Shown here: piece after piece, positions 1 through 64,000 of the stretch
Layout of the letters: each line of letters starts with the position of its first letter
Numbering within the stretch: the first letter of the stretch is position 1
From: Cerasicoccus arenae
Lineage (GTDB): Bacteria; Verrucomicrobiota; Verrucomicrobiia; Opitutales; Cerasicoccaceae
DNA length: 64,000 nt
Assembly (NCBI RefSeq): GCF_014651635.1
Contig: NZ_BMXG01000011.1
Coordinates: forward strand, 62,001-126,000
Reading direction: 5' to 3'
Translations under genes and position numbers: made by a program
Notes under the pieces: model-generated
The model's input: only the letters and a program-made list of their open reading frames with translations
Database searches by the model: none
Told to the model about the DNA's origin: nothing

Positions 1-1
1 G

Positions 2-220
2 TTGCCGCTAGTGAATGCTGACCTGCAACAATATATTCCGGTGATTGCGGTCATCGGCGGGGTGATCGCTGTTGGCCTATTCGTCAAAAAGACGGGATGG
101 GTAGGCGTTGTAATTGTGGGAGTGTTGGCGGCGGTGTGGATCATGCGCACCAATCCGCAGTGGTTCGACAAACTCGACGGCACTATGGAGCGCATTGTTG
201 AGGTGAACCGTGGCGATTAA
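2..220 (+). CDS. Small membrane protein, possibly cut by the window edge
   Basis: A reading frame of about 72 codons runs from the window edge to a TAA stop. The apparent start is a TTG, so the true start may lie upstream of the window. The protein has two closely spaced hydrophobic segments (roughly residues 12-28 and 33-48) around a short KKTG turn, then a polar tail ending near residue 72. That layout fits a small two-helix inner-membrane protein. The pattern recalls TcpD-like conjugation proteins, but the resemblance is too weak for a name. It does not share the operators of the sugar genes that follow and probably belongs to another transcription unit. Confidence 0.45.
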   Translation: MPLVNADLQQYIPVIAVIGGVIAVGLFVKKTGWVGVVIVGVLAAVWIMRTNPQWFDKLDGTMERIVEVNRGD

Positions 221-290
221 TGCTGCCTCAGTGAAGTGATGCGGCTCGCGGTATCGATGCACCCACGTTCAAGAATTCGGTGTGTCTCGC

Positions 291-3128
291 TCAAAAGAAA
301 GCCATGAAGCTCTGGCTAACGTATGCCCGTGGGTCCTGACTGTAGTCATAGGCGCGTGGTTGCGGATCAAATCCGAGCTGTGTGCGCACCCGACAAATGA
401 TTAAGTGTAATTGCCAGCCATGATCTTGACTGGTGTCCACCCCGTAATCATTGGGTAGGGTTAATTGGTTTTCGTTGCGAATTTTTCGGGCAATGGATCT
501 GGATGGCATCTGCTGTGCATCCGGAATTTCGTAGGCGATCAAATTGTCGAGCAGCTCCAGAGATTCCGAGGTACTGATGGCCTTTCGTTGTGCGAGACGC
601 TCGACCGTCAAGGCAATGGATGTACGGACGTTAAGCGGGATTTCCGGCTCCAGGGCGCATGTACGCAATGCAGGCAAACAGGCATTGCTACCACAGCAAC
701 GAAGCATCACGACCGCAATGAGCCAGAAAGGAACATCAATTTCCTGACCGTAAGCGCCTTGGTTTTCCAACGGGTCCACTGCGCCGTTTTCACGGCCAAC
801 CAATGCCTCAATCAAGCGAGGTTCCGCAATCGGGTCGGCCCACATAGCCAAGACACAGGCGGCGTAAAAACTGGCCTTCGAATTTTGTGAATGAAGGACG
901 TTTCGTACTTCTTCGTTGTATCGACTGCGATCTTGCGACACCCGCCAAAGTGCGATGCCGGAGCGCCCTTGTTTCAGCGAATCAATGGGGTTGCATACGA
1001 CTTCATTGGCATGGTTGGTGGAGTCCGTATTTTCAATTCTGTGGTGGAGGACATCGTTGTCTTCGGAACGTGCGGCGGTGAGCCCCTTCATCGCGATGTT
1101 GGCAGCGGATGCGCCAGCGACTGCGCCGATGTGTTGCATGTCGCGTTGCATTCGGATCGCGTAGAATGCGTTGTTACTCATGCCAGCGGCACGGCAGGCA
1201 ATCCAGACGTTGTGCAAGCCCTTGGGCAACAGCATGCGATACGGTAGCTGGGTATGCAGCGGGTGACGAAAAAGTCGGCAGGCCCAGTAATAAAAAACCA
1301 TCTCATCATCTTCGAACTCAAAGTCAACGGAGTGAGAATCGGCGTGGCAACTTGCTTCGCCAATGCAGTCTTCGAAGCGTCGCTGAGCGACCAAGTCATC
1401 GAGCTGCAAAATGTAGTCCGTCTGAATGTGACGTGATTGTCGAATGCCCAGCAGCGGAGCAATCATCAGCAATTTATTTTTCTGAATAGCGGTTGATTCA
1501 TGATACTGCTGGATGCCTACTAGTCGCGCGCGAGACAAGTCTTCTGGGTCGTTTGGGTCAAGCCAGCCCGCGTCGAAGTTGATCGCCTTGAGCTTGGGCC
1601 GATGGTCCTCGTAATTAATTGTTAGCGCGGCTTGTGAGTAAGCGAGCGTTCGCCCGTCACCACTACGCCCGGTTTTATATGCTGCGCCCGCAAAGGCGCA
1701 GAGATCACCGTCACCGGTGCTATCAATATAGGTGCTGGCCTTGAGTCGCACCAGCTTGTCTCCAAAGGCAACCAAGGCTGCATTGACTTGGCCTTGATGA
1801 GACTCTACGCCAAACAATAATCCGTTGCCATAAAAGCTAACGCCGAGTTCATCGAAGAGCTGCATGATCGCCAATTTCTTGGCTTCATGATGCCAGGCGT
1901 CTTTATCGGGAGACTCGCCAATGAGCAGAATATTGATCTCATCAGTGAGCGCATCAATGCTTTCCATTTCTTTACTGCCGATGCCGAAAAAATAGCCCGT
2001 AATCCCGCCACCAGTACCCACGCCACCAGGGAAGTCGGCAAAGTCGATTGCGATCGTTTGAGCGCCTTGACGGGCAGAGGTGATGGCGGCCACTGAACCC
2101 GATGTTCCTGTGCCGACGACGAGTACTTCGCACTGCGATTCTTCATCGAAGGTGAGGCAATGTGGATCAATGGAATCGGCCGACGATGGAATATTTGCCA
2201 GCGTCATGCTCGCTGTTTTGGGCGTTGCGCATTGTGCGGACATTCCCCAGTTGTAGCGATCGGCTAACGTATGAAGATCAGTGGAGCAATAAGCTGGCGA
2301 CAGGCATTGCAGGTTACCCGGTTGAGAATCACTCAATGGAAGCACATGGCTTGAGTCGTAGATCGGATAGGGCTGTGATGCGCAGTGGCTGACAAGTAGA
2401 TCCTGATTTTCAGTAAAAGACGTGCGCAGTAAACGGAGCTTTTTCATCATCGTCTGATGCCAAGGGAGTTGAGCATCATCCCACGATAAATACCGTTCAC
2501 CTGCTTTGGTCGAAGCGCTTAGGCTCATGTTATGGGCATTGGAAAAATCGCTCAGCGGTGCCTCCAGCGCATCCCAGTGATTGGATTGCAGGGCGCAACT
2601 CCAACCCTGTCGGACGGTTCGGCGAGTCTGTTTTTCCCCGGTTGCCAAGCGCATCAAAATGCCTTGTTCCGTGGTGTCAATCCATTGGCGGGCGAATACA
2701 CGGCGCAGCCCGGCCTTGGTTGCTAAAAGCAATGATGTTATGTTCGAATCGTCGTATTCGACCTTAACTGGATAGGCGTAGAAAAGCACCTGGCATTCGC
2801 CGGACTCCATGCGAGAACGTAGTTCTTTCGCCGCCTGAATTTCAGCGACGACTGGGTCAAACTTATTATTGGCCGTGCGATTGATCAACTGGAGGCGGGA
2901 TAGCCAGCTTTGCCATGCCGCGGAATATTGCTGGTCTGTGGCATCGTTGATCAAGCAGGAGGTCGATTCCCACAAGAGCTGACCACTTGGCTCAATCAGC
3001 AGTATTTGTTGTCCATTGCTAACCAATCGCTCAGCCGCCGCATAGCCAATGTAGCCGGACCCAATCACGATTGTGTCGAACTGTTTATTGGAAAATGAAT
3101 GGGGGAGCGATTGCTTTCGTGAACTCAT
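291..3128 (-). CDS. FAD-dependent oxidoreductase with two dinucleotide-binding motifs
   Basis: A 945-residue protein with no clear signal peptide. A first Rossmann motif, GSGYIG, is at residues 23-28 with an acidic residue after beta-2 (LLIEPSG, about 46). A second, GTGTSG, lies near residue 338 and is followed by a glycine-rich PGGVGTGGG segment and an STGDGD motif near 474, which is typical of the FAD_oxidored family found in Planctomycetes and Verrucomicrobia sugar loci. The C-terminal third (about 720-900) is helical and HEAT-like. The family is thought to oxidise or rearrange sugars, but the substrate is unknown. The gene is divergent from the LacI regulator at 3223 and shares a 94-bp intergenic region holding a TTCAAA-type operator, so it is probably controlled by that regulator. 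Confidence 0.85.
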   Translation of the reverse strand: MSSRKQSLPHSFSNKQFDTIVIGSGYIGYAAAERLVSNGQQILLIEPSGQLLWESTSCLINDATDQQYSAAWQSWLSRLQLINRTANNKFDPVVAEIQAAKELRSRMESGECQVLFYAYPVKVEYDDSNITSLLLATKAGLRRVFARQWIDTTEQGILMRLATGEKQTRRTVRQGWSCALQSNHWDALEAPLSDFSNAHNMSLSASTKAGERYLSWDDAQLPWHQTMMKKLRLLRTSFTENQDLLVSHCASQPYPIYDSSHVLPLSDSQPGNLQCLSPAYCSTDLHTLADRYNWGMSAQCATPKTASMTLANIPSSADSIDPHCLTFDEESQCEVLVVGTGTSGSVAAITSARQGAQTIAIDFADFPGGVGTGGGITGYFFGIGSKEMESIDALTDEINILLIGESPDKDAWHHEAKKLAIMQLFDELGVSFYGNGLLFGVESHQGQVNAALVAFGDKLVRLKASTYIDSTGDGDLCAFAGAAYKTGRSGDGRTLAYSQAALTINYEDHRPKLKAINFDAGWLDPNDPEDLSRARLVGIQQYHESTAIQKNKLLMIAPLLGIRQSRHIQTDYILQLDDLVAQRRFEDCIGEASCHADSHSVDFEFEDDEMVFYYWACRLFRHPLHTQLPYRMLLPKGLHNVWIACRAAGMSNNAFYAIRMQRDMQHIGAVAGASAANIAMKGLTAARSEDNDVLHHRIENTDSTNHANEVVCNPIDSLKQGRSGIALWRVSQDRSRYNEEVRNVLHSQNSKASFYAACVLAMWADPIAEPRLIEALVGRENGAVDPLENQGAYGQEIDVPFWLIAVVMLRCCGSNACLPALRTCALEPEIPLNVRTSIALTVERLAQRKAISTSESLELLDNLIAYEIPDAQQMPSRSIARKIRNENQLTLPNDYGVDTSQDHGWQLHLIICRVRTQLGFDPQPRAYDYSQDPRAYVSQSFMAFF

Positions 3129-3208
3129 AATACATCGATGCGGGGAGGGAGGCCTCGCACTTGAAATTGAGTATTTAAGATGACTACTTGACGTCAGCCT
3201 TTATTGGA

Positions 3209-3222
3209 TTCAAACAGTTGAA
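3209..3222. promoter_or_regulatory. Operator, TTCAAA-N2-TTTGAA class (one mismatch)
   Basis: The palindrome TTCAAACAGTTGAA directly abuts the ATG of the LacI gene at 3223 and covers the place where a Shine-Dalgarno sequence would sit. Two exact copies of the class lie at 5014 and 5080. The position suggests autorepression, with possible control of the divergent oxidoreductase. Confidence 0.65.
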
Positions 3223-4242
3223 ATGGCTAGATATGTAACGATCAAGGACATCGCGAATCGGGCAGAGGTTCACTACTCCACGGTCTCTCTGGCATTGAGA
3301 AACGACCCCCGGCTGGCGCAGGAGACTCGCAATAAAATTCAGGCGCTGGCCGAGGAAATGGGTTACGTGCCCAGTGCTGCGATGAAGGCCCTGTGCGCCT
3401 ATCGTGAAAGCAACAAACTCCAGCCCATCCGCAGTGGTTTGGCCTACTTAACCAATATGCCGCGTGATGATTCCTTTGGCAGTATGGTTTATCAGCGGGC
3501 CCGGAATAAAGCCAGCAGCCTGGGCTACGATTTGATCCAGTATAACCTGAGTGACGCCGACAGCCGGCTGGCGCATTTTAAATCCATTTGGTGGAATACC
3601 GGTATCAGTGGAGTCATGGTAGGCCCGTTCCTCGGCTCTGGGAATTGTTTGGATGACGATTGGGATCGCTTTATCGTGGTGGCATACGGCTATTCGGTGG
3701 ACAGCCCCCATTTCTCGCGCGCTGTTCTGGACCACTATCATAACATGCTCACGCATTTGGAGATTCTCCGCAGTCGGTCCTATCAGCGAATCGGGATGAT
3801 CTTATCGCAAAACTTAAGCAACCGCACGCATGGCATTTTGCACAGCGCCTATCTCTACGACCAAGTCAAGAATCGCGCGGCGCGTATCCCTCCCAACAGC
3901 GGAGACATTGATAGTCCGGAGAAGATGCGGGACTGGATCACCAGCAAGCGTCTGGATGCTGTCATTGGCCATCGTGACCATTATCAGCTTATTCTAAGCG
4001 CTGGTTTGCGTATACCGGAAGACATCGGCTTCACGCTGATTGGCTGGAAAGATTACGAACCGCGGACACAAGAACACATTGCAGGATTTAACAGCAAACC
4101 GGAGATGTTGGCCGAAAATGCAGTGGCGTTTCTAGTCTCTCAAATATACGAGCATGCTTATGGACTGCCCGAAACTCCACGTTCGCTAATGATTGAAGGC
4201 GAATTCCATGAGGGCGAAACCATCCGTAGACCACAGGCTTAG
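3223..4242 (+). CDS. LacI-family transcriptional regulator (regulon 1)
   Basis: A 339-residue regulator of typical LacI length. The N-terminal helix-turn-helix (about residues 6-25) has the pattern TIKDIANRAEVHYSTVSLAL and is followed by a hinge helix around residues 48-57. The rest resembles a periplasmic-binding-protein-like sugar-sensing domain ending near residue 335. It is divergent from the FAD oxidoreductase and convergent with the pseudopilin gene downstream (19 bp gap). A palindrome of the TTCAAA-N2-TTTGAA class sits immediately before its start codon, and copies precede the two neighbouring genes, so it is the likely repressor of this small regulon. The effector sugar is unknown. 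Confidence 0.9.
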   Translation: MARYVTIKDIANRAEVHYSTVSLALRNDPRLAQETRNKIQALAEEMGYVPSAAMKALCAYRESNKLQPIRSGLAYLTNMPRDDSFGSMVYQRARNKASSLGYDLIQYNLSDADSRLAHFKSIWWNTGISGVMVGPFLGSGNCLDDDWDRFIVVAYGYSVDSPHFSRAVLDHYHNMLTHLEILRSRSYQRIGMILSQNLSNRTHGILHSAYLYDQVKNRAARIPPNSGDIDSPEKMRDWITSKRLDAVIGHRDHYQLILSAGLRIPEDIGFTLIGWKDYEPRTQEHIAGFNSKPEMLAENAVAFLVSQIYEHAYGLPETPRSLMIEGEFHEGETIRRPQA

Positions 4243-4261
4243 AAGAATCCAATCAGCCTAC

Positions 4262-4966
4262 TTAGTTGGGAATTAGCCAAGGCTTAATGTCATCGGATAA
4301 ATCTGACATATCATGTGATTCGACATGTCCGTCGTAGTAGGCCACTGCGGCTTTCTCATTGTAGCGATAGGCCACTGCACTATTGAGTGACTCTTCTGCT
4401 CCTTTGTATTTTGCCGATCCATAATAGGAGACAATCCAGTCCAGCGCATCAGTCATCGCGATGACATCGCTTGGGTTTTCCAGCTTGTAGCTATTAATTT
4501 GCCAAGCATTGCCTGCGTCAGAATAGCCAGTGAAGCCTGTAATGTTCATGGCGTAAGATCGGTCAAAGCGCCGCTCGCCATCGCTAGCTAGCACGTTTGC
4601 ATTGGGCGAAATAAGCTCATCCGGCCATGCTTGTTCTTTGGCGATTCCGAGCAAAGCTCGATAGTCTTCATTTTCCAGCCATCGTGTCAGCGTCCCTTCT
4701 TCGTTGCGCGACAGAATTGGAACATACTGGCCCGCATGCTCACTGGCGTAAAGTGCGTTCGCAATCTGCAGTTGGCGAATATTGCTCATGCTTTTACTCA
4801 AAAACGAGTTCCCGCGAATCGAGCCGATAGTTGGGATCAGGATGGCTGCAAGAATACCAATAATGGCCACGACCGATAGAAGTTCAACTAAAGTAAAACC
4901 ACGCGGTTGGGGTGAGATCAAAGGTAAGCGACTTTTGAGGGGTAAACGAATGCGTATCGAATGCAT
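4262..4966 (-). CDS. Type II secretion/pilin-like pseudopilin (regulon 1)
   Basis: A protein of about 234 residues with a prepilin leader and cleavage motif, PRG^FTLVELL, followed by the hydrophobic stretch SVVAIIGILAAILIPTIG; the +5 glutamate is present. The C-terminal half has a YYDGHV motif, matching the DG end of the H-X9-DG processing-associated domain common in Planctomycetes and Verrucomicrobia. I chose the ATG at 4966; a longer frame opens with TTG at 5002 but adds only a non-leader-like stretch. An exact operator copy lies at 5014-5027, directly upstream, so it should be induced with the neighbouring PEP-CTERM and beta-helix genes. It probably builds an extracellular or periplasmic pseudopilus, though this is inferred. 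Confidence 0.85.
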   Translation of the reverse strand: MHSIRIRLPLKSRLPLISPQPRGFTLVELLSVVAIIGILAAILIPTIGSIRGNSFLSKSMSNIRQLQIANALYASEHAGQYVPILSRNEEGTLTRWLENEDYRALLGIAKEQAWPDELISPNANVLASDGERRFDRSYAMNITGFTGYSDAGNAWQINSYKLENPSDVIAMTDALDWIVSYYGSAKYKGAEESLNSAVAYRYNEKAAVAYYDGHVESHDMSDLSDDIKPWLIPN

Positions 4967-5013
4967 AGTGGTTGAATTTGAGCTGGTCAAAAAAAATGGC
5001 AATAGAGTCGCGA

Positions 5014-5027
5014 TTCAAACTTTTGAA
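5014..5027. promoter_or_regulatory. Operator, TTCAAA-N2-TTTGAA class (exact)
   Basis: The perfect palindrome TTCAAACTTTTGAA lies 48 bp upstream of the pseudopilin ATG at 4966. It is one of three copies clustered around the LacI gene at 3223. Confidence 0.7.
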
Positions 5028-5079
5028 TGATGAATTTATCCAAGACGAGTCAAAGCGGTATTTTCATTAATGGCATTGT

Positions 5080-5093
5080 TTCAAATGTTTGAA
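5080..5093. promoter_or_regulatory. Operator, TTCAAA-N2-TTTGAA class (exact)
   Basis: The perfect palindrome TTCAAATGTTTGAA lies 79 bp upstream of the PEP-CTERM gene at 5172. It shares a divergent intergenic region with the 5014 copy, so the two sites could support looping. Confidence 0.7.
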
Positions 5094-5171
5094 TGCTTAA
5101 TCAATTGCGGTTATCGACGTAACAACTAGCAAAAGACTTCAACACTGATTCATCCCAAACAAAAGTTATCC

Positions 5172-6086
5172 ATGAAGACATGCACCCCTCAACACCTCCT
5201 GACGCTCGGCACATTGATGGCCGTTCTTACTGGTGCGTCCACTCTCGGCGCAACAACCCTTATTGATTATGGTCCCAGCAGTAGCTACGTGAGCGGGGAT
5301 GTCAATTTCGCCCGCACCGCAGGTAGCACTGGCACTGGCCCATTCATTTTCCGCCGTAGCTTTAATGATTCCAGTGCTGATCCTTTGAGCCCGACTTCTG
5401 CTTACAGCGGCCCGACATTTTACGGTGGGTATCAGTTTATTTCTTCAAGTATCGATCAAGGGTTCAGCCGTCAGCAGATTCGCAATAATGCCAGCCCGGA
5501 CACGACGGATCAAATTTACCTACAATCGTTTAACTCTGGTGGTTGGCTCGGGAGCGATCTTTCGCTCGCTGGCGTGTATATCTTCAAGCAGGACGATTTC
5601 GGTGGCGGCCTCGACACTGGCTCGGTCGCTCTTGACGGAATTTCTTTCTCCACAACCGGCTTCATCAACTCTGCAGATGGAACTATCAATTTTGATGGCC
5701 GCTATGTTGTTCAGATTGATAATGGGGACTACTACCTCTCCCAAACGACATTGGATTTGCGCCAAAATAATGGAAGTTTTTCAATCAGTGGCACCACACT
5801 GGAAAACGAGCTTTGGGCAGTATATAATCCTTCTATCGATCTGGATTTTGACGAAGGATCCGCAAGCTTCAATAGTTTGTCGCTGACAGGCGTAACTGCG
5901 ATTGGGCTCTATTTTGAAGAAAACTCCTGGGCCGGAACTGATGCTTCCAGCACTGCCTACGGATTGGGTGTGCGCTCTTTTCAGGCAACCGGAACAAGTA
6001 TCCCAGAGCCGTCAACGTCGGTGCTATTGATGGGGTTGGGTGGTATTATCGCTGCAGCATTCATTAAGCGTCGCCGTTCCAACTAG
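5172..6086 (+). CDS. PEP-CTERM sorting-domain protein (regulon 1)
   Basis: A 304-residue secreted protein. It has an N-terminal signal peptide (about residues 1-27, ending LGA) and a C-terminal sorting tail: the motif SIPEPSTS near residue 278, a hydrophobic helix (VLLMGLGGIIAAAF), and a basic KRRR end. Such tails are recognised by exosortase, which would be encoded elsewhere. The middle region is rich in Ser, Thr, Gly and Asn and looks like a beta-sandwich; I recognise no catalytic motif. It follows two operator copies and is likely transcribed with the beta-helix lipoprotein 110 bp downstream. A role in holding or binding polysaccharide at the surface is an inference from context. Confidence 0.85.
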   Translation: MKTCTPQHLLTLGTLMAVLTGASTLGATTLIDYGPSSSYVSGDVNFARTAGSTGTGPFIFRRSFNDSSADPLSPTSAYSGPTFYGGYQFISSSIDQGFSRQQIRNNASPDTTDQIYLQSFNSGGWLGSDLSLAGVYIFKQDDFGGGLDTGSVALDGISFSTTGFINSADGTINFDGRYVVQIDNGDYYLSQTTLDLRQNNGSFSISGTTLENELWAVYNPSIDLDFDEGSASFNSLSLTGVTAIGLYFEENSWAGTDASSTAYGLGVRSFQATGTSIPEPSTSVLLMGLGGIIAAAFIKRRRSN

Positions 6087-6195
6087 CATGGCCTTTGGCT
6101 GTCTTTGCAGCCACCGGGTTGGCTAAATCGTGACTCTGGCCAAAGGGTCGGCGTGTGTAGTCACGACGACCCTATTCGCTAATGGGAAGAAATAT

Positions 6196-8010
6196 ATGAG
6201 AAGCTTATTTCTAATAGGTGCCATGGCGTCGCTATCGATATTGCCCGCCTGCTTTAAAGACAAATCAGCACAAATCGACATGCAAACAACGCAGCCAAAA
6301 AACGTTTCTAGCTCGATCCCGGAAGGGCATTGGCAGAGCGAGTTATATTCGGAGAATTGGGAGCCGTTTCCTAGCCTTAGCTTTGAGTCGGATAGGATCA
6401 TTCAAGACTTCTCCTATGCGGGTTATGCAAGCGGCGAGCAGCCAATACCTTCGCTCGCAGAGGCACCGGTTATTAACGTAACAGAATTTGGCGCTGATCC
6501 AACCGGTGAGGCTGATAGCACAAAGGCGATTCAGGACGCGATCAACCGCGCCGCTTCATTGCGGCAACCCGTTGTCGTTTATATGCCGGAAGGCACCTAT
6601 CGCATATCACCGCAACGAGCAAAGGCACCAGTCCTGATTATCCGCAAAAGCAACATCGTGCTACGCGGTGCGGGCGTGGATAAAACACGGCTTTTCAATG
6701 ATAGCTACGAGATGCGTGGTCAGAGTATCATTCACATTGCTGCGCCTGGTGCTGCCTCTTGGAGCAATGAGGAAGGGGCTGTGGTCCCAATTGTGCAGGA
6801 TTTGCCGAATCCAACAATAGAAATACCAATTGCAGACAGCACGCAGTTCCAAGTTGGTGAGGATATCATTATTCGGGCAGACCCGACGGTAGAGTGGATT
6901 GAAGATCACCACGAAACCGATTGGTTGGGCTATGAAGAGAAGATTGGCAGTATGCTTTATCTTCGCCGCATAAAGGCAATTGATCGTGAGCAGAACGTGC
7001 TGACGATCGACATCCCAACGCGTTACATGCTCAAGCAAAGCTACAATGCACGCGTCTATCCCAAAACGGGGATCCTCCGAGAGATCGGACTGGAAGACTT
7101 TTCCATCGGCAATCGTGAGCATCCCGGCAAGGACGGTTGGGAGAATCTGGACTTTGCAACGCCGAACAGTGAATACACCAAGCGCTTAGCCGAGGGCTAC
7201 AACTTGCCCGCAGACTTTGCCGAGAAACGCAAGAGCGCCGCTGATGTTCATTTTTCCTATGCGATAACGATGGTTGGCGTCGCCGATTCCTGGATTCGTA
7301 ATGTTCAGGCATATCATCCGGATGAGAACGGAACGGATGTTCAATTGCTTTCCAATGGAATACGGTTGAAGGAATGCCAGCGCATCTCGGTGATCAACTG
7401 CATCATGCGATATCCTCAATATGGCGGGGGCGGGGGCAATGGCTACATGTTCCGCCTGGACAACTGCAATGAATGCCTACTGGAGAATTGCACTGCCGCC
7501 TTTGCACGTCACGGGTATTCTATCAGCGGAATGGCGAGCTCTGGTAATGTCCTGTATCGTTGTCAGGATATTGAAACTGGTCATCAGGTTTCTGGCAGTG
7601 GACATACCCAGGGTAAGGGAAGCGATCACCATATGTATTTCAGCCACTCCAATCTCTTTGATAATTGTGTTGCCGAAAATAGCTGGTTTGAGGCACGTGA
7701 TCGCTACTACGAACGGATGTCGAAGCCGAAGCATAATACAACTTCAGCCCACACGGTTTTTTGGAATTCAGAAGGACGTTCGAACAGGGACCGGCCCTAT
7801 GCCGTCTGGAGCATGCAAGCAAAATACGGGTATGTGATTGGGACAAAAGGGGCGGCTAGTGACGTTCGTACGAATGGCGATTATCCTGAACGCGCCAAAG
7901 TCAGCGATCCCGTTGATCACGTTGAGGGTATTGGGCAAGGAAGTGAATTGTATCCGGTGTCGCTTTTCCAAGACCAACGCGCGCGCCGTTTGGGCACTTT
8001 GGCACCTTAG
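6196..8010 (+). CDS. Pectate-lyase-like right-handed beta-helix lipoprotein
   Basis: A 604-residue protein starting at the ATG at 6196, preceded by a GGGAAG Shine-Dalgarno-like stretch. A GTG 66 bp upstream would place residues in front of the signal and is rejected. The signal ends in a lipobox with Cys19 (LPAC), so it should be an outer-membrane or periplasmic lipoprotein. From about residue 93 the pattern NVTEFGADPTGEADSTKAIQ is the classic opening of the Pectate_lyase_3 fold, followed by many short Asn/Gly/Val repeats of a beta-helix. Substrate is unknown; lyases and GH28/GH55-like hydrolases share this fold. It is the probable enzyme of regulon 1. Confidence 0.8.
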   Translation: MRSLFLIGAMASLSILPACFKDKSAQIDMQTTQPKNVSSSIPEGHWQSELYSENWEPFPSLSFESDRIIQDFSYAGYASGEQPIPSLAEAPVINVTEFGADPTGEADSTKAIQDAINRAASLRQPVVVYMPEGTYRISPQRAKAPVLIIRKSNIVLRGAGVDKTRLFNDSYEMRGQSIIHIAAPGAASWSNEEGAVVPIVQDLPNPTIEIPIADSTQFQVGEDIIIRADPTVEWIEDHHETDWLGYEEKIGSMLYLRRIKAIDREQNVLTIDIPTRYMLKQSYNARVYPKTGILREIGLEDFSIGNREHPGKDGWENLDFATPNSEYTKRLAEGYNLPADFAEKRKSAADVHFSYAITMVGVADSWIRNVQAYHPDENGTDVQLLSNGIRLKECQRISVINCIMRYPQYGGGGGNGYMFRLDNCNECLLENCTAAFARHGYSISGMASSGNVLYRCQDIETGHQVSGSGHTQGKGSDHHMYFSHSNLFDNCVAENSWFEARDRYYERMSKPKHNTTSAHTVFWNSEGRSNRDRPYAVWSMQAKYGYVIGTKGAASDVRTNGDYPERAKVSDPVDHVEGIGQGSELYPVSLFQDQRARRLGTLAP

Positions 8011-8201
8011 TCAGAATCGAGGATAACTAATTCAGGGTTGTGGACGACGGTCACCCCAGGTTTGGCTCGTTTGCTTGTGCCGTCATTTTGGCAACATAGT
8101 CTTGGCGGGCGTAGCTGAAGGGCTTGCTGCTACTCTCGCATTGATATCCGGAATGGGGATACCTCAAAATTATCCAGGGGCGGCACATCAATTGAATAAG
8201 A

Positions 8202-8228
8202 AAAGCCGCCTGTGGTTCAGGCGGCTTT
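8202..8228. terminator. Bidirectional hairpin terminator between convergent genes
   Basis: An 11-bp perfect stem (AAAGCCGCCTG ... CAGGCGGCTTT) with a 5-nt loop lies between the convergent ends at 8010 and 8252. The stem has A-rich and T-rich outer ends on both strands, so it could terminate either transcript. Confidence 0.8.
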
Positions 8229-8251
8229 GTAAAAGAAGCTAAATTTTTGGA

Positions 8252-9169
8252 TTACCGGCGGCGCTGTCTAGTGATTAGCACGCCGAGTATTATTAGACCC
8301 GTGAGCATCGCGTAAGCACTTGGTTCTGGGACGGTGGCTGCGTTTATTTGGTAGTCGCCGCCACCCAAGTCTATGAAGGTGATGTTTGTTGGGTCAATTG
8401 CGCCCTCATAGCGATACAGGCCAGTATTAATCGCAGTTTCTACTTCAGTCGGACTGTCGACGTCGGATAGCGAAATACTTCCACCGTTAGAGGTGAAATC
8501 CACATAGCCATTCGTGCCGTCAAAACCGAATAGGCCTGCAATGGATGGGCCGTTGTCCACGAGAGAAACGGAAGCACCATCCACGGTTACGATTGTCGTG
8601 TTGATGGTGGTAGCCATGACGCTGCCGCCAACAAAACTAACGCCGCTATTGAAGCTGAATGCTGTTAATGGTTGGAACTCGCCACTGACGTTTAAATTGG
8701 CCCCGCTGCTTAGAGCGAAAGAACCGAAATTAACGGGATCATAAATAAAGTTGCCAGCATTGTAGCTGAAGGTTCCGCCTACGGATATTGATGTGCCCGC
8801 ATCGCGAATCATGTTTCCGGCAGTTCCCGTATCAAAAATGCCTCCTGCTTCAACGACCAGATTACCGCCGACACCCTGAATCCATGCAACGCCGTTGATT
8901 TGTTCCCAATGTCCGCCGTTTTGAACGGTGAGGGTGCTTCCGCCTTGGAGGACGAAGTCACCGCCTGGATCATACTGCGCGCTGGCATTCAGGACCGCAT
9001 CATCAGTGCCGTTTAATACTGGAACTGTGTCTGTGTCCCAGTTGGTTGGAGTGAACCAAAGGTTGTCGCCACCACCACCATCCCATGAGATTGTAGCAGC
9101 TTGAGTTGAGAGGCTGCCTGCCAAGATGGCGGCTGCTGTTAGTACGGGGATTTTCATTGGAGTATTCAT
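8252..9169 (-). CDS. PEP-CTERM protein, beta-roll type (regulon 2)
   Basis: A 305-residue protein with a signal peptide (residues 1-24, ending TQA) and a C-terminal PEP-CTERM tail: VPEPSAYAML, a hydrophobic helix and a RQRRR end. The mature start carries TISWDGGGGDNLWFTPTNWD, a motif common in autotransporter-like or beta-strand repeat surface proteins. The middle has short Gly/Asn/Thr-rich strands. It is transcribed away from the next gene; a TGCA-N6-TGCA operator lies 32 bp upstream of its start. The start at 9169 is retained, though an ATG 12 bp later gives an equally good signal peptide. Likely a surface-displayed component of the beta-glucan regulon; function not known. Confidence 0.82.
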   Translation of the reverse strand: MNTPMKIPVLTAAAILAGSLSTQAATISWDGGGGDNLWFTPTNWDTDTVPVLNGTDDAVLNASAQYDPGGDFVLQGGSTLTVQNGGHWEQINGVAWIQGVGGNLVVEAGGIFDTGTAGNMIRDAGTSISVGGTFSYNAGNFIYDPVNFGSFALSSGANLNVSGEFQPLTAFSFNSGVSFVGGSVMATTINTTIVTVDGASVSLVDNGPSIAGLFGFDGTNGYVDFTSNGGSISLSDVDSPTEVETAINTGLYRYEGAIDPTNITFIDLGGGDYQINAATVPEPSAYAMLTGLIILGVLITRQRRR

Positions 9170-9200
9170 AGGTTATTGATGCAAGGAGTATAGTTTAAGT

Positions 9201-9214
9201 TGCATATAATTGCA
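9201..9214. promoter_or_regulatory. Operator, TGCA-N6-TGCA class (regulon 2, site 1)
   Basis: TGCATATAATTGCA lies 32 bp upstream of the PEP-CTERM start at 9169. The A/T-only spacer matches the other copies near the beta-glucan genes. Confidence 0.75.
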
Positions 9215-9785
9215 GAGAATTGAAATGGTCAACAATATTTTTTGAAAGAATCCCGATTCGGCACGAATACTCAAAAAGGAATAGTGGGTTCAACTTTTGT
9301 CGGTGCTGCCAATCTTGCTGGAATTCTGATGGGTTGTGTCGGGCGGTATGTGCTTCCTGTCGCCATGTCATATCAATGTTTGGTCCATTTATGGTAATGG
9401 CATTGATTGCCCTAGATTATAAGCCAACATGACTATAAGTTCAACCGGTCATCATTGATAAATAGCGTGTAAGTAGATTGAGAGGCGATGAACCTTGAAT
9501 TTGTAGAGGAGTCTTAGTGCTTTTTATGTTATGTGTTGTGAGTATGATTTATCATCCATCGCCCGATCCTCAGCTCATAGAAACCATCTGCTGCTTTCGA
9601 GATGCTGATTGATCCTTTAATTGGAAATTTCAGTCAGGCGTAGAATTAAGATTTCTAGTGAGATTTATGGAAATTTCAGCTGTGGTTTTATTTTTTTTTA
9701 GGAAAATTTGATTTGTATCCTGCGATTTATGACTGAGTTAGCGAATCACGATGACATGAGAACTGTATGTAATTGATTTTAAAGT
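9215..9785. other. AT-rich intergenic stretch without a recognisable gene
   Basis: The 894-bp gap between the divergent genes at 9169 and 10064 holds two operator copies near its ends (9201 and 9786). The remainder is AT-rich, and its few short open frames have no Shine-Dalgarno, signal or recognisable motif. I see no RNA gene here. An unannotated small RNA cannot be excluded. Confidence 0.5.
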
Positions 9786-9799
9786 TGCATTTAATTGCA
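9786..9799. promoter_or_regulatory. Operator, TGCA-N6-TGCA class (regulon 2, site 2)
   Basis: TGCATTTAATTGCA lies 264 bp upstream of the sugar-dehydrogenase fusion gene at 10064. That is further from the start than the other copies, so a long leader is possible. Confidence 0.65.
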
Positions 9800-10063
9800 T
9801 GGCTTGAGATATTTGAATTACATCAACGGAAAATCACTTTTAATCGGAGCTCAACACCAGCCATGTCATTCGTCATCCCAATCTTTATGGGCGAACCGGA
9901 TAGCGATATTTTCTCTATCTCTAATGTTTAACCTACTGATGGTCTTTGCTGTCTGTTACACCAGAAAACTACCGATCTTAATCCGAACGAATTATCTACA
10001 TTGCTGAGTGTATATTGAAAAACCCGACGATAGCCTCACAGGATTATACTGCTTAATTATCTC

Positions 10064-13000
10064 ATGGAAAAACCTCTCATAAAACTCTTAGCCGGCCTTT
10101 GTTTAGTATTCAGTTTTGGCTATGCCTCACTTCACGGTGCTTTTTCTGACGCTAACTTTATTACCGAAACGGTTTACAGTGGCAATGGCGTCATATCACT
10201 GGAATTTGACGATGAGGGACGGCTCTATGTGATTGAAAAACAAGGACGATTACTTGTCCTTGAACCTAATGATGGGCCTACGGTACAGATTAGTTATCAA
10301 TACTTTGAAGGAACTTGGAATGAGTTGCCAAACTTTGACAATTTGACTCCGGTTGCAAGTGGGCTGGTCGATGGGTTTGATCTGGACCCACGTTTAAGGG
10401 ATGATTTTTTTGCCTTCCGCTATACTGCGTCCCTCGACATTCTAAATACTGGCGACTACACCTTCTATACCACTTCGGATGACGGAAGCCGCTTACTCGT
10501 GGATGGCATTGAAGTCGTTGATAATGATGGATTGCATGGCAGCATTACCGAAAGCGGGACGATCAATTTAAGCGCTGGCGAGCATACTGTTGTTGTTGAA
10601 TTCTTTGAAAATGGCGGCGGTGAAAGTCTCGTAGTTGAATGGGAGAGCTCAACGATTGTGCGTCAGCCTCTTGGTGGCTCCTCTAGTGATTTTACGCCTC
10701 CTGTTGTGGTGGCAGACATCACTTCTGAGGTGAATGCAGATGGCGAGCGAGGTTTGCTTGGCATGCAGCTTGATCCTGATTTCGCCAACAACCGCTATGT
10801 GTATTTATTCTACTCGACCTCAAATGATCAGCGTCTAATACGCATTACACTGGACGAAACTTTCACGCAGATGGCCCCCGGGTCTCAGATCGTTCTATTG
10901 TCGGGTTTGCCGAACACAACGAATGTCCACAATGCAGGTGACATCCAGTTTCATCCGAATGAGCCCTTTTCACTGTATGTGATGTTGGGGGATGATGGTA
11001 ACCGCAACCTTGTCGATGACCTCAATGTGTATAATGGAAAAGTGCTGCGCGTTGATTCCGCCACGGGCTTAGGTCTTCCTGATAATCCATTTTATGATGG
11101 CACACCGTCCTCGGTTCGTTCCCGTGTCTGGGCACATGGATTTCGCAATGCATTTCGTTTTGTCTTCGATCCGGCTGCACCGATCAGCGATGTGATGTAT
11201 CTCTCCGAAAATGGTGATGGCACTGACCGACTGGTCCGAATTGAAAAGGGAGCCGATGGCGGCTGGCCAGATGAATTCACTGTATCCTCCTCTGATGGAA
11301 AGCGTAAGGTTTTGCGGACGCACAGTCCCTCGGCGACAGGGGTGATTATTATTCGTGGAGGCCCATTTGCTCCAGATGGCCCAGTTATCTATCAGGCGCG
11401 TTATGGGCAGGAGATTCGAAGATGGTCACTCACCGGGGACGAGCTTGATACGTTGACACCAATTAGTGCAGATAACGGTGGCGCTTTTCTGACCAATCCG
11501 CCTGCCAGTATGGTGGCGTTCGAACTCGGGCCTGATGGGACCTTGTACTACACTGATTCCAATCAGGGCGATTCTCTAGGGAATGGCTACGACATTGGCC
11601 GGATACGTTTCCAAGGTGGCGAGCCACCAGTCGCTTTGTTCAATTCATCCAGCATTGAGGGGGCTGCCCCGCTAACTGTTACATTTACGGATAGCTCGAC
11701 TGCGCCAAGTTCGTCGATTGCGACTTGGAGCTGGAATTTTGGTGATGCAGAGACATCCACCCAGCAAAACCCTCAGCATACTTTTAGCAATGCGGGGGTT
11801 TATGTCGTCAGCTTAACGGTCACTAATGCACTTGGATTATCTGATTCTGTGGAGCAGGTCATTTCCGTGTACGAATCGCAAAGTCTATCTATCACTGGTG
11901 AGATTTTCGATGTGCGCAGTGGCAGTGCGTTACCGATGGGCAACGATATTCAGTTAAGCTTTTTTCAGTCGGATGGTGTGACTTCTGCGCAGGTGACTGG
12001 CGGAAGTGGACCAGAACTGAACGTGCTCAGCGTGAGCGCTGGTGATGACATTAATTTTTCTGGTAACGCACAGCTAACGGGCACAGGTGTTGTGATTGTT
12101 GCTGCTGTTGACGATCCGCAGGGCTTCGCTTCCATCACACATGGCTATGCCGTCGATTTAACGAATAGCGCATCGCTTACACTCGACTTGTACTTTTCTG
12201 ATTCGGCATTGGCTGGCCGAGTGCTTGATACTCGATCTGATCCGGCGTTGGTCGACATCGGTATTTCCAGTGGTGCTAACCGGATACCATACGGTACTCT
12301 TGGTGCTCGTGATTTTGGCATCGGCTCCGCCTTTGCACCGACTGGAATTAACCATAGACTCGACGTGGACGATCTTGGCTATTTCTATTTCCCAGTTGCA
12401 TCGAGCGATGCCAATTCAGAGTTTCATTTAGACACGCCAGGCGATACTGGAGCTGCTACTTACGGACGTATCCTCACAAGTGAAACGGTTTCAGGGGGAG
12501 AACTGGCGCAGTGCGTTATTATTCTTGGACTCTTCGATGGCGGTATCGATACGGATGATCTGTCTGGCATTGCCGAAACGCCTGATGTCGATTACATTGA
12601 AGATATACAGACGATTTTTTCAGCGAACTGTATCGGTTGCCATAACGATATCGCAACGAACAGCGGCGGACTAGATCTACAACCAGAAGCAAGTTTTATT
12701 GAACTGGTGAATCGCTATAGTGTCGAAGCGCCCGGCGTTAAACTCGTTGAGCCCGGCTCACCGGGACTAAGCTATCTGATGGAGAAGATTAACTCCGACC
12801 AGCCACAGGTGGGTGACCGTATGCGCCCACATGATCCAATGCCACTGGAAGACCAAGCCATCATTCGCGATTGGATCAGGCAGTTGTCTCCTTATCAGGT
12901 ATGGAGAGACGAGACTTTTGGCGCTGAATCTGGATCGAGTGAGGCTGAGCCTGATAGTGATTTTGATCTGGATGGCATGCAAAATCTGATGGAGTACACT

Positions 13001-13303
13001 CTACGTTCTGATGCCGCGAGTAATGGCGTGATAGCCCTTGTCCGCATTGAGCCAGGGCAGGGGGGTATTTCTCTGCGCATAGCCGAGCCATTGACCAACG
13101 TTTCGATTGCTTGGGAATCTTCTGTGGATTTAAGTCCTGATTCGTGGTCTGTAGTCGCGAGCCGTCCGGCCTTTGGCTCCTGGACGCTTTCGCCTGGGTA
13201 CGAATTATCTACTGACCCACAAACCGGAGAATTTCTGCTAATGCCGCCGGATGGCTCCATTGGTGGTGGTTTGTTTTTCCGATTCGTCGCAGAAAGCGAA
13301 TAA
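10064..13303 (+). CDS. Secreted glucose/sorbosone dehydrogenase-like protein with PA14, PKD and cytochrome c modules
   Basis: A 1079-residue secreted protein with a signal peptide (about 1-25). A beta-propeller of the glucose/sorbosone dehydrogenase (PQQ-type) family begins at about residue 27 and is interrupted by a PA14 module (about 78-200, with the FYTTSDDGSRLLVDG core). The propeller resumes with GERGLLGMQLDPDF and runs to about 510. A PKD domain follows (about 525-602). Near residues 856-860 there is a single heme-c motif, CIGCH, followed by a PMPLEDQAIIRDWI pattern that offers a methionine ligand. The C-terminus has a DFDLDGMQNLMEYTL segment common in Verrucomicrobia exported proteins. 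It may oxidise a sugar at the surface and pass electrons to its own heme. Operator site 2 lies upstream. Confidence 0.82.
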   Translation: MEKPLIKLLAGLCLVFSFGYASLHGAFSDANFITETVYSGNGVISLEFDDEGRLYVIEKQGRLLVLEPNDGPTVQISYQYFEGTWNELPNFDNLTPVASGLVDGFDLDPRLRDDFFAFRYTASLDILNTGDYTFYTTSDDGSRLLVDGIEVVDNDGLHGSITESGTINLSAGEHTVVVEFFENGGGESLVVEWESSTIVRQPLGGSSSDFTPPVVVADITSEVNADGERGLLGMQLDPDFANNRYVYLFYSTSNDQRLIRITLDETFTQMAPGSQIVLLSGLPNTTNVHNAGDIQFHPNEPFSLYVMLGDDGNRNLVDDLNVYNGKVLRVDSATGLGLPDNPFYDGTPSSVRSRVWAHGFRNAFRFVFDPAAPISDVMYLSENGDGTDRLVRIEKGADGGWPDEFTVSSSDGKRKVLRTHSPSATGVIIIRGGPFAPDGPVIYQARYGQEIRRWSLTGDELDTLTPISADNGGAFLTNPPASMVAFELGPDGTLYYTDSNQGDSLGNGYDIGRIRFQGGEPPVALFNSSSIEGAAPLTVTFTDSSTAPSSSIATWSWNFGDAETSTQQNPQHTFSNAGVYVVSLTVTNALGLSDSVEQVISVYESQSLSITGEIFDVRSGSALPMGNDIQLSFFQSDGVTSAQVTGGSGPELNVLSVSAGDDINFSGNAQLTGTGVVIVAAVDDPQGFASITHGYAVDLTNSASLTLDLYFSDSALAGRVLDTRSDPALVDIGISSGANRIPYGTLGARDFGIGSAFAPTGINHRLDVDDLGYFYFPVASSDANSEFHLDTPGDTGAATYGRILTSETVSGGELAQCVIILGLFDGGIDTDDLSGIAETPDVDYIEDIQTIFSANCIGCHNDIATNSGGLDLQPEASFIELVNRYSVEAPGVKLVEPGSPGLSYLMEKINSDQPQVGDRMRPHDPMPLEDQAIIRDWIRQLSPYQVWRDETFGAESGSSEAEPDSDFDLDGMQNLMEYTLRSDAASNGVIALVRIEPGQGGISLRIAEPLTNVSIAWESSVDLSPDSWSVVASRPAFGSWTLSPGYELSTDPQTGEFLLMPPDGSIGGGLFFRFVAESE

Positions 13304-13373
13304 GCGGTTTTCTGACCATTATACGAGGCGCACACTCTATACACCGACAACACAATCAATTTCCACAATAGGT

Positions 13374-13387
13374 TGCATTAAATTGCA
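13374..13387. promoter_or_regulatory. Operator, TGCA-N6-TGCA class (regulon 2, site 3)
   Basis: TGCATTAAATTGCA lies 42 bp upstream of the GH81 start codon at 13430, a position consistent with direct repression. Confidence 0.78.
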
Positions 13388-13429
13388 TCAATATACGTAT
13401 CACGTATCCTCCCTGAACCAATAATACCT

Positions 13430-16400
13430 ATGAAACCCATGAAAAGACTACTGTGTACTCCTTATCGGAGTTTTTTCGCTCGCCTCACGACGTCTGTGAC
13501 GGCTTTTGCATTAGTTCAGCTATCCTGTGTTCACGCACAACAGGCGGTGCCTGTTGGTGCAGGTAGTTATGCTGAATATACGCCCGCACATGAAGATATC
13601 GTCGGCGGAGAAGACATCGGAATGGTATCCTCGTTCCTGAATAGGGAACTCTACATTCATCCATCCAAGGCGGGGGAACCAGTCCCCACGAATGACTGGT
13701 GGACGGATTTGATTTTTAACCAATACTCGGGAAACATGTGGGCGTATCCGTTATCGGTTCAGGCCAATGCTGCGGGCGTTAATGTGTACTTCCCCGTTGA
13801 ATTTTCCGCCTCGGGAACGGACATGCTTACTGAGTATCCTATTTCGGTAGGTGGCGAGGTGGCAATTGTCCTCGGACCGAACGACACGATCCTCGCGGGC
13901 TTTGAAGACGCAGGTTGGCCAGTCGGTTGGAGCACAACGGGCACGGCCTTTGGCAGTGGCCCAGTGGCAGGTGCGGTTTCCGGTCAATCTTTAGTGACAA
14001 ACGTCAATGGCGTCGGGCTCGCGAATTCCTTTCATGGTGGTGATGGGTCAATCGGGGTGCTCACATCGCCGACCTTCACCGTGAATGCGCAATACATTCA
14101 CGCGTTAGTAGGCGGAGGAAATCACCCTGGCACCGCGGAAGTTCGGTTAGTGGTTGATGCCGCCACTGTTCGCACTGCAACCGGTAATAACTCTGAAAAC
14201 ATGGCATGGCAGACTTGGGACGTTTCCGAGTATGATGGACAGGACGCTTACATTGAAGTCGTTGACAATGTCACTGGAGGTTGGGGGCACATTATGGCTG
14301 ACCAGATCGTTATGACTAACGATGACGCTCCTGCGGTCAAGTTCAGCACAGACTTTGCGCCAGCCAGTGCGGTTGCGCTCGATTGGTCCGACTGGCATGT
14401 TACGATGCGCCTAGAGCAAAACGCCAATGCCTACTATGATGTTACGATGGGCCATGGCCTACCATATGTCTGGGTGGAAGTCACTGGTGTTAGCCCACTG
14501 CTGACTATTGATGCTTCGGCAATTATTCGCGACTCTTCTGGTGCTGTGATTAGCTTACCATACACTGGCTCCATGCTGTCAGTCGAAGTGCAGGGGCGGG
14601 CCTTTGGTATACACACCCCCGACGGCACAACTTTTGAGGATTCTAATGGCGACTTGCTGGTGGACTTCAATGGTCTGGACAGCTACTTGGTGATTAGTGC
14701 ACTGCCAGTGTGGAGTGACTTGATCAGCTTTGATTCCAACGCATACGCCATTCCTCGTGATACCATGATGTCTTGGTCCTACAATGCATCAGATGGCTAT
14801 GTGCGTACAAATTGGACCGTTGTCGCCGAGGCGTTAAAGGGAGTGAATACCACGGTGCTACAGGGTTGGATCCCGCACCACTATCGTGAGACCAGTAACG
14901 ATCTGTTATTCACTGGATACAGCTACATTACACCGCGAGGTAAGTTAAAGCTCAGCGAGTCGAACACGGCGGAGATTGATTTCCCCTTCATGGGCATCCT
15001 TCCGAATTTGCCTCCTCCCAGCCAAATTGGAGGTGCGCATGATTATTCGCCTGAGCGCATGGACTTTTATCTCGATCAATATGCAGAGCGGACAGACTAT
15101 GGCGGCGACACATACTGGGGAGGAAAGAGCCTCACTCAATTTGGTGATTATATGACTATCGCCGGAGATCTCGATTCGGATAACCTCGCTGCGCTGAAAG
15201 CATCACTGACAACTGCGCTGACAGATTGGTTCACTTACGACGGGGTCGAGACTGAAAAATACTTCGCACGCTATGATAATTATAAAGCCCTAGTTGGCTT
15301 TAATGAATCGTATGGTTCGTCTCAGTTTACTGACCACCATTTTCACTACGGCTATTTCACACGTGCAGCAGCTCTGCTTGGATTCCAGGATCCGCAGTTC
15401 TTGGCTGACTACGGAGAGATGGTGAAGCTCGTCGCCAAGCAATATGCGAACTGGGACCGCACCGATACAAACTTTCCATTCTTGCGCACGTTCGACCCAT
15501 GGCATGGTCACTCCTATGCGGGTGGAACCAGCGCGGGCAATGGCAACAACCAGGAATCGAGCTCTGAATCGATACAGTCTTGGTGTGGGCTTTTCCTTCT
15601 GGGCCAAGCGATGAGCGATTCTGATATGACCGCTGCCGGTGCGATGGGGTATGCGATTGAGCGCCTTGCCATTAAGGAATATTGGAACGATTATCACGGC
15701 AATCCAGCTGCGACGAATCCAGTCCTCGGTGATGGGGGCGTTTTGTCGCCGAATTATGGCCATGAGCTTGCGGGAATCGTGTTCGATAGTGGTTCCGCCT
15801 ATGCAACCTTCTTTAGTGGTGATCCAGGCTGGATGTATGGCATTCAATGGCTACCTATTCAGCCCGGCCTTGCATATATGGGCGAAGACCCCGCATTCGC
15901 TAAGGCGCAGATGAATTCCATGGTTCAGGATCGAGTGCCGACGATGGCGGGTGCTGCACGTGGCGTTATTCGTGATTATAACTTAGCCCCTGCTCAGACT
16001 GAGTGGCATACGGGAGATACGGTTGGTGCGCTTGAGAAATTCAGGGGTGCGATCAAGTTGGCTAATGATCATAATCCGACCTACACGCTAGCTCTGACAG
16101 GCAATCCGCTTTATGTGAATGGACAGTTGAGTTTCACCGTTGAGGTCGATGGCTCTATTACGTTGGACCCAGCTATTTGGAGCGCAGCGACTCTGGCTAA
16201 CTATCCGGACCTTGTCCCACCAGCTATTGGTCAACCACTCGATGGCTGGCCTCTGTATGATTACCTCTATGTTAACTATGATTACGATGCTAGCTATCTG
16301 GAGGACAAGTGGCATTTCGAGGTGCTCAATTATCAAAGCGGCGTTGATACCGAGCAGGCCAAAAAAGTCATTGGTGACTGGGGTGTCGGTCTCGGTAATG

Positions 16401-18712
16401 TAATCCTCGGCTACATCGCTCACTACGACGCCGATATGGCGGCCGAACTAATGGATGAATTTTACGACGATGGTCATCCGATTGGCATTAGCAATGATAC
16501 CTCGGGCCTCACGTATTTTTATACCCATTCACTACGCTCTTTGGGGCACATTGTTTACGACCGTTACACCGACATTCCAACGAGTCAGGTCTTCTACAAT
16601 CCTGCAACGGACGTTTACAGCTATGCAGTATACAATCCGAGTGATGTTGAACAGACGGCCACTGTTTATTCGACAACTGGCGTGGTCATTGGCTCATTCC
16701 CGGTTCCACCAAGGAAAGTCGTTCAGCACAAGCTTGACGAAGTTCTTAGCACCGTCGAGATCACTGCGTCCAATTCATCCGCTACAGTTGTTCCCGGATC
16801 GACGGTTCAGTTCACCGCAGTTGGTTATGACCAATATGGTGCCACGCACCCGCTGACGAGTGTTAGCTGGTCCGTCAATACCGGTGGTACGATCAGTCCG
16901 AGTGGATTGTTTAGCGCAACCACGAATGCTGATCCGGTAATCGTGACAGTTAGTGCAGACGGCGAGGAGCAGACCTATTCCTTCCGCACGGGCGACGCAC
17001 CTTATCTTGCGGACATCGTGATTGATCCGTCATTTGCTCGTATCGAAGCCGGAGCCACACAGGCGTTTTCGGCGCAAGGACTTGACCAGTATGGTGATGA
17101 TTTCGCGCTTGCTACGTTGGTCTGGGCTGTTGATGGAGGTGGTTCGATTGACGCGAATGGTGCCTTCACTTCCAACGGAACGACTGGTGCTTACTATGTG
17201 ATCGCCGATAATGGAAATGCCTCGCAAACGGCTCTATTCGCCGTGCATCCGCCTTTGCAGAACGTGGCTGCCAACAAGTCCGCTTTCGCTTCCAGTGAAA
17301 ACGGTGCGCCGGGTCTGGCTGGCTTGGCGGTCGATGTTGATGGTGCCACTCGCTGGGAAAGCGAGCATGGTAACGACGACGAGTGGTTCTATGTAGACCT
17401 TGGTTCGAGCTACGACATTAAGCGTATATTCATCGACTGGGAAGGTGCCTTCGCCGGTGAATACAATCTACAAGTGTCCGATGATGCCACGAATTGGAGC
17501 ACCGTATTGACGGTGGAAAAGTCCAATGCCAACGACGACGATTTGACGATCGAATCTACTGGCCGCTATGTGCGATTCCAGGGCATAACCCGTGGCACGG
17601 GCTATGGGTATTCGTTCTACGAGTTTGAAGTCTATGGCTCGTTGTCTGTCGCTTCGATCGAGGGCGCGCAATTGTTCATTAATCCGACAGATGTCGATTT
17701 ACTCAATGGTATGTCTACGGATTTCGATGCGTATGTCTTCGACGTGAACTGGAGCGGTGGCGAGAGCAGCCAGATAAATTGGTCGGCGGACACCGGTTCG
17801 ATTGACGGAAACGGAAGCTATACAGCTACGGAAATCGGCGGCCCTTTTACGGTGACTGCAGATTTCACTGGTGTGGTTGACGGTGGGGGAACACTTGATT
17901 CCACGGCAACCGTTAACGTATCGGGAGGTGGCTATTTCGTGAATGTGGCTCCAACTGGCGTAGCGACTGCGTCATCTGAAGAAGATGTTGGTATGGAGGC
18001 TATATTGACTAATGATGAAAGCCTCTCGACTCGTTGGTCCTCTGTTTTCAACGATGATGAGCACCTTACCATCGACCTCGGTTCGCCGACGTTCATTGAT
18101 TCGGTGATTCTTCGCTGGGAGGGTGCCTACGGCTTGGACTATCACATTCAGCTGTCCGATGACGGGGTCAATTACAGCAATGCGGTTAGTGTTACCAATG
18201 GCGATGGGGGCGAAGACGATTTGCCCGTCGGCGCTAGTGGCCGCTATGTGCGTATGCAGGGTGTAACCCGAGCTACTGTCTGGGGTTACTCCTTATGGGA
18301 GTTTGAAATTTATGCTCAAAGCAGCACACCACCTCTAGTCAATCTGGCGGAGGGACAAACGGCGATCGCTTCTTCCGTTGATGGCACTTACATTGCTGCC
18401 GCTGCGTTCGATGGCAATGGTGGCACGCGCTGGTCAAGTTCATTCAACGATGCTGAGTGGGTCTATGTCGATCTTGGCAGTGTGCAAGCGATCTCTCGGG
18501 TCATTCTGAAGTGGGAAGGTGCCTATGGTGAGGAATACAAGATTCAAGCCTCGGACGACGCCACAAGCTGGACCGATCTTATCGAGGTCGTCAATGGTGA
18601 CGGTGGTGAGGATGACCTGACGCTCTCAGGCTCGGGACGTTATGTGCGGATGCTCGGAATCACTCGTGCAACGCCATGGGGCTACTCACTCTGGGAGTTT
18701 GAAGTCTATTAA
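13430..18712 (+). CDS. Multidomain secreted GH81 endo-beta-1,3-glucanase
   Basis: A 1760-residue exported enzyme with an N-terminal signal (about 1-36, ending VHA). The catalytic region is GH81: N-terminal beta-sandwich from about residue 45 (PVPTNDWWTDL), DHHFHYGYF near 635 and the glutamate-rich NNQESSSESIQSW near 705, where the GH81 catalytic acids lie. A jelly-roll module is inserted at about 153-298 (GFEDAGWPVGW to GWGHIMADQI) that resembles a domain seen beside GH32 levanases. The tail has Ig-like Big_2 domains (about 1105-1270) and three discoidin/CBM32-like modules (about 1276-1402, 1500-1625, 1633-1760), each ending in a YGYSFYEFEVY or WGYSLWEFEVY-like strand. It cleaves internal beta-1,3-glucan bonds outside the cell. 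Operator site 3 lies 42 bp upstream and a strong terminator follows. Confidence 0.93.
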   Translation: MKPMKRLLCTPYRSFFARLTTSVTAFALVQLSCVHAQQAVPVGAGSYAEYTPAHEDIVGGEDIGMVSSFLNRELYIHPSKAGEPVPTNDWWTDLIFNQYSGNMWAYPLSVQANAAGVNVYFPVEFSASGTDMLTEYPISVGGEVAIVLGPNDTILAGFEDAGWPVGWSTTGTAFGSGPVAGAVSGQSLVTNVNGVGLANSFHGGDGSIGVLTSPTFTVNAQYIHALVGGGNHPGTAEVRLVVDAATVRTATGNNSENMAWQTWDVSEYDGQDAYIEVVDNVTGGWGHIMADQIVMTNDDAPAVKFSTDFAPASAVALDWSDWHVTMRLEQNANAYYDVTMGHGLPYVWVEVTGVSPLLTIDASAIIRDSSGAVISLPYTGSMLSVEVQGRAFGIHTPDGTTFEDSNGDLLVDFNGLDSYLVISALPVWSDLISFDSNAYAIPRDTMMSWSYNASDGYVRTNWTVVAEALKGVNTTVLQGWIPHHYRETSNDLLFTGYSYITPRGKLKLSESNTAEIDFPFMGILPNLPPPSQIGGAHDYSPERMDFYLDQYAERTDYGGDTYWGGKSLTQFGDYMTIAGDLDSDNLAALKASLTTALTDWFTYDGVETEKYFARYDNYKALVGFNESYGSSQFTDHHFHYGYFTRAAALLGFQDPQFLADYGEMVKLVAKQYANWDRTDTNFPFLRTFDPWHGHSYAGGTSAGNGNNQESSSESIQSWCGLFLLGQAMSDSDMTAAGAMGYAIERLAIKEYWNDYHGNPAATNPVLGDGGVLSPNYGHELAGIVFDSGSAYATFFSGDPGWMYGIQWLPIQPGLAYMGEDPAFAKAQMNSMVQDRVPTMAGAARGVIRDYNLAPAQTEWHTGDTVGALEKFRGAIKLANDHNPTYTLALTGNPLYVNGQLSFTVEVDGSITLDPAIWSAATLANYPDLVPPAIGQPLDGWPLYDYLYVNYDYDASYLEDKWHFEVLNYQSGVDTEQAKKVIGDWGVGLGNVILGYIAHYDADMAAELMDEFYDDGHPIGISNDTSGLTYFYTHSLRSLGHIVYDRYTDIPTSQVFYNPATDVYSYAVYNPSDVEQTATVYSTTGVVIGSFPVPPRKVVQHKLDEVLSTVEITASNSSATVVPGSTVQFTAVGYDQYGATHPLTSVSWSVNTGGTISPSGLFSATTNADPVIVTVSADGEEQTYSFRTGDAPYLADIVIDPSFARIEAGATQAFSAQGLDQYGDDFALATLVWAVDGGGSIDANGAFTSNGTTGAYYVIADNGNASQTALFAVHPPLQNVAANKSAFASSENGAPGLAGLAVDVDGATRWESEHGNDDEWFYVDLGSSYDIKRIFIDWEGAFAGEYNLQVSDDATNWSTVLTVEKSNANDDDLTIESTGRYVRFQGITRGTGYGYSFYEFEVYGSLSVASIEGAQLFINPTDVDLLNGMSTDFDAYVFDVNWSGGESSQINWSADTGSIDGNGSYTATEIGGPFTVTADFTGVVDGGGTLDSTATVNVSGGGYFVNVAPTGVATASSEEDVGMEAILTNDESLSTRWSSVFNDDEHLTIDLGSPTFIDSVILRWEGAYGLDYHIQLSDDGVNYSNAVSVTNGDGGEDDLPVGASGRYVRMQGVTRATVWGYSLWEFEIYAQSSTPPLVNLAEGQTAIASSVDGTYIAAAAFDGNGGTRWSSSFNDAEWVYVDLGSVQAISRVILKWEGAYGEEYKIQASDDATSWTDLIEVVNGDGGEDDLTLSGSGRYVRMLGITRATPWGYSLWEFEVY

Positions 18713-18765
18713 GAATTCGAGAGAAACGCCCACTGATTCTATTGGGCCAAAAGAATAGTAAGAAA

Positions 18766-18801
18766 AGGAGTCAACCGCGATGCGTGTTGGCTCCTTTTTT
18801 T
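18766..18801 (+). terminator. Rho-independent terminator after GH81
   Basis: AGGAGTCAAC pairs with GTTGGCTCCT (one G-T pair) around a 10-nt loop and is followed by a run of T, 54 bp after the GH81 stop codon. Confidence 0.82.
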
Positions 18802-18831
18802 GATCTAAAATTCTGACTGCCTTAAAAAAAA

Positions 18832-18842
18832 GGGGGGGGGGG
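18832..18842. repeat. G11 homopolymer (preceded by A8)
   Basis: An A8 run followed directly by a G11 run lies 10 bp before operator site 4 and about 146 bp upstream of the PA14 gene. It is outside coding sequence. Confidence 0.9.
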
Positions 18843-18852
18843 TAAATTTAAT

Positions 18853-18866
18853 TGCATAAAATTGCA
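18853..18866. promoter_or_regulatory. Operator, TGCA-N6-TGCA class (regulon 2, site 4)
   Basis: TGCATAAAATTGCA lies 122 bp upstream of the PA14 gene ATG at 18989. A further TTGCA half-site follows at 18875-18879. Confidence 0.72.
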
Positions 18867-18988
18867 CTTATGAATTGCACTCTTGGTAGATTGTTGTAGT
18901 GTTAATTTAGATTTAAAAAGAGTGACTCACTCGTTGCTCCTGCGCATTTGACCCCAACTTGTGTGTTTTTTGTATTAACAGTGCCCCC

Positions 18989-20086
18989 ATGAGTAAGCCT
19001 CGTAATCGCAATAAGCTATTTCTCGTTCTAACCGTTAGTCTGTTCCTGCACCTCATCGGTTTGACTTTATTGGGCACATTGGTGTTCGGCGTCGGGACAA
19101 TCCGTACCACGCCTGAATTGCAAGCGCCGCCCATTCCTCCCCCCCCCCCTCCAAGGCAGTTTGCTGTTTCTTTAGACCATGAAGCGACGCGTGCAACGAG
19201 GTCTCGTATCGCGGTAAAGGAAATTGAAATGAAGGACATTGAGTCACTTGATTTCAGCATACCAGTGGCCAGTGGCCGAGTTGGCTTTGGCGGTTTTGGT
19301 GGTGATGGGCTGAATATTAAGAATAATATGCCAAAGCTGAGTCTGGAGTCGCTCTTCGGCAACACTGAGTCGGCAGGGGTTGAACTCGTTGGGGCCTTTT
19401 TTGATCTTAAGCAGACGGCGGCTCGTAAGCCCAAAGAGGTCGATTATGGAGACTTTTTGCGCCGATATACCTCGGGTTCATGGTCGATGTCGCAACTGGA
19501 GCGTTTCTATCAGGCGGACCGGAAGCTTTATGCGACAACACTGCTCATACCGCATCGTATGGCTGATCAGGCTCCGGCGGCATTTGGTGTCGCCAGTGAG
19601 GTAAAACCGTCTCAATGGCTGGCCCATTATGAGGGTAAGATTACACCGCCTTTTAGTGGTAAGTTTCGCTTCTGGGGATTTGCCGACGATGTGCTCATTG
19701 TCCGTGTCAATAGTCGTGTGGTGCTTGATGGCTCCTTTCATGAGGGCGAATATACTGACTGGCGCTCCAGTGCAGGAGATCTCAATCGTAAGCATAGCAT
19801 CGGCAATGGGGCCTTGGCGGTAGGCGACTGGATCAATGTCCAGAAAGGCCGTGAGCTGAAAATTGAGATACTCATTGGTGAACGGCCGGGTGGGCACTTT
19901 TCCACCTATTTGCTTGTAGAGGAAGAAGGGAAGGAGTATCCGCTGGGGCCGGATGCGCGTCCAATTTTGCCGATTTTTAAAATGACTCCTTTACTGCCAG
20001 GGTTTGAGGCGGAGTTGCTGACTCAAATGGGGCAGGAGCGAGGTTTAATGAGCCTCGATGGCCCCTGCTTTGCACGCATTCAGTGA
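18989..20086 (+). CDS. TonB-like N-terminus fused to a PA14 domain
   Basis: A protein of about 365 residues from the ATG at 18989; a TTG 30 bp upstream adds nothing signal-like. The N-terminus (about residues 9-32) is one hydrophobic helix preceded by basic residues, resembling the membrane anchor of TonB proteins, and is followed by a proline run near residue 50 (IPPPPPP) encoded by a C11 tract at 19139-19149. The second half (about 200-320) resembles a PA14 sugar-binding module (GKITPPFSGKFRFWGFADD, then VLDG). It probably sits in the inner membrane with the PA14 domain in the periplasm. A change of length in the C11 tract would frameshift it. Operator site 4 is upstream, so it is co-induced with the glucanase. 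Confidence 0.7.
   Translation: MSKPRNRNKLFLVLTVSLFLHLIGLTLLGTLVFGVGTIRTTPELQAPPIPPPPPPRQFAVSLDHEATRATRSRIAVKEIEMKDIESLDFSIPVASGRVGFGGFGGDGLNIKNNMPKLSLESLFGNTESAGVELVGAFFDLKQTAARKPKEVDYGDFLRRYTSGSWSMSQLERFYQADRKLYATTLLIPHRMADQAPAAFGVASEVKPSQWLAHYEGKITPPFSGKFRFWGFADDVLIVRVNSRVVLDGSFHEGEYTDWRSSAGDLNRKHSIGNGALAVGDWINVQKGRELKIEILIGERPGGHFSTYLLVEEEGKEYPLGPDARPILPIFKMTPLLPGFEAELLTQMGQERGLMSLDGPCFARIQ
19139..19149. repeat. C11 homopolymer inside coding sequence
   Basis: This run encodes part of the polyproline stretch in the PA14 gene. A one-base change in its length would abolish the downstream PA14 domain. Confidence 0.9.
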
Positions 20087-20182
20087 GTGCCCGATTGTCT
20101 TTTATGAGTGCATTGATGTAATGCTCTTTTTCATTCGTTATTGGCGTTATTGGCTTTGGTCTTTTGAACCAATTGCCGCCAG

Positions 20183-20839
20183 CTAGGTTAGACGAATGCG
20201 GCGGATTTGCGGGTTGCCGCGGTCATCTTTATAGATGATGCAGAATATTTTCATTGATGGCGAAAGATACCATGAGCTGGTGGAGAAAACGCGACCATGG
20301 CCGTTAATTTCTGCTGCAAAGGCCACCCCGTCATTGAACGGCTTTTCCTGCTTAGTGAGCGGCACCACGCTTCGCTGTTTTGATTCAACCAGTATCCGTT
20401 CCGCCCCAAGGCGGATGATTACAGATTCTTGCATGTAATTACAAATATAGACTGATCCAAGAGGGAAGGCGGTGCTCGAGTCGTCTAGAAGCTCATATTG
20501 ATACGTGAGTCCATTTGCAGTGCGTGCGGATTTGAGAAGCACGATGACATCACCAGGATCTTTAGGGAACTGTAGGTTCAATACTGGTTGTTTCTGTTCC
20601 TCGGGCACGGGCGCTTTATCATAGAGAGCGAGCTGGCGCGTGGTTGGGATTGTGTGAACCTGAGAGAAACTTGACATCGAAACGGGTACGGTAATCACCT
20701 TCCCTTCACTGACATACTCCAGGCTTGTCAGGCCTGGGATCTGCGTAAGGCTTACAACGCGAAAATTGTCTGCAAACGTTAATGAGCACAGGCCGATTAG
20801 GCTATAGGCGAACAGACATGCTATTTTTTGAATCTTCAT
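20183..20839 (-). CDS. Exported partner of the giant pseudopilin-like protein (copy 1)
   Basis: A 218-residue protein with a signal peptide (residues 1-23, ending TFA). I do not recognise a named family. It has a beta-rich body with short alternating hydrophobic strands, a conserved-looking opening FRVVSLTQIPGLTSL, and no enzyme motif. It lies 15 bp downstream of the giant pseudopilin-like gene, on the same strand, so the two are translated from one message. A protein of similar length and opening (LRFISLNGSIHDDL) sits in the same position after the second giant gene at 34285-34971, which points to a fixed functional pair. It may be a periplasmic assembly or stabilising factor. Confidence 0.72.
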   Translation of the reverse strand: MKIQKIACLFAYSLIGLCSLTFADNFRVVSLTQIPGLTSLEYVSEGKVITVPVSMSSFSQVHTIPTTRQLALYDKAPVPEEQKQPVLNLQFPKDPGDVIVLLKSARTANGLTYQYELLDDSSTAFPLGSVYICNYMQESVIIRLGAERILVESKQRSVVPLTKQEKPFNDGVAFAAEINGHGRVFSTSSWYLSPSMKIFCIIYKDDRGNPQIRRIRLT

Positions 20840-20854
20840 TTTGACTTTGGCGAT

Positions 20855-23800
20855 TTAGACTTCATCTCGAGTCAGCCAGCGGAAGCTGACGATTTCGAAT
20901 TCTCGACCAAAAGTATCAGCTGTAGAATTTGCCTCAGGCGTTTCCCAAGGCTGTGGGCCATTGTTATCATCTGAGCCGACGTAGTTACGCTTGCGCTGGA
21001 CGACCGCTTCGCACCATGCCTCGGCAACGACGCCATTGACGTCTCGAACATCGCCGTAGGCGCGTATGGTGAATGTTTCTGAGCGTGCGCTCAGGACTGG
21101 TATGATTGGTTTGAGTAATTCCGCTTGGGTGATGTAGCCCGGCAGGCCCTCGTTACGGTCTCCTAGTAGGCTTTCAGGTGATGCTAGGCCAACTGCGTTT
21201 ACAATGTCATTGCTGGTGACTGTGTTTGAGCCAAAGCGGGTGCTCAGTGCTTCATTGAGGGCTGCATCATCGGATTCTGTGTTGATGCCGCTTTCGTCTA
21301 TCGCAGCTTGGACTGCCCCAGTGCGGTTCATTGCGTTCCGAGTAGAGATCTCACGATTAAAGAACTGACCTAGTGAAAGAAATGGTCCGCGCGCCTTGAC
21401 TTGCGCGACTATTTTCTCGGCCAAGCCTTGTATCTGTTTATCGGTTAGCGCTCTAAAGCCACTCCACAGTGCTGAGTTGGCTGATTGATAATTGCCGGCT
21501 TGGCCTTCGGCCGAACTGCCAGCAGGAAATGTTTTGGAAATGATTGGTGTGCGATCCGCATTAACTTCTTCCTGTAGACTACCTATGCTCAGATCGTTAT
21601 AGGTAACGGCCTTGCCGCGTGAGGCGGAGAGCATGGCGGCCCAAGCGTCCACCGAAGTTGAGTTGATGTTGAAAGCGTTGTCTACTGAGAGGTAGGCGGC
21701 CAATCGTAAGTATTCCTCGCCGGGTGTCTCTTGGACCTTAGCGGTTATCGATGTGAGGCTTTCTTCCTCACTAATAGAATAGGCAGGGTTCAGGAGGCTA
21801 TCGTCGCCCTCGAGTAGGTCTTCCAGCAATTGCTTTGCAACTTTGCTATTTGTAGCGAATGGCCCGCCGTTGTTTGCTAGGCCGCTGAAGTAATAACTGT
21901 CGAATAGGGCGTTGTTCAAAAAGTAGGATCGGTCTACATTGTAGGCACCATCCCAAACTTCGTTTTCGGCGAGCATGGGGTGGAGGTAGCTGTTGCCCAC
22001 GGCTCGGTTATAGACCGGGCCCATGTTGCGGCGGCGTGGGTCACTGGTGGGAAGCTCACTGGGCGGTGTCTTATCATTGGCAAATTGGGTATATTGGTAG
22101 ACGAGGTGATCATAATCTCGACCCAATGGTGCGTGCTCCAATTGACCGAGAGAAAGCGGGGGACTAACCGTTAGTTCCTTGGCGACATTTGAATAAACGA
22201 GGTCTGAGCCGGAGCGAAAAAACGCGCGCAAGGTATTGGGGTCATACTGAAGATAATCACCAGACCCGACTTCGCCATTGAATTCAAAACGGAAGGGGGC
22301 GACCGAGAGAGCGGCCTCGTCGACATCCTCTGTGTAGTAATAGGCGTTAGCGGGATCAGTGAAGAGGCCAGGCTTACCTAGGCCCTTGTTTTCATCGAAG
22401 GCACGGATGTCGAAGGTTAAGGTAAAGACTGGTGCTAGACCGGTGAAATCGCCATTGGGTGTGAGCATGTTGGGTAAGCTGGCGAAGTTGATTGTTTCTT
22501 CGTGCTCGTATTTATCTGGCAGGTAGGAGGCGTTCAGAGCATCCTCGCTGTTGATGTGGAATACCCCCGCCTGCTGGCGCTCACCATATTCTCCGCCTGC
22601 GTTTGATTTGAAAAGAAATTGATTGTTTTCATCTGATAATTTGACGAATATTTTCCCCCCTCCGGTTGCGAGTAGCTTAGTGTCTGGCCATGATTTTTGA
22701 TTGGGCTGTTCGACACTAGTGAGTAGACATGGTGAGAAGATGCCCATTGCGCCCTCGCTGAAGTTTCGAGTTGCTTGCTGCAAGCGTCCGGCGGTGCCGC
22801 CAGCAGCGTCTCCCCAGAAGATATCGCGCTCCGGCCAGTCCATCCACAGTTTCTCGTTGTACTCATTCTTCTTATCAGGAATGCGTCTGAGCGTTATCAG
22901 GCGCATTTCGCCCGGTGGGATGCTTATGGCTTCTTCCAGTTCAAAGTTAGAGCTGTTGAGTGAGATCAGCTCGCCGGCATAGAACCATAAAATTTTGTCT
23001 AGGCTCTTGTAGTTGTTACCGTTGTCGAAGGAGAAATCGATGTCTGGCAGTGACGCGAGCAGATTAATGGCGGCCGTCTTATCCCTAGCCATGTGGATGG
23101 TGACATTATAGGGATTCCAGATGTAGATAATTGGAGTCACCATCAAGTAAACGATCTCGTCATTACTCTGGTAATCGGTGTTGGGCAGTTCGTTTCCGTT
23201 TTTGCCGTCGAGACGTTGGTCTGACTGCAAGTAGGGTAGGCCGTCATATGTGTTATAGCCCTTGTAAAGTGAGAAAACATATTGATAGCGGACCGCGACA
23301 GGCAGTGGGGCGTCGCCCTTTTTATTCGGCGCAAGATCGTCGAATGTTTCCGGTTTTACATCGAGAAAATCAATGACTGGTGCGCCATTAGACTGTTCAT
23401 CGAGCATTAGGTAGCGATTGTGGAAGCGCTGTACATAATCCCAAGTGGGGCCATTGACAATCGGGTTAGGTTCAGGGCCCAGGGTGAACAGCGCATCTGG
23501 TCGGTTGCTTGAATCGAGGAATGAGCTCGGAAGTGTCGTTTGTGATAGTGCGAGGCTAAGATCTTTCCGAAAACCGCCATTTTTAACGTCGATGAGCATC
23601 CCCTTTTTGTAGGGAGTCAATGAGTGGAATTTGCCTTCATAAGCATCGTCTCTTCCTAGCTGATGGATGGTGGTCAGCTTGAGTATGTCGTGGCTAAAAA
23701 TGATCGATTGATCAATGTCATCCGTGTTCAGGTCTTCCCAGTCACTGACCGCGCGCAAGTTCGCATTGCTGTTCGAGGAGATCGCGTTGATTTTGTCAAT

Positions 23801-24535
23801 GTTTTGAGAAGCAGCCGTCGGTGTTTCCGTTAGAACGCTTGCTTTCACGCCATCATCGCCGACCCAATAGGCGAAGCCGTTTTGCTGCCAAGATTCAGTG
23901 TCACTTTGAATGGCTTCGCGAGGTGCGTAAACGTAGTGATCCTCCATGTCTACGGAGTTTCCGATGCTGCCTTCGCCGACGAGCTTCACGGCTTCGTCGG
24001 ACGTGGTATCGAAGTTTATGGCGAGTTTCAGAATATCGGTACCTTGCAACTCCGTGTCACGAAAACCGGAGACAAGCCAGCCGCGGAAATTAGCTGGTTT
24101 GCCATCCGATGCAGTTGCTAATGTGGGGTTATCTTGACGGTCGGACGCGCCATCCCAATCCAGACTATTCCAAACGCCAGTCCAGTAGGGTTGTTTAACG
24201 TTGGCCGTGCCATCTGTATCTTCAAATCCGGAGGTCTCGGGATTGCTGTCGAGGATTGCGGCGTTGGCTGATATTCTTTGGTCGGGGCCAAGGTGCCGCT
24301 GTAATTCACCAATTGCAACTTGCAGACCGAAGAGTGCGTTTTGATGCGCAAGAGATTGGTCCTTGGTGTGGGTTGCGTTTCTGGTCTGCACACGCACGAG
24401 GGTTGCCATGGATAGCGCGAGCAGGATCATCATTGACATTAGGGTCAATGCGATTGCCAAGGCGAACCCACCATTTTGGCTTCTTGCGTCCATGGGGATT
24501 GGGGCTTTGAGATTGCTGTAGGGGTTCGGTTTCAT
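20855..24535 (-). CDS. Giant pseudopilin-like protein resembling Verru_Chthon cassette protein A (copy 1)
   Basis: A protein of about 1226 residues; the ATG at 24535 is used (a GTG three bases earlier is possible). Residues about 20-48 form a prepilin-like helix, GGFALAIALTLMSMMILLA, after a Gln-Asn-Gly step. It lacks the +5 glutamate, as does GspK, the minor pseudopilin of type II secretion. The rest is large, Asp/Asn-rich and globular. Near residues 1025-1065 a helix pair reads LAEKIVAQVKARGPFLSLGQ, resembling the SAM-like region of GspK, and the end (about 1150-1226) has the strand EIVSFRWLTRDEV. Length and layout match my memory of the Verrucomicrobia 'cassette protein A' family. It follows the TPR gene (109 bp) and likely shares operator site 5. 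Confidence 0.72.
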   Translation of the reverse strand: MKPNPYSNLKAPIPMDARSQNGGFALAIALTLMSMMILLALSMATLVRVQTRNATHTKDQSLAHQNALFGLQVAIGELQRHLGPDQRISANAAILDSNPETSGFEDTDGTANVKQPYWTGVWNSLDWDGASDRQDNPTLATASDGKPANFRGWLVSGFRDTELQGTDILKLAINFDTTSDEAVKLVGEGSIGNSVDMEDHYVYAPREAIQSDTESWQQNGFAYWVGDDGVKASVLTETPTAASQNIDKINAISSNSNANLRAVSDWEDLNTDDIDQSIIFSHDILKLTTIHQLGRDDAYEGKFHSLTPYKKGMLIDVKNGGFRKDLSLALSQTTLPSSFLDSSNRPDALFTLGPEPNPIVNGPTWDYVQRFHNRYLMLDEQSNGAPVIDFLDVKPETFDDLAPNKKGDAPLPVAVRYQYVFSLYKGYNTYDGLPYLQSDQRLDGKNGNELPNTDYQSNDEIVYLMVTPIIYIWNPYNVTIHMARDKTAAINLLASLPDIDFSFDNGNNYKSLDKILWFYAGELISLNSSNFELEEAISIPPGEMRLITLRRIPDKKNEYNEKLWMDWPERDIFWGDAAGGTAGRLQQATRNFSEGAMGIFSPCLLTSVEQPNQKSWPDTKLLATGGGKIFVKLSDENNQFLFKSNAGGEYGERQQAGVFHINSEDALNASYLPDKYEHEETINFASLPNMLTPNGDFTGLAPVFTLTFDIRAFDENKGLGKPGLFTDPANAYYYTEDVDEAALSVAPFRFEFNGEVGSGDYLQYDPNTLRAFFRSGSDLVYSNVAKELTVSPPLSLGQLEHAPLGRDYDHLVYQYTQFANDKTPPSELPTSDPRRRNMGPVYNRAVGNSYLHPMLAENEVWDGAYNVDRSYFLNNALFDSYYFSGLANNGGPFATNSKVAKQLLEDLLEGDDSLLNPAYSISEEESLTSITAKVQETPGEEYLRLAAYLSVDNAFNINSTSVDAWAAMLSASRGKAVTYNDLSIGSLQEEVNADRTPIISKTFPAGSSAEGQAGNYQSANSALWSGFRALTDKQIQGLAEKIVAQVKARGPFLSLGQFFNREISTRNAMNRTGAVQAAIDESGINTESDDAALNEALSTRFGSNTVTSNDIVNAVGLASPESLLGDRNEGLPGYITQAELLKPIIPVLSARSETFTIRAYGDVRDVNGVVAEAWCEAVVQRKRNYVGSDDNNGPQPWETPEANSTADTFGREFEIVSFRWLTRDEV

Positions 24536-24593
24536 CACTCGGCAGGGCGCTGCCGGGACAGGCTGTCCTTAAAGAACTAACCGAAATAGGGTG

Positions 24594-24624
24594 GCTTGTC
24601 GGCAAAAAAATGTAACCGACAAGC
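24594..24624. other. Hairpin between TPR and giant pseudopilin genes
   Basis: GCTTGTCGG and CCGACAAGC form a 9-bp perfect stem around a 13-nt A-rich loop in the 109-bp gap. No T-run follows the stem on either strand, so it is more likely an RNA-stability or processing element than a full terminator. Confidence 0.5.
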
Positions 24625-24644
24625 AGCCCCAAATGGAGTTGCGA

Positions 24645-25133
24645 TCACAGCGCCTCGAATTCAACAACGGTGATGCGTTGCTTGGCGGCATCAGATGGTC
24701 GCCAGAACCAGCCCTTTGGGTCCCAAGTCTGGGCGAAAGATAGCTCATTGACGAGTTTTTGGTAGTCGGCCAGCGCAAGTTTTGATTCCCCTTTTGCTTC
24801 GTAGGCTTGGCCGCGAATGAACAGGCATGTGCCCACATCGTTGAGCGCCCACATCTCTGAAGCAGTTTCTTTGGGTGCTGGTTCAGTCATTGCAGATTGC
24901 ATTTTCTCTGCCTCGGCACTGTACATTTCAATGCACTTGCTGGTATAGTCGATTGCGAGATCGTATTGCTTTTTGCCCATAGCATCCCATGCCTTGCCGG
25001 TCAGTGCTTCCGAGCTGAAGTTGCCATAGTCCGCCTCGGGGGTTGGGGCATCTTGGGCCGATGCGCTGAAGGCAAGCAGTGCGCTTGTGAGGGTAAGCAT
25101 CAGGAGTGTTTTGATCTGGTAACTGCGTTTCAT
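24645..25133 (-). CDS. Exported TPR-like protein of a beta-glucan locus
   Basis: A 162-residue exported protein with a signal peptide (1-26, ending SAQ). The body carries helix pairs of a tetratricopeptide type: KAWDAMGKKQYDLAIDYTSK (about 47-67) and GQAYEAKGESKLALADYQKL (about 112-130), then a conserved WDPKGWFWRPSDAAKQRI ending. I recall proteins with this ending being annotated as 'beta-glucanase precursor', although there is no catalytic motif. It is first in an apparent operon with the giant pseudopilin-like gene and its partner. An operator copy lies 46 bp upstream. A role as scaffold or assembly factor is an inference. Confidence 0.75.
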   Translation of the reverse strand: MKRSYQIKTLLMLTLTSALLAFSASAQDAPTPEADYGNFSSEALTGKAWDAMGKKQYDLAIDYTSKCIEMYSAEAEKMQSAMTEPAPKETASEMWALNDVGTCLFIRGQAYEAKGESKLALADYQKLVNELSFAQTWDPKGWFWRPSDAAKQRITVVEFEAL

Positions 25134-25178
25134 GGAATTAACTGTGAATTATGAAGGTTTAAGGGTCAATCTTAAAAA

Positions 25179-25192
25179 TGCAAATAAATGCA
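25179..25192. promoter_or_regulatory. Operator, TGCA-N6-TGCA class (regulon 2, site 5)
   Basis: TGCAAATAAATGCA lies 45 bp upstream of the TPR gene start at 25133. It would place the whole TPR/giant pseudopilin/partner operon in the beta-glucan regulon. Confidence 0.75.
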
Positions 25193-25357
25193 ATTTTTGA
25201 TATTTAAATGGCAGTGAATGAATTTAAATTCTGAATTTTTAGTTGCCTTGGGGGTGTGCTTTTTGGGATCCTTTAGCGTGTTGATGGCGATATCCGTGTT
25301 CGGAGATAGGGCCTTCTGGGTGTGTATGCATGGATTTTGATTCGATGAGCGGCTTTG

Positions 25358-25374
25358 CCCCCCCCCCCCCCCCC
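25358..25374. repeat. C17 homopolymer
   Basis: The longest mononucleotide run I found in the window. It lies 14 bp beyond the stop codon of the LacI gene at 25389 (G17 on its coding strand) and is non-coding. Confidence 0.9.
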
Positions 25375-25388
25375 TGTTGTCCGTTTTT

Positions 25389-26456
25389 TTATTCGAGGGG
25401 GCCGGGACGTGGTTTGTTCAGCGTCTGTCCATCAAGTAACTGGCAGCTCATGAGTATGTGCTGCGAGGGGCCAAAGCGCTTTTTAAGCAGGTCGCTCAGG
25501 CGCTTTGCGGCGGCGTAGCCAATGTTGCGGTAGGGGATTTGCACGGTGCTTAGTTGCGGTTTGCCATTGGGGGCAGGTATTCCGTCGAATCCAGTAATGG
25601 ATACGTCATCGGGGGTGCGTATACCGCGTTTTTCTAATTCGCGAATGAGGTCGTAGGCTTGATGGTCTGCGGCACAGACGTAGGCGGTGACGCCATCGCG
25701 AATCCGCTCCTCAGCAAGATCGAAACTGTCATTGAGGGAAACTATGTTACGGGGTTGTGCGTTTATCAGGTCGCGTTCTAGGATCGGGATGTCCAACTGG
25801 GTCATCTTTTCGGTGTAGGCACCGAAGCGCCGTAGGGACCAACTGGCTTCGGTTTGGTAGGCCTTGGTGTAAAAGCCAATTCGATCATGGCCAAGTGTAT
25901 GCAACTTGTTGATCAAGAGAGCTATGCCCTGATAATGGTTGACGTCGACACAGTCCAGATCGCCAGAGCTACGTTGTTCCACTAATGATACGCACGGCAT
26001 GCGGATCAATAGCTCATCTATTACGGGTTTTGGAAATGGATAGAGCAGGAGCAATCCGGACCATGTGCGGCCTACCGTGGTGAGTAGGTTTCTGTATTCT
26101 GGATGTTGAATCGAGTGCACATCTGGGTCAACGAAGTGCACGGAAATGCCAACCTTGGCGAGTTGGCAGTATTCGGAGACGCCCTTGAGTAGCAGTTTGC
26201 CGGGGCTCTCGTAATCCATGCGGTGGTATTCCTCTTCCTTGGAGCAGATGAGTACGCCGAAAATCGGGCGTGTGCGCTTAGTGCTGGAATTGGAGCTACG
26301 CATGGAGATGTGATTATAGCCAATGCGTGACGCCATTTCGAACACGTTCGCCCTAGTTTCGGGGTTGATGCCTGGGTGGTTTGTGAAACAACGGGACACT
26401 GTTGCGCGAGACAAATTCAATGCGTCGGCAATCGCTTGCTGGTTTACTGGTTTCAT
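25389..26456 (-). CDS. LacI-family transcriptional regulator (regulon 2)
   Basis: A 355-residue LacI-type regulator. The helix-turn-helix (residues about 4-26) reads NQQAIADALNLSRATVSRCF and is followed by the usual hinge and a periplasmic-binding-protein-like sensing domain with the TGFDGIP motif near residue 295. It is divergent from the glucan operon at 26560. Two TGCA-N6-TGCA copies sit in the intergenic gap, at 26491 and 26538, the second overlapping a good promoter. This is the likely repressor of the seven-site regulon, including itself. The inducer is probably a beta-1,3-gluco-oligosaccharide, judging by the enzymes it appears to control. Confidence 0.92.
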   Translation of the reverse strand: MKPVNQQAIADALNLSRATVSRCFTNHPGINPETRANVFEMASRIGYNHISMRSSNSSTKRTRPIFGVLICSKEEEYHRMDYESPGKLLLKGVSEYCQLAKVGISVHFVDPDVHSIQHPEYRNLLTTVGRTWSGLLLLYPFPKPVIDELLIRMPCVSLVEQRSSGDLDCVDVNHYQGIALLINKLHTLGHDRIGFYTKAYQTEASWSLRRFGAYTEKMTQLDIPILERDLINAQPRNIVSLNDSFDLAEERIRDGVTAYVCAADHQAYDLIRELEKRGIRTPDDVSITGFDGIPAPNGKPQLSTVQIPYRNIGYAAAKRLSDLLKKRFGPSQHILMSCQLLDGQTLNKPRPGPLE

Positions 26457-26490
26457 ATATAATTTGGTAAGAAAGTGTTCCTAAATGTTT

Positions 26491-26504
26491 TGCGATTTAA
26501 TGCA
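26491..26504. promoter_or_regulatory. Operator, TGCA-N6-TGCA class (regulon 2, site 6; one mismatch)
   Basis: TGCGATTTAATGCA lies 35 bp upstream of the LacI start codon at 26456 and suggests autoregulation. Confidence 0.65.
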
Positions 26505-26523
26505 ACAAAATCATAAATTGCTC

Positions 26524-26551
26524 TTGACAATGGGCATTGCAAAATTATGCA
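26524..26551 (+). promoter_or_regulatory. Sigma-70-like promoter overlapping operator site 7
   Basis: TTGACA (26524-26529) and TATGCA (26546-26551) are 16 bp apart. Operator site 7 overlaps the -10 box, a classic arrangement for repression. It would start transcription a few bases before the ATG at 26560, leaving almost no leader. Confidence 0.62.
26538..26551. promoter_or_regulatory. Operator, TGCA-N6-TGCA class (regulon 2, site 7)
   Basis: TGCAAAATTATGCA lies inside the larger palindrome TTGCAAAATTATGCAA and overlaps the -10 box of the glucan operon. Confidence 0.78.
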
Positions 26552-26559
26552 ATTTATGC

Positions 26560-27876
26560 ATGAGAAATAACTTATTACCCTGGGTGTTTTTTCGGCGATT
26601 GATAGCTTTGTTGGTATTCTCTGCTCTGTTCCTCGCTGGTGAGCTCGTTGCTGCAAGCAGCGTGCAAATCAAAGAAACGGGACCACAGAAATTTGAGCTG
26701 CTGGTCGATGGTAAACCTTTTTTCGCTAATGGTGTTGGCGGTTATAACAATCTACCAATGCTTAAAGAGATGGGAGGCAACTGCTTTCGCACTTGGGGCA
26801 TTGAATCGCTTGAGGAGCGTATTGATGGCAAACCTCTCTTGGATTATGCTCATGATTTGGGGCTTAAGGTGGTCGTTGGAATTTGGATTGGCCACGAGCG
26901 GCATGGTTTTGACTACATGGATCAGGCTCAATTACGTAAGCAGCGCAGGGATGTCGAGGGTGCCGTGCGCAAATACAAAAACCATCCCGCGATTCTCATG
27001 TGGGGACTTGGTAACGAAATGGAAGGCCCAGCCTCGGGTGGTAGTGAAATTCGTATTTGGGAAGAGTTGAACCATCTAGCTAAGCTTGTTAAAAAAGAAG
27101 ATCCCAGTCATCCAGTAATGACTGTCATCGCGGGCATCGGTGGAGAGAAGGTGAAGAATATTATTAAGCATTACCCTGAAATCGACGTATTGGGCGTCAA
27201 CGCCTACGCTAGTGCTCCAGGCGTAGGCGGTGGTCTTGTGGAACAGGGTTGGAAGAAGCCGTTTATGCTGACCGAATTTGGGCCCAGCGGTCATTGGGAA
27301 GTTGGTCATACCTCATGGGGTGCACCGATTGAGCCCACTAGCCGAGAGAAGGCGGCGTCATATTTCGCAACGCAGAAACGCGTGATTGAGGACGGGCAGG
27401 GGATGTGTTTGGGCACTTTTGCTTTCCTCTGGAGCCACAAGCAGGAAACTACGTCTACATGGTATGGAATGTTTCTACCAACCGGTGAAAAACTCGGTAC
27501 AGTTGACGCAATGGGCTACGCTTGGAGCGGAGAGTTTCCTGCCAATCGGAGCCCTAAATTAATTTCGCTGTCCTCGTCGGCTGATCAAAAGAAAGTAAAG
27601 CGAGATAGTTTACAGAAGGCGCATGTTAAAGTGAAGGACGCTGAAGGAGATCCACTTGAGATCGACTGGGTAGTTACTGCTGAGAGCACCGATCGTCAAG
27701 TTGGTGGTGACAAAGAGTCTGTGCCGCCCTCGTATCCGAGTCTAATCGTTAGCAATGGTGACGAAAGCCTTGAATTTTACGCCCCCTCGAAATCGGGTGC
27801 CTATCGACTTTTTGTCTATATCCGCGATAACGCGGGTGGCGCAGCTACAGCGAATTTCCCATTCTACGTCGAGTAA
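26560..27876 (+). CDS. Exported clan-A glycoside hydrolase (GH2/GH5-like TIM barrel)
   Basis: A protein of about 438 residues. The ATG at 26560 is chosen because it gives a clean signal peptide (basic start, hydrophobic LIALLVFSALFLAG, ending VAA near residue 30); upstream in-frame ATGs fall inside or before the promoter. The barrel carries WGLGNEMEG with the expected acid/base Glu at 153 and LTEFGPSGHWE with the nucleophile Glu at 239, the hallmark spacing of clan GH-A. A small beta-domain follows (about 340-438). It is first of four genes in an operon with a phosphorylase-like protein, a GPH carrier and a GH30. Probable role: trimming beta-1,3-glucan fragments. The exact family is not settled; GH2, GH5 or a recent beta-glucanase family are possible. 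Confidence 0.82.
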   Translation: MRNNLLPWVFFRRLIALLVFSALFLAGELVAASSVQIKETGPQKFELLVDGKPFFANGVGGYNNLPMLKEMGGNCFRTWGIESLEERIDGKPLLDYAHDLGLKVVVGIWIGHERHGFDYMDQAQLRKQRRDVEGAVRKYKNHPAILMWGLGNEMEGPASGGSEIRIWEELNHLAKLVKKEDPSHPVMTVIAGIGGEKVKNIIKHYPEIDVLGVNAYASAPGVGGGLVEQGWKKPFMLTEFGPSGHWEVGHTSWGAPIEPTSREKAASYFATQKRVIEDGQGMCLGTFAFLWSHKQETTSTWYGMFLPTGEKLGTVDAMGYAWSGEFPANRSPKLISLSSSADQKKVKRDSLQKAHVKVKDAEGDPLEIDWVVTAESTDRQVGGDKESVPPSYPSLIVSNGDESLEFYAPSKSGAYRLFVYIRDNAGGAATANFPFYVE

Positions 27877-27902
27877 AATTACGTAAGAAATCTGATTAGG
27901 CT

Positions 27903-30900
27903 ATGATTAGTGATAGTATTTCCGGCACCGAAATTCGGAGTGAAAAACAAAGTTGGCATGCTGATGCTGACGAGTCTAGTACCGTAATGGTGAATGACGA
28001 ACGCTTTATCGCTATTGAAAGAGCAGAGCTAATGGCGTCATTTTTCCTGACAATGGTTAGCGCGACGAATCACTGGTTTTTCGTCAGCAGCCAGGGCGCA
28101 TTGACGGCGGGTCGTGGGTCTCCTGATACAGCACTGTTTCCCTACTATACAGTCGACAAGATTATGGACAACTGGAATGTGACCGGCCCGCAGACAGTCA
28201 TCCAGGCGGGCAGTTCTCGTTGGGAACCTTTTAAGCCCTATTCCGAACGGCATTTTGATATTCAGCGTCGATTGTTAAAAAGCATCAATAGTGATTCCAT
28301 CATTTTTGAAGAGACCAATCTGAGCTTGCAACTACGTTTCACCTATCGCTGGCGGACGTCAGAGCGTTTTGGCTTTATTCGCACCGTGATGCTGCAAAAT
28401 TTATCGGAGAAGCAGCAGGCGCTTGATGTGGTAGATGGTTTGGAGAATTTTCTGCCTGCTGGTCTCGACCAGCGTACGCAGAACGTATATAGTTGCCTTG
28501 GTGATGCATATAAGCAGACCGAAATCGATGCTGGATGTGGGTTGTTGGTTCACCGGATGGCATCGGGGCTAACGGATGAAGCTGTGCCGATGGAGGTGTT
28601 GCTGGCGACCACAGTTTGGTCTCATGGCTGGCCTCAAAGCAGAGTGCTTGGGCAGCGCAGCTCGGCCATGGCATTTTTAGATGGACTGGGTTTGAGTGAG
28701 ACGGATCGAATACGCGCCGCTCGCGGTGCGTATTACAACGCTGGTCGTATTATACTACAACCCCGTGCGAAGAAGGAATGGGGACAGGTGGCAGAGATTC
28801 TCCAGACTCAGTCCAATGTCGCCTTGTTGAGCAATCAGCTAACAGAGCCAGATAAGCTCTGGGAAGCTGTTTGTGCCGATATGGACAATGGAAGTGAAAG
28901 GCTTGAAGGACTGCTTGCGTCATCGGATGGCTGTCAGTTAACAGCAGATACCCCTTATTGCGCCCATCACCGATCTAATGTCCTTTTCAATATTATGCGC
29001 GGTGGTGTATTTGCTGATAATTACTCTATCGACCGCGAGCTTTTGATTAATTCGATCCGCGTGTTCAAGAAGAATTTGAGAATTGAGGAGGAAAAATGGC
29101 TAAATTCACTGCCCGATAAGATTGGCTATCCGGAATTAATTGTGAAGGCGCGTCAACAAGACAGTGAAGATATTGTTCGACTTTGCCGAGAGCACTTGCC
29201 GTTGGTTTTCAGTCGACGCCATGGGGATCCGAGTAGACCTTGGAACCGATTCAATATTAAGACCAAAGATTTTCAAGGGCGTGATCTTGTTGGGTTTGAA
29301 GGCAATTGGCGGGACATTTTTCAAAATTGGGAAGCACTTTCCTATAGTTTTCCGCGCTTTAACGATGCATTTCTAAACAAGTTTTTAAACGCGTCTACGG
29401 CAGACGGCTATAATCCTTACCGTATCACGTCACGCGGGGTGGATTGGGAAAAGCCAGACCCAAATGACCCCTGGGCGTCTATTGGCTATTGGGGGGATCA
29501 TCAGATTATATATTTGCTCAAGTTTTTGGAGTTTTCCGAGCATTTCAATCCCAACGGATTTCGCTCGATGTTGCACGAAATGAGTTTTGTTTTTGCTGAT
29601 GTGCCTTATGAAGTAAAATCGTTCACTGAGCTCGTAAAGGATCCAAAGCAGTCAATTCGGTTTAACAAAGAGCATGATCGCCTAATTAATGATCGGGTGA
29701 CTGAATATGGAGCCGATGGAAAGCTGTTGCACGATGTTACCGGCGCTTTGCATCGAGTTAGCTTGATGGAGAAGCTGCTCATACCGGCGCTGGTTAAGCT
29801 CAGTAATTTTTGTCCAGGTGGTGGAATCTGGATGAATACGCAACGCCCAGAGTGGAACGATGCGAACAATGCATTAGCAGGGTGGGGCTTGTCGATGGTC
29901 ACCACTTCTTACCTATACCGATATCTATGCTTTCTTCAGAGCTTGGTGGTGGATGAGGATATTTCTTTCCAGTGTAGTGAGTCGGTGCTTGAGCTCCTAT
30001 CTGCGCAGCAACGGATTTTTAAAGCATCGCCTGAGTTAAGCTGTTTGTGCCGCCATGAGTGCTATAATTTATTCAGTCAATTGGGACTGTCTGGTGAGCA
30101 ATATCGTGAACGTGTTTACGCTAAAAAATTTGGATCACAAAGTAAAATAAGAGCCACTGAAATTTCAGAGTGGATTAAGTCGGCTCTTGAACATGTCAAG
30201 TCGACGATTGTCTCCAGTCAACGCTCAGATGGTCTCTTTCATTCATATAACACACTGTGCATAGATGCAGAATCCAAGTCTGCTAGAGTTAAACATTTGG
30301 GGGAGATGCTGGAAGGCCAAGTCGCCGTGTTGAGCTCGGGTATTTTGTCTCCGCTTGAATCGATAGCTGTTCTTGAAGCGCTTCGGTCCAGCCAATTGTA
30401 TTGTCCTCAGAGAAATAGCTATGTGCTATATCCAGACAAAGAGTTGCCTGCGTTTCTTGAGATGGGACGAGTTCCTATGGTGACAGCGAAAGCGGTTCCG
30501 CTTTTGGCTAGATTGCTGGAGCAGGGGGACACATCGTTGATCGAGTATTCGCCTAGTGAGGGCTGCTGTCGATTTAACGCTAACCTAGCGAATCGTTTTG
30601 AATTAGATAAAGTCCTTGATGGTTTTGAATCGAACAGTGAGTTGGTTGATCTCATCGCTAAGGATCGTGGTTCTATCCATCAAATATATGAGGCCACTTT
30701 CAACCATCAGAGCTTCACTGGTCGCAGTGGCTCGATGTTTGCTTATGAAGGGCTGGGGAGCATATATTGGCACATGGTTTCGAAGCTGATGCTTGCTGTC
30801 GCAGAAATCGCGCTGCAGGCAGCAGAATCTGACGACGCCAGCTACCTCAAGCTAAGAACCCACTATTATACGGTTCAAGATGGACTAGGTTTCCGCAAGA

Positions 30901-31370
30901 CATCTGAGGAGTATGGAGCCTTTCCTCCTGACGCCTACTCGCATACACCTGCTCATGCTGGCGCGCAGCAACCGGGTTTGACTGGCATGGTGAAGGAGGG
31001 TATTTTAGCCCGGTTCGCTGAATTGGGGGTGAGTTTTGTTCGTAGCAGAATTCGTTTTAAGCCACGTCTACTGCGTGATCAGGAGTTTCTACAAGAGGAT
31101 ACATGCTGTCGAATTCTTAGTAAAGATGGCACGTCACGCGAATTGAATGTTCCTGAGCGCGGGCTTCTATTTACGTTAGCGCAAACGCCAATAATATACC
31201 AGTTATCCGATAGGGATACTACGCAGATCCAAGTCTATGATGCTCATGGAACAGTGACCATAATTGACGATGATAAACTGCCGAGTAATATAACTGCTGA
31301 GATAATCGATCGAATGGGGAGCATCGACCATCTCGTCGTCAGACTATCTGCATCGAATGATTTACGATGA
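27903..31370 (+). CDS. Giant GH94-clan, phosphorylase-like enzyme, probably acting on beta-1,3-glucan oligosaccharides
   Basis: A 1155-residue cytoplasmic protein without a signal. Two motifs mark the helical (alpha/alpha)6 core of cellobiose-phosphorylase-like enzymes: GYWGDHQIIYLLKFL near residue 527 with a plausible catalytic acid (Asp) and WNDANNALAGWGLSMVTTSY near 650. The length exceeds classic GH94 (about 800) and is nearer the roughly 1100-residue GH149 and GH161 beta-1,3-glucan phosphorylases. I cannot tell which family it belongs to by eye. Position between a GH-A glycosidase, a sugar symporter and GH30 supports a role releasing glucose-1-phosphate from imported laminari-oligosaccharides. 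It starts 26 bp after the previous gene and its stop overlaps the next start by 4 bp (ATGA). Confidence 0.78.
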   Translation: MISDSISGTEIRSEKQSWHADADESSTVMVNDERFIAIERAELMASFFLTMVSATNHWFFVSSQGALTAGRGSPDTALFPYYTVDKIMDNWNVTGPQTVIQAGSSRWEPFKPYSERHFDIQRRLLKSINSDSIIFEETNLSLQLRFTYRWRTSERFGFIRTVMLQNLSEKQQALDVVDGLENFLPAGLDQRTQNVYSCLGDAYKQTEIDAGCGLLVHRMASGLTDEAVPMEVLLATTVWSHGWPQSRVLGQRSSAMAFLDGLGLSETDRIRAARGAYYNAGRIILQPRAKKEWGQVAEILQTQSNVALLSNQLTEPDKLWEAVCADMDNGSERLEGLLASSDGCQLTADTPYCAHHRSNVLFNIMRGGVFADNYSIDRELLINSIRVFKKNLRIEEEKWLNSLPDKIGYPELIVKARQQDSEDIVRLCREHLPLVFSRRHGDPSRPWNRFNIKTKDFQGRDLVGFEGNWRDIFQNWEALSYSFPRFNDAFLNKFLNASTADGYNPYRITSRGVDWEKPDPNDPWASIGYWGDHQIIYLLKFLEFSEHFNPNGFRSMLHEMSFVFADVPYEVKSFTELVKDPKQSIRFNKEHDRLINDRVTEYGADGKLLHDVTGALHRVSLMEKLLIPALVKLSNFCPGGGIWMNTQRPEWNDANNALAGWGLSMVTTSYLYRYLCFLQSLVVDEDISFQCSESVLELLSAQQRIFKASPELSCLCRHECYNLFSQLGLSGEQYRERVYAKKFGSQSKIRATEISEWIKSALEHVKSTIVSSQRSDGLFHSYNTLCIDAESKSARVKHLGEMLEGQVAVLSSGILSPLESIAVLEALRSSQLYCPQRNSYVLYPDKELPAFLEMGRVPMVTAKAVPLLARLLEQGDTSLIEYSPSEGCCRFNANLANRFELDKVLDGFESNSELVDLIAKDRGSIHQIYEATFNHQSFTGRSGSMFAYEGLGSIYWHMVSKLMLAVAEIALQAAESDDASYLKLRTHYYTVQDGLGFRKTSEEYGAFPPDAYSHTPAHAGAQQPGLTGMVKEGILARFAELGVSFVRSRIRFKPRLLRDQEFLQEDTCCRILSKDGTSRELNVPERGLLFTLAQTPIIYQLSDRDTTQIQVYDAHGTVTIIDDDKLPSNITAEIIDRMGSIDHLVVRLSASNDLR

Positions 31371-32749
31371 GTGATAGCGAAAAACTAGCATTTCGGGAAA
31401 AAGTTGGTTATGGTTTCGGTGATACTGCATCGAACATCTATTTCCAGTTCGTGAACATTTTCCTCCTGTATTATTATACAGATGTTTTTGGCCTCGCTCC
31501 AACGTCTGCTGGTATTCTGTTTGTGGCGGCGCGTTTCTGGGATGCGATCAACGACCCACTCATGGGCGTAGTCGCGGACCGAACCAACACCCGTTGGGGG
31601 AAATACCGGCCTTATCTTTTATGGATGGCAGTGCCGTTTGGACTCATAGGTTATCTATGCTTTGCTAACCCGAATTTCAGTGAAACTGGAAAACTCATTT
31701 ATGCATACGCAACCTATATTGGGCTGATGATGGTCTACACCGCGATCAATGTCCCATACTCGGCATTGATGGGCGTGATGACGCCAAGCTCTAAGGAGCG
31801 CACCAAGTTGGCGACTTATCGTTTTGTTGGTGCATTTTCAGGCACACTATTGATATCGCTGGCGGTGCGTCCGTTGGTGCGTGAGTTGGGTGGTGGTGAT
31901 GAGGCGCTTGGCTTCAAATTAACAATGGGACTATTGTCCATTGTAGCTGTTGCTCTTTTTCTTTTTACGTTTGCCTGGACCAAAGAGCGTGTGAAGCCAC
32001 AGTGTAATGAAAATACCAGTATCAAGCAGGATATTGTGTTTCTATTTCAAAATCGCCCTTGGATTATTATGGTCATTGCGGCTATTCTTACACTGTCCAA
32101 TGTTGCGGTGCGCGGCGCTGTTACGGCTCACTTTCTAAAATACTACGTTGGTGACGACGGTCAGTCAGTGTTTTGGTTCTTAGATAAGACATCGCTGATG
32201 CTGACTTCTGGCTCATTGGCTTTCATTATCGGGATATTCTTTACCAGTTGGTTCAGTAAGACCTTCGGAAAGCGCAATTCGCTGATGGCGTTAACACTGT
32301 TAAATGGTGCGACTTTATTGGTGTTCTATTTCATTCCACCGGATGCGTTCTATCTCATGCTTACCGTGAATGCGCTGGGAAGTTTACTTGCTGGGCCGAC
32401 GCCGGTATTGGTTTGGGCGATCTACACTGATGTTGCTGACTACGGTGAATGGCGCTTTGGTCGTCGTGCAACCGGGTTGGTGTTTTCTGCCGCGATGTTC
32501 GCCCAGAAGATGGGTCTCGCTATTGGCGGTGGCTTATCCGGTTGGCTGTTAGGCTACTTCGGCTATGTCGCCAACCAGCAACAGACACCAGAGACTATTA
32601 ATGGCATTCGATTGCTCTTTTCGGTGTTGCCTGGTGTGCTAGCCATCGCCAATGGCATAATACTTATTTGGTACCCCCTTTCGGACGACGACGTTTCAAG
32701 CATCGAAGCCGAACTGAAAGTCCGCCGTGAACTTAGTAACCCTGCATAA
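31367..32749 (+). CDS. GPH-family glycoside:cation symporter
   Basis: A 460-residue inner-membrane carrier with 12 predicted helices. The opening KVGYGFGDTASNIYFQFVNI and the loop DRTNTRWGKYRPYLL (after helix 2) are signatures of the GPH (MelB-like) branch of the MFS. It overlaps the upstream phosphorylase-like gene by 4 bp and precedes GH30 by 9 bp, so it is translationally coupled within the operon. It would import mono- or short beta-gluco-oligosaccharides with H+ or Na+. With a cytoplasmic phosphorylase next to it, direct uptake of oligosaccharides is plausible. Confidence 0.93.
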   Translation: MSDSEKLAFREKVGYGFGDTASNIYFQFVNIFLLYYYTDVFGLAPTSAGILFVAARFWDAINDPLMGVVADRTNTRWGKYRPYLLWMAVPFGLIGYLCFANPNFSETGKLIYAYATYIGLMMVYTAINVPYSALMGVMTPSSKERTKLATYRFVGAFSGTLLISLAVRPLVRELGGGDEALGFKLTMGLLSIVAVALFLFTFAWTKERVKPQCNENTSIKQDIVFLFQNRPWIIMVIAAILTLSNVAVRGAVTAHFLKYYVGDDGQSVFWFLDKTSLMLTSGSLAFIIGIFFTSWFSKTFGKRNSLMALTLLNGATLLVFYFIPPDAFYLMLTVNALGSLLAGPTPVLVWAIYTDVADYGEWRFGRRATGLVFSAAMFAQKMGLAIGGGLSGWLLGYFGYVANQQQTPETINGIRLLFSVLPGVLAIANGIILIWYPLSDDDVSSIEAELKVRRELSNPA

Positions 32750-32758
32750 GATTAAATT

Positions 32759-34258
32759 ATGATGAAAATGACCTCTCTCATGGCGTTATCGGCGTCAGTC
32801 TTAATTGGCCCTGCTAGCGCAGTTGCATCCTTCGAAATTTTCCAGACATCTCGTCAAGGCGATCGCTTGGACAAAGTAGATGCGGAGGCAACCGGCCCTT
32901 CTACCTACACACTGACGTTGAATCCTGAAAAAACCTATCAGACGCTGGTTGGTATCGGTGGCTCTTTTACGGAGTCTGGGGGCCAGGTTCTCAGCGAACT
33001 TTCCAAGACGAAGCGTGAGCTTGCGCTGCGAAGTTATTTCTCGCCAGCTGGCGCTCATTACACGCTCACGCGTACTCACATTGCAAGCAGTGACTTTTCT
33101 GTAACCAACTACACCTATGCGCCGGTTCCGGGAGACAACGAATTGGCGCATTTCTCAATCGATCCGGACCGCAAATATTTGTTGCCCATGATCAAGGAGG
33201 CGCAGGGAATTGCAGGCGCGGAATTTAGTATTCTCTCGTCGCCATGGACGCCACCGCCTTGGATGAAAACTAACAATGATTGGAATGGAGGTCATCTTAA
33301 GCGTGAGCATTATCAGACATTCGCCGATTATATTGTTAAGTACATTAAGGCATATGAAGCTGAGGGAATCCCCATCTGGGGCATCACGCCGGCTAATGAA
33401 CCACTGGGCAATGGTTCGAATTGGGAGAGTGTTCATTTTTCTGCTCAGGAGATGAGTGAATACATTGGGGACTACCTTGGGCCCGTACTCGAAAAGCACG
33501 CGCCGGCCGTCAAAATATGGGCCTACGATCAAAACCGCGGCCATCACCTTGTCGAGTGGGCGGAGGCGATTCTGGGCAATTCGAAGTCGGCCAAGTATGT
33601 CGAAGGTATGGCGATCCATTGGTACCAAAGTACAGTCGACATTGACGCAGAGTCGTTGGACAAAGTGCATGAGGAATTTCCGAACAAACAGATTTTGCAT
33701 TCCGAAGGATGCATTGACGCCATAGGAGACGATGAAGAAATTGGTGTCTGGCTGGAAGACGATTGGTATTGGCGTGCTGAAGCGACTGATTGGGGCTACA
33801 CTTGGGCTGCTGACGAAAATAAGGTGCACCATCCCAAGTATCGTCCGTTTTACCGCTATGCTCGCGACTTGATTGGCGGCTTTAATCACCACCTTGTTGG
33901 CTGGGTTGATTGGAATATGTTTCTCAACACTCGTGGCGGCCCAAATCATGCGCGCAATTATTGTTTAGCCCCAATTCTGGTGGATAGTGGAAAGGATGAG
34001 TTCTACCGTACTCCCTTGTTCTATGCAGTGGCCCATTTCAGTCGCTACATGCGTCCCGGTGCCAAGCGCATTGATTTGACCGGCCATGACCAGTTTTTAA
34101 TGGCGACTGCTTTCAAGAATCCTGATGATTCAATTGCCGTTGCTGTGTTTAACACGTCTGAAGAGAGTATTAACTACGAGTTGAAAATGGGTGCTAGTCA
34201 AAAGTTGTGTTCGATCCCCGGTCAGGCGTTACAGACAGTTGTAATTAGCCACCCTTAA
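32759..34258 (+). CDS. Exported GH30 beta-glucosidase/glucanase
   Basis: A 499-residue secreted enzyme with a signal peptide (residues about 1-23). It opens with the GH30 feature YQTLVGIGGSFTESGG, then SSPWTPPPWMKTN near residue 160. The acid/base Glu is in TPANEPLGN (about 213) and the nucleophile in ILHSEGC (about 313); a C-terminal beta-sandwich ends near 497. GH30 includes beta-1,6-glucanases (GH30_3) and beta-glucosidases (GH30_1). In this operon a role in removing beta-1,6 side chains or glucose residues from laminarin-like glucan is likely. The last gene of the operon; its end converges with the gene at 34285. Confidence 0.92.
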   Translation: MMKMTSLMALSASVLIGPASAVASFEIFQTSRQGDRLDKVDAEATGPSTYTLTLNPEKTYQTLVGIGGSFTESGGQVLSELSKTKRELALRSYFSPAGAHYTLTRTHIASSDFSVTNYTYAPVPGDNELAHFSIDPDRKYLLPMIKEAQGIAGAEFSILSSPWTPPPWMKTNNDWNGGHLKREHYQTFADYIVKYIKAYEAEGIPIWGITPANEPLGNGSNWESVHFSAQEMSEYIGDYLGPVLEKHAPAVKIWAYDQNRGHHLVEWAEAILGNSKSAKYVEGMAIHWYQSTVDIDAESLDKVHEEFPNKQILHSEGCIDAIGDDEEIGVWLEDDWYWRAEATDWGYTWAADENKVHHPKYRPFYRYARDLIGGFNHHLVGWVDWNMFLNTRGGPNHARNYCLAPILVDSGKDEFYRTPLFYAVAHFSRYMRPGAKRIDLTGHDQFLMATAFKNPDDSIAVAVFNTSEESINYELKMGASQKLCSIPGQALQTVVISHP

Positions 34259-34284
34259 GAAGCGAATTTTGATTGCCCACATGT

Positions 34285-34971
34285 CTATTGCTGGTCTTCT
34301 GATTCACTTGGTGGAGGTCGATCGTAGAAGGATAGCATGTCGACGATGACCTTGTCCCGCCCAGGAACGGGGCGACCATCGCGTAGCAACAAGAGTACGC
34401 GTAGGCCGGGACGGAGGGCTATCGGGTTGCTGAAGATCAGTGACCATTTGTCATCCGTGTGGGCGGCCAGGCTGATGACCACCCGCTGACGCTCGGTGTC
34501 GAAATTGAGATGATGACTCTGACCTGGCGACAACTGAAAATCCTCCTCACTCAAGCGAAAGGCCAAGTCTACATTGGATAGATTGATCACGAACACAGTC
34601 TCCTCTGGTCGGCTTATCGAGGAATCGGGTAGACAGATGGCGGTGACATCTTCAGCTGGATTTCGATTCAGAATGACGAGCCCTTGCTCCAAATCAGTCG
34701 GAAGGGAAAGCCCTAGCACTTTTTTTCGATGGAGCACTCCCTTTTCGTCAGGGACATCTCGGTAGAGGCTGAGCATGTTTTCTTCATCGTAATCATAGAT
34801 GGATGAAAAGACATTTTCGTCGGCACGGATATACACTTTGTTTTTTCCGCTGACAATATACAGGTCGTCGTGGATACTACCATTTAGGCTGATGAAACGC
34901 AGGGAAAGCGCTAAACCACAAAGTGGGGTGAAGAGGAGTACGGTGAAAATGAGGCGCCAAGCTAAGAACAT
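34285..34971 (-). CDS. Exported partner of the giant pseudopilin-like protein (copy 2)
   Basis: A 228-residue protein with a signal anchor or peptide (about residues 5-23) and no recognised family. Its early mature region (LRFISLNGSIHDDLYIVSG) resembles that of the copy at 20183-20839. It lies 6 bp downstream of a giant pseudopilin-like gene, repeating the arrangement of copy 1. The body is beta-rich and charged, ending in a proline- and acid-rich tail. It is likely an accessory factor dedicated to its upstream partner. Confidence 0.7.
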   Translation of the reverse strand: MFLAWRLIFTVLLFTPLCGLALSLRFISLNGSIHDDLYIVSGKNKVYIRADENVFSSIYDYDEENMLSLYRDVPDEKGVLHRKKVLGLSLPTDLEQGLVILNRNPAEDVTAICLPDSSISRPEETVFVINLSNVDLAFRLSEEDFQLSPGQSHHLNFDTERQRVVISLAAHTDDKWSLIFSNPIALRPGLRVLLLLRDGRPVPGRDKVIVDMLSFYDRPPPSESEDQQ

Positions 34972-34977
34972 AATTAT

Positions 34978-37900
34978 TTAGATTTCATTGGTGGCAAGCC
35001 AGCGGAAGGACACCAGTTGGAAGCGGCGCCCAAAGAGGTCATTCGTGGTGTCATCTTGTGGGGTTTCCCAAGGATCAAGATTATCGTCTAAGTAATATGG
35101 TAGGCGTTGGACGGTTGCTTCACACCATGCGCGACTTTCGATCTCGCCACTGATTGGATTTCGTACGTCGCCGTAACAGCGAATAATGAAAGTGTCTGAG
35201 CGGGCGGTGAGAACAGGGCTGAGCGTGGTCAGCAGGTCGGCTTGGGTCAAGTAACCGGGAGCGAAGGCTGCTCGCGAAGCGAAGGGCTTGTCGACGTCAT
35301 CGTCGTTATCGCTGCCTATCCAGTGAGAGCGAATTACGACGGCGGGAATCACGTTTTGTGTCACATCAATCTGCTTGTCAGTATCAGTGAAATCTTCCTG
35401 TCCATTGATTCGCTCTTCGTTGGGTATTCCTGGATCAGAGTCCACCGAATCGATCGCGGCCTGAAGCGGGCCTTTCAGGCCAGTTTCGTCGTTGGCAAGC
35501 CGTCGATTAACAAAGTCGGCCATCGAAGAGAATGGCCCACGCAAACGCACCTGCTCGACTATTTTCTCAGCTAAATGGTCGATTTGGGCGTCAGTCAACG
35601 CACGATTGCCGCTCCAAATGGAGTTCGTGCTGATGTTGGTGTCGGAATCGAGATAGCGCGGGAAACTGTGGGTGAGCTCGGTGTCCGAGTCGGATGCGAT
35701 GATGCCGTTTCGGCTGTGCAGGAGCGCCTTCCATGCTTCCACGGAGGTGGAGTTGACGTTGAAGGCACCTTCCACCATGAGGGCCGAGGCGGCCTGTGTT
35801 GGTTTGGTCAGACGCTGACGGATCGTCTCGGTTTCGCTGCCACCTTCCTGTAGGATGGTGTTGCGCGCATTTGGCAGGAAGTAAGAGGGATTGAGAATCT
35901 GGTCCGTGGTCAGTTCGTTGGGTACGGTGGAGAAGAAGTAGTCGTCCCAGAGCGCTTCGTTGAGAGTGTAGGAAAGGTCGTAGATGTTTTCCAACTGGCG
36001 GAAGGGGGGATATTGCGGACGATTGTCGACTCCAGCGCCGTAAAGCGAAGTGACGGTTTGCTCGCGGGGAACCCAGGGATCGGCGAGGGAGTTACCCACA
36101 GCGTAGGTCGGGTTAGAAGTCATGAGCGAGAGGTTGGCGTGCTGCAGTTGGGCGAGGGAAAAAATGGGCGTTTGTGCTGGTCGAAAAGATTTGACCACCA
36201 TGTCGACGGGATTGCCGTTTTCATCCAGTCCGACATCGGGTCCCGGCCCGACCGATCCACGGTTGTTACTGCCGAAGCTTGGGCCTGGGTGGGTGCTGCC
36301 CTGTATGTCCATGTAATAGACATGGCTGCCGGTGCCTCTGGGGCGGAGGGAGTCTGGGGCGATCGGGTTAAAGAGGGCTATCCAGCGGGAATGCTGTCCG
36401 AAAGCACCATAAGTGTCCTCAGAGAAGCGCATTTCGATCCGGCAATATAGCAGCGGCTCGAAGATGAGTCCAGGGTCGCGATTTTCAAAGTTGAAGGGGC
36501 TGTTCACTGGCGAGTGACTATAAATTCCTGTCGAACCTGGAGATTGTATGTGTTGGTAAATGACATCTTCGTCGTCGGCATCGCGAAGTGAGATCACCAT
36601 CTGTCCGGGGCCGTTACCCATGTAATAGGCGACTGGCTCGGTGGTGTCATCGGTCTTCGTAGTATGAAGGTCCTCTGCGCTCATAATTGGACCGGGTAAT
36701 GTCACGGAATTGTCGGCCCGGATTGGTTGGTTGGGCGATAAGACATTGTGGGACTCGTTGTATGCTTCCGACGTATCGAGGGTAAATACCAAGCTCTGGC
36801 CAGGCTCGATTTGAGGCGAATTGAGGCGGAAGCGAAGTTCTCTTTCTTCGGCGGGTATTTGGTCGTCGACTCCCTTGAAAATCGGATAGTTGAGGTAGCC
36901 TGTGGCGAAGGCCTGCGAGTCGTAGCTCCCCCCCGGTGCTTTGTCGCTGGTAGCGCGTCGCAGGATCGGATGCGATATATATGGGCCTACCGCATCGACG
37001 GCTTCGCTTTCCTTGCCGACGATAATCGTGAAGTAGTTGTCTCGCGTATCAAAAAGCATGGTGTAATCATGGGCGGCGATCGGCACGTTATAGGGATTCC
37101 ACAGGACGACGACGGGAAAAATGTGGAGGTTCATGGGCTGTCCCTCCCCGGAATTGGAGACGTTGAAGCCGATCCGAGTGTAGGTAATATAGGGGTGCAG
37201 GCCTGAGCTCGATGCGGGGATGTCTTTTGTGGACTGGTTCGATGAGGTGGCGATGCGATCCGGCGCAATGGGGGCGTAGGCGTTTCCGTCGCCGATGATT
37301 TCGGCATACTCACGAATCATACCCCAAGTGGGCAAATAGGTGTCCGCTTCGGTGATGTAGTCGGTGTCGCGTGGAGGGTTGGCAGCAGAGTCAGGTTGGG
37401 CCAGCCATGCTGTGAGGTCCTTTTTCAGCCCTCCATCGACAACATTAGCCAATACGCCGCGCGAAGTGGTGGTCAAGTCATGGAATCGGTATGCAAGTGC
37501 GTCATGTAGAGTTTTCTCGGCGATGACTGAGTTGGCGGATAGTGGTAGTTGGCTGAGCGATTGCACATTATTGAGGGAGCTCTTGAAATCCGGATCATCG
37601 GCGTCGTAGGCGGTGCCCAAGTCATTTCCGATGGAATCGCTCATACCCTCAATCCCACTGCGAGCGTTGCTGATGTAGCGATATTGCTTGGCCGTGTCGT
37701 TGCTGATTCCGGTGGTGTTCAGGACTGTGGGGTCAGGGCTTTCCCAAGGGTCAGTCAGCTTGGCATTGGCCTTGGTGCCTTCGTCCCCAATCCAGTAAGC
37801 AAAGCGTCCATTCCCATCACCGATGGATTCACTGAGGACTTTGACTTGCGAGCTGGCATCGACGGACTCGTGCAGCATCCAGACAACCGTGTCGTCAGTG

Positions 37901-38346
37901 GATGGATTCCCCAAGTTATCGGCGGCGTCACTTTGGCCGCTTACCAGCCATGCCAGAGGGATCGCGGGATCGAGCGGACCCGAGGTGGTATCCCATACAC
38001 CGGTGAAGTATGGATTGGCCACATCTGCGACTAAATCCGCCCGCGCTGTCACTCGTTGGTCTGACCCGGCCAATTGCTGGACTTTCCCTAAGGCGACCTG
38101 TAGGCCCAATAGTGCGTTCTGCTGTGCCTGCACCCTATTCAGAGATTGCGTGGTGGAAAGCACCTCCACTCTGGTCAAGGTCGTGAGGGATAGCGACAAC
38201 AGAAGAATAAACGCCATCAGCGTCATACTGATTATCAGGGCGAAACCTTGTTGGCTTGAGGTCGATCGTGGGGGGGGGGGCGAGGGCATCAGTGGGGAAG
38301 GGTGTTGCTCTTCGATTACATGGTTAGAGTATCTATTAAGCATCAT
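34978..38346 (-). CDS. Giant pseudopilin-like protein resembling Verru_Chthon cassette protein A (copy 2)
   Basis: A 1122-residue paralogue of the protein at 20855-24535. An N-terminal polar stretch contains a PSPPPP run made by a G11 tract (38270-38280 on the + strand). It is followed by the prepilin-like helix QQGFALIISMTLMAFILLLS (about residues 33-52). The shared helix-pair motif is LAEKIVEQVRLRGPFSS near residue 920, and the C-terminus again ends in LVSFRWLATNEI after PWETP. Such size and order match GspK-type minor pseudopilins only loosely. A TTCTA-N4-TAGAA operator (38382) lies 36 bp upstream, so this copy belongs to regulon 3, not to the beta-glucan regulon. Confidence 0.72.
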   Translation of the reverse strand: MMLNRYSNHVIEEQHPSPLMPSPPPPRSTSSQQGFALIISMTLMAFILLLSLSLTTLTRVEVLSTTQSLNRVQAQQNALLGLQVALGKVQQLAGSDQRVTARADLVADVANPYFTGVWDTTSGPLDPAIPLAWLVSGQSDAADNLGNPSTDDTVVWMLHESVDASSQVKVLSESIGDGNGRFAYWIGDEGTKANAKLTDPWESPDPTVLNTTGISNDTAKQYRYISNARSGIEGMSDSIGNDLGTAYDADDPDFKSSLNNVQSLSQLPLSANSVIAEKTLHDALAYRFHDLTTTSRGVLANVVDGGLKKDLTAWLAQPDSAANPPRDTDYITEADTYLPTWGMIREYAEIIGDGNAYAPIAPDRIATSSNQSTKDIPASSSGLHPYITYTRIGFNVSNSGEGQPMNLHIFPVVVLWNPYNVPIAAHDYTMLFDTRDNYFTIIVGKESEAVDAVGPYISHPILRRATSDKAPGGSYDSQAFATGYLNYPIFKGVDDQIPAEERELRFRLNSPQIEPGQSLVFTLDTSEAYNESHNVLSPNQPIRADNSVTLPGPIMSAEDLHTTKTDDTTEPVAYYMGNGPGQMVISLRDADDEDVIYQHIQSPGSTGIYSHSPVNSPFNFENRDPGLIFEPLLYCRIEMRFSEDTYGAFGQHSRWIALFNPIAPDSLRPRGTGSHVYYMDIQGSTHPGPSFGSNNRGSVGPGPDVGLDENGNPVDMVVKSFRPAQTPIFSLAQLQHANLSLMTSNPTYAVGNSLADPWVPREQTVTSLYGAGVDNRPQYPPFRQLENIYDLSYTLNEALWDDYFFSTVPNELTTDQILNPSYFLPNARNTILQEGGSETETIRQRLTKPTQAASALMVEGAFNVNSTSVEAWKALLHSRNGIIASDSDTELTHSFPRYLDSDTNISTNSIWSGNRALTDAQIDHLAEKIVEQVRLRGPFSSMADFVNRRLANDETGLKGPLQAAIDSVDSDPGIPNEERINGQEDFTDTDKQIDVTQNVIPAVVIRSHWIGSDNDDDVDKPFASRAAFAPGYLTQADLLTTLSPVLTARSDTFIIRCYGDVRNPISGEIESRAWCEATVQRLPYYLDDNLDPWETPQDDTTNDLFGRRFQLVSFRWLATNEI
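38270..38280. repeat. G11 homopolymer at the N-terminus of a coding region
   Basis: This run lies within the first 26 codons of the giant pseudopilin-like gene. Slippage would put the gene out of frame before its prepilin helix. Confidence 0.9.
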
Positions 38347-38381
38347 CGTTTCAACCGCTCATTTGAGCAATGACTGAATCC

Positions 38382-38395
38382 TTCTATCAATAGAA
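38382..38395. promoter_or_regulatory. Operator, TTCTA-N4-TAGAA class (regulon 3, site 1)
   Basis: The exact palindrome TTCTATCAATAGAA is located between the divergent giant pseudopilin-like gene (start 38346) and the GH92 gene (start 38524). Confidence 0.78.
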
Positions 38396-38514
38396 TTTGA
38401 ACGAGATCGCATTGACTCGATGCTTGCTGAAACGAAGCCTTATTGCAGTTCGCCAAAGGTTCACTGCTGGCACCGCTCAAGCAAGGGTTCGCTTGTTTTG
38501 ATTACAACTGATTA

Positions 38515-38522
38515 CCCCCCCC
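38515..38522. repeat. C8 run in the ribosome-binding region of GH92
   Basis: The run ends one base before the GH92 ATG at 38524, where a Shine-Dalgarno sequence would be expected. No AGGAG-like sequence is visible there. Confidence 0.85.
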
Positions 38523-38523
38523 T

Positions 38524-40488
38524 ATGATTATGAATCTCCCCGAAACGATAAACTTACTTCAAGGCACCGATTCAACTTTCGACTTTTCCACTGGTAACAC
38601 TCTGCCTCTGGTAGCCCGCCCTTGGGCTTTGCATCACTGGACACTCCAGACGGCAGAGGCACCCTGGCTTTTCAATGCCCGTCATCGCCGTTTGCGAGGC
38701 CTCCGGCTGACGCATCAGCCCAGCCCTTGGATGTTCGATTACGCCAGCCTGACCCTGCTGCCGTTTACTGGCCCGGCGCTGGAAACTCCAGAGCTACAGG
38801 CTTCTGCCTATTCACTGGAGGACTCGGTCCTGAATCCTCACTACCTTCGGGTCAAATTGATGCGCTACGGCATTACGATGGAAATGTCGCCGACCGAGCG
38901 TGGGGCGATTCTTGTCATGCACTTCCGCCCAGATGAAACCCCGCGACTGAGCTTTTATTTTGACGGCGAACATGAGCTGAGGCAAATCGCTCCGGAGTCA
39001 GTCGGTGGACGTTCGTTGAACCGGAATAGCGATTTGCCCGAAGACTATGGCCTGTCGTTTATCGGTCGTTTCTCCGCGCCGGTGGAATCCGTCACGCGGA
39101 TGCCTTTGGGGGGGTATGTAGAGTTCGCTCGAGGAACCACCCGTGTGGAGCTTCGTTTGGCTGGCTCATTGATCAGCGACGCGATCGCTGCGGAGACCTT
39201 CCGACGAGAACTCGATAATCGCTCCCTGGAAATGATCCGTGAGGAGGGAGCGCAGGTTTGGACAAAGTTTCTGGGGCGCTTTGAAATTGAAGCCGACAGC
39301 CCAGAGCAGTGCCGCTTATTTTACTCCTGCTTGTACCGCTGCCTGCTCTTTCCCCGCTTTCTGGACGAGATCGGAGAAAACGGGAAAATTTGCCACCGTA
39401 GCCCCTATGATGGAGAGGTTCACTCGGGGAGTCTCTGCGCGGACTGCGGTTTCTGGGACGTCTATAGGACGCAGCTTCCGCTGCTGACCTGGGCCTATCC
39501 GGATATAACCCGCCGCATGATGGATGCCTGGCTGAACGCCTGCCGTCAGTCTGGATGGTCACCGAAATGGCCCAGTCCGGGGCCGCGGCATTGTATGATC
39601 GGGACGCATTTTGACATCTATGTGGCAGATGTGATTAGTCAGGGGTTGATCGATTGGGATGTAGAAGCCGCTTTCACCTACCTATGGAAAGATGCGACTG
39701 AACTCTCGGATAATCCCTGTTTTGGTCGCGAAGGTCTGCAGGAGTATCTCAAGCTGGGCTTCGTGGCGGCGGACAAAACGGTGTATTCATTATCCAGCAC
39801 ATTGGATTACGCCTATGACGATTTCTGTGTGGCGCAAGTGGCACGCTTCCTCGGTAAGGAAAAGGAGGCGGCGCAGCTATTTGAGCGAGCGGGTAATTAT
39901 CGCCATGTCTTCGATTCGAAAACCGGATTTATGCGCCCGCGCCTTGCCGACGGTTCCTGGGTCGAGCCGTTTCGCGAATTTGGGTGGGGCGGGCCTTATG
40001 TCGAGGGCGGACCCTGGCAACATGCCTTTAATGTGCCACACGATCCTGAAGGCTTAGCAGCCCTGTATGGTGGGCCCGCCGCTCTATGTGGAAAACTGGA
40101 TACGATGTTGACGATGGAGCCACGCTATGAGGCTGGCCACTATGGCTTTGAAATCCATGAGGCCACGGAGATGGCTCTGGCTGGTTTCGGTCAATACGCC
40201 CACTCCAATCAGCCTGTGCATGCCTATCTTTTCCTTTATGCGTTGATGGGGGATACGGCCAAAACCAGCCATTGGGTACATCGCGTTTGCCGTGAGTTAT
40301 ACAGCATCGATGACTTCCCGGGTGATGAGGATAACGGGGAAATGGCGGCATGGTATATTTGGGCCAGCTTAGGTTTGTATCCGCAATGCCCGGGGAAGCC
40401 CGGCTTCGTCCACTTCGAGCCCTTGCTCCGGCGCGTAACAGTTCGTGTTCCGGAGCGCGATGAGGTCGTGATCGTCCGTGAGGGATAA
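38524..40488 (+). CDS. GH92 alpha-mannosidase, cytoplasmic
   Basis: A 654-residue GH92-type enzyme without a signal peptide. The signature motif near the C-terminus, FPGDEDNGEMAAWYIWASLG (about residues 597-616), is the classic calcium- and acid-binding region of this family; GGPWQHAFNVPHDPEGL near 495 is also conserved. GH92 enzymes are calcium-dependent exo-alpha-mannosidases, usually about 700-750 residues. The absence of a signal suggests action on imported short mannosides. It shares a divergent intergenic region with the giant pseudopilin-like gene that contains an exact operator, so both fall under the same LacI regulator. Confidence 0.9.
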   Translation: MIMNLPETINLLQGTDSTFDFSTGNTLPLVARPWALHHWTLQTAEAPWLFNARHRRLRGLRLTHQPSPWMFDYASLTLLPFTGPALETPELQASAYSLEDSVLNPHYLRVKLMRYGITMEMSPTERGAILVMHFRPDETPRLSFYFDGEHELRQIAPESVGGRSLNRNSDLPEDYGLSFIGRFSAPVESVTRMPLGGYVEFARGTTRVELRLAGSLISDAIAAETFRRELDNRSLEMIREEGAQVWTKFLGRFEIEADSPEQCRLFYSCLYRCLLFPRFLDEIGENGKICHRSPYDGEVHSGSLCADCGFWDVYRTQLPLLTWAYPDITRRMMDAWLNACRQSGWSPKWPSPGPRHCMIGTHFDIYVADVISQGLIDWDVEAAFTYLWKDATELSDNPCFGREGLQEYLKLGFVAADKTVYSLSSTLDYAYDDFCVAQVARFLGKEKEAAQLFERAGNYRHVFDSKTGFMRPRLADGSWVEPFREFGWGGPYVEGGPWQHAFNVPHDPEGLAALYGGPAALCGKLDTMLTMEPRYEAGHYGFEIHEATEMALAGFGQYAHSNQPVHAYLFLYALMGDTAKTSHWVHRVCRELYSIDDFPGDEDNGEMAAWYIWASLGLYPQCPGKPGFVHFEPLLRRVTVRVPERDEVVIVREG

Positions 40489-40561
40489 GTTATTCACTGA
40501 TTGCTTTAATCCGGATCGGACTAACTCTTTCTAACTGAAAAACGAAACACTTGTTTCCAAG

Positions 40562-40575
40562 TTCAATTGTTAGAA
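40562..40575. promoter_or_regulatory. Operator, TTCTA-N4-TAGAA class (regulon 3, site 2; one mismatch)
   Basis: On the minus strand this reads TTCTAACAATTGAA. It lies 161 bp upstream of the beta-helix gene at 40737. Confidence 0.65.
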
Positions 40576-40736
40576 AGTCACTGGGCTTATCATGTATCGA
40601 TCAAGCTGCCAGAATGTGTAAATGCAAAGGCGCTTCTCTCTTGGTGTCCTTGCATTACTTACCAGCCCAGCACTCAAGAACGGCCTTTAGACCCGGCTTG
40701 GGCGTTGGGATGGATTAACCCCAAATACATTGATAT

Positions 40737-41762
40737 ATGAATAAATGCATAACGCTTGTTGTCCGGAACCTGTTGGTCCTGTTAATTTTCACTGGAGTTT
40801 GCTCCCTATCGGCAGCTACTACCTACGTTCATCCTGGAGATGATTTAGGTGCGATACTCAACAGTGCGAATCCTGGGGATACCGTTATGGTCTATCCCGG
40901 CGAGTATGGTCGCGTGGTTCTGGCCGATAAGAACGGAACGGAAACGGACCCCATTATCATTCGTTCTATGGGCGGAGCCACGATCAAGAGCTACGAACCC
41001 TATGAGAACGCCCTCTGGCTGAAAAACTGCGACTACATTGTCTTCGATGTCTTCACTTTTACTGGTGGCATGCGAGGCGCAATTGTCGTCGACTGCGATC
41101 ACATCATTTTCAAGAACTGCACATTCACGGGGGTTGGCCAAGAAGGCATCCATATTCTCAGTTCACATTATGTGGATGTTCGCGGCGGTAAGATTTATAA
41201 TACCGGGTTGTTGAATCCTCAGTGGGGAGAAGGCGTTTATGCGGGTTCCGGTTCAGCCTACGATTTGTGTAGTCATATCTGGGTCGAGGGCGTCGAAATC
41301 TACAATACTGGTAACGGAGAGGCCGTCGATTATAAGCCTGGCGTTAGTCATTCTACGATCCGTGGTTGTGTGATTCATGACATTGCCCCGGGCACTTCGA
41401 CTCAATCCAACGAGGGCGCTATTGTGGTGAATGGCTACGATACTTCTGTTTATGTGCTGCCGGCTCCGCAATATATCTGGATCGAGAATAACCTAGTCTA
41501 TAACATCTCTGGTGGGTTGACGGGTAAAAATCGAGGCATCGTATTTTTTGGTAGCGGCGTCTATGTAAAGTCGAACATCGTGCATGACTGTGACGACGAA
41601 GGTATCCTGGGTTCCAATTGGAACAATGCGGGCTTTACGAACTGGTCTTATGCCAACTGGTGCTATGATAACGATCCCAACTCGAACTATCAGTATGGCA
41701 ATGTCGTCAACCTTACCGATCCCGGGCTAAACTCACAGACCAGGCAGGTTTGGTTCCCGTAA
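40737..41762 (+). CDS. Exported right-handed beta-helix protein
   Basis: A 341-residue protein with a signal peptide (about 1-28, ending LSA). The mature part opens with YVHPGDDLGAILNSANPGDT, then runs of short strands with Asn/Ile ladders that typify a parallel beta-helix. The sequence EAVDYKPG near residue 200 is a conserved feature of lyase-type or DUF1565-like helices. It could be a polysaccharide lyase or a binding protein; I see no diagnostic catalytic set. A regulon 3 operator lies upstream, and it ends in a strong terminator. Confidence 0.78.
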   Translation: MNKCITLVVRNLLVLLIFTGVCSLSAATTYVHPGDDLGAILNSANPGDTVMVYPGEYGRVVLADKNGTETDPIIIRSMGGATIKSYEPYENALWLKNCDYIVFDVFTFTGGMRGAIVVDCDHIIFKNCTFTGVGQEGIHILSSHYVDVRGGKIYNTGLLNPQWGEGVYAGSGSAYDLCSHIWVEGVEIYNTGNGEAVDYKPGVSHSTIRGCVIHDIAPGTSTQSNEGAIVVNGYDTSVYVLPAPQYIWIENNLVYNISGGLTGKNRGIVFFGSGVYVKSNIVHDCDDEGILGSNWNNAGFTNWSYANWCYDNDPNSNYQYGNVVNLTDPGLNSQTRQVWFP

Positions 41763-41804
41763 ACTTGCCTTTGACGGCTGGATGAAACAGGCTGGCAAAC
41801 GAAC

Positions 41805-41838
41805 GACGCCGAGGGAATATCTCCTCGGCGTCTTTTCG
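41805..41838 (+). terminator. Rho-independent terminator after the beta-helix gene
   Basis: GACGCCGAGG and CCTCGGCGTC form a perfect 10-bp stem with an 8-nt loop, followed by TTTTCGTT, 42 bp after the stop codon. Confidence 0.88.
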
Positions 41839-41970
41839 TTTCAGTAAATCCAAACTAACAGTCGTTGTTTATCTCACCTCACTACCAGTATCTTTGGAGC
41901 GGTAACAGATATTTCCTTTGCAGGAGAGAATCTGATTGGGCTGTTACCATCAGAATCAATCAGACACAAC

Positions 41971-44346
41971 TTAGTGCGTAACCGGTGTGATTTTCAGAGA
42001 AATGGTGGCTGCCGTCGCAGGTTCGTTGAGGTCGATACCTAAGCGGCGGACTTTGCCTTCGCGGGATTCATCTTTCAGCCAGCCGTTGGTTACGGTGTAG
42101 GCGGCGCTGCTTTCGATGTGGACTCGTACGGTTTGCCCCTTGTTGCTGACTTCCCATACGTCTGGAGAGATTTCCTTGGCCTCGCCGTAGGTCAGGAGGG
42201 CGGTACCAAAGCTTTGAGGGCTGTCGAAGTCGACTGTATCGGTCACAGTGATTTTACCCGCGCCAGTGCGGTCGAAGTCGAAGCTCCGGATCAGGCTCTT
42301 CACTACTGGTAAGCTGTAAGCTTGTGCGATGTCCAAGACGATGTGGTCGCCCGCTTCATCAAAGTCTGTCTCGAGCACCATTGCCTTGTATTCGGAGCCG
42401 TGCTTTTGCCACTGGCCGGCGACTAATGGCACGGGGTGCCCGTAGGAAGCTTTTACATGGTGCTGGTAGGCGTTTGGACCCATTGAGGCGGCGTTGTAAA
42501 CTGGCACACCTGGGTCGACTAATACGGGCACACCTCCGAGTTCAACCACGAAACTTCCGATGTCATTGTGGCCGTGGCTGACGCCATTGTGGCCTCCCTT
42601 GAAGGAGAAGCTGAGGCCGTCCACGCCCTCGGGCAGGCGACCGACGTAGATTTGGCTGAGATCAAACCAATCGTGCAGGCGATGTCCATTCAACATGCTG
42701 GAGTCGGCTTTGATTAGGGGAGGCTCATTGTCATCAAAGGCAAGGTTGACTCCGTAGCTGTAGAGGAAGGCGCTATAGGTTGGGTCTGGTGCCCAGACTC
42801 GCTCGGTGCCTGCCTCCAAGCCGAAGCGCTTGTCAATGATGTGGTTCAGCCATCCGCTGGACGGCTCAGTGAGCATAGCGTCGCCATAGGCAGGGAAGAG
42901 CCCTTGGTCCATTTCGAAGCGGTAGGGAAAGAGTATGATCAGGCGACAGTTTTCCGGGGTATAGAGATCGACTAGGCCGTTGGTCGATTGATACGCCGTT
43001 TCAGCCAGCAGGATGTAGTGCCCGAAGCCATATTTCCAATATCCCATACCTTCGAGTGAGTAGCCGTCGGGAGGGAAACTATTGATGTAGCGCTTCACTC
43101 CAAGCTCGGCCCCAGCGATGACTTCGGCACGTTCGTGTGGGTCGTCTAAGAAAACGATGGCGCTACCGACCAGTCCGCCGTGGACGACGGCATTCCAGTT
43201 GTTCGGATCGAGGCTCCACCATTCCGGCTTGGCTTCACCGCGGACAGTCGCGAGATACTTCGAGAGCGCGCGGCTCTTGACCTCCTTTTTAATAAGCTCC
43301 CGTGTCTGGGGATTGAGGCGGTTGCCTAAGATATCATAGACGGTGGCAAGGTTCCAGGCGGTCATGGCTGTGCCTAAGTCGTTGCGATCACCTGAAAACG
43401 GAACATGGGCAGAGAGGATCCAACTGGGTTCGCTACAAATCGCTTTGATTTCGCTGTTAATCGCAGGCAAAAAGCGCCCCTGGTTTTCCATGGCCTCGGC
43501 TAGGACAAGGATGACCAAACGATATCGGCGGTGACTGGTCACATTGTCGATTTGGCGGTCACCACTCTTAACCGAAGCCTGATAAGCTTCGAGGCTGAGT
43601 TCGGGGGGGGGCTGTAGATAAAAGCGCTCGGCCTGTGTCATGATGCGTTTGGCGAGTTGCGGATCGTCGCTTTTCAGCGTTTCCCAGAGAGCCCGGTCGT
43701 CAATCGACGGTGCCACGCCATCTGGTATGGCGGGCAGGCTGGCGGCGATGGCATCGACACGAGCCGGATCGGGAATCAATGCGTGGTGGAGCTTGGGCTT
43801 CGCAGATGGATCAACCGGTGTGATCGAGAAATCATCAAAATCTGCTTTTACCTTATGCTTGCTGTATCCGTGGACGGCTACGGTCATAGCAGTGGCTCCG
43901 GTCGGTGGGTGGAAATCGAGTGTGTGTTTGCTCCAGTCGGAGGGTTTGGGGGGCAACTGTAGGGACAGGTCGCCGCCAGCGGGTTTGATAACCCGGCCAT
44001 CGTCGCCGTAGAATTGCACCCAAACGCCGATGCCGCTAGTGTCGAGTATTCGCGCCCAAAAGCTAAGGCGGTAATCTTGGTTTGGCTGAATCGTTACGCG
44101 CGGGCTTTGCAGCCAAGAACCCGCAGTGCCCTGCTGAGTAACCCGAAGGCCGATCTCACCGCTGTGGGCGGCCTCGGGCAGGGGCTGGCTTAGCCCGAGG
44201 CTTTTATCTTCAGGGCTGGCATACCAGCCTGTTAAATTGTCTTCAAAGCCTGCATTGGAAAAATCAAGGGTGGCTTGAGCGACGTTGAGTTGGCCCAGCG
44301 TGCAGAGAAAAGCAACGCTGAGGAATCGGGGGAATATAGGTTTCAT
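41971..44346 (-). CDS. Exported heparinase II/III-like polysaccharide lyase
   Basis: A protein of about 791 residues; I use the ATG at 44346 because the upstream start at 44364 is a TTG that spoils the signal. The signal (residues 1-25) ends VAQA. A carbohydrate-binding-like domain (about 26-165: FEDNLTGWY to WARILDTSG) precedes an (alpha/alpha)-type domain. The heparinase II/III fold shows as SFKGGHNGVSHGHNDIGSF near residue 580. The enzyme probably cleaves a uronate-containing polymer such as alginate, ulvan or a glucuronan. Its start is 47 bp past the esterase stop, so the two likely form an operon controlled by the site at 45796. A G9 run lies inside the coding region at 43603. Confidence 0.85.
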   Translation of the reverse strand: MKPIFPRFLSVAFLCTLGQLNVAQATLDFSNAGFEDNLTGWYASPEDKSLGLSQPLPEAAHSGEIGLRVTQQGTAGSWLQSPRVTIQPNQDYRLSFWARILDTSGIGVWVQFYGDDGRVIKPAGGDLSLQLPPKPSDWSKHTLDFHPPTGATAMTVAVHGYSKHKVKADFDDFSITPVDPSAKPKLHHALIPDPARVDAIAASLPAIPDGVAPSIDDRALWETLKSDDPQLAKRIMTQAERFYLQPPPELSLEAYQASVKSGDRQIDNVTSHRRYRLVILVLAEAMENQGRFLPAINSEIKAICSEPSWILSAHVPFSGDRNDLGTAMTAWNLATVYDILGNRLNPQTRELIKKEVKSRALSKYLATVRGEAKPEWWSLDPNNWNAVVHGGLVGSAIVFLDDPHERAEVIAGAELGVKRYINSFPPDGYSLEGMGYWKYGFGHYILLAETAYQSTNGLVDLYTPENCRLIILFPYRFEMDQGLFPAYGDAMLTEPSSGWLNHIIDKRFGLEAGTERVWAPDPTYSAFLYSYGVNLAFDDNEPPLIKADSSMLNGHRLHDWFDLSQIYVGRLPEGVDGLSFSFKGGHNGVSHGHNDIGSFVVELGGVPVLVDPGVPVYNAASMGPNAYQHHVKASYGHPVPLVAGQWQKHGSEYKAMVLETDFDEAGDHIVLDIAQAYSLPVVKSLIRSFDFDRTGAGKITVTDTVDFDSPQSFGTALLTYGEAKEISPDVWEVSNKGQTVRVHIESSAAYTVTNGWLKDESREGKVRRLGIDLNEPATAATISLKITPVTH
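43603..43611. repeat. G9 homopolymer inside the lyase gene
   Basis: This run lies within the heparinase II/III-like gene (C9 on its coding strand, encoding PPP). Confidence 0.85.
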
Positions 44347-44393
44347 AGAAAACAAATTGCACAATGAATGAGTGCGGGAGAAAAGAGTGCGGC

Positions 44394-45704
44394 CTATTTG
44401 TTCAGGGCGCGTTTGGCCTGCATTTGGTTGATGTGATCCTGCTGCGCCTTGGCCACTGCAGGCCAGAGCTTGGAACCATCCAACGAATGGCTGCTGGTCG
44501 TGGCGTGGACCATAGTCTTTGGAGCCGTCAATTGATTGTAGGCGGCATAAACTCCGGTCGGCGGACAGGTGGTGTCGATGAAGCCGACCCAGAAGTAGCC
44601 TTCGGCCTGAATCCGTGGCGCGAAATTAACCATGTCGAAATATCGGGAAGTTTCTAGCACTTGAGTGTCCGGCTGGCCGTTGAGGATGGGCACGACTTTT
44701 GGCCAACCCGCCACACGTCCGGCTACCATGCCGGTATGGTCGCACATTGCCGTGACCATCGCCGTGTAGAACGATACGCGCGGATCAAATGCAGCGCCCA
44801 TCATGGACTGGGCACCTCCTTGGCTGCCGCCTTCAATCATAAGGATATCGCCATCCCACTCGGGCTGCTCACAGAGGAAGTCGAGGGCTCTCTGAACCCG
44901 TAGGAACATATTGAGAAAGTAGTAAGTCTCGCGAGATTCTCGGCCATCGATGCGGTAGTTTTTCAACTCTCCACCGTTGAGGTCGGCATAGTAGGATGAT
45001 GGTTGACCGTTTGGAATGCCGTGAGCGTTGATGGCTAGGGAGATCACTCCGCGCTGGGCCCAGCGTGCGGAGGCGAGTAAGTCCGTGCTGCGGACTCCGG
45101 CACCATCTACGCAGAGACGCGCGGGACATTCGCCCGGTTTTGCTCCAATGGGGCGGGAGTAATAGCCGCGCACGGGCTTGCCAATGCAGTCGATCTCGAT
45201 GTCGAAGCACTCGATGCCTGGCCTGTCTGGCGGTGCAGGGACGGGCGTCAGTTTAACCTTGAGAGGCACTTTGTCCAAGCGGGCGAGTTGATCATTCCAG
45301 AATTCGTCAAAGTCGTCTGGGCAGGCCATACTCGGCTGAATCCCTTCTGGGTCGATGGCCGCTCCGGCGGTGGCTTCCAGACGCTTGCCGTCAACTTGCG
45401 TCACGGCCTTGCATTGGAGAAATCCTGGCTCGTTTAGTGTACCGATGGCTGTGGCTCGCCCGTCCTTCAGCTTCACTGTTCCGTTGTGTATGGGAGGCAC
45501 GCCGTCTTTGGTTATCGTCCAGTCGACCGATTCATCGCCAGAAGGTTTGCCGTCTTGTAGCAGGGAAATTTGAAAAGTCACTGTTTCGCCCGTGGCGTAG
45601 ACGGCATCAGCACGGTCGGTGACGATGTTTAATTTCGTTTCGGCTTGTGCATTCAATACCAGAAAGCTTGAGATGAGTAGGGTGGGACAAAGGAGTTTCA
45701 ACAT
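44394..45704 (-). CDS. Exported acetyl-esterase-like alpha/beta hydrolase (CE7-type)
   Basis: A 436-residue protein with a signal peptide (1-21, ending AQA). After an Ig-like N-terminal portion (about 22-118) the catalytic fold of the acetyl-xylan-esterase (AXE1/CE7) type begins with CPDDFDEFWNDQLARLDKVP. The nucleophile elbow GGSQGG is near residue 295, an Asp lies in FIDTTCPP near 385 and a His in ATTSSHSLDG near 412, forming the expected triad. It removes acetyl groups from polysaccharide or oligosaccharides. It leads the transcript that continues into the lyase. A regulon 3 operator lies 92 bp upstream. Confidence 0.85.
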   Translation of the reverse strand: MLKLLCPTLLISSFLVLNAQAETKLNIVTDRADAVYATGETVTFQISLLQDGKPSGDESVDWTITKDGVPPIHNGTVKLKDGRATAIGTLNEPGFLQCKAVTQVDGKRLEATAGAAIDPEGIQPSMACPDDFDEFWNDQLARLDKVPLKVKLTPVPAPPDRPGIECFDIEIDCIGKPVRGYYSRPIGAKPGECPARLCVDGAGVRSTDLLASARWAQRGVISLAINAHGIPNGQPSSYYADLNGGELKNYRIDGRESRETYYFLNMFLRVQRALDFLCEQPEWDGDILMIEGGSQGGAQSMMGAAFDPRVSFYTAMVTAMCDHTGMVAGRVAGWPKVVPILNGQPDTQVLETSRYFDMVNFAPRIQAEGYFWVGFIDTTCPPTGVYAAYNQLTAPKTMVHATTSSHSLDGSKLWPAVAKAQQDHINQMQAKRALNK

Positions 45705-45795
45705 GTAGACAGGGAATAAGGGTTGATGAGTAGATGAAAACTTACTCTTGTCCTAAGCTAGCTTTCACGAGCCAAAGGCCGCAAGTAGTCGGCTA

Positions 45796-45809
45796 TTCTA
45801 TCAATTGAA
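45796..45809. promoter_or_regulatory. Operator, TTCTA-N4-TAGAA class (regulon 3, site 3; one mismatch)
   Basis: TTCTATCAATTGAA lies 92 bp upstream of the esterase gene start at 45704. Confidence 0.68.
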
Positions 45810-45864
45810 ATTCAAATATAATGAGCTTCCAGCGCACCATCGTAGTTGATGATCGGGAAGGCCG

Positions 45865-46896
45865 TCAGCTATAAGGATTTCGGATGGTGCGCCCCTCCAC
45901 CCAATCGCTCTCGACTAGAAAATGAAAACGATGCTCTGGGATGCCACGCTCGTTGCGATGAAGCATATCGACGACAACATCTACGGCTTTGCGGCCAATA
46001 AGAAAATCGTTCTGAAAAATCCCCGCCACGCCCTTGTCGCGATCGGTCAGACTCAGAGAGGCCAGACCACAGGCATCTTCGGAAATACCCGCTTTTTCAA
46101 GAAAGACGGGCAGGGTGTCGAAGTGATAAATGATGGCGTCCGGCTTATGCTTGTCGAACCACTGCCGGATGCGCTTAGGCTCCTCGTTGATGGTTGTTTC
46201 CTCCAGAATGTGGGGCGGCAGGCATTGCTCTCTGGACAGGTTTTGCTGCTCGGCGAGGAAACCAGCCAGAAAGTTCTGGTCGGTGCGTTCGTCGGTCTCA
46301 CGTGATGTGATAAAGCCCAGTCGCCGATAGCCCCGCGAGAGCAGGAGACGCATCGACAACCGTGTGGAGTGGTACTGTGCGTTGGTGACCAAATGCAGGA
46401 GCGGCCAACTCAGAGTAAAGCCAAAGCAGACGGAAGAAAAATCGCTCCAATCAAATTCGAGATGAAAGCGACTGTGCGTTTGAGGAGGAATGAGCAGGCC
46501 ACGTATGTTACGCGCCTTCAAGACGCCATGTAGGCGCTGGCCACCGAGATCGGGAAAATACAAAGGTTCCAGCTTATAGCCCAGTTCTTCACAGCGATCT
46601 TTTGCTCCGCGAAAGTATTCGGGAAAGGCGATTTTATCGGTATTTTCGCTGCTTACGGGATTTATCCACGCTAGCGTGCCTTGGTGATGGGACCGCTTGC
46701 TCTGGTTTCGATGTACGGTGATGGCCGACAACATCGGATCGGGCCGATAGCCCATCTTTTCGGCAATTGCACGGATGCGCTTACGGGTCGATTCGGCGAG
46801 CCGTTGGTCATCCTTAAGCGCCATGGAAACTGTTGTGACATGAACACCCGCCTCACGTGCAATATCTTTTTGCCGAACATACCCTTTAAGCGCCAT
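45865..46896 (-). CDS. LacI-family transcriptional regulator (regulon 3)
   Basis: A 343-residue LacI-type regulator. Its N-terminus has the helix-turn-helix RQKDIAREAGVHVTTVSMAL (residues 8-27) and a hinge near 52-60. It resembles the regulator at 3223 in the tail motif DWVEGRTIRNP, as opposed to the more distant one at 25389. An exact copy of TTCTA-N4-TAGAA sits 63 bp upstream of its start, and seven more copies lie in front of genes between 38 and 52 kb. It is therefore the likely master repressor of this region and of itself. The effector is unknown; a mannose- or uronate-containing oligosaccharide is a guess from the enzymes. Confidence 0.92.
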   Translation of the reverse strand: MALKGYVRQKDIAREAGVHVTTVSMALKDDQRLAESTRKRIRAIAEKMGYRPDPMLSAITVHRNQSKRSHHQGTLAWINPVSSENTDKIAFPEYFRGAKDRCEELGYKLEPLYFPDLGGQRLHGVLKARNIRGLLIPPQTHSRFHLEFDWSDFSSVCFGFTLSWPLLHLVTNAQYHSTRLSMRLLLSRGYRRLGFITSRETDERTDQNFLAGFLAEQQNLSREQCLPPHILEETTINEEPKRIRQWFDKHKPDAIIYHFDTLPVFLEKAGISEDACGLASLSLTDRDKGVAGIFQNDFLIGRKAVDVVVDMLHRNERGIPEHRFHFLVESDWVEGRTIRNPYS

Positions 46897-46959
46897 GACT
46901 AGCTTTATTAGTTGTAGTGCGGGCTTTTTTCAAGGGAATTGCCGTGTTAGATTAAAACT

Positions 46960-46973
46960 TTCTAATGTTAGAA
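46960..46973. promoter_or_regulatory. Operator, TTCTA-N4-TAGAA class (regulon 3, site 4)
   Basis: The exact palindrome TTCTAATGTTAGAA lies 63 bp upstream of the LacI gene start at 46896, consistent with autoregulation. Confidence 0.78.
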
Positions 46974-47137
46974 GGAGGTGGAGTCTTTGTGTTTCGGCAA
47001 GGAAACTCTGAAGGGCACAACCATCCATTTTCAAAAAGAAGCACCCATGGCGCGAGACAGCTCTCTGGCATTAGGAAGGCGGGCCAGCCGTTATATATCG
47101 ATTATCTGCTTCTTGGAAAAGACGTCAGACAAGGTCT

Positions 47138-47935
47138 TTAGTTTGCCGTGCCGCAGACGATTTTCAAGGATTCGATTTCCCAAGGACCTGGGCTTTTTCC
47201 ATTGCCGAATATAAGCGTGTTATAGGTCAGAACGGTATCCGTGGCGTCCGAGGTTTTAAAGAGGTCGGTATCCACCATTCCTGAGGCTTCGATGCCGCTG
47301 GTGGTGCGGGTAACGCGAAAGGTGACAGTGTGCGCTTCGGTTCCGAAGGTGCCTGTCCGTTCGAAACTTCCCATTGATTTAACTGCGTTGGCGGGGCCGC
47401 CTAAGACTGCATTATACTGTGTAATGGCCTTGTTTCCCAAGTCCTTGCCCAAGCCGATACTGCCGTTGCTCCATTTCGGACCGGAGGCACCGGGATTGAA
47501 TGAAATGAAATAGCCCGTTGCCGTATCCCCGACTGAATTGACGTCGGGGTTGTAGAAGCTTGCTGTAGCAATATCGCCTTTGATGTCGTACAGGCCAAGA
47601 CGCACGCCTGAGTTGCTATCATAGGGTCCATCCGGAAAACGTATTGTCAGCGAGACTTCAATGTAATCTCCGGGCATCGTCAGGCTGGCCTCGGGAAATT
47701 CTACATACGCCTGAGAGTAGTCTTGTGCGGAGAAGGACAGACTACCGCTGCCTGCGCCAAAAAGGTTTTGTTGGACGAGCTCCTTGTAGGTGCTGCCAGA
47801 CGATTCCGCCTGTTGCTCGGCTCCATATCCCACGATCTTGATTTGGTCGAAGGAGTCATTGATCAAAGTCTTTTCGGCGGCGTTCAAACTTGTCGCCAAC
47901 AGGATAACGGTGAGGGTTTTGGTGAAGTATTTCAT
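47138..47935 (-). CDS. Secreted paralogue of the PEP-CTERM protein at 49312, without the sorting tail
   Basis: A protein of about 265 residues from the ATG at 47935; the longer frame starts with a hydrophobic stretch that is not a signal. The signal (residues 1-19) ends LNA. The mature body is a beta-sandwich alignable along its length with the protein at 49312-50187: shared landmarks are SGVRLGLYDIKG, TATGYFISFNPG, LGKDLGNKA and TFRVTRTTSG. Unlike that paralogue it stops after the core and lacks the PEP-CTERM tail, so it should be free in the periplasm or outside. It is 65 bp behind the deacetylase gene on the same strand. Function unknown. Confidence 0.78.
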   Translation of the reverse strand: MKYFTKTLTVILLATSLNAAEKTLINDSFDQIKIVGYGAEQQAESSGSTYKELVQQNLFGAGSGSLSFSAQDYSQAYVEFPEASLTMPGDYIEVSLTIRFPDGPYDSNSGVRLGLYDIKGDIATASFYNPDVNSVGDTATGYFISFNPGASGPKWSNGSIGLGKDLGNKAITQYNAVLGGPANAVKSMGSFERTGTFGTEAHTVTFRVTRTTSGIEASGMVDTDLFKTSDATDTVLTYNTLIFGNGKSPGPWEIESLKIVCGTAN

Positions 47936-48000
47936 CTTTGTTAAATGGGGTGGTAAAAAATAAAGATACGGATTCAATCGCAATGAACGGCCTAAAGGTT

Positions 48001-48984
48001 TCAGTCATTTTGTCGTTGGTTGGACAGTATCACGTCGCCTCCTCCGGGCACGGCATCGTATAGAACGCAACCATCCATTTTTTCGAGATACAGCGGGTGT
48101 CCGTCCTGCCAGACATACACGTCTTGCCAGAATTCTGGTAGGCCGGTCATGAGCGTCAACGGCTCATGGTACAAGTTAGTGTCCTCGTCACAGATCAGGG
48201 ATAATCTGATCTGGTCGGAGTGCGAATCCAGCAGCACGACTCGAGCACTTTCACGTTCAGTCTTGTAGCAATGCCAAGTTAGGGGATCGGTGAGCCAGAG
48301 CTGGTCTCGGCGCTCTTCTACGTAATCCAGCAAAGAAAGAAAATCATTCAGAGAAACACTATGCCAGTCGCCCGCGACTCCGTGGAAGACCAATGGCTTC
48401 GCTTCGTTATCTTGCAGTAGCTTTCCGATAAATGCTTCCATTTCCTCCAAGCCATTCATGGTGAATGGAGGGCCTTGAAACGGAGGACGCTCGATCATCA
48501 GGTGACGCTTTAATATTCGATTGATTTGGGGCTCGGAAATACCCCATTGCTCGTCCGGGACACCTGGTCGCCCCCAACTGCGCAATCTGTTTTTCGGCAA
48601 CGTAGGATAGATCCGGTCCAATTCATTGTTGGCCAGAGCAATCTCTCTTTCAAACTCCTTCTCCGTCATGCCGCCGATATGGCTGTAGGTATGATTTGCT
48701 AGCACAATACCGGGTGCGCTCGCTGCGCTATCCCATTCCTTCTGTCTGCTGCGATAAGGGCCATTTCCTGGGTTTATGTAGAAGGTGCCAGTGATCCTTC
48801 GATGCGTTAGCGCAGGGATGGTATAGTCTAGGTGGGTTGGTGCGCTATCGTCGAAGCATAGCATCAGAACGGCTTGTTTCCCGTGTTTCCATTTTAGCAC
48901 GATCGTATCACCCTGTGTAAGCTTCGGCGGAGATTTCACAGGCAAGAACTGGTCCTTCGCCTGAAGCTGTGAGCAATCTTTCAT
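48001..48984 (-). CDS. Polysaccharide deacetylase-like protein (NodB fold, CE4-type)
   Basis: A 327-residue protein with no obvious signal peptide. The NodB-type motifs are visible: LCFDDSAP (about residue 40) with the two aspartates, and LANHTYSHIGG near 95 with the metal-binding histidines; FHGVAGDWHS near 200 fits a later motif. Such proteins remove acetyl groups or act as isomerase-like sugar enzymes. It probably acts in the cytoplasm or at the membrane on an acetylated sugar, in line with the CE7-like esterase nearby. A weak copy of the regulon 3 operator (49034) lies 50 bp upstream. Confidence 0.78.
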   Translation of the reverse strand: MKDCSQLQAKDQFLPVKSPPKLTQGDTIVLKWKHGKQAVLMLCFDDSAPTHLDYTIPALTHRRITGTFYINPGNGPYRSRQKEWDSAASAPGIVLANHTYSHIGGMTEKEFEREIALANNELDRIYPTLPKNRLRSWGRPGVPDEQWGISEPQINRILKRHLMIERPPFQGPPFTMNGLEEMEAFIGKLLQDNEAKPLVFHGVAGDWHSVSLNDFLSLLDYVEERRDQLWLTDPLTWHCYKTERESARVVLLDSHSDQIRLSLICDEDTNLYHEPLTLMTGLPEFWQDVYVWQDGHPLYLEKMDGCVLYDAVPGGGDVILSNQRQND

Positions 48985-49033
48985 TGTCGGATATTTTCGT
49001 GATCTTTTCTTACATAGACCAATGCAACCAGAA

Positions 49034-49047
49034 TTCTGTGGATAGAA
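49034..49047. promoter_or_regulatory. Degenerate operator, TTCTA-N4-TAGAA class (regulon 3, site 5; one mismatch)
   Basis: TTCTGTGGATAGAA lies 50 bp upstream of the deacetylase-like gene start at 48984. Confidence 0.55.
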
Positions 49048-49176
49048 CTATAGAGCTGCGTGGAATTTAGCTAAAGATCGTTGCGATGGAGTTGTGCTGA
49101 GATTTGATGGTGTATGTCAGTGCTACGCTCAGACGTGCTATGAAACTTTCTCTAGTTTTTATTTAAGGAGAATGTC

Positions 49177-49210
49177 GTTGCCTCAAACAGTTGAGACTGT
49201 TTGAGGCAAC
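49177..49210. other. Perfect 14-bp hairpin in an intergenic gap
   Basis: GTTGCCTCAAACAG pairs exactly with CTGTTTGAGGCAAC across a TTGAGA loop, between the genes at 48984 and 49312. No T-run follows on the minus strand, which carries the flanking genes. It may act as a transcript end, as an mRNA stabiliser, or as a protein site. Confidence 0.7.
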
Positions 49211-49311
49211 AAGTCCGTGGCCAACAGCTACATCGGTTGGCATCGATTTAACTGAATAGAACTAGTTTACGTCGTCGAATATACCTTGCTGCCTGCGCTA
49301 TTTGCCGAGGG

Positions 49312-50187
49312 TTACCGAATGCGCCGACGGATTACAACAACGCACAGGCTTGCTAGTCCGGCCAGTATGGCGACAGTACTTGGTTCGGGGATCGAGACAT
49401 TGGTTTCAATCGTTAGGTTGCCCATATCCCAGGCACCGCTGGAAGAACCCGTTCCAAAGAAAAACGTATCGTAAGTGTAATATGCCCCTGACGTATCGTT
49501 GTTTGAAATAAACTCGCCAACAATGCTATTGGAGATGGTCACACCTGACTCGGTTCGGGTAACGGTGAAGTTTGCCGTTTGAGTCTCTGTTCCAAAAGTG
49601 GTCGCGGACGCATGACTGCCGACGGTAGTCGTGCCACTCCCCCCTGTCACGGCAATCCATGCACTCGTTTGATTTCCGAGGTCTTTGTTAATATTTGAAG
49701 AGCCTTGAGACCATGCGGCACCTGTTCCACCAGGGTTCATCGAGAGATAGTAGCCGGTGGCTGTGTCAAAATCGGGGCTGGCCGTAACATTACTGCCCAT
49801 CGCGGTGTCAATACTGTTCAGGATTGTATAAAGACCATAGCGCAAACCGCTATTAGTATCAGTAGGACCTGCCGGATAGTTAATATCAAAGCTCAAACTA
49901 ATGTAATCGCCCGTTTCGGCGAGTGTGATTTGCTGAAAGGACATATATCCGACGATATTATTCGCACCGCTTATGGATAATGCGCCACTGTCATCCACTG
50001 TATTCGAGTAGAGGTTGCTGCCAGAGACCTGTTGGTAGGTATAGCCGGATGAGGACGCCGTTTGAGTCGCTCCCGATCCATTGACCGTGACGTTCGCAAA
50101 GTTGTCGTTGACTAATGTTGTTCCCATTAGGGGCGCTGTCAGCAATGCGGTTGCAGAGAGATATTGTAGGATTGGTAACTTGGACAT
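49312..50187 (-). CDS. PEP-CTERM sorting-domain protein (regulon 3)
   Basis: A 291-residue protein with a signal peptide (about 1-22). The core is a beta-sandwich with the landmarks SGLRYGLYTILNS, TATGYYLSMNPG and NFTVTRTESG that it shares with the protein at 47138-47935. The C-terminus has VSIPEPSTVAILAG, a hydrophobic helix and the basic RRRIR end, so exosortase should anchor it at the surface. An exact regulon 3 operator lies 78 bp upstream of its start. Surface binding of oligosaccharide is an inference from context. Confidence 0.85.
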   Translation of the reverse strand: MSKLPILQYLSATALLTAPLMGTTLVNDNFANVTVNGSGATQTASSSGYTYQQVSGSNLYSNTVDDSGALSISGANNIVGYMSFQQITLAETGDYISLSFDINYPAGPTDTNSGLRYGLYTILNSIDTAMGSNVTASPDFDTATGYYLSMNPGGTGAAWSQGSSNINKDLGNQTSAWIAVTGGSGTTTVGSHASATTFGTETQTANFTVTRTESGVTISNSIVGEFISNNDTSGAYYTYDTFFFGTGSSSGAWDMGNLTIETNVSIPEPSTVAILAGLASLCVVVIRRRIR

Positions 50188-50264
50188 AGTGCTATTTTGT
50201 TTGGGGTGAAGTTATCTTTTTGGTAATCTTTTCGCTGATTGGTTCTTTTGCAACCGTGTCGATT

Positions 50265-50278
50265 TTCTAACAATAGAA
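50265..50278. promoter_or_regulatory. Operator, TTCTA-N4-TAGAA class (regulon 3, site 6)
   Basis: The exact palindrome TTCTAACAATAGAA lies 78 bp upstream of the PEP-CTERM gene start at 50187. Confidence 0.78.
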
Positions 50279-50351
50279 GTCCTCGTGGCTGACTTCGGAT
50301 TTAACCCATATCAAATCATTAACTACTTCATGCGGTATGGGTTTAGCTTTT

Positions 50352-51752
50352 TCAGGGCAACTCATCGGGCACCATTGGGGCCACATAATTTTTTGGACCA
50401 CCGTGCCGCTTAAATTGAATATAAACATAGATGCCAAGCAGGAATCCACTGAGTGCCAGGGCACTTCCGAGCGCAAAGACCAAGTGATAGCTATCGTCCG
50501 AAACATCAATGACCATACCGGTTAATGGTGCGATTGCCATTGTGGCCGGGGCCGCAAAGATCGCCGCAGCTGATCCGAACTGGGCAAATTTATTCCGTGG
50601 AAATAGCCGCATGGTCAACGATGCCGAGCTAGTGAAATAGCAGCCGGACAGAACGCCATGAGCCACCCAGGCGGTGAGAAACATATCGGGCGTTTTCGCA
50701 TAGATCATCCCCCAAGCCGAGACGAGAAAGTATCCCAACAGTGCCACCATGGAGACCCGGAGCGGATGCAATATATCCGAAATCCAACCAAGAAAGTAAG
50801 ACAAGCAGAGCGAGATTAAGTAAGTCAATGCGAGGAATTTGCCATAGGTGCCCATATCGATATTCAAACTGCGCGCATAGGGGAGGGCGTAGATATTTAC
50901 CGGATAGAACGACAGAAGCGAAAGCATCAGCATTAGAAAGATCGATAGGTAGTACCGATTGGTGAAGCTTTCCCGGAAATATTGGCGTATATCGCGCCAC
51001 CAGGATTTCAAACCACCCACGGCGGACTCATCTTTCGGAGGTGGGGCGGGATACTCGCCTTCTTTCACCTTGAAGCAAACGATCATAAAGGAGACCCCAT
51101 AAAACAAGCCGACGATTAAGAGGATGAGGGTGAAATAGTCCGGTACCATGCCCATGATCCAATAATTAAAGATCATTCCATCAATCAGGCTGATCGCTCG
51201 GAAGAGACCGTAAAACCGTCCAAGCAATGTCGATGGGACTACATCATTAATCAAACCGCCAAAAACCGATTGTCCTGCAATGGTGGCAAATTCAAAGGCA
51301 GCCCAAAAGAACCCAAAACAAACTAGGGCAACGAGTTGCTCGTTTTGTTCGGGCATGAATCCATGGACCCATTTTGCGACCAACGGAGTCGCGGCTAGCC
51401 CGAGCATCCCCATTGCCGCTAGTGGTGTTGTGATGAGCAAATACGGTATGCGGCGCCCCCACCTGCCACGGTGGCGATCGGACCGGACACTGATGATTGG
51501 CCCTAAAATTAAACCAACCAGCGCTGGAAATGAACTGATTAATAGTCCGAAAATCAGATTCGAAACATTCAGGTGGTCGAGGTACCATTGTGCCATTGGC
51601 GCAACGGAGCGGTCTCGCATCGACCAGGAGAAGTCACCCAGAAGTAACCAGAAAAACAGGACAACGATGCCTCCTGTTGTGTAGGAAAGTGTGCCGACGC
51701 GCCAACGCACTTTTTTTGTGGTTTGCTCTGATTCGGTGGTGGAGGGATTCAT
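50352..51752 (-). CDS. MFS sugar transporter (regulon 3)
   Basis: A 466-residue integral membrane protein with 12 predicted helices. The loop SVRSDRHRGRWGRRIPYLL after helix 2 is the MFS motif A, close to the GPH/sucrose-type branch. A longer cytoplasmic loop lies around residue 235-250 (KEGEYPAPPPKDESA). It most likely imports mono- or oligosaccharides freed by the surrounding enzymes. The start codon is 45 bp behind a G10 run (51797) and 174 bp behind a one-mismatch operator copy (51926). No clear Shine-Dalgarno is present. Confidence 0.88.
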   Translation of the reverse strand: MNPSTTESEQTTKKVRWRVGTLSYTTGGIVVLFFWLLLGDFSWSMRDRSVAPMAQWYLDHLNVSNLIFGLLISSFPALVGLILGPIISVRSDRHRGRWGRRIPYLLITTPLAAMGMLGLAATPLVAKWVHGFMPEQNEQLVALVCFGFFWAAFEFATIAGQSVFGGLINDVVPSTLLGRFYGLFRAISLIDGMIFNYWIMGMVPDYFTLILLIVGLFYGVSFMIVCFKVKEGEYPAPPPKDESAVGGLKSWWRDIRQYFRESFTNRYYLSIFLMLMLSLLSFYPVNIYALPYARSLNIDMGTYGKFLALTYLISLCLSYFLGWISDILHPLRVSMVALLGYFLVSAWGMIYAKTPDMFLTAWVAHGVLSGCYFTSSASLTMRLFPRNKFAQFGSAAAIFAAPATMAIAPLTGMVIDVSDDSYHLVFALGSALALSGFLLGIYVYIQFKRHGGPKNYVAPMVPDELP

Positions 51753-51796
51753 TCGTTGAAAGGGGTTGCATCTAGACTGGATAGAAAAGTGCGTGA

Positions 51797-51806
51797 GGGG
51801 GGGGGG
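51797..51806. repeat. G10 homopolymer upstream of the MFS gene
   Basis: This run lies between the MFS start at 51752 and its operator at 51926, in the region where the promoter or leader would be. Confidence 0.9.
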
Positions 51807-51925
51807 ACTCCAGCTTTTGGGGAATGCACGTGAAGTTTCTTTTCGACGTCAGCTAGGCTGGAAATGTGTTTTGCATGATTGTAAGAATCAGAACCTCGGC
51901 GCGAACGAATTTACTTTCCCCATAA

Positions 51926-51939
51926 TTCTATCAATATAA
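51926..51939. promoter_or_regulatory. Operator, TTCTA-N4-TAGAA class (regulon 3, site 7; one mismatch)
   Basis: TTCTATCAATATAA lies in the 407-bp divergent gap between the MFS gene and the dehydrogenase gene. Confidence 0.62.
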
Positions 51940-52004
51940 TTACGAGAAGGTTGTAGTTCGAAATCGGTTGAGTTATACTTCCTGTTTAGGATCCCGTAGG
52001 CGCA

Positions 52005-52018
52005 TTCTAATGTTAGAA
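52005..52018. promoter_or_regulatory. Operator, TTCTA-N4-TAGAA class (regulon 3, site 8)
   Basis: The exact palindrome TTCTAATGTTAGAA, identical to the one before the LacI gene, lies 141 bp upstream of the dehydrogenase start at 52160. Confidence 0.78.
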
Positions 52019-52159
52019 ATTCGCGGGTTTTGATTTATCCATCCTGATCTTCAAATGTGAAGACAAGTCCAGTAACTGCCCGAAACCATTCTTGGAGAAT
52101 CGGAGAGCAATCGGGCCCAAAGGGCTAAATCTGGCCGAATCTACTCTTCTGTCGTCACT

Positions 52160-53155
52160 ATGAAAAAACCAAAGGCCATTTACCTAATTGAAGCCGAGTC
52201 TTTCAATAAAATCTATGGCGCGGATGAGCGCGATGCCATCGCTAAGCTGGCGAATATCCATCCGGATCCTGTCGACCTTGCTCATTGTCCTGACGTCGAT
52301 CTCAGCGATGTGGAAATCGTTTTTTCCGGTTGGGGTGCACCCAAATTCGATAAAGTCTTGTTGGACCGATTGCCAAAATTACGTGCCATTTTCTACGCAG
52401 CAGGCACGGTGAAAAACATCGTGTCCGAGGAGCTGTGGAGCCGGAAGATTCTGTTGACCAGCTCTTATGTTGCAAACGGTCGACCGGTGGCCGAATATAC
52501 CTTTGCCCAAATTATACTCTCACTCAAACGAACCTGGCAGTATGTTTTCAGGCTGAAAGAGAATAAGGCTTGGGAGCGGGATCTTGATGTTTCCGGCTGC
52601 TATTACGGGGCCAAGGTTGGTATCGTTTCTCTTGGAGCGATCGGACGTATGGTCTGTGAGCGTCTCAAAACGCTCGATCTTGAGGCATATGCTTACGATC
52701 CATTTGTGAGTGACGAGGACATGCTCCAAGTTGGGGCGCACAAAGCAGCACTCGATGAGCTTTTTGCAACTTGCGACGTAGTGAGCCTGCATGCGCCTTT
52801 GCTCGAAAATACCTCTGGGATGATTGGGCTGTCGCATTTTCAATCCATGAAATTCGGTGCGACTTTCATTAATACCTCACGCGGAGCTGTTGTGGACGAA
52901 CCTGCCATGATCGAAGTGCTGACGGCGCGTCCGGATCTGACAGCAATCCTCGATGTCGTGGAGCCCGAACCCCCAGTTGCGGACTCTCCATTATACTCTT
53001 TGCCTAATGTTTTCCTGACGCCACACATCGCTGGATCGATGGGTAACGAGTGCCGCCGTATGGGGCGCTTGGCTATGGAGGAGTGTCGCCGTTTTCTGAA
53101 AGGAGAAGCCGTGCTGCATGCGATCACAAAGGAGAACATACACAAATTGGCTTAA
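52160..53155 (+). CDS. D-2-hydroxyacid dehydrogenase family protein
   Basis: A 331-residue cytoplasmic dehydrogenase. The NAD(H) fold has SLGAIGR near residue 157, with the catalytic set arginine (NTSRGAVVDE, near 242), glutamate (VVEPEPP, near 271) and histidine (TPHIAGS, near 290). Length and motifs match the D-isomer specific 2-hydroxyacid dehydrogenase family (lactate, glycerate, phosphoglycerate types). Which acid is processed is unknown; conversion of a sugar-acid catabolite is plausible next to lyase and GH28-type genes. It is followed 30 bp later by the GH28-like gene on the same strand, so they share one transcript, preceded by an exact regulon 3 operator. Confidence 0.9.
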   Translation: MKKPKAIYLIEAESFNKIYGADERDAIAKLANIHPDPVDLAHCPDVDLSDVEIVFSGWGAPKFDKVLLDRLPKLRAIFYAAGTVKNIVSEELWSRKILLTSSYVANGRPVAEYTFAQIILSLKRTWQYVFRLKENKAWERDLDVSGCYYGAKVGIVSLGAIGRMVCERLKTLDLEAYAYDPFVSDEDMLQVGAHKAALDELFATCDVVSLHAPLLENTSGMIGLSHFQSMKFGATFINTSRGAVVDEPAMIEVLTARPDLTAILDVVEPEPPVADSPLYSLPNVFLTPHIAGSMGNECRRMGRLAMEECRRFLKGEAVLHAITKENIHKLA

Positions 53156-53185
53156 GCTTCTCGGTAATTAATTCAGTCAAATTTT

Positions 53186-54514
53186 ATGCAGATCGATATT
53201 TCTCAACAAGGGTGCATCGGAGATGGCATGACTCTTAACACTCGTGCGTTGCAGTCGGCTGCAGACCAGTTAAGAGAATGTGGTGGAACGCTATATGTGC
53301 CCGCAGGAAAATTTCTTACTGGCGTTATCCGGCTATACAGTAATATCACGTTGCATCTCGCCGCTGGGGCCAGCCTTGTCTCCAGTGCGCAACTTGCCGA
53401 CCATGTGGTGGGTGAATGCATTGCCGGGCTACTCTATGCCTTTGATGCCGAAAATATCACCATTCGAGGAGAGGGCTTGATTGATGGTAACGCAATCGCT
53501 TTCTTTCAGGAGAATGTGGCCCATGCCAATTGTGGCGCGGACATCGACACTGCTTCTACGTGGCAGGGGCAGCACGGACTTCACTACGGTAGCGATAGCA
53601 CGGAACATGGTCCACTGCGTAGCTTGGGCCGACCAGGAAACCTCATCGTATTTGCGCGCTGCAAAAACGTGATTATGGAGGAAATTTCGATTACTGGCGC
53701 GACCTATTGGACGATTCATGCGGCCGATTGCCAGACAATACGATTTGATCGCCTGAAAATAGACAACGATCCGCGTCACCCCAACAATGATGGCATCCAT
53801 TTGACCACCTGTCGCGATGCGTACATCACTCATTGTAAAATCCATACTGGAGACGATGCCATCGCTCTCACAGGTTTTAATCACCCAGCTGGAGAGCGTG
53901 AAATTGCGCTGGGCTTGAGTGGACTCAATGGCGAGTGCCGTGACATACTCATTGCCAACTGTGAATTATCGAGTCGTTCCAGCGCGATTCGCATAGGCTT
54001 TGGCGTGAACCCTACGCGTCATGTTCATATCAGGGATTGCAGCATAAAGGACTCTCAGCGTGGGCTTCTCGTACATGCCCCGCAAGCCGATGTCTCCAAT
54101 ATCACTATGGAGCGTTGTGATATCGAAACCCAGCTCTTTCATGGGGCCTGGTGGGGGTGTGGTGAGCCGGTTAGTCTCGTCTCAGTTCGGTTTCCAAACA
54201 CCCCAAAATCTTATGGCATTAAAGACGTAAGTCTGTCCAAGCTCCGTATTCGCTCGCCGGTCGGCATAGTTGCCTATTCAGAATGCCCAAATGATATCGA
54301 AAAGATTGATTTAAATCAAGTTGAGCTGACGCTGGTGGACGACCCCCTAGACCTAATCAAAGGAGGCAACGCCGATTTGAGACCCGCCGCCGACAGGCAT
54401 ATCGCCGTCGTTTCCATTGGGTGGGAGCCGACGCATTTCATCAATATTGAGGCGACCCTTTTGGATTGCACATTTGGCAACGAAAAATCTCTCATTTCGC
54501 CCCATCACCAGTGA
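53186..54514 (+). CDS. GH28-like (polygalacturonase family) beta-helix protein
   Basis: A 442-residue protein without an obvious signal, so probably cytoplasmic. It opens with a Pectate_lyase_3-like stretch, GCIGDGMTLNTRALQSAADQ, and folds as a right-handed beta-helix. The GH28 active-site region has PNNDGIH near residue 201, GDDAIAL near 222 and IRIGF near 268; the family's usual G-H-G is not seen (SSRSSA instead). The aspartates expected for hydrolysis are present. It may cut a uronate-rich oligosaccharide, but the missing histidine leaves the exact activity open. It ends near a convergent gene. Confidence 0.8.
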   Translation: MQIDISQQGCIGDGMTLNTRALQSAADQLRECGGTLYVPAGKFLTGVIRLYSNITLHLAAGASLVSSAQLADHVVGECIAGLLYAFDAENITIRGEGLIDGNAIAFFQENVAHANCGADIDTASTWQGQHGLHYGSDSTEHGPLRSLGRPGNLIVFARCKNVIMEEISITGATYWTIHAADCQTIRFDRLKIDNDPRHPNNDGIHLTTCRDAYITHCKIHTGDDAIALTGFNHPAGEREIALGLSGLNGECRDILIANCELSSRSSAIRIGFGVNPTRHVHIRDCSIKDSQRGLLVHAPQADVSNITMERCDIETQLFHGAWWGCGEPVSLVSVRFPNTPKSYGIKDVSLSKLRIRSPVGIVAYSECPNDIEKIDLNQVELTLVDDPLDLIKGGNADLRPAADRHIAVVSIGWEPTHFINIEATLLDCTFGNEKSLISPHHQ

Positions 54515-54678
54515 CTCTAGGCCGTTGAACGCGCATATCTCAGGGCCAAGAACTCAGGTTATGGCAATGAGATATGATAAAACGGGTATCTCGATTCCGC
54601 TTACTCGGTCAGACTTTCTAGGTGCCCTCTAAAAGCGTCTACACTACTGGGTGAGGATTGAATTTTTTGTTTCAAGGC

Positions 54679-56379
54679 TCATGAGAATTGACTGGCTACG
54701 TTAGTGCAGTTGACAAGTTTTTGGTAATCGAAGGTTTGCTGTTTAGGTGGGTAGTTTTGAGACGATTCGATTTGGTTGTGCTGAACGACCATGTTTTGCA
54801 CGCACCGTGCAAAGATTAGATCCTTATGGAAGGTAAAGAAGCAGTTGTTCTCGATCCGAATGTTTTCATGGTATGCTTGATTTGAATGATTCTCTGGCCT
54901 GATCTCTGGATCAATAGCGATAATTCCAGTGCCCCAAATGCCATAGCCGCAATCCTGGAATTGATTGTTCTGGATGCATACATCTTTGACCGATCCAGAT
55001 TCATACCAGCTATTGGCATCTCCTGCGATTTTAATGGCTGAACCAGCAGAGTGGAAATAATTGTTGGTGATCCTTATTTTGCCCGGTGTGGTGGCGAGAA
55101 TGCCGCGGGCGCGGTTGGAACTGAATTGACAGTACTCGATATTAACATCAGGTGTATTATGAAGTGACTCAAGGCAGTCGCCTGGTTGGGTGCCCTCCGG
55201 TAATGGCTTGTTGAGTTCTACAAGCCAGTGATAGCGATTTATCATCGTAACACTTTTGATGTCTAGAAATCCTTTGGGCAAAAGTGAATGGTTGCAGATG
55301 ACTTGTGCTTCTTCGTTGGCATCAACGACCTGAATGCCAGCCTGCTCGTGATGTGCGTTCTCTATTAGTATTTCGGTCGGGCTAATGATTCGCTTAATGG
55401 GGCTGTATATGCCGTGTACATTAACACCGTCATCCATCATGTTTCGAAACTGGCATTTGCGGATGCTTATTTTGCCACGGCAATTCACGAAATGCGTGGC
55501 ATCGGCAAAGGTTGAAACGATTCGGTTGTGTCTCGGTGGTGGCTCGACGACGCAGTCTACCAAGTGAATGTCTGTTGAGCGTTGAGCGATGATGCCCATG
55601 GCTCCAGCGTGGTGGATGACGATCGATTCCAGAGTTGTTTTTTCACAGTTGTTTAAACAAATTCCAAATAGGTCCCGGTGATCATGGGTGATCGCAAGAA
55701 TGTTGCCCACATGAGGCTTTGGAGTGGGATATTCGATATTCAACTTGAGCAGCCCATCAGGCGTTTCACTGAAAGAGTGGGCGGGTACCCGGTAGCAGTC
55801 TCTCGCCATGAACGCTGGTTCGCGGCGTTTGGCATCAAATTCGAGGGTGTGGACATAGGCATCACGCCGGTGGTAGGGCCCGCCGTAGCTGCCTTGCAGA
55901 TAGTTGGGCCCATCGAACCAGATCCGACCATTCTGAAAGAAGTAGGAGTCTTCTGGGGGCAGCCGAATAGAGATGGATTGGTCGGTGCATTCAATGATTT
56001 CCCCCTGGCTAAACGTTGTGCGCTCGTAATCGATGGTAATGTTTCTTATGGTTACTTGTTGGCAGGCGTCTAAGTGGAATGGGCAGATGCGACCATGGAA
56101 AATGAATCGAGAGCCACTGCCATCGATGATTGCGTTTCGTATTCCGGTCAGAGGAAAGGCAATGCGCTTTAAACCTTCGCTGTTGTTGGAAACAAAGCAG
56201 AATTTTTCCTCCGCTTCGTCAGCGTAGAAATGGTATTCGTCACGAGGAAATATAAGACGATTAGTCTCTCCAAGTCGCAAGGCGTTTAATGCAAGTCGCA
56301 GAGCGGGCGTGCAGTCAGCCAGTGTTGGTTTCAGATGGTAGTGCAGGAAATTCTCGGGGTTCGTTAGATTCATATGCAT
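54679..56379 (-). CDS. GH110-like alpha-1,3-galactosidase, right-handed beta-helix
   Basis: A 566-residue protein without a signal peptide. The pattern STFADATHFVNCRGKISIRK near residue 290 and the motif MMDDGVNVHG near 315 match the active region of GH110, whose paired aspartates act in hydrolysis. Later SAGSAIKIAGDANSWYESGS (near 437) is also typical. GH110 members remove terminal alpha-1,3-linked galactose, for example from blood-group B type or algal galactans. The start at 56379 has an alternative at 56373. It is divergent from the beta-helix gene at 56558 and shares an operator of the TTGCTA class (56433). Confidence 0.82.
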   Translation of the reverse strand: MHMNLTNPENFLHYHLKPTLADCTPALRLALNALRLGETNRLIFPRDEYHFYADEAEEKFCFVSNNSEGLKRIAFPLTGIRNAIIDGSGSRFIFHGRICPFHLDACQQVTIRNITIDYERTTFSQGEIIECTDQSISIRLPPEDSYFFQNGRIWFDGPNYLQGSYGGPYHRRDAYVHTLEFDAKRREPAFMARDCYRVPAHSFSETPDGLLKLNIEYPTPKPHVGNILAITHDHRDLFGICLNNCEKTTLESIVIHHAGAMGIIAQRSTDIHLVDCVVEPPPRHNRIVSTFADATHFVNCRGKISIRKCQFRNMMDDGVNVHGIYSPIKRIISPTEILIENAHHEQAGIQVVDANEEAQVICNHSLLPKGFLDIKSVTMINRYHWLVELNKPLPEGTQPGDCLESLHNTPDVNIEYCQFSSNRARGILATTPGKIRITNNYFHSAGSAIKIAGDANSWYESGSVKDVCIQNNQFQDCGYGIWGTGIIAIDPEIRPENHSNQAYHENIRIENNCFFTFHKDLIFARCVQNMVVQHNQIESSQNYPPKQQTFDYQKLVNCTNVASQFS

Positions 56380-56432
56380 GGAATTATCACGAAATTTATA
56401 GCTATTCCATCTTTATGCTTGAAGCAACATTA

Positions 56433-56447
56433 TTACTATAATAGCAA
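56433..56447. promoter_or_regulatory. Operator, TTGCTA-N3-TAGCAA class (regulon 4, site 1; one mismatch)
   Basis: TTACTATAATAGCAA lies in the gap between the divergent GH110 gene (start 56379) and the beta-helix gene at 56558. Confidence 0.65.
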
Positions 56448-56492
56448 AATATAAAGATATCACATTGATATTTGATCCTCTTGCCGGTTTTG

Positions 56493-56505
56493 CCCCCCCC
56501 CCCCC
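56493..56505. repeat. C13 homopolymer upstream of a beta-helix gene
   Basis: This run lies 52 bp before the start at 56558, between the operator at 56433 and the gene. Confidence 0.9.
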
Positions 56506-56557
56506 TAAACTCGGCTAGCCGCGTAAGCGGTTTAATTACCTCAACTCTATCCCCATT

Positions 56558-58630
56558 ATGAAGCGCTTTTTTTTCGTCTCGTTAGCTCTGTTTGCCTATG
56601 CTGCGTTGTTGGCTGGCACCGTTCATGTTTCAACCTTTCATGCCTATCCCGATGATGGGATCGACGACACAGCGGGCATCAACCAAGCCATCGCCTACGG
56701 CGACAATAACATCGTTTTATTTGATGCGGGCGTCTATGATTTGATCACGCCAGTCGATGAGGATCGTTTTATACAAATCAGCAATCAAAGCGGTATTGTT
56801 CTCCAAGGAGCGACTACTGTGCAGGGGAAGCCGAACACAACACTCAAGCGGCATCTTAGCGTTGAATCAATGGCGAGCCCGCCACGTGCATTATATGTTT
56901 TCCAGGGAACTGGAATTACGGTGAAGAACTTCACCATCGATAATACTCCACACTTGTGCACGTCTGGAGAAGTGACACAAAAATTTTCACATGGCGACGG
57001 AACGCAGGGTGTGCAGGTCACGGTCTTTCCCGGGTTACCAGTCGAACCCGATATGCCCTGTTATGCTGCGAATGCTTGGGATTCGGTTACTCTCGATTTG
57101 AAGGAGGTTGAGAGCCTTACATATACCAATTCGCCAGGTAGTTGGAGTATTGTCGATTCGGCGAATCGGATTGTGGAACTAAGCTGCGCGGATGGTCTTG
57201 ATTTTTATGAAAACATCGATTCCGGCGATTATATATCTTGGCACTATGGCTGGAATGGTCTGTCACAGATGGAGATTGCAAAGACGACGGGTGTCATTCT
57301 GGAGAACCTGGAAATCCGCAATGCAGTGAATATCGCAATTTTAATTGGATCGTCAGCGGATGTTTCTTTGACCAATATTGCGATGGCTGCGAATGGAAAT
57401 CAATTATCTGTTGGGCCACGGGATGGCATCCACCTTTCACGGTGTTTGGGAACAATCGTTGCATCGGGATTGGATATTAATCGAGTTCGTTGGGATGGGC
57501 TTGTTGTAAGGACGCCCTATGCTGAGGTGCATTCGCTAACCAGTCCAAATCGGTTTAATATGGCAGTTGAAATAAAAACGTTTTCTCAAGTGATTCCTAC
57601 AGGTAGCACGCTGACATTTATTGATTCGAGTGGAGAATTAGTGGAGCGGACCGTTAGCACAGCAACCCCATACCAGATGCTGGACGATAAAAGCTACTAT
57701 GATGTTACCCTTACGTCAGATCTCCCAATATTTGCTCAACAGATAGGAACTCATATTAAGATAGGAGCTTTGGCTCCCACATCAGTTAGCATAAGTAATA
57801 GTAATTTCGAAAATATTGCAGGAGCATCAATGATTCTGCTAGCAGATGACATTACGGTAGAAAATACTACACATCGAAAAATAATGTTCGAGGCAATTCA
57901 CATGGGAGGTCATACCGAAGAAGGGGTTGCTGGTGCGAATATTCAGATTCGTGAATCGACTTTTGAAAATTGCAGCTGGATTAATAAATGGGGTCAGCCG
58001 GCGGGGACGATTATTCTCTATAATGGGCATGCTGAAGTAAGTGAGGCTAAACTTCGAAATGCGGTGATTTCAGATAATTGGTTTAAGGATCAGTTATATG
58101 AGACTACAATTCCAGCAATCAATGTTGCAGATGTTGCTGGCATTACCATTTCAGGAAACACTTTTGAGAATGTCTACAAGGGCATGCGCTTCGATACCGA
58201 GTCCACTTCTGGGTACAATATCACGAGTAACACGGTCATCATTGATAACAGCAATAATGACATGACTTATTCAGAGCTTTCGGGCACATTTGGTTATAGC
58301 GGGCTTACGGGATATGGTGGATCAAGTACACGCTACGCCTGGTGGTCTGGCGCACTTGCTGAGTGGAAGTTTGTCGCGCCGAAATCTTCTGATTATGATG
58401 TGTATGTATATGTAGTTGAGCACACTAGCTCGGACCCCAGTGCGCTAATCAGCATTGAGAGCGATGATCCCACTTCCCAGCATGTGATTGATTACACAAC
58501 GGGTGTAAGTGGTTGGCAGTATATGGGCAAGTATCCCTACACTGGGCAATTGTTGTATGGCATTACGAATCAGGGGCAGGGGGGGGGGTATTTGCGTGCG
58601 GACGCGGTAATGCTTATTCAAGACAATTAG
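56558..58630 (+). CDS. Exported beta-helix protein with a golvesin-like C-terminal domain
   Basis: A 690-residue secreted protein with a signal peptide (about 1-20, ending LAG). It begins with the VSTFHAYPDDGIDDTAGINQ opening of the Pectate_lyase_3 type. The beta-helix runs to about residue 560 with repeated I/N/V ladders (IAILIGSSADVSLTNI, ISISNSNFENIAG). The final 120 residues (about 570-690) resemble the C-terminal domain of golvesin and xanthan-lyase-type enzymes (YAWWSGALAEWKF, then YLRADAVMLI). A G10 run at 58579-58588 encodes its GQGGGY end. Probable lyase or glycosidase of regulon 4. Confidence 0.8.
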   Translation: MKRFFFVSLALFAYAALLAGTVHVSTFHAYPDDGIDDTAGINQAIAYGDNNIVLFDAGVYDLITPVDEDRFIQISNQSGIVLQGATTVQGKPNTTLKRHLSVESMASPPRALYVFQGTGITVKNFTIDNTPHLCTSGEVTQKFSHGDGTQGVQVTVFPGLPVEPDMPCYAANAWDSVTLDLKEVESLTYTNSPGSWSIVDSANRIVELSCADGLDFYENIDSGDYISWHYGWNGLSQMEIAKTTGVILENLEIRNAVNIAILIGSSADVSLTNIAMAANGNQLSVGPRDGIHLSRCLGTIVASGLDINRVRWDGLVVRTPYAEVHSLTSPNRFNMAVEIKTFSQVIPTGSTLTFIDSSGELVERTVSTATPYQMLDDKSYYDVTLTSDLPIFAQQIGTHIKIGALAPTSVSISNSNFENIAGASMILLADDITVENTTHRKIMFEAIHMGGHTEEGVAGANIQIRESTFENCSWINKWGQPAGTIILYNGHAEVSEAKLRNAVISDNWFKDQLYETTIPAINVADVAGITISGNTFENVYKGMRFDTESTSGYNITSNTVIIDNSNNDMTYSELSGTFGYSGLTGYGGSSTRYAWWSGALAEWKFVAPKSSDYDVYVYVVEHTSSDPSALISIESDDPTSQHVIDYTTGVSGWQYMGKYPYTGQLLYGITNQGQGGGYLRADAVMLIQDN
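58579..58588. repeat. G10 homopolymer inside coding sequence
   Basis: This run is 42 bp before the stop of the beta-helix gene, encoding glycines near residue 675. Slippage would only alter the last few residues. Confidence 0.9.
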
Positions 58631-58671
58631 GGCTTGCATCAATGGAATTAAATTTCAATAATAGCAAAATA

Positions 58672-59328
58672 ATGAAAGTGATCACTATCCCTCGTCGTGG
58701 TTTCACTCTAGTCGAATTGCTCGCTGTTATCGCTATTGTGGGTATTTTGGCGGCCATTTTGATACCGATCGTTGGAGCGGTTCGAAAGAGTGCCAATAAC
58801 ACTCAGTGCCTGAGTAATTTGCGTCAACATGGCTCAGCAGTGAGGCTATATGCGAATGATCATAACAATAAGCTTCCTACTCTAAACTTTAATTACGTGT
58901 CAGATTTATGGCCTTACTTGGTAAATTCAAAGACCGAGGCACCGACATTCAGTGGTCCGAGTTTCCCAGATGGATTACGGGGCACATGCTTTGAGTGTCC
59001 GCTGATGGACAATGACGTAGATGCAGCCAGTGAGCGTAGCTACGGAGTTAATTCATTTATTCGACTATATTACCTGAAGGGAGGAGAGGACAATCAGAAC
59101 TATTCTGACTCTTCGCTCTTACTAATTCAGCAGCCGGAAAACACCGTGATATTCGCCGATACTCATAGTCGAAGCAATCTCTCAAATGACCGATGGGAGC
59201 AGATATCCCAACGCCACGATGGACACGTAAATGTTGTATTCGTCGATGGTCATGTCGATTCGGTTGCAGGTGACGATGAGCGGGCCACGACCTACAATAC
59301 TGTTTTTTGGCGAGGCAAAGATCTCTAA
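58672..59328 (+). CDS. Pseudopilin with H-X9-DG C-terminus (regulon 4)
   Basis: A protein of about 218 residues from the ATG at 58672 (an ATG at 58642 would lengthen the leader by ten residues). The leader and cleavage site read MKVITIPRRG^FTLVELL, with Glu at +5, and are followed by the helix AVIAIVGILAAILIPIVGAV. The C-terminus carries RHDGHVNVVFVDGHVDSV, an H-X9-DG motif typical of the pseudopilins in Verrucomicrobia and Planctomycetes. It lies 41 bp downstream of the beta-helix gene and 87 bp upstream of the PEP-CTERM gene, so the three probably form one transcript. A half-operator (TAGCAA) lies just before the start codon. Confidence 0.88.
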   Translation: MKVITIPRRGFTLVELLAVIAIVGILAAILIPIVGAVRKSANNTQCLSNLRQHGSAVRLYANDHNNKLPTLNFNYVSDLWPYLVNSKTEAPTFSGPSFPDGLRGTCFECPLMDNDVDAASERSYGVNSFIRLYYLKGGEDNQNYSDSSLLLIQQPENTVIFADTHSRSNLSNDRWEQISQRHDGHVNVVFVDGHVDSVAGDDERATTYNTVFWRGKDL

Positions 59329-59415
59329 GTGATAGCTAGGACGGAAGGCTATTTTTCCCGGAACTTCAATTTAATCATTCACCGTTTATTACCTCAAAAA
59401 TCAAAACTAATCCCA

Positions 59416-60267
59416 ATGAAAAAACACATATTCATCCAAGGCAGTGCAATTGCCTTTCTTTTTTCTGCTGCAATTTCACAGGCCGCCGTTTTGGCAGATT
59501 ATAACTTTGAAAATGCAACAGCTGGTGCCTCGCTTGGTGGTCCGGTTGGCACGGCACGCACAACGGACGGCGTTGGCGCGGGTTTTCCTTTCAGCAATAA
59601 CACTGTAGTTAGTGATTATACCGTTTCGACGCTTACGCATACTGGACCAGGTGACATGAACGCTATTGGCGCAAATGTTCGTAGCGATACGCTCGCCCTG
59701 TCGACTTCCGGTGGCTTCAGCGGGAATTTCATGGAAATTTCACCACACCGTTTAACGAATACTGCTGCAGGTGACAAGGACCCGGCGACCTATGGAGGTG
59801 ACTACTTCACCTTTATCATTCAAGCTGAGGCTGGGTATGCGCTGAGTTTAAACTCCTTTTCGTATGACAAGGGTGCGGCTGATGGTGCTGGCGGAAGTGG
59901 CACTATTTCATTCCAAAGCCAGGCATGGTACTCATTGGACAGCGGCATCACTTGGACGAAGTTGCAGGAAGATCAAAATTTGGCTCATATCACCAACGAC
60001 TCCTTCAGCTCAACGAATTCCTTCATCGACCTTACAGGGATTTCCGAGCTGCAAAACATCGGTGACGTCACCATCGCTTTGGCACTGGGTGATAACAGCG
60101 GACGCAGTGCCTACTCTGCCTCTTCAACCAACCCGGCGGCATTCTATTTGGACAACATTCAATTGGCAGGAGATGTTGCAGTTATACCTGAACCTGCGAC
60201 CTATGCTTTTGCATTTGGTGTGCTGAGTTTGGCCACTTTCGCATGGCGTCGTAGGCTCAAGTCGTAG
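59416..60267 (+). CDS. PEP-CTERM sorting-domain protein (regulon 4)
   Basis: A protein of about 283 residues from the ATG at 59416; a longer frame from 59329 opens with a GTG but lacks a signal. The signal peptide (residues 1-23) ends SQA. The mature start ADYNFENATAGAS and the SLNSFSYDKGAADGAGG stretch fit a beta-sandwich. The sorting tail is VIPEPATYAFAFGV, a helix and the basic RRRLKS end. It is followed by a strong terminator. It is probably anchored on the surface by exosortase; binding of polysaccharide is an inference. Confidence 0.87.
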   Translation: MKKHIFIQGSAIAFLFSAAISQAAVLADYNFENATAGASLGGPVGTARTTDGVGAGFPFSNNTVVSDYTVSTLTHTGPGDMNAIGANVRSDTLALSTSGGFSGNFMEISPHRLTNTAAGDKDPATYGGDYFTFIIQAEAGYALSLNSFSYDKGAADGAGGSGTISFQSQAWYSLDSGITWTKLQEDQNLAHITNDSFSSTNSFIDLTGISELQNIGDVTIALALGDNSGRSAYSASSTNPAAFYLDNIQLAGDVAVIPEPATYAFAFGVLSLATFAWRRRLKS

Positions 60268-60291
60268 TCTCAGGGCATTGCTTTCATATAG

Positions 60292-60321
60292 AGCGTTCGG
60301 TATTTTCCGAACGCTTTTTTT
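60292..60321 (+). terminator. Rho-independent terminator after the PEP-CTERM gene
   Basis: AGCGTTCGG and CCGAACGCT form a perfect 9-bp stem with a 6-nt loop and a T7 tail, starting 25 bp after the stop codon. Confidence 0.9.
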
Positions 60322-60353
60322 ATGTAGGAATCTATAAAATTTGATTTTATAAA

Positions 60354-60368
60354 TTGCTAATTTAGCAA
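60354..60368. promoter_or_regulatory. Operator, TTGCTA-N3-TAGCAA class (regulon 4, site 2; exact)
   Basis: The perfect palindrome TTGCTAATTTAGCAA lies 50 bp upstream of the SSS transporter start at 60419. Confidence 0.75.
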
Positions 60369-60418
60369 TATATAGCCATATTGACTGTCTATTCGATCAA
60401 AGCCCCTATAGAAATTAT

Positions 60419-62413
60419 ATGAAACTATCCCTTTTGGACTGGTGCATCGTTGGTGGATTTCTCGCCTTTCTGATTGGCATGGCCTACATGGCGCAGCGGT
60501 ACACGCGAAGCGTATCTGACTTTCTGGCCGCCAACCGATCAGCGGGCCGTTATCTGCTCACGTTGGCCGATGGTATGGCAGGATTAGGAGCAATTGCGGT
60601 CATTGCGAATTTCGAAAAATTCTATCAGGCTGGTTTTGCTGCTAGCTGGTGGGGGCTCATGATGGCTCCGTTGGGTATGGTTGCAGCGCTTTCTGGCTGG
60701 GTCGCGTATCGTTATCGTGAGACTCGGGCCATGACAATGGCTCAATTTTTTGAGATGCGATACAGTCGACGATTTAGAATCTATGCTGGCATATTGGCTT
60801 GGGTTAGTGGGGTGTTGAACTATGGCGTGTTCCCAGGCATTACGGCGCTATTTCTTATTCATTTCTGCGGCCTTCCCGAGTCTTTCGTATTGCTGGGCGT
60901 TACATTCAGCACTTTGCCGTTTATCATGGCAGTCATGCTGAGCATTGCTGCCTGCTTTACACTATTTGGCGGTATGATCGCCGTGATGATTACTGACTTC
61001 TTTCAGGGGCAATTCGTGAACATTGTGTTTCTGCTCATCATGGGGTTGCTCCTGTGGAACATTAGTTGGAGTGACATCATCTCGACTTTGGAGACCGCGC
61101 CAAAGGGAAAGAGTCTGCTAAACCCATTTGACCAAGGTGAAATTAAAGATTTCAACTTCTGGTTCTTCGCAATCTTTGGATTCAAAATATTCTACAATCG
61201 TCTCGGTTGGCAGGGATCCCAGGGCTATTTTTGTGCTGCGAAGTCCCCCCATGAGCAGAAGATGGCTGGCGTATTGGCCGAATGGCGTAGTGGCGTGACT
61301 TATCTGATGTTCCTGATTATGCCCATCTGCGCTTACGTAGTGTTGCATCATGATGGTTACTCGGCAATTGCCGATGAGGCTCAGGCGGCAATTCATCAGA
61401 TTGACGATCTTCAGACACAAAAGCAGATGCTTACGCCCATGGTGATGAGCCAACTTTTTCCCGTTGGCTTAATTGGATTATTCGCTGCTGCCATGATTGC
61501 CGCGGCGATTTCTACTGACGATACGCAATTGCATTCTTGGGGCAGTATTTTCATACAAGATGTCGTCTTGCCTTTTCGTAATAAGCCGTTCACACCAAAG
61601 CAACAATTGCTGTTGTTGCGATTATCAGTGGTAGGCGTTGCGTTATTCGCATTTTTCTGGAGTTGGTTTTTCCCACTAAGGGATTATCTTTTTATGTACA
61701 TGCTGCTTACTGGAACCATCTATTTAGGAGGTTCTGGGGCAGTTATCATCGGCGGCTTGTATTGGCGGCGAGCGACAACTCAAGGCGCTTGGATATCGAT
61801 GACAGTGGGGTTGATTATTGGCGCGGCCGGGATAACTCTGCAAGCAGTTTGGACTTCTGTGCCAGCATTTGTTGAGCTTACGCCTGAGTTTCCGCTTAAT
61901 GGAGCATGGCTTGCAATGATTGCCTATGTTTGCTCAATTATTTGTTTCGTGGGAGTTTCATTGTTAACCTGCAAACAGCCCTTTAACTTGGAGAAAATGC
62001 TTCATCGCGGAGAGTATGCTTTATCGGATTCGAGAGTTGCAGGAGACAACTATAAGGGCGGTGGGCTAGTCGGCCGGCTTATCGGATTTACGGAAGAATT
62101 CACACGTGGGGATCGCATTATTTACCGCCTGAAGGTGTCTTGGACCATGTTCTGGTTCATCTGTTTCATTGTTGGGACGGTGATCGGGCTGACGGTAGGG
62201 ATTTCTAATCGAGTCTGGGGACATTGGTGGCTGTTTACTGTAATTCTTGGCGGCGTGGTAGGTGCAATTACAGTTGTTTGGTTTTTGATCGGGGGCACGA
62301 AAGATCTTTTTGAGTTATTCCGCATTCTCAAACAGGCGAAACGTAAATCTGCTGACGATGGTTCGGTGCACGAATTTGATGAGCACCGCAATGACCACGA
62401 CGTTGCGCCATGA
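60419..62413 (+). CDS. SSS-family sodium:solute symporter
   Basis: A 664-residue membrane protein with about 13-14 predicted helices. The early motif SVSDFLAANRSAGRYLLTLA is typical of the sodium:solute symporter family, as is the GGMIAVMITDFFQGQFVNIV stretch around residue 190. A long hydrophilic region near 525-550 precedes two last helices. It presumably imports the sugar freed by the regulon 4 enzymes with Na+. An exact operator lies 50 bp upstream. It is followed by a DNRLRE-type gene 42 bp downstream, likely in the same transcript. Confidence 0.92.
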   Translation: MKLSLLDWCIVGGFLAFLIGMAYMAQRYTRSVSDFLAANRSAGRYLLTLADGMAGLGAIAVIANFEKFYQAGFAASWWGLMMAPLGMVAALSGWVAYRYRETRAMTMAQFFEMRYSRRFRIYAGILAWVSGVLNYGVFPGITALFLIHFCGLPESFVLLGVTFSTLPFIMAVMLSIAACFTLFGGMIAVMITDFFQGQFVNIVFLLIMGLLLWNISWSDIISTLETAPKGKSLLNPFDQGEIKDFNFWFFAIFGFKIFYNRLGWQGSQGYFCAAKSPHEQKMAGVLAEWRSGVTYLMFLIMPICAYVVLHHDGYSAIADEAQAAIHQIDDLQTQKQMLTPMVMSQLFPVGLIGLFAAAMIAAAISTDDTQLHSWGSIFIQDVVLPFRNKPFTPKQQLLLLRLSVVGVALFAFFWSWFFPLRDYLFMYMLLTGTIYLGGSGAVIIGGLYWRRATTQGAWISMTVGLIIGAAGITLQAVWTSVPAFVELTPEFPLNGAWLAMIAYVCSIICFVGVSLLTCKQPFNLEKMLHRGEYALSDSRVAGDNYKGGGLVGRLIGFTEEFTRGDRIIYRLKVSWTMFWFICFIVGTVIGLTVGISNRVWGHWWLFTVILGGVVGAITVVWFLIGGTKDLFELFRILKQAKRKSADDGSVHEFDEHRNDHDVAP

Positions 62414-62455
62414 CTGCCGCTTATCATCTAAATTTTAAAACTGAAAAGGAGTGAA

Positions 62456-63121
62456 ATGAGAACCATGAGATTAATACAGTATTCCATTTACCTAAGCTTG
62501 TTGGCTTTGGTGCCATTAATAGCAGACACTGAAATTTTGCCATACGCTGACAGAACCGTGTCTAAAAATACTCCGTTTACCGTGGCGGAGCCTTCACACG
62601 CATTGCGGGTATCGGCGCGTGGTGATCATGCGCATAAGACTTACCTTGTATTCGACTTGGGTGAGCTGGGGCACCGGGAAGTTGCGAAAATACGCGCCGC
62701 AAAACTATCCCTGACTACGCTTGAAAGCCACTATTTGATTGGTTACGCATCGGGGACTGTTTCGCTATCGGTATATGGCGTTAAAAGTGTAGTTAATGAC
62801 CCGAATTTAGCCAAGATTACCTGGGAGGATGCTCCGGCAAATGACATAGCGAGCCCCTCGCTTGTTTTGGATGGCAAAGCGGAATTATTGGCTACATTGG
62901 AAATCGACACTGGCAGCTTGAGCGGTGAAGAGGTCTTGCAGTGGACTGATGAGCGGTTGGTATCGTTTATTCAGCGGATTGGCTACGATAGCGATGATGC
63001 GATGTATCTGATGCTTGTGATTGTTTCCGATGGGATGGTGCAAGATCCCGGCATCAATTTCTACTCAAACAAGGGTACTTCGCTCAGTGAGCGTGAGCCG
63101 AAGCTGGTTCTAAGTCCGTAA
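62456..63121 (+). CDS. Exported DNRLRE/CBM96-like carbohydrate-binding protein
   Basis: A 221-residue exported protein with a signal peptide (about 1-23, ending IAD) and a good AAAGGAG Shine-Dalgarno (62446). The mature part matches the DNRLRE fold: LPYADRTVSK at the front, KTYLVFDLGEL (about 62-72), a repeated ITWEDAP motif (near 122-128) and the INFYSNKGTS-EREPKLVL ending. Related modules bind alginate-like polysaccharides (CBM96). There is no other domain, so it may act as a lone surface or periplasmic binding protein. It follows the transporter and ends in a weak terminator. Confidence 0.82.
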   Translation: MRTMRLIQYSIYLSLLALVPLIADTEILPYADRTVSKNTPFTVAEPSHALRVSARGDHAHKTYLVFDLGELGHREVAKIRAAKLSLTTLESHYLIGYASGTVSLSVYGVKSVVNDPNLAKITWEDAPANDIASPSLVLDGKAELLATLEIDTGSLSGEEVLQWTDERLVSFIQRIGYDSDDAMYLMLVIVSDGMVQDPGINFYSNKGTSLSEREPKLVLSP

Positions 63122-63144
63122 GCAAAGCGCGATATTCTAAAATG

Positions 63145-63174
63145 ATAAGCCTCGGTTAGTTCGCTGAGGCTTAT
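63145..63174 (+). terminator. Hairpin terminator, moderate
   Basis: ATAAGCCTC and GAGGCTTAT form a 9-bp stem around a 12-nt loop, 23 bp after the stop at 63121. The T-tail is short. Confidence 0.6.
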
Positions 63175-63274
63175 TGCATTAATGGAGACCGCCGGGGTGT
63201 TCTCTACCAGCTATGAGGGTGTGACATTCGAGATCATATTGGGTTTCAAGTATGTTGAAGACATGTCAAATTTA

Positions 63275-63289
63275 TTGCTAATAAAGCAA
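63275..63289. promoter_or_regulatory. Operator, TTGCTA-N3-TAGCAA class (regulon 4, site 3; one mismatch)
   Basis: TTGCTAATAAAGCAA lies 52 bp upstream of the partial lipoprotein start at 63342. Confidence 0.7.
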
Positions 63290-63341
63290 TAATAATCTTG
63301 CCGCGTTCAAGTGTTCACGCAAGTATGGTTGTTGTTCAGCT

Positions 63342-64000
63342 ATGAACTTGAAAACAAGAATACCTTTTAAGATGTTTGCCCCCCCCCTTTGCCTTCGTTT
63401 GTTTCGAATACCTATTCTCGTGGTGTCACTGCTTGCTTTTTCCGGCTGCAAGAAAATCCCACTCGAAGAGGCCGTACAGCACGAAAGAGGGTCTACAGTT
63501 GTGCTGAAATCACCGGAAAACCAGAGCCAAAGCTTCTCTACCATGCCGAGTTTTGTTTGGGATGAAGCGTCGGATGCGGAGCGTTACGAAATCGAAATTG
63601 CGCTTGATTCCGATTTTAAAGAACTGATTGATCGCGACGAAATCGTAATAGCGCATTATGTGGCTGATGCAGAGTTGCCTAGAGGCAAGCTATTCTGGCG
63701 TGTGCGTACTATTTATGAGAACGGTCTGTTTGGTGCTTTTTCTGAGGGTTCATTCACGATCAATGAGATCGTGAACATTTATGAAATTCCGGATGGCGCA
63801 AATACTTCTCAAATTGAGTTGGCCATCGCTGAGGCCGCCAAGGGTACACCGTCAATCGTACGTTTTGCACCTGATGGGAAATACCGCGTGGCACCGAGTA
63901 ACTATGACTTAATCAGGCTGAGCCATGTCGAGAATATGATCATAGATGGACAAGGTGCAGAGTTGGTATTTATTGAGCCAGCCACCGGGTTGAGCTCATT
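63342..64000 (+). CDS. Partial lipoprotein with an FN3-like module and the start of a beta-helix
   Basis: The gene runs off the right edge; about 219 codons are visible. From the ATG at 63342 (alternative at 63372) the signal ends in the lipobox LAFSGC, with Cys near residue 38. An FN3-like module follows (about 60-135: FVWDEASDAERYEIEIALDS and KLFWRVRTIYENGLFG). At about residue 144 the pattern IPDGANTSQIELAIAEAAKG opens a pectate-lyase-like helix, continuing with MIIDGQGAELVF. A C9 run (63379-63387) encodes APP in the leader; slippage would break the frame before the lipobox unless the alternative start lies after it. An operator copy is 52 bp upstream. Confidence 0.8.
   Translation, partial: MNLKTRIPFKMFAPPLCLRLFRIPILVVSLLAFSGCKKIPLEEAVQHERGSTVVLKSPENQSQSFSTMPSFVWDEASDAERYEIEIALDSDFKELIDRDEIVIAHYVADAELPRGKLFWRVRTIYENGLFGAFSEGSFTINEIVNIYEIPDGANTSQIELAIAEAAKGTPSIVRFAPDGKYRVAPSNYDLIRLSHVENMIIDGQGAELVFIEPATGLSS
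63379..63387. repeat. C9 homopolymer in the leader of a lipoprotein
   Basis: This run falls within codons 13-16 of the partial lipoprotein gene, before its lipobox. Confidence 0.88.

Follow-up and report, generated by a model that had tools for sequence, protein, structure and literature searches.

We analyzed a window of 64,000 nucleotides from the genome of Cerasicoccus arenae. It contains two genes for very large pilin-like proteins (giants), each followed directly by a gene for a small exported protein (partner). These reading frames were found to be placed and sized as in the first-pass annotation, and the coordinates were confirmed:

20183..20839, minus strand: partner 1, 218 residues, exported, predicted to fold as two tandem beta-sandwich domains (model pLDDT 92.2), 15 bp after giant 1
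20855..24538, minus strand: giant 1, 1227 residues from a GTG or 1226 from the next ATG; putative GspK-type tip pseudopilin with a large insert, by homology to giant 2
24645..25133, minus strand: TPR protein (Pfam TPR_1, 29.3 bits), first gene of a probable TPR–giant 1–partner 1 operon
34285..34971, minus strand: partner 2, 228 residues, family of partner 1, 6 bp after giant 2
34978..38346, minus strand: giant 2, 1122 residues; GspK-type tip pseudopilin with a large insert, as predicted from its model

The two giants had been described as diverged copies, and BLASTP found them to be homologous over a C-terminal part (189 bits) and an N-terminal part (105 bits). They have in common the prepilin-like helix, the LAEKIV..QV..RGPF motif, and the SFRWL strand that had been pointed out. 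The homology between the two partners is weak (30 bits, E 2e-5), and both group with 16 other paralogues in a single family.

The assignment of a TGCA-type operator to copy 1 and a TTCTA-type operator to copy 2 holds, and each type forms a set of five sites in the window. The operators adjacent to the pairs and the two LacI-family regulators are as follows:

25179..25196, plus strand: TGCA operator, 46 bp before the TPR–giant 1–partner 1 operon
25389..26456, minus strand: LacI-family regulator 1 (Peripla_BP_3, 88.5 bits; LacI HTH, 22.7 bits, below the cut-off)
38382..38395, plus strand: TTCTAT-ATAGAA operator, between giant 2 and a divergent GH92 gene
45865..46896, minus strand: LacI-family regulator 2 (LacI HTH, 49.7 bits)

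The five TGCA sites (TGCAAANNNATGCAATTT, at most two mismatches) compare with 0.35 expected, and the five TTCTA sites (TTCTATNNATAGAA, at most one mismatch) with 0.07; at least five sites were reached in 0 of 100 shuffles for either motif, figures that are too favorable because the motifs were first read off the same sequence. The further TGCA sites are at 9197, 9782, 18849, and 26538, and the further TTCTA sites at 45796, 49034, 50265, and 51926. Nine of the 10 sites lie 28–282 bp upstream of called gene starts. The tenth, at 26538, falls within a reading frame whose called start is 26485. An in-frame ATG follows shortly after the site at 26560, and the divergent start of regulator 1 is 82 bp downstream of it. 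Regulator 1 is presumed to own the TGCA operators and regulator 2 the TTCTA operators. Genome-wide, LacI genes are modestly enriched near giants, with 4 of 19 having one within 5 kb (P 0.061), 7 within 10 kb (P 0.017), and 10 within 15 kb (P 0.0025).

Each pair in the window belongs to its own operator-defined gene set, which includes a GH81 gene for pair 1 and GH92, heparinase-like, and esterase genes for pair 2. The neighboring genes at locus 1 and locus 2, assigned with Pfam, are listed below:

13430..18712, plus strand: locus 1, GH81 protein with three F5/8-type-C stretches
18959..20086, plus strand: locus 1, protein with an N-terminal hydrophobic segment and a weak PA14 match (18.1 bits, below the cut-off); operator site at 18849
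32759..34258, plus strand: locus 1, GH30 enzyme, between the two pairs
38524..40488, plus strand: locus 2, GH92 enzyme, divergent from giant 2; operator 142 bp upstream
41971..44364, minus strand: locus 2, heparinase II/III-like protein with CBM4_9
44394..45704, minus strand: locus 2, acetyl xylan esterase-like protein; operator 92 bp upstream

The GH81 gene has no operator site of its own and comes after the gene at 10064–13303, which has two sites upstream. The first-pass annotation did not mention these carbohydrate-degradation genes under the same operators as the pairs, nor the 19 copies and the insert of ~550 residues described below.

The giants of the window are two of 19 paralogues in the genome, and a small exported partner was found directly 3' of the giant in 19 of 19 cases, with gaps of −34 to +21 bp. 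Eighteen of these partners were detected by ORF calling; that of C3, whose ATG is 11 bp inside the end of the giant, was detected by HMM (136–177 bits) and reading frame. In relatives, a partner was detected for 63 of 80 giants (in two cases with E values between 5e-5 and 6e-5), a 128-residue giant fragment (L074) having been left out beforehand. This is a recount, since ORF calling had hidden many partners in GC-rich relatives. Of the 17 giants for which no partner was detected, two have fewer than 300 bases of contig left, and nine are from Akkermansiaceae/Akkermansia, Verrucomicrobiaceae, or Haloferula by record name.

The predicted model of giant 2 (pLDDT 80.8, pTM 0.85) has a helix at residues 35–93. 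The four best structural matches were 5vtm_X (Z 11.8), 6utu_C (11.5), 9a1f_T (11.4), and 3ci0_K (11.3), all chains from pseudopilin tip complexes; the next match has a Z of 5.2. The model aligns with 228 of the 259 residues of 5vtm_X (XcpX) at an rmsd of 3.4, and 6utu_C and 9a1f_T are assumed to be XcpX, judging by their titles and lengths. These Z scores come from a second-look aligner, and Foldseek's own E value for GspK is 0.41. The GspK-like parts of giant 2 are residues ~28–297 and ~851–1122, with an insert of ~550 residues at ~298–850, the limits being set from short homologues. The giants are thus GspK-type proteins as judged from prediction, giant 2 having the modeled GspK fold over most of the GspK length. 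The relation to GspK that had been raised earlier is borne out by the predicted fold (Z 11.3–11.8) and not by the curated GspK model NF037980, on which the giants score 17–33 bits, under the 130-bit cut-off. The genome's own GspK, at 104.5–105 bits, is likewise under that cut-off. A profile comparison with GspK, using 15 sequences kept by eye from 24 reading frames picked by rule at 30 GspK loci, gave a probability of 95.5 for the N-terminal segment; the soluble parts, including the C-terminal region, are colinear but weak (25% and 18%). GspK proteins have a conserved NINTA-type C-terminal region and, as their hallmark, a residue other than Glu as the fifth of the mature chain. Counted from the prepilin site, the fifth residue is likewise not Glu in 19 of 19 giants of this genome and in 7 of 7 short forms. 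The giants show the pilin or pseudopilin features of a G/A-F prepilin site (present in all 19), a hydrophobic stretch, and a long N-terminal helix (residues 35–93 in the model of giant 2). A PDB sequence search with the giants gave no match.

The predicted fold of partner 1 resembles PepT2 (Z 12.5–13.5 over 171–194 residues) and, as single domains, AlgF (Z 8.6–9.4). This likeness to the PepT-type extracellular domain and AlgF is one of fold only, because no sequence family was over the cut-off, and a PDB sequence search with the partners returned weak unrelated matches only. In the covariation tests, which used 18 pairs with C3 left out, the partner distances correlate with the insert distances (r 0.79; partial r 0.68, reached in 0 of 4999 shuffles). 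Given the insert, the partial r with the GspK-like parts is 0.009 (2295 of 4999 shuffles). Judged by these sequence distances, the divergence of the partner follows the insert and not the GspK-like parts. The proposed link between giant and partner draws its support from this covariation.

The giants had also been compared with protein A of the Verru_Chthon A–D cassette (TIGR02600, 02598, 02599, and 02596). No protein of the C. arenae genome exceeds the curated TIGR02600 cut-off of 332.3 bits; the giants reach 27 bits at best, with weak hits in 14 of 19 over the N-terminal ~60 positions only. The hhalign comparison of A1 with eight TIGR02600 members aligned 71 N-terminal columns only. Membership in Verru_Chthon A was rejected, as both the curated model and the profile comparison speak against it. 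True TIGR02600 members were found in 4 of 194 genomes of the phylum, all outside the order of C. arenae. What does hold of the A-like designation is the gene position in low-copy relatives, where the giant follows pseudopilin genes in the order G-G2-D-B-C and thus, as in the cassette, stands after D-, B-, and C-like genes.

Of the 19 low-copy regions fetched, 11 have the giant directly 3' of the C-like gene, and all five core genes were detected in seven of these 11. Two further regions are cut by contig ends, and no core was found beside the giant in the other six (L195, L199, L202, L207, L208, and L209). The short homologues have neither insert nor partner (7 of 7), and the long in-operon homologues have a partner (4 of 4). 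C. arenae has its own G-G2-D-B-C core at C8:63063–66562 with no giant beside it, and its giant and partner pairs are dispersed; this layout is explained by the low-copy relatives, which carry the giant within the core operon. The core genes best match the Verru_Chthon C and B models, with D weaker and all below the cut-off. Beside the giants of the window there are no B-, C-, or D-like core genes, and single G2-like (small PulG-like) pilins occur near the window ends at 4262 and 58513. The earlier suggestion of a split or alternative cassette agrees with these data, the core here being on another contig. Other pilin clusters of the genome were considered as the missing core, and none in the fetched regions has the ordered G-G2-D-B-C set: C15 (L055) and C4:116–130 kb (L219) have no core match, C18 (L218) has one weak C-like match, C12 (L217) two G-like pilins, and C4:200–215 kb (L220) one G2-like pilin.

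No T2SSE-type ATPase or secretin match was found on C8. The genome has T2SSE-family ATPase matches over the cut-off (five full-length and five partial), and C6 has a T2SS gene set, including a 392-residue GspK, that reads as complete. Apart from GspK, the secretin, and the ATPase, the T2SS genes on C6 were named by reading their sequences, as were the neighbors of the C8 core. The C8 core is not the sole possible machine for the giants, since the genome has this apparently complete T2SS with its own GspK.

CAZyme or carbohydrate-binding neighbors were found at 13 of 19 giants, a raw count with no random-region background; the scanned neighbors of the other six (C1, C10, C12, C14a, C20, and C23) include no carbohydrate family over the cut-off. 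Seven ortholog pairs were chosen by eye from a FastTree tree, which was used only for this choice and for the scatter of the C. arenae copies because its branches are long and its root is poorly supported (51). Nine flanking genes in sum are common to the seven pairs, a number that random loci reached in 13 of 10000 draws and that was reached in 160 of 10000 when the seven were shuffled among themselves; two of the seven have no flanking gene in common, and at the GH1/GH16 loci the orthologues retain the same neighbors across species. Coupling to ExbB/ExbD/TonB was suggestive at C8 and C10 and was rejected, as ExbD lies within 10 kb of 2 of 19 giants versus 0.95 expected (P 0.25).

We propose that the giant sits at the tip of a short type-4 filament (pseudopilus) as its GspK-type subunit and bears the ~550-residue insert as a head on which the small exported partner would dock. 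The remaining filament (G, G2, and H-, I-, and J-like subunits) would come from the single shared gene set on C8, which the dispersed tips would use. Nineteen tip and partner pairs would have been kept, several of them controlled by a nearby repressor and located next to genes for carbohydrate degradation. The repressors would bind the operators and select the tip, the head would recognize a glycan, and the cell would load the tip matching the polysaccharide present. It is, in our judgment, probable that one shared pseudopilus core serves 19 tip heads that can be exchanged for one another and are directed at different polysaccharides. As to the task of the tip, our first choice is substrate capture for uptake, to which we give somewhat under an even chance; the recruitment of local enzymes for secretion is our second choice and rather unlikely. 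The combined reading, in which 19 separately regulated, glycan-specific tips share one core and each head with its partner captures one polysaccharide and carries either this or its degrading enzymes through the outer membrane, is put forward tentatively.

The giants might instead replace GspK in the C6 T2SS and select the enzymes of each locus for export, with no import. The T2SS gene set with its 392-residue GspK is resident, the GH81 and GH5 proteins nearby are of large size, some of them with binding domains, and GspK tops the T2SS tip complex according to the available text of PMC6211770; in low-copy relatives, however, the giant comes with a G-G2-D-B-C set of its own, and we consider this reading improbable. 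It is somewhat less probable still that the giants are adhesive tips of a type IV pilus, one that serves attachment to algal particles and plays no part in transport. ATPases of the T2SSE family are available for such a pilus, and the accessible parts of two reports describe, in Streptococcus sanguinis, a minor pilin at the tip that carries a lectin module for glycan binding (PMC9934059) and propose a type IV-like pilus for glycan attachment in Akkermansiaceae (PMC13174399). The operators of the window pairs, however, are common to enzyme and transporter genes, which suggests feeding over general attachment. An ordinary expansion of paralogues, in which insert and partner only stabilize the tip and the proximity of CAZymes reflects the gene density of a polysaccharide degrader, would fit the lack of an unbiased background for the neighbor count, the modest LacI enrichment, and the six loci with no carbohydrate family over the cut-off among the genes scanned. 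We regard it as the least likely of these readings, since giant 2 and the GH92 gene have one divergent operator region, the motif of the giant 1 operon is also found at other genes, and the GH1/GH16 loci keep their neighbors among orthologues.

Among known systems, the giants resemble GspK/XcpX, the minor pseudopilin at the tip of the T2SS pseudopilus, in fold, in the N-terminal segment, in having no Glu5, and, in relatives, in gene position after I- and J-like genes. They differ in being about 3 times as large through the insert, in having an exported partner in 19 of 19 cases, and in their 19 dispersed copies. From Verru_Chthon A they differ in having no profile similarity past the N-terminus. 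ComZ of Thermus thermophilus, as described in the available part of PMC6561018, is likewise a GspK-like pilin whose fold accommodates a large inserted domain, is a proposed tip receptor, and binds the product of an adjacent gene, as we propose for the giants. The ComZ insert, however, is a beta-solenoid, ComZ binds DNA, and its neighbor PilA2 is itself a pilin (PMC6561018). PilA/PilC of S. sanguinis form a modeled tip complex with a grafted glycan-binding module; these are other modules in another bacterium, and the accessible text mentions no tip repertoire (PMC9934059). The placement in carbohydrate-use loci recalls SusC/SusD of Bacteroidota and MUL1/MUL2 of Akkermansia, MUL2 including a pilin-like protein in the accessible part of PMC13174399. 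Unlike SusC/SusD loci, the window gave no TonB-dependent receptor match among 28 proteins scanned with Pfam. A pseudopilin that is induced by alginate and has 67 homologues in a single Opitutales genome has been reported (PMC13274419), and we recognized no account of the present giants in the open-licence literature.

How aquatic Verrucomicrobiota grip algal or mucin polysaccharides is described as largely unstudied in the available text of PMC13174399. If the proposal is true, it would supply concrete genes for polysaccharide capture by these bacteria and an example of a type 4 filament whose tip can be chosen from many. From such filament parts, Verrucomicrobiota would have built their own equivalent of the SusC/SusD repertoire. 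Any dependence of substrate choice on the insert-plus-partner module is open to test by head swaps. With one filament gene set on C8 and 19 putative giant tips, often beside genes for digesting polysaccharides, the bacterium may swap tips to suit its food.

The four genes described in the first-pass annotation, two giant proteins and a partner behind each, were found at the following positions.

20183-20839, minus strand, partner 1
20855-24538, minus strand, giant 1
34285-34971, minus strand, partner 2
34978-38346, minus strand, giant 2

Using BLASTP, giants 1 and 2 were found to be homologous at both ends (189 bits in the C-terminal part and 105 bits in the N-terminal part). The direct match between the two partners is weak (30 bits), and both align with 16 further family members. 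The pairs are homologous, as had been claimed, but they are not simply two copies: a search of the same genome (4.13 Mb, 63 contigs, 97.6% complete) with giant 1 as the query returned 19 distinct giants, all in one BLAST cluster. ORF calling placed a partner directly 3' of the giant in 18 of the 19 loci; the 19th partner, on contig C3, was detected by HMM (136-177 bits) with its ATG 11 bp inside the end of the giant. The gap between the genes is -34 to +21 bp in every pair. No Pfam family was found in the two window giants or their partners, and across all 19 giants Pfam returned two single weak matches and nothing else.

Membership of the Verru_Chthon A family, suggested earlier by the term A-like, is not supported. 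The giants fail the Verru_Chthon A model, and no more than 71 N-terminal columns align with eight true members. Weak NCBIfam matches to Verru_Chthon A were obtained for 14 of the 19 giants, and weak N-terminal matches to GspK for both window giants and, over the whole set, for 14 of the 19. The comparison with GspK, also suggested earlier, failed against the curated GspK model but succeeded at the level of the predicted fold. The AlphaFold2 model of giant 2, built with 55 aligned homologues (pLDDT 80.8, pTM 0.85), contains a long N-terminal helix (residues 35-93), and its top four structural matches are all from pseudopilin complexes; the fifth row falls to Z 5.2.

Structural matches to the giant 2 model (second-look alignment)
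5vtm_X (XcpX), Z 11.8, 228/259 residues
6utu_C, Z 11.5
9a1f_T, Z 11.4
3ci0_K (GspK), Z 11.3

The top Foldseek row is likewise 3ci0_K, yet with an E of 0.41, so the case for the GspK fold leans on coverage and on the gap to the next row. In its mature helix, GspK characteristically has no Glu at position 5, and the same holds for all 19 giants. When the giant profile was compared with 15 GspK proteins of the phylum, the N-terminus matched with Prob 95.5 and the soluble part weakly (25% and 18%). Elsewhere in the genome, two minor-pilin sets end in large proteins of 817 aa (L218, a region of contig C18, 7429-9882, plus strand) and 744 aa (L219, from C4, 4086-6320, minus strand); the N-terminus of both is pilin-like, but neither matches the model of the giants. 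On C15, two divergent type IV-like minor pilin sets adjoin an apparent response regulator (L055, 7516-14050).

Short homologues from seven relatives, encoded by ORFs 411-446 aa long, match giant 2 on either side of a stretch at about 298-850, which marks the giant as a GspK-like subunit of normal size that has gained about 550 residues. These cover giant 2 from ~24-29 to ~294-304 and from ~1027-1041 to the C-terminus, except for the short form in region L205, whose first match ends at residue 206 and last at 1085. In two of the short forms, the first match is followed, after no more than three residues, by a further one to ~854-883. Residues 382-689, within the insert, weakly resemble a GH2-enzyme domain in the model, at a Z of about 5 that can be chance.

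The model of partner 1 (pLDDT 92.2) has an N-terminal helix (2-18) followed by two beta-sandwich domains. Its nearest solved fold is PepT2 (Z 12.5-13.5), and its second half is also near AlgF domains (Z 8.6-9.4); this modelled likeness is one of fold alone and points to no function. In covariation tests on 18 giant-partner pairs of this genome, partner distances followed whole-giant distances with a Mantel r of 0.755, matched by 0 of 9999 shuffles. By region, the correlation was 0.79 for the insert, which as the longest region is the best measured and may be favored by this, 0.50 and 0.51 for the GspK-like parts, and 0.25 for the N-terminal segment. The insert retained a partial correlation of 0.68 with the GspK parts controlled (0/4999 shuffles); the GspK parts retained 0.009 with the insert controlled (2295/4999). 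Linked inheritance alone would not favor the insert in this way, and we infer from the covariation that the partner probably contacts it.

The order of genes around the giant was determined in 19 regions from genomes with few giants. The giant lies directly 3' of a C-like pseudopilin gene in 11 of them, and 7 of those 11 have all five core genes in the order G, G2, D, B, C, the last three named after Verru_Chthon cassette genes. In L192 and L200, contig ends cut the region and the giant is still beside a C-like gene; six of the 19 regions have a giant without this arrangement. A partner comes next after 4/4 long in-operon giants (L190, L191, L193, and L197) and 0/7 short forms, so insert and partner co-occur in this small set. 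The window's own genome has its G-G2-D-B-C set at C8:63063-66562, with neither giant nor partner alongside. The best matches of its C- and B-like genes are the Verru_Chthon C and B models, and Verru_Chthon D is a weaker match, all below the cut-off. No D-, B-, or C-like gene was found near the giant in the best 80 relatives, within up to 8 kb per side and less at contig ends. Contig C6 carries a gene set that looks like a full T2SS and includes a GspK of 392 aa, and the genome gave three secretin matches.

From named genome records, 565 giant relatives were drawn, and an HMM-detectable partner follows the giant in 63 of the best 80, which were inspected for it. Among the matches listed, giants occur in 53 of 194 phylum genomes (E 1e-20) and partners in 30 of 194 (E 1e-3; two marginal), all 30 of which belong to the 53; the closest kin in these matches are Opitutales-type. 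One region, L152 (G113:C1:204000-223990), holds two divergent giants, 7867-11850(-) and 11728-15033(+), with no HMM-detectable partner alongside either; an exported-looking protein of 285 aa comes after one of them. Regions L207 (3914-6002) and L208 (12517-14363), from related small genomes, each encode an additional partner-family protein beside the first, with a weaker match of 33-34 bits.

Both operators reported earlier, a TGCA type ahead of the giant 1 operon and a TTCTA type at copy 2, were recovered, with five sites each in the window.

TGCA, ahead of 8252-9169
TGCA, ahead of 10064-13303
TGCA, ahead of 18959-20086
TGCA, ahead of the TPR-giant 1-partner 1 operon
TGCA, between LacI 1 and the GH2-like gene
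TTCTA, between giant 2 and the divergent GH92
TTCTA, ahead of the esterase gene
TTCTA, ahead of the deacetylase gene
TTCTA, ahead of the PEP-CTERM-like gene (below cut-off)
TTCTA, ahead of the MFS gene

In the other loci examined, no mismatch-free motif of either type was found beyond the two regions covering the window itself. The target of locus 1 may be a beta-1,3-glucan such as laminarin, judging from its GH81, GH30, and GH2-like genes and its sugar MFS transporter. The 1155-aa protein of this locus (27903-31370) matched no Pfam family and may be a GH149/GH161-type phosphorylase. Locus 2 contains GH92, a heparinase-like protein, and an esterase. The window also has five runs of 8-17 C that are possible slippage sites (19139-19149, 25358-25374, 38515-38522, 56493-56505, and 63379-63387). 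The run of 17 C at 25358-25374 is just 3' of LacI 1 and separates it from the TPR-giant 1 operon; the 8 C at 38515-38522 end one base ahead of the GH92 start.

A carbohydrate enzyme or binding module lies within about 8 kb of 13 of the 19 giants by raw count, uncorrected for background density; 12 were assigned by Pfam over the cut-off, and C22 was counted through BLAST clusters shared with GH1 and GH16 genes. In the scan of 30 neighbors and 28 window proteins, no carbohydrate family exceeded the cut-off near the giants of C1, C10, C12, C14a, C20, and C23. LacI genes are within 10 kb of 7/19 giants versus 2.9 expected (P 0.017; 0.061 at 5 kb and 0.0025 at 15 kb). Seven ortholog pairs chosen from the tree have 9 flanking own genes in common, 7 of them in GH1/GH16 BLAST clusters; the average for one own-relative locus pair is 0.125. 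Nine were reached by random loci in 13/10000 draws and by shuffling among the seven in 160/10000; two of the seven pairs have no flanking gene in common. ExbD and ExbB-looking genes are near two giants (C8, L047, 242-6164; C10, L050, 14607-15812), the C8 region also having apparent TPR genes; genome-wide, the association of ExbD with giants is not significant.

In the T2SS, GspK caps the pseudopilus tip complex (PMC6211770), and ComZ of Thermus is a GspK-like pilin with a large inserted domain that binds the partner from the adjacent gene and is a proposed tip receptor (PMC6561018). In Streptococcus sanguinis, a lectin-bearing minor pilin is part of a modelled tip complex (PMC9934059). Type 4 filament tips carrying added domains are already known; for 19 dispersed tip and partner pairs with a separate core, no account was found in the open-licence literature, outside which most subscription papers fall. 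Verruconatronum alginivorum over-expresses a pseudopilin on alginate and has a pulG-like pseudopilin with 67 homologues in its genome (PMC13274419), although the latter need not belong to the giant family.

The explanation that we favor, with some reserve that is slightly increased by the six loci showing no carbohydrate family, is one shared pseudopilus core serving 19 exchangeable GspK-type tips and their partners. Pfam matched no TonB-dependent receptor in the 28 window proteins, and this weakly suggests room for an uptake role for the filament. By analogy with T2SS GspK, ComZ, and the S. sanguinis pilin, one common filament would receive a separate tip head and partner from each polysaccharide locus, whether it would pull polymer in or push enzymes out.
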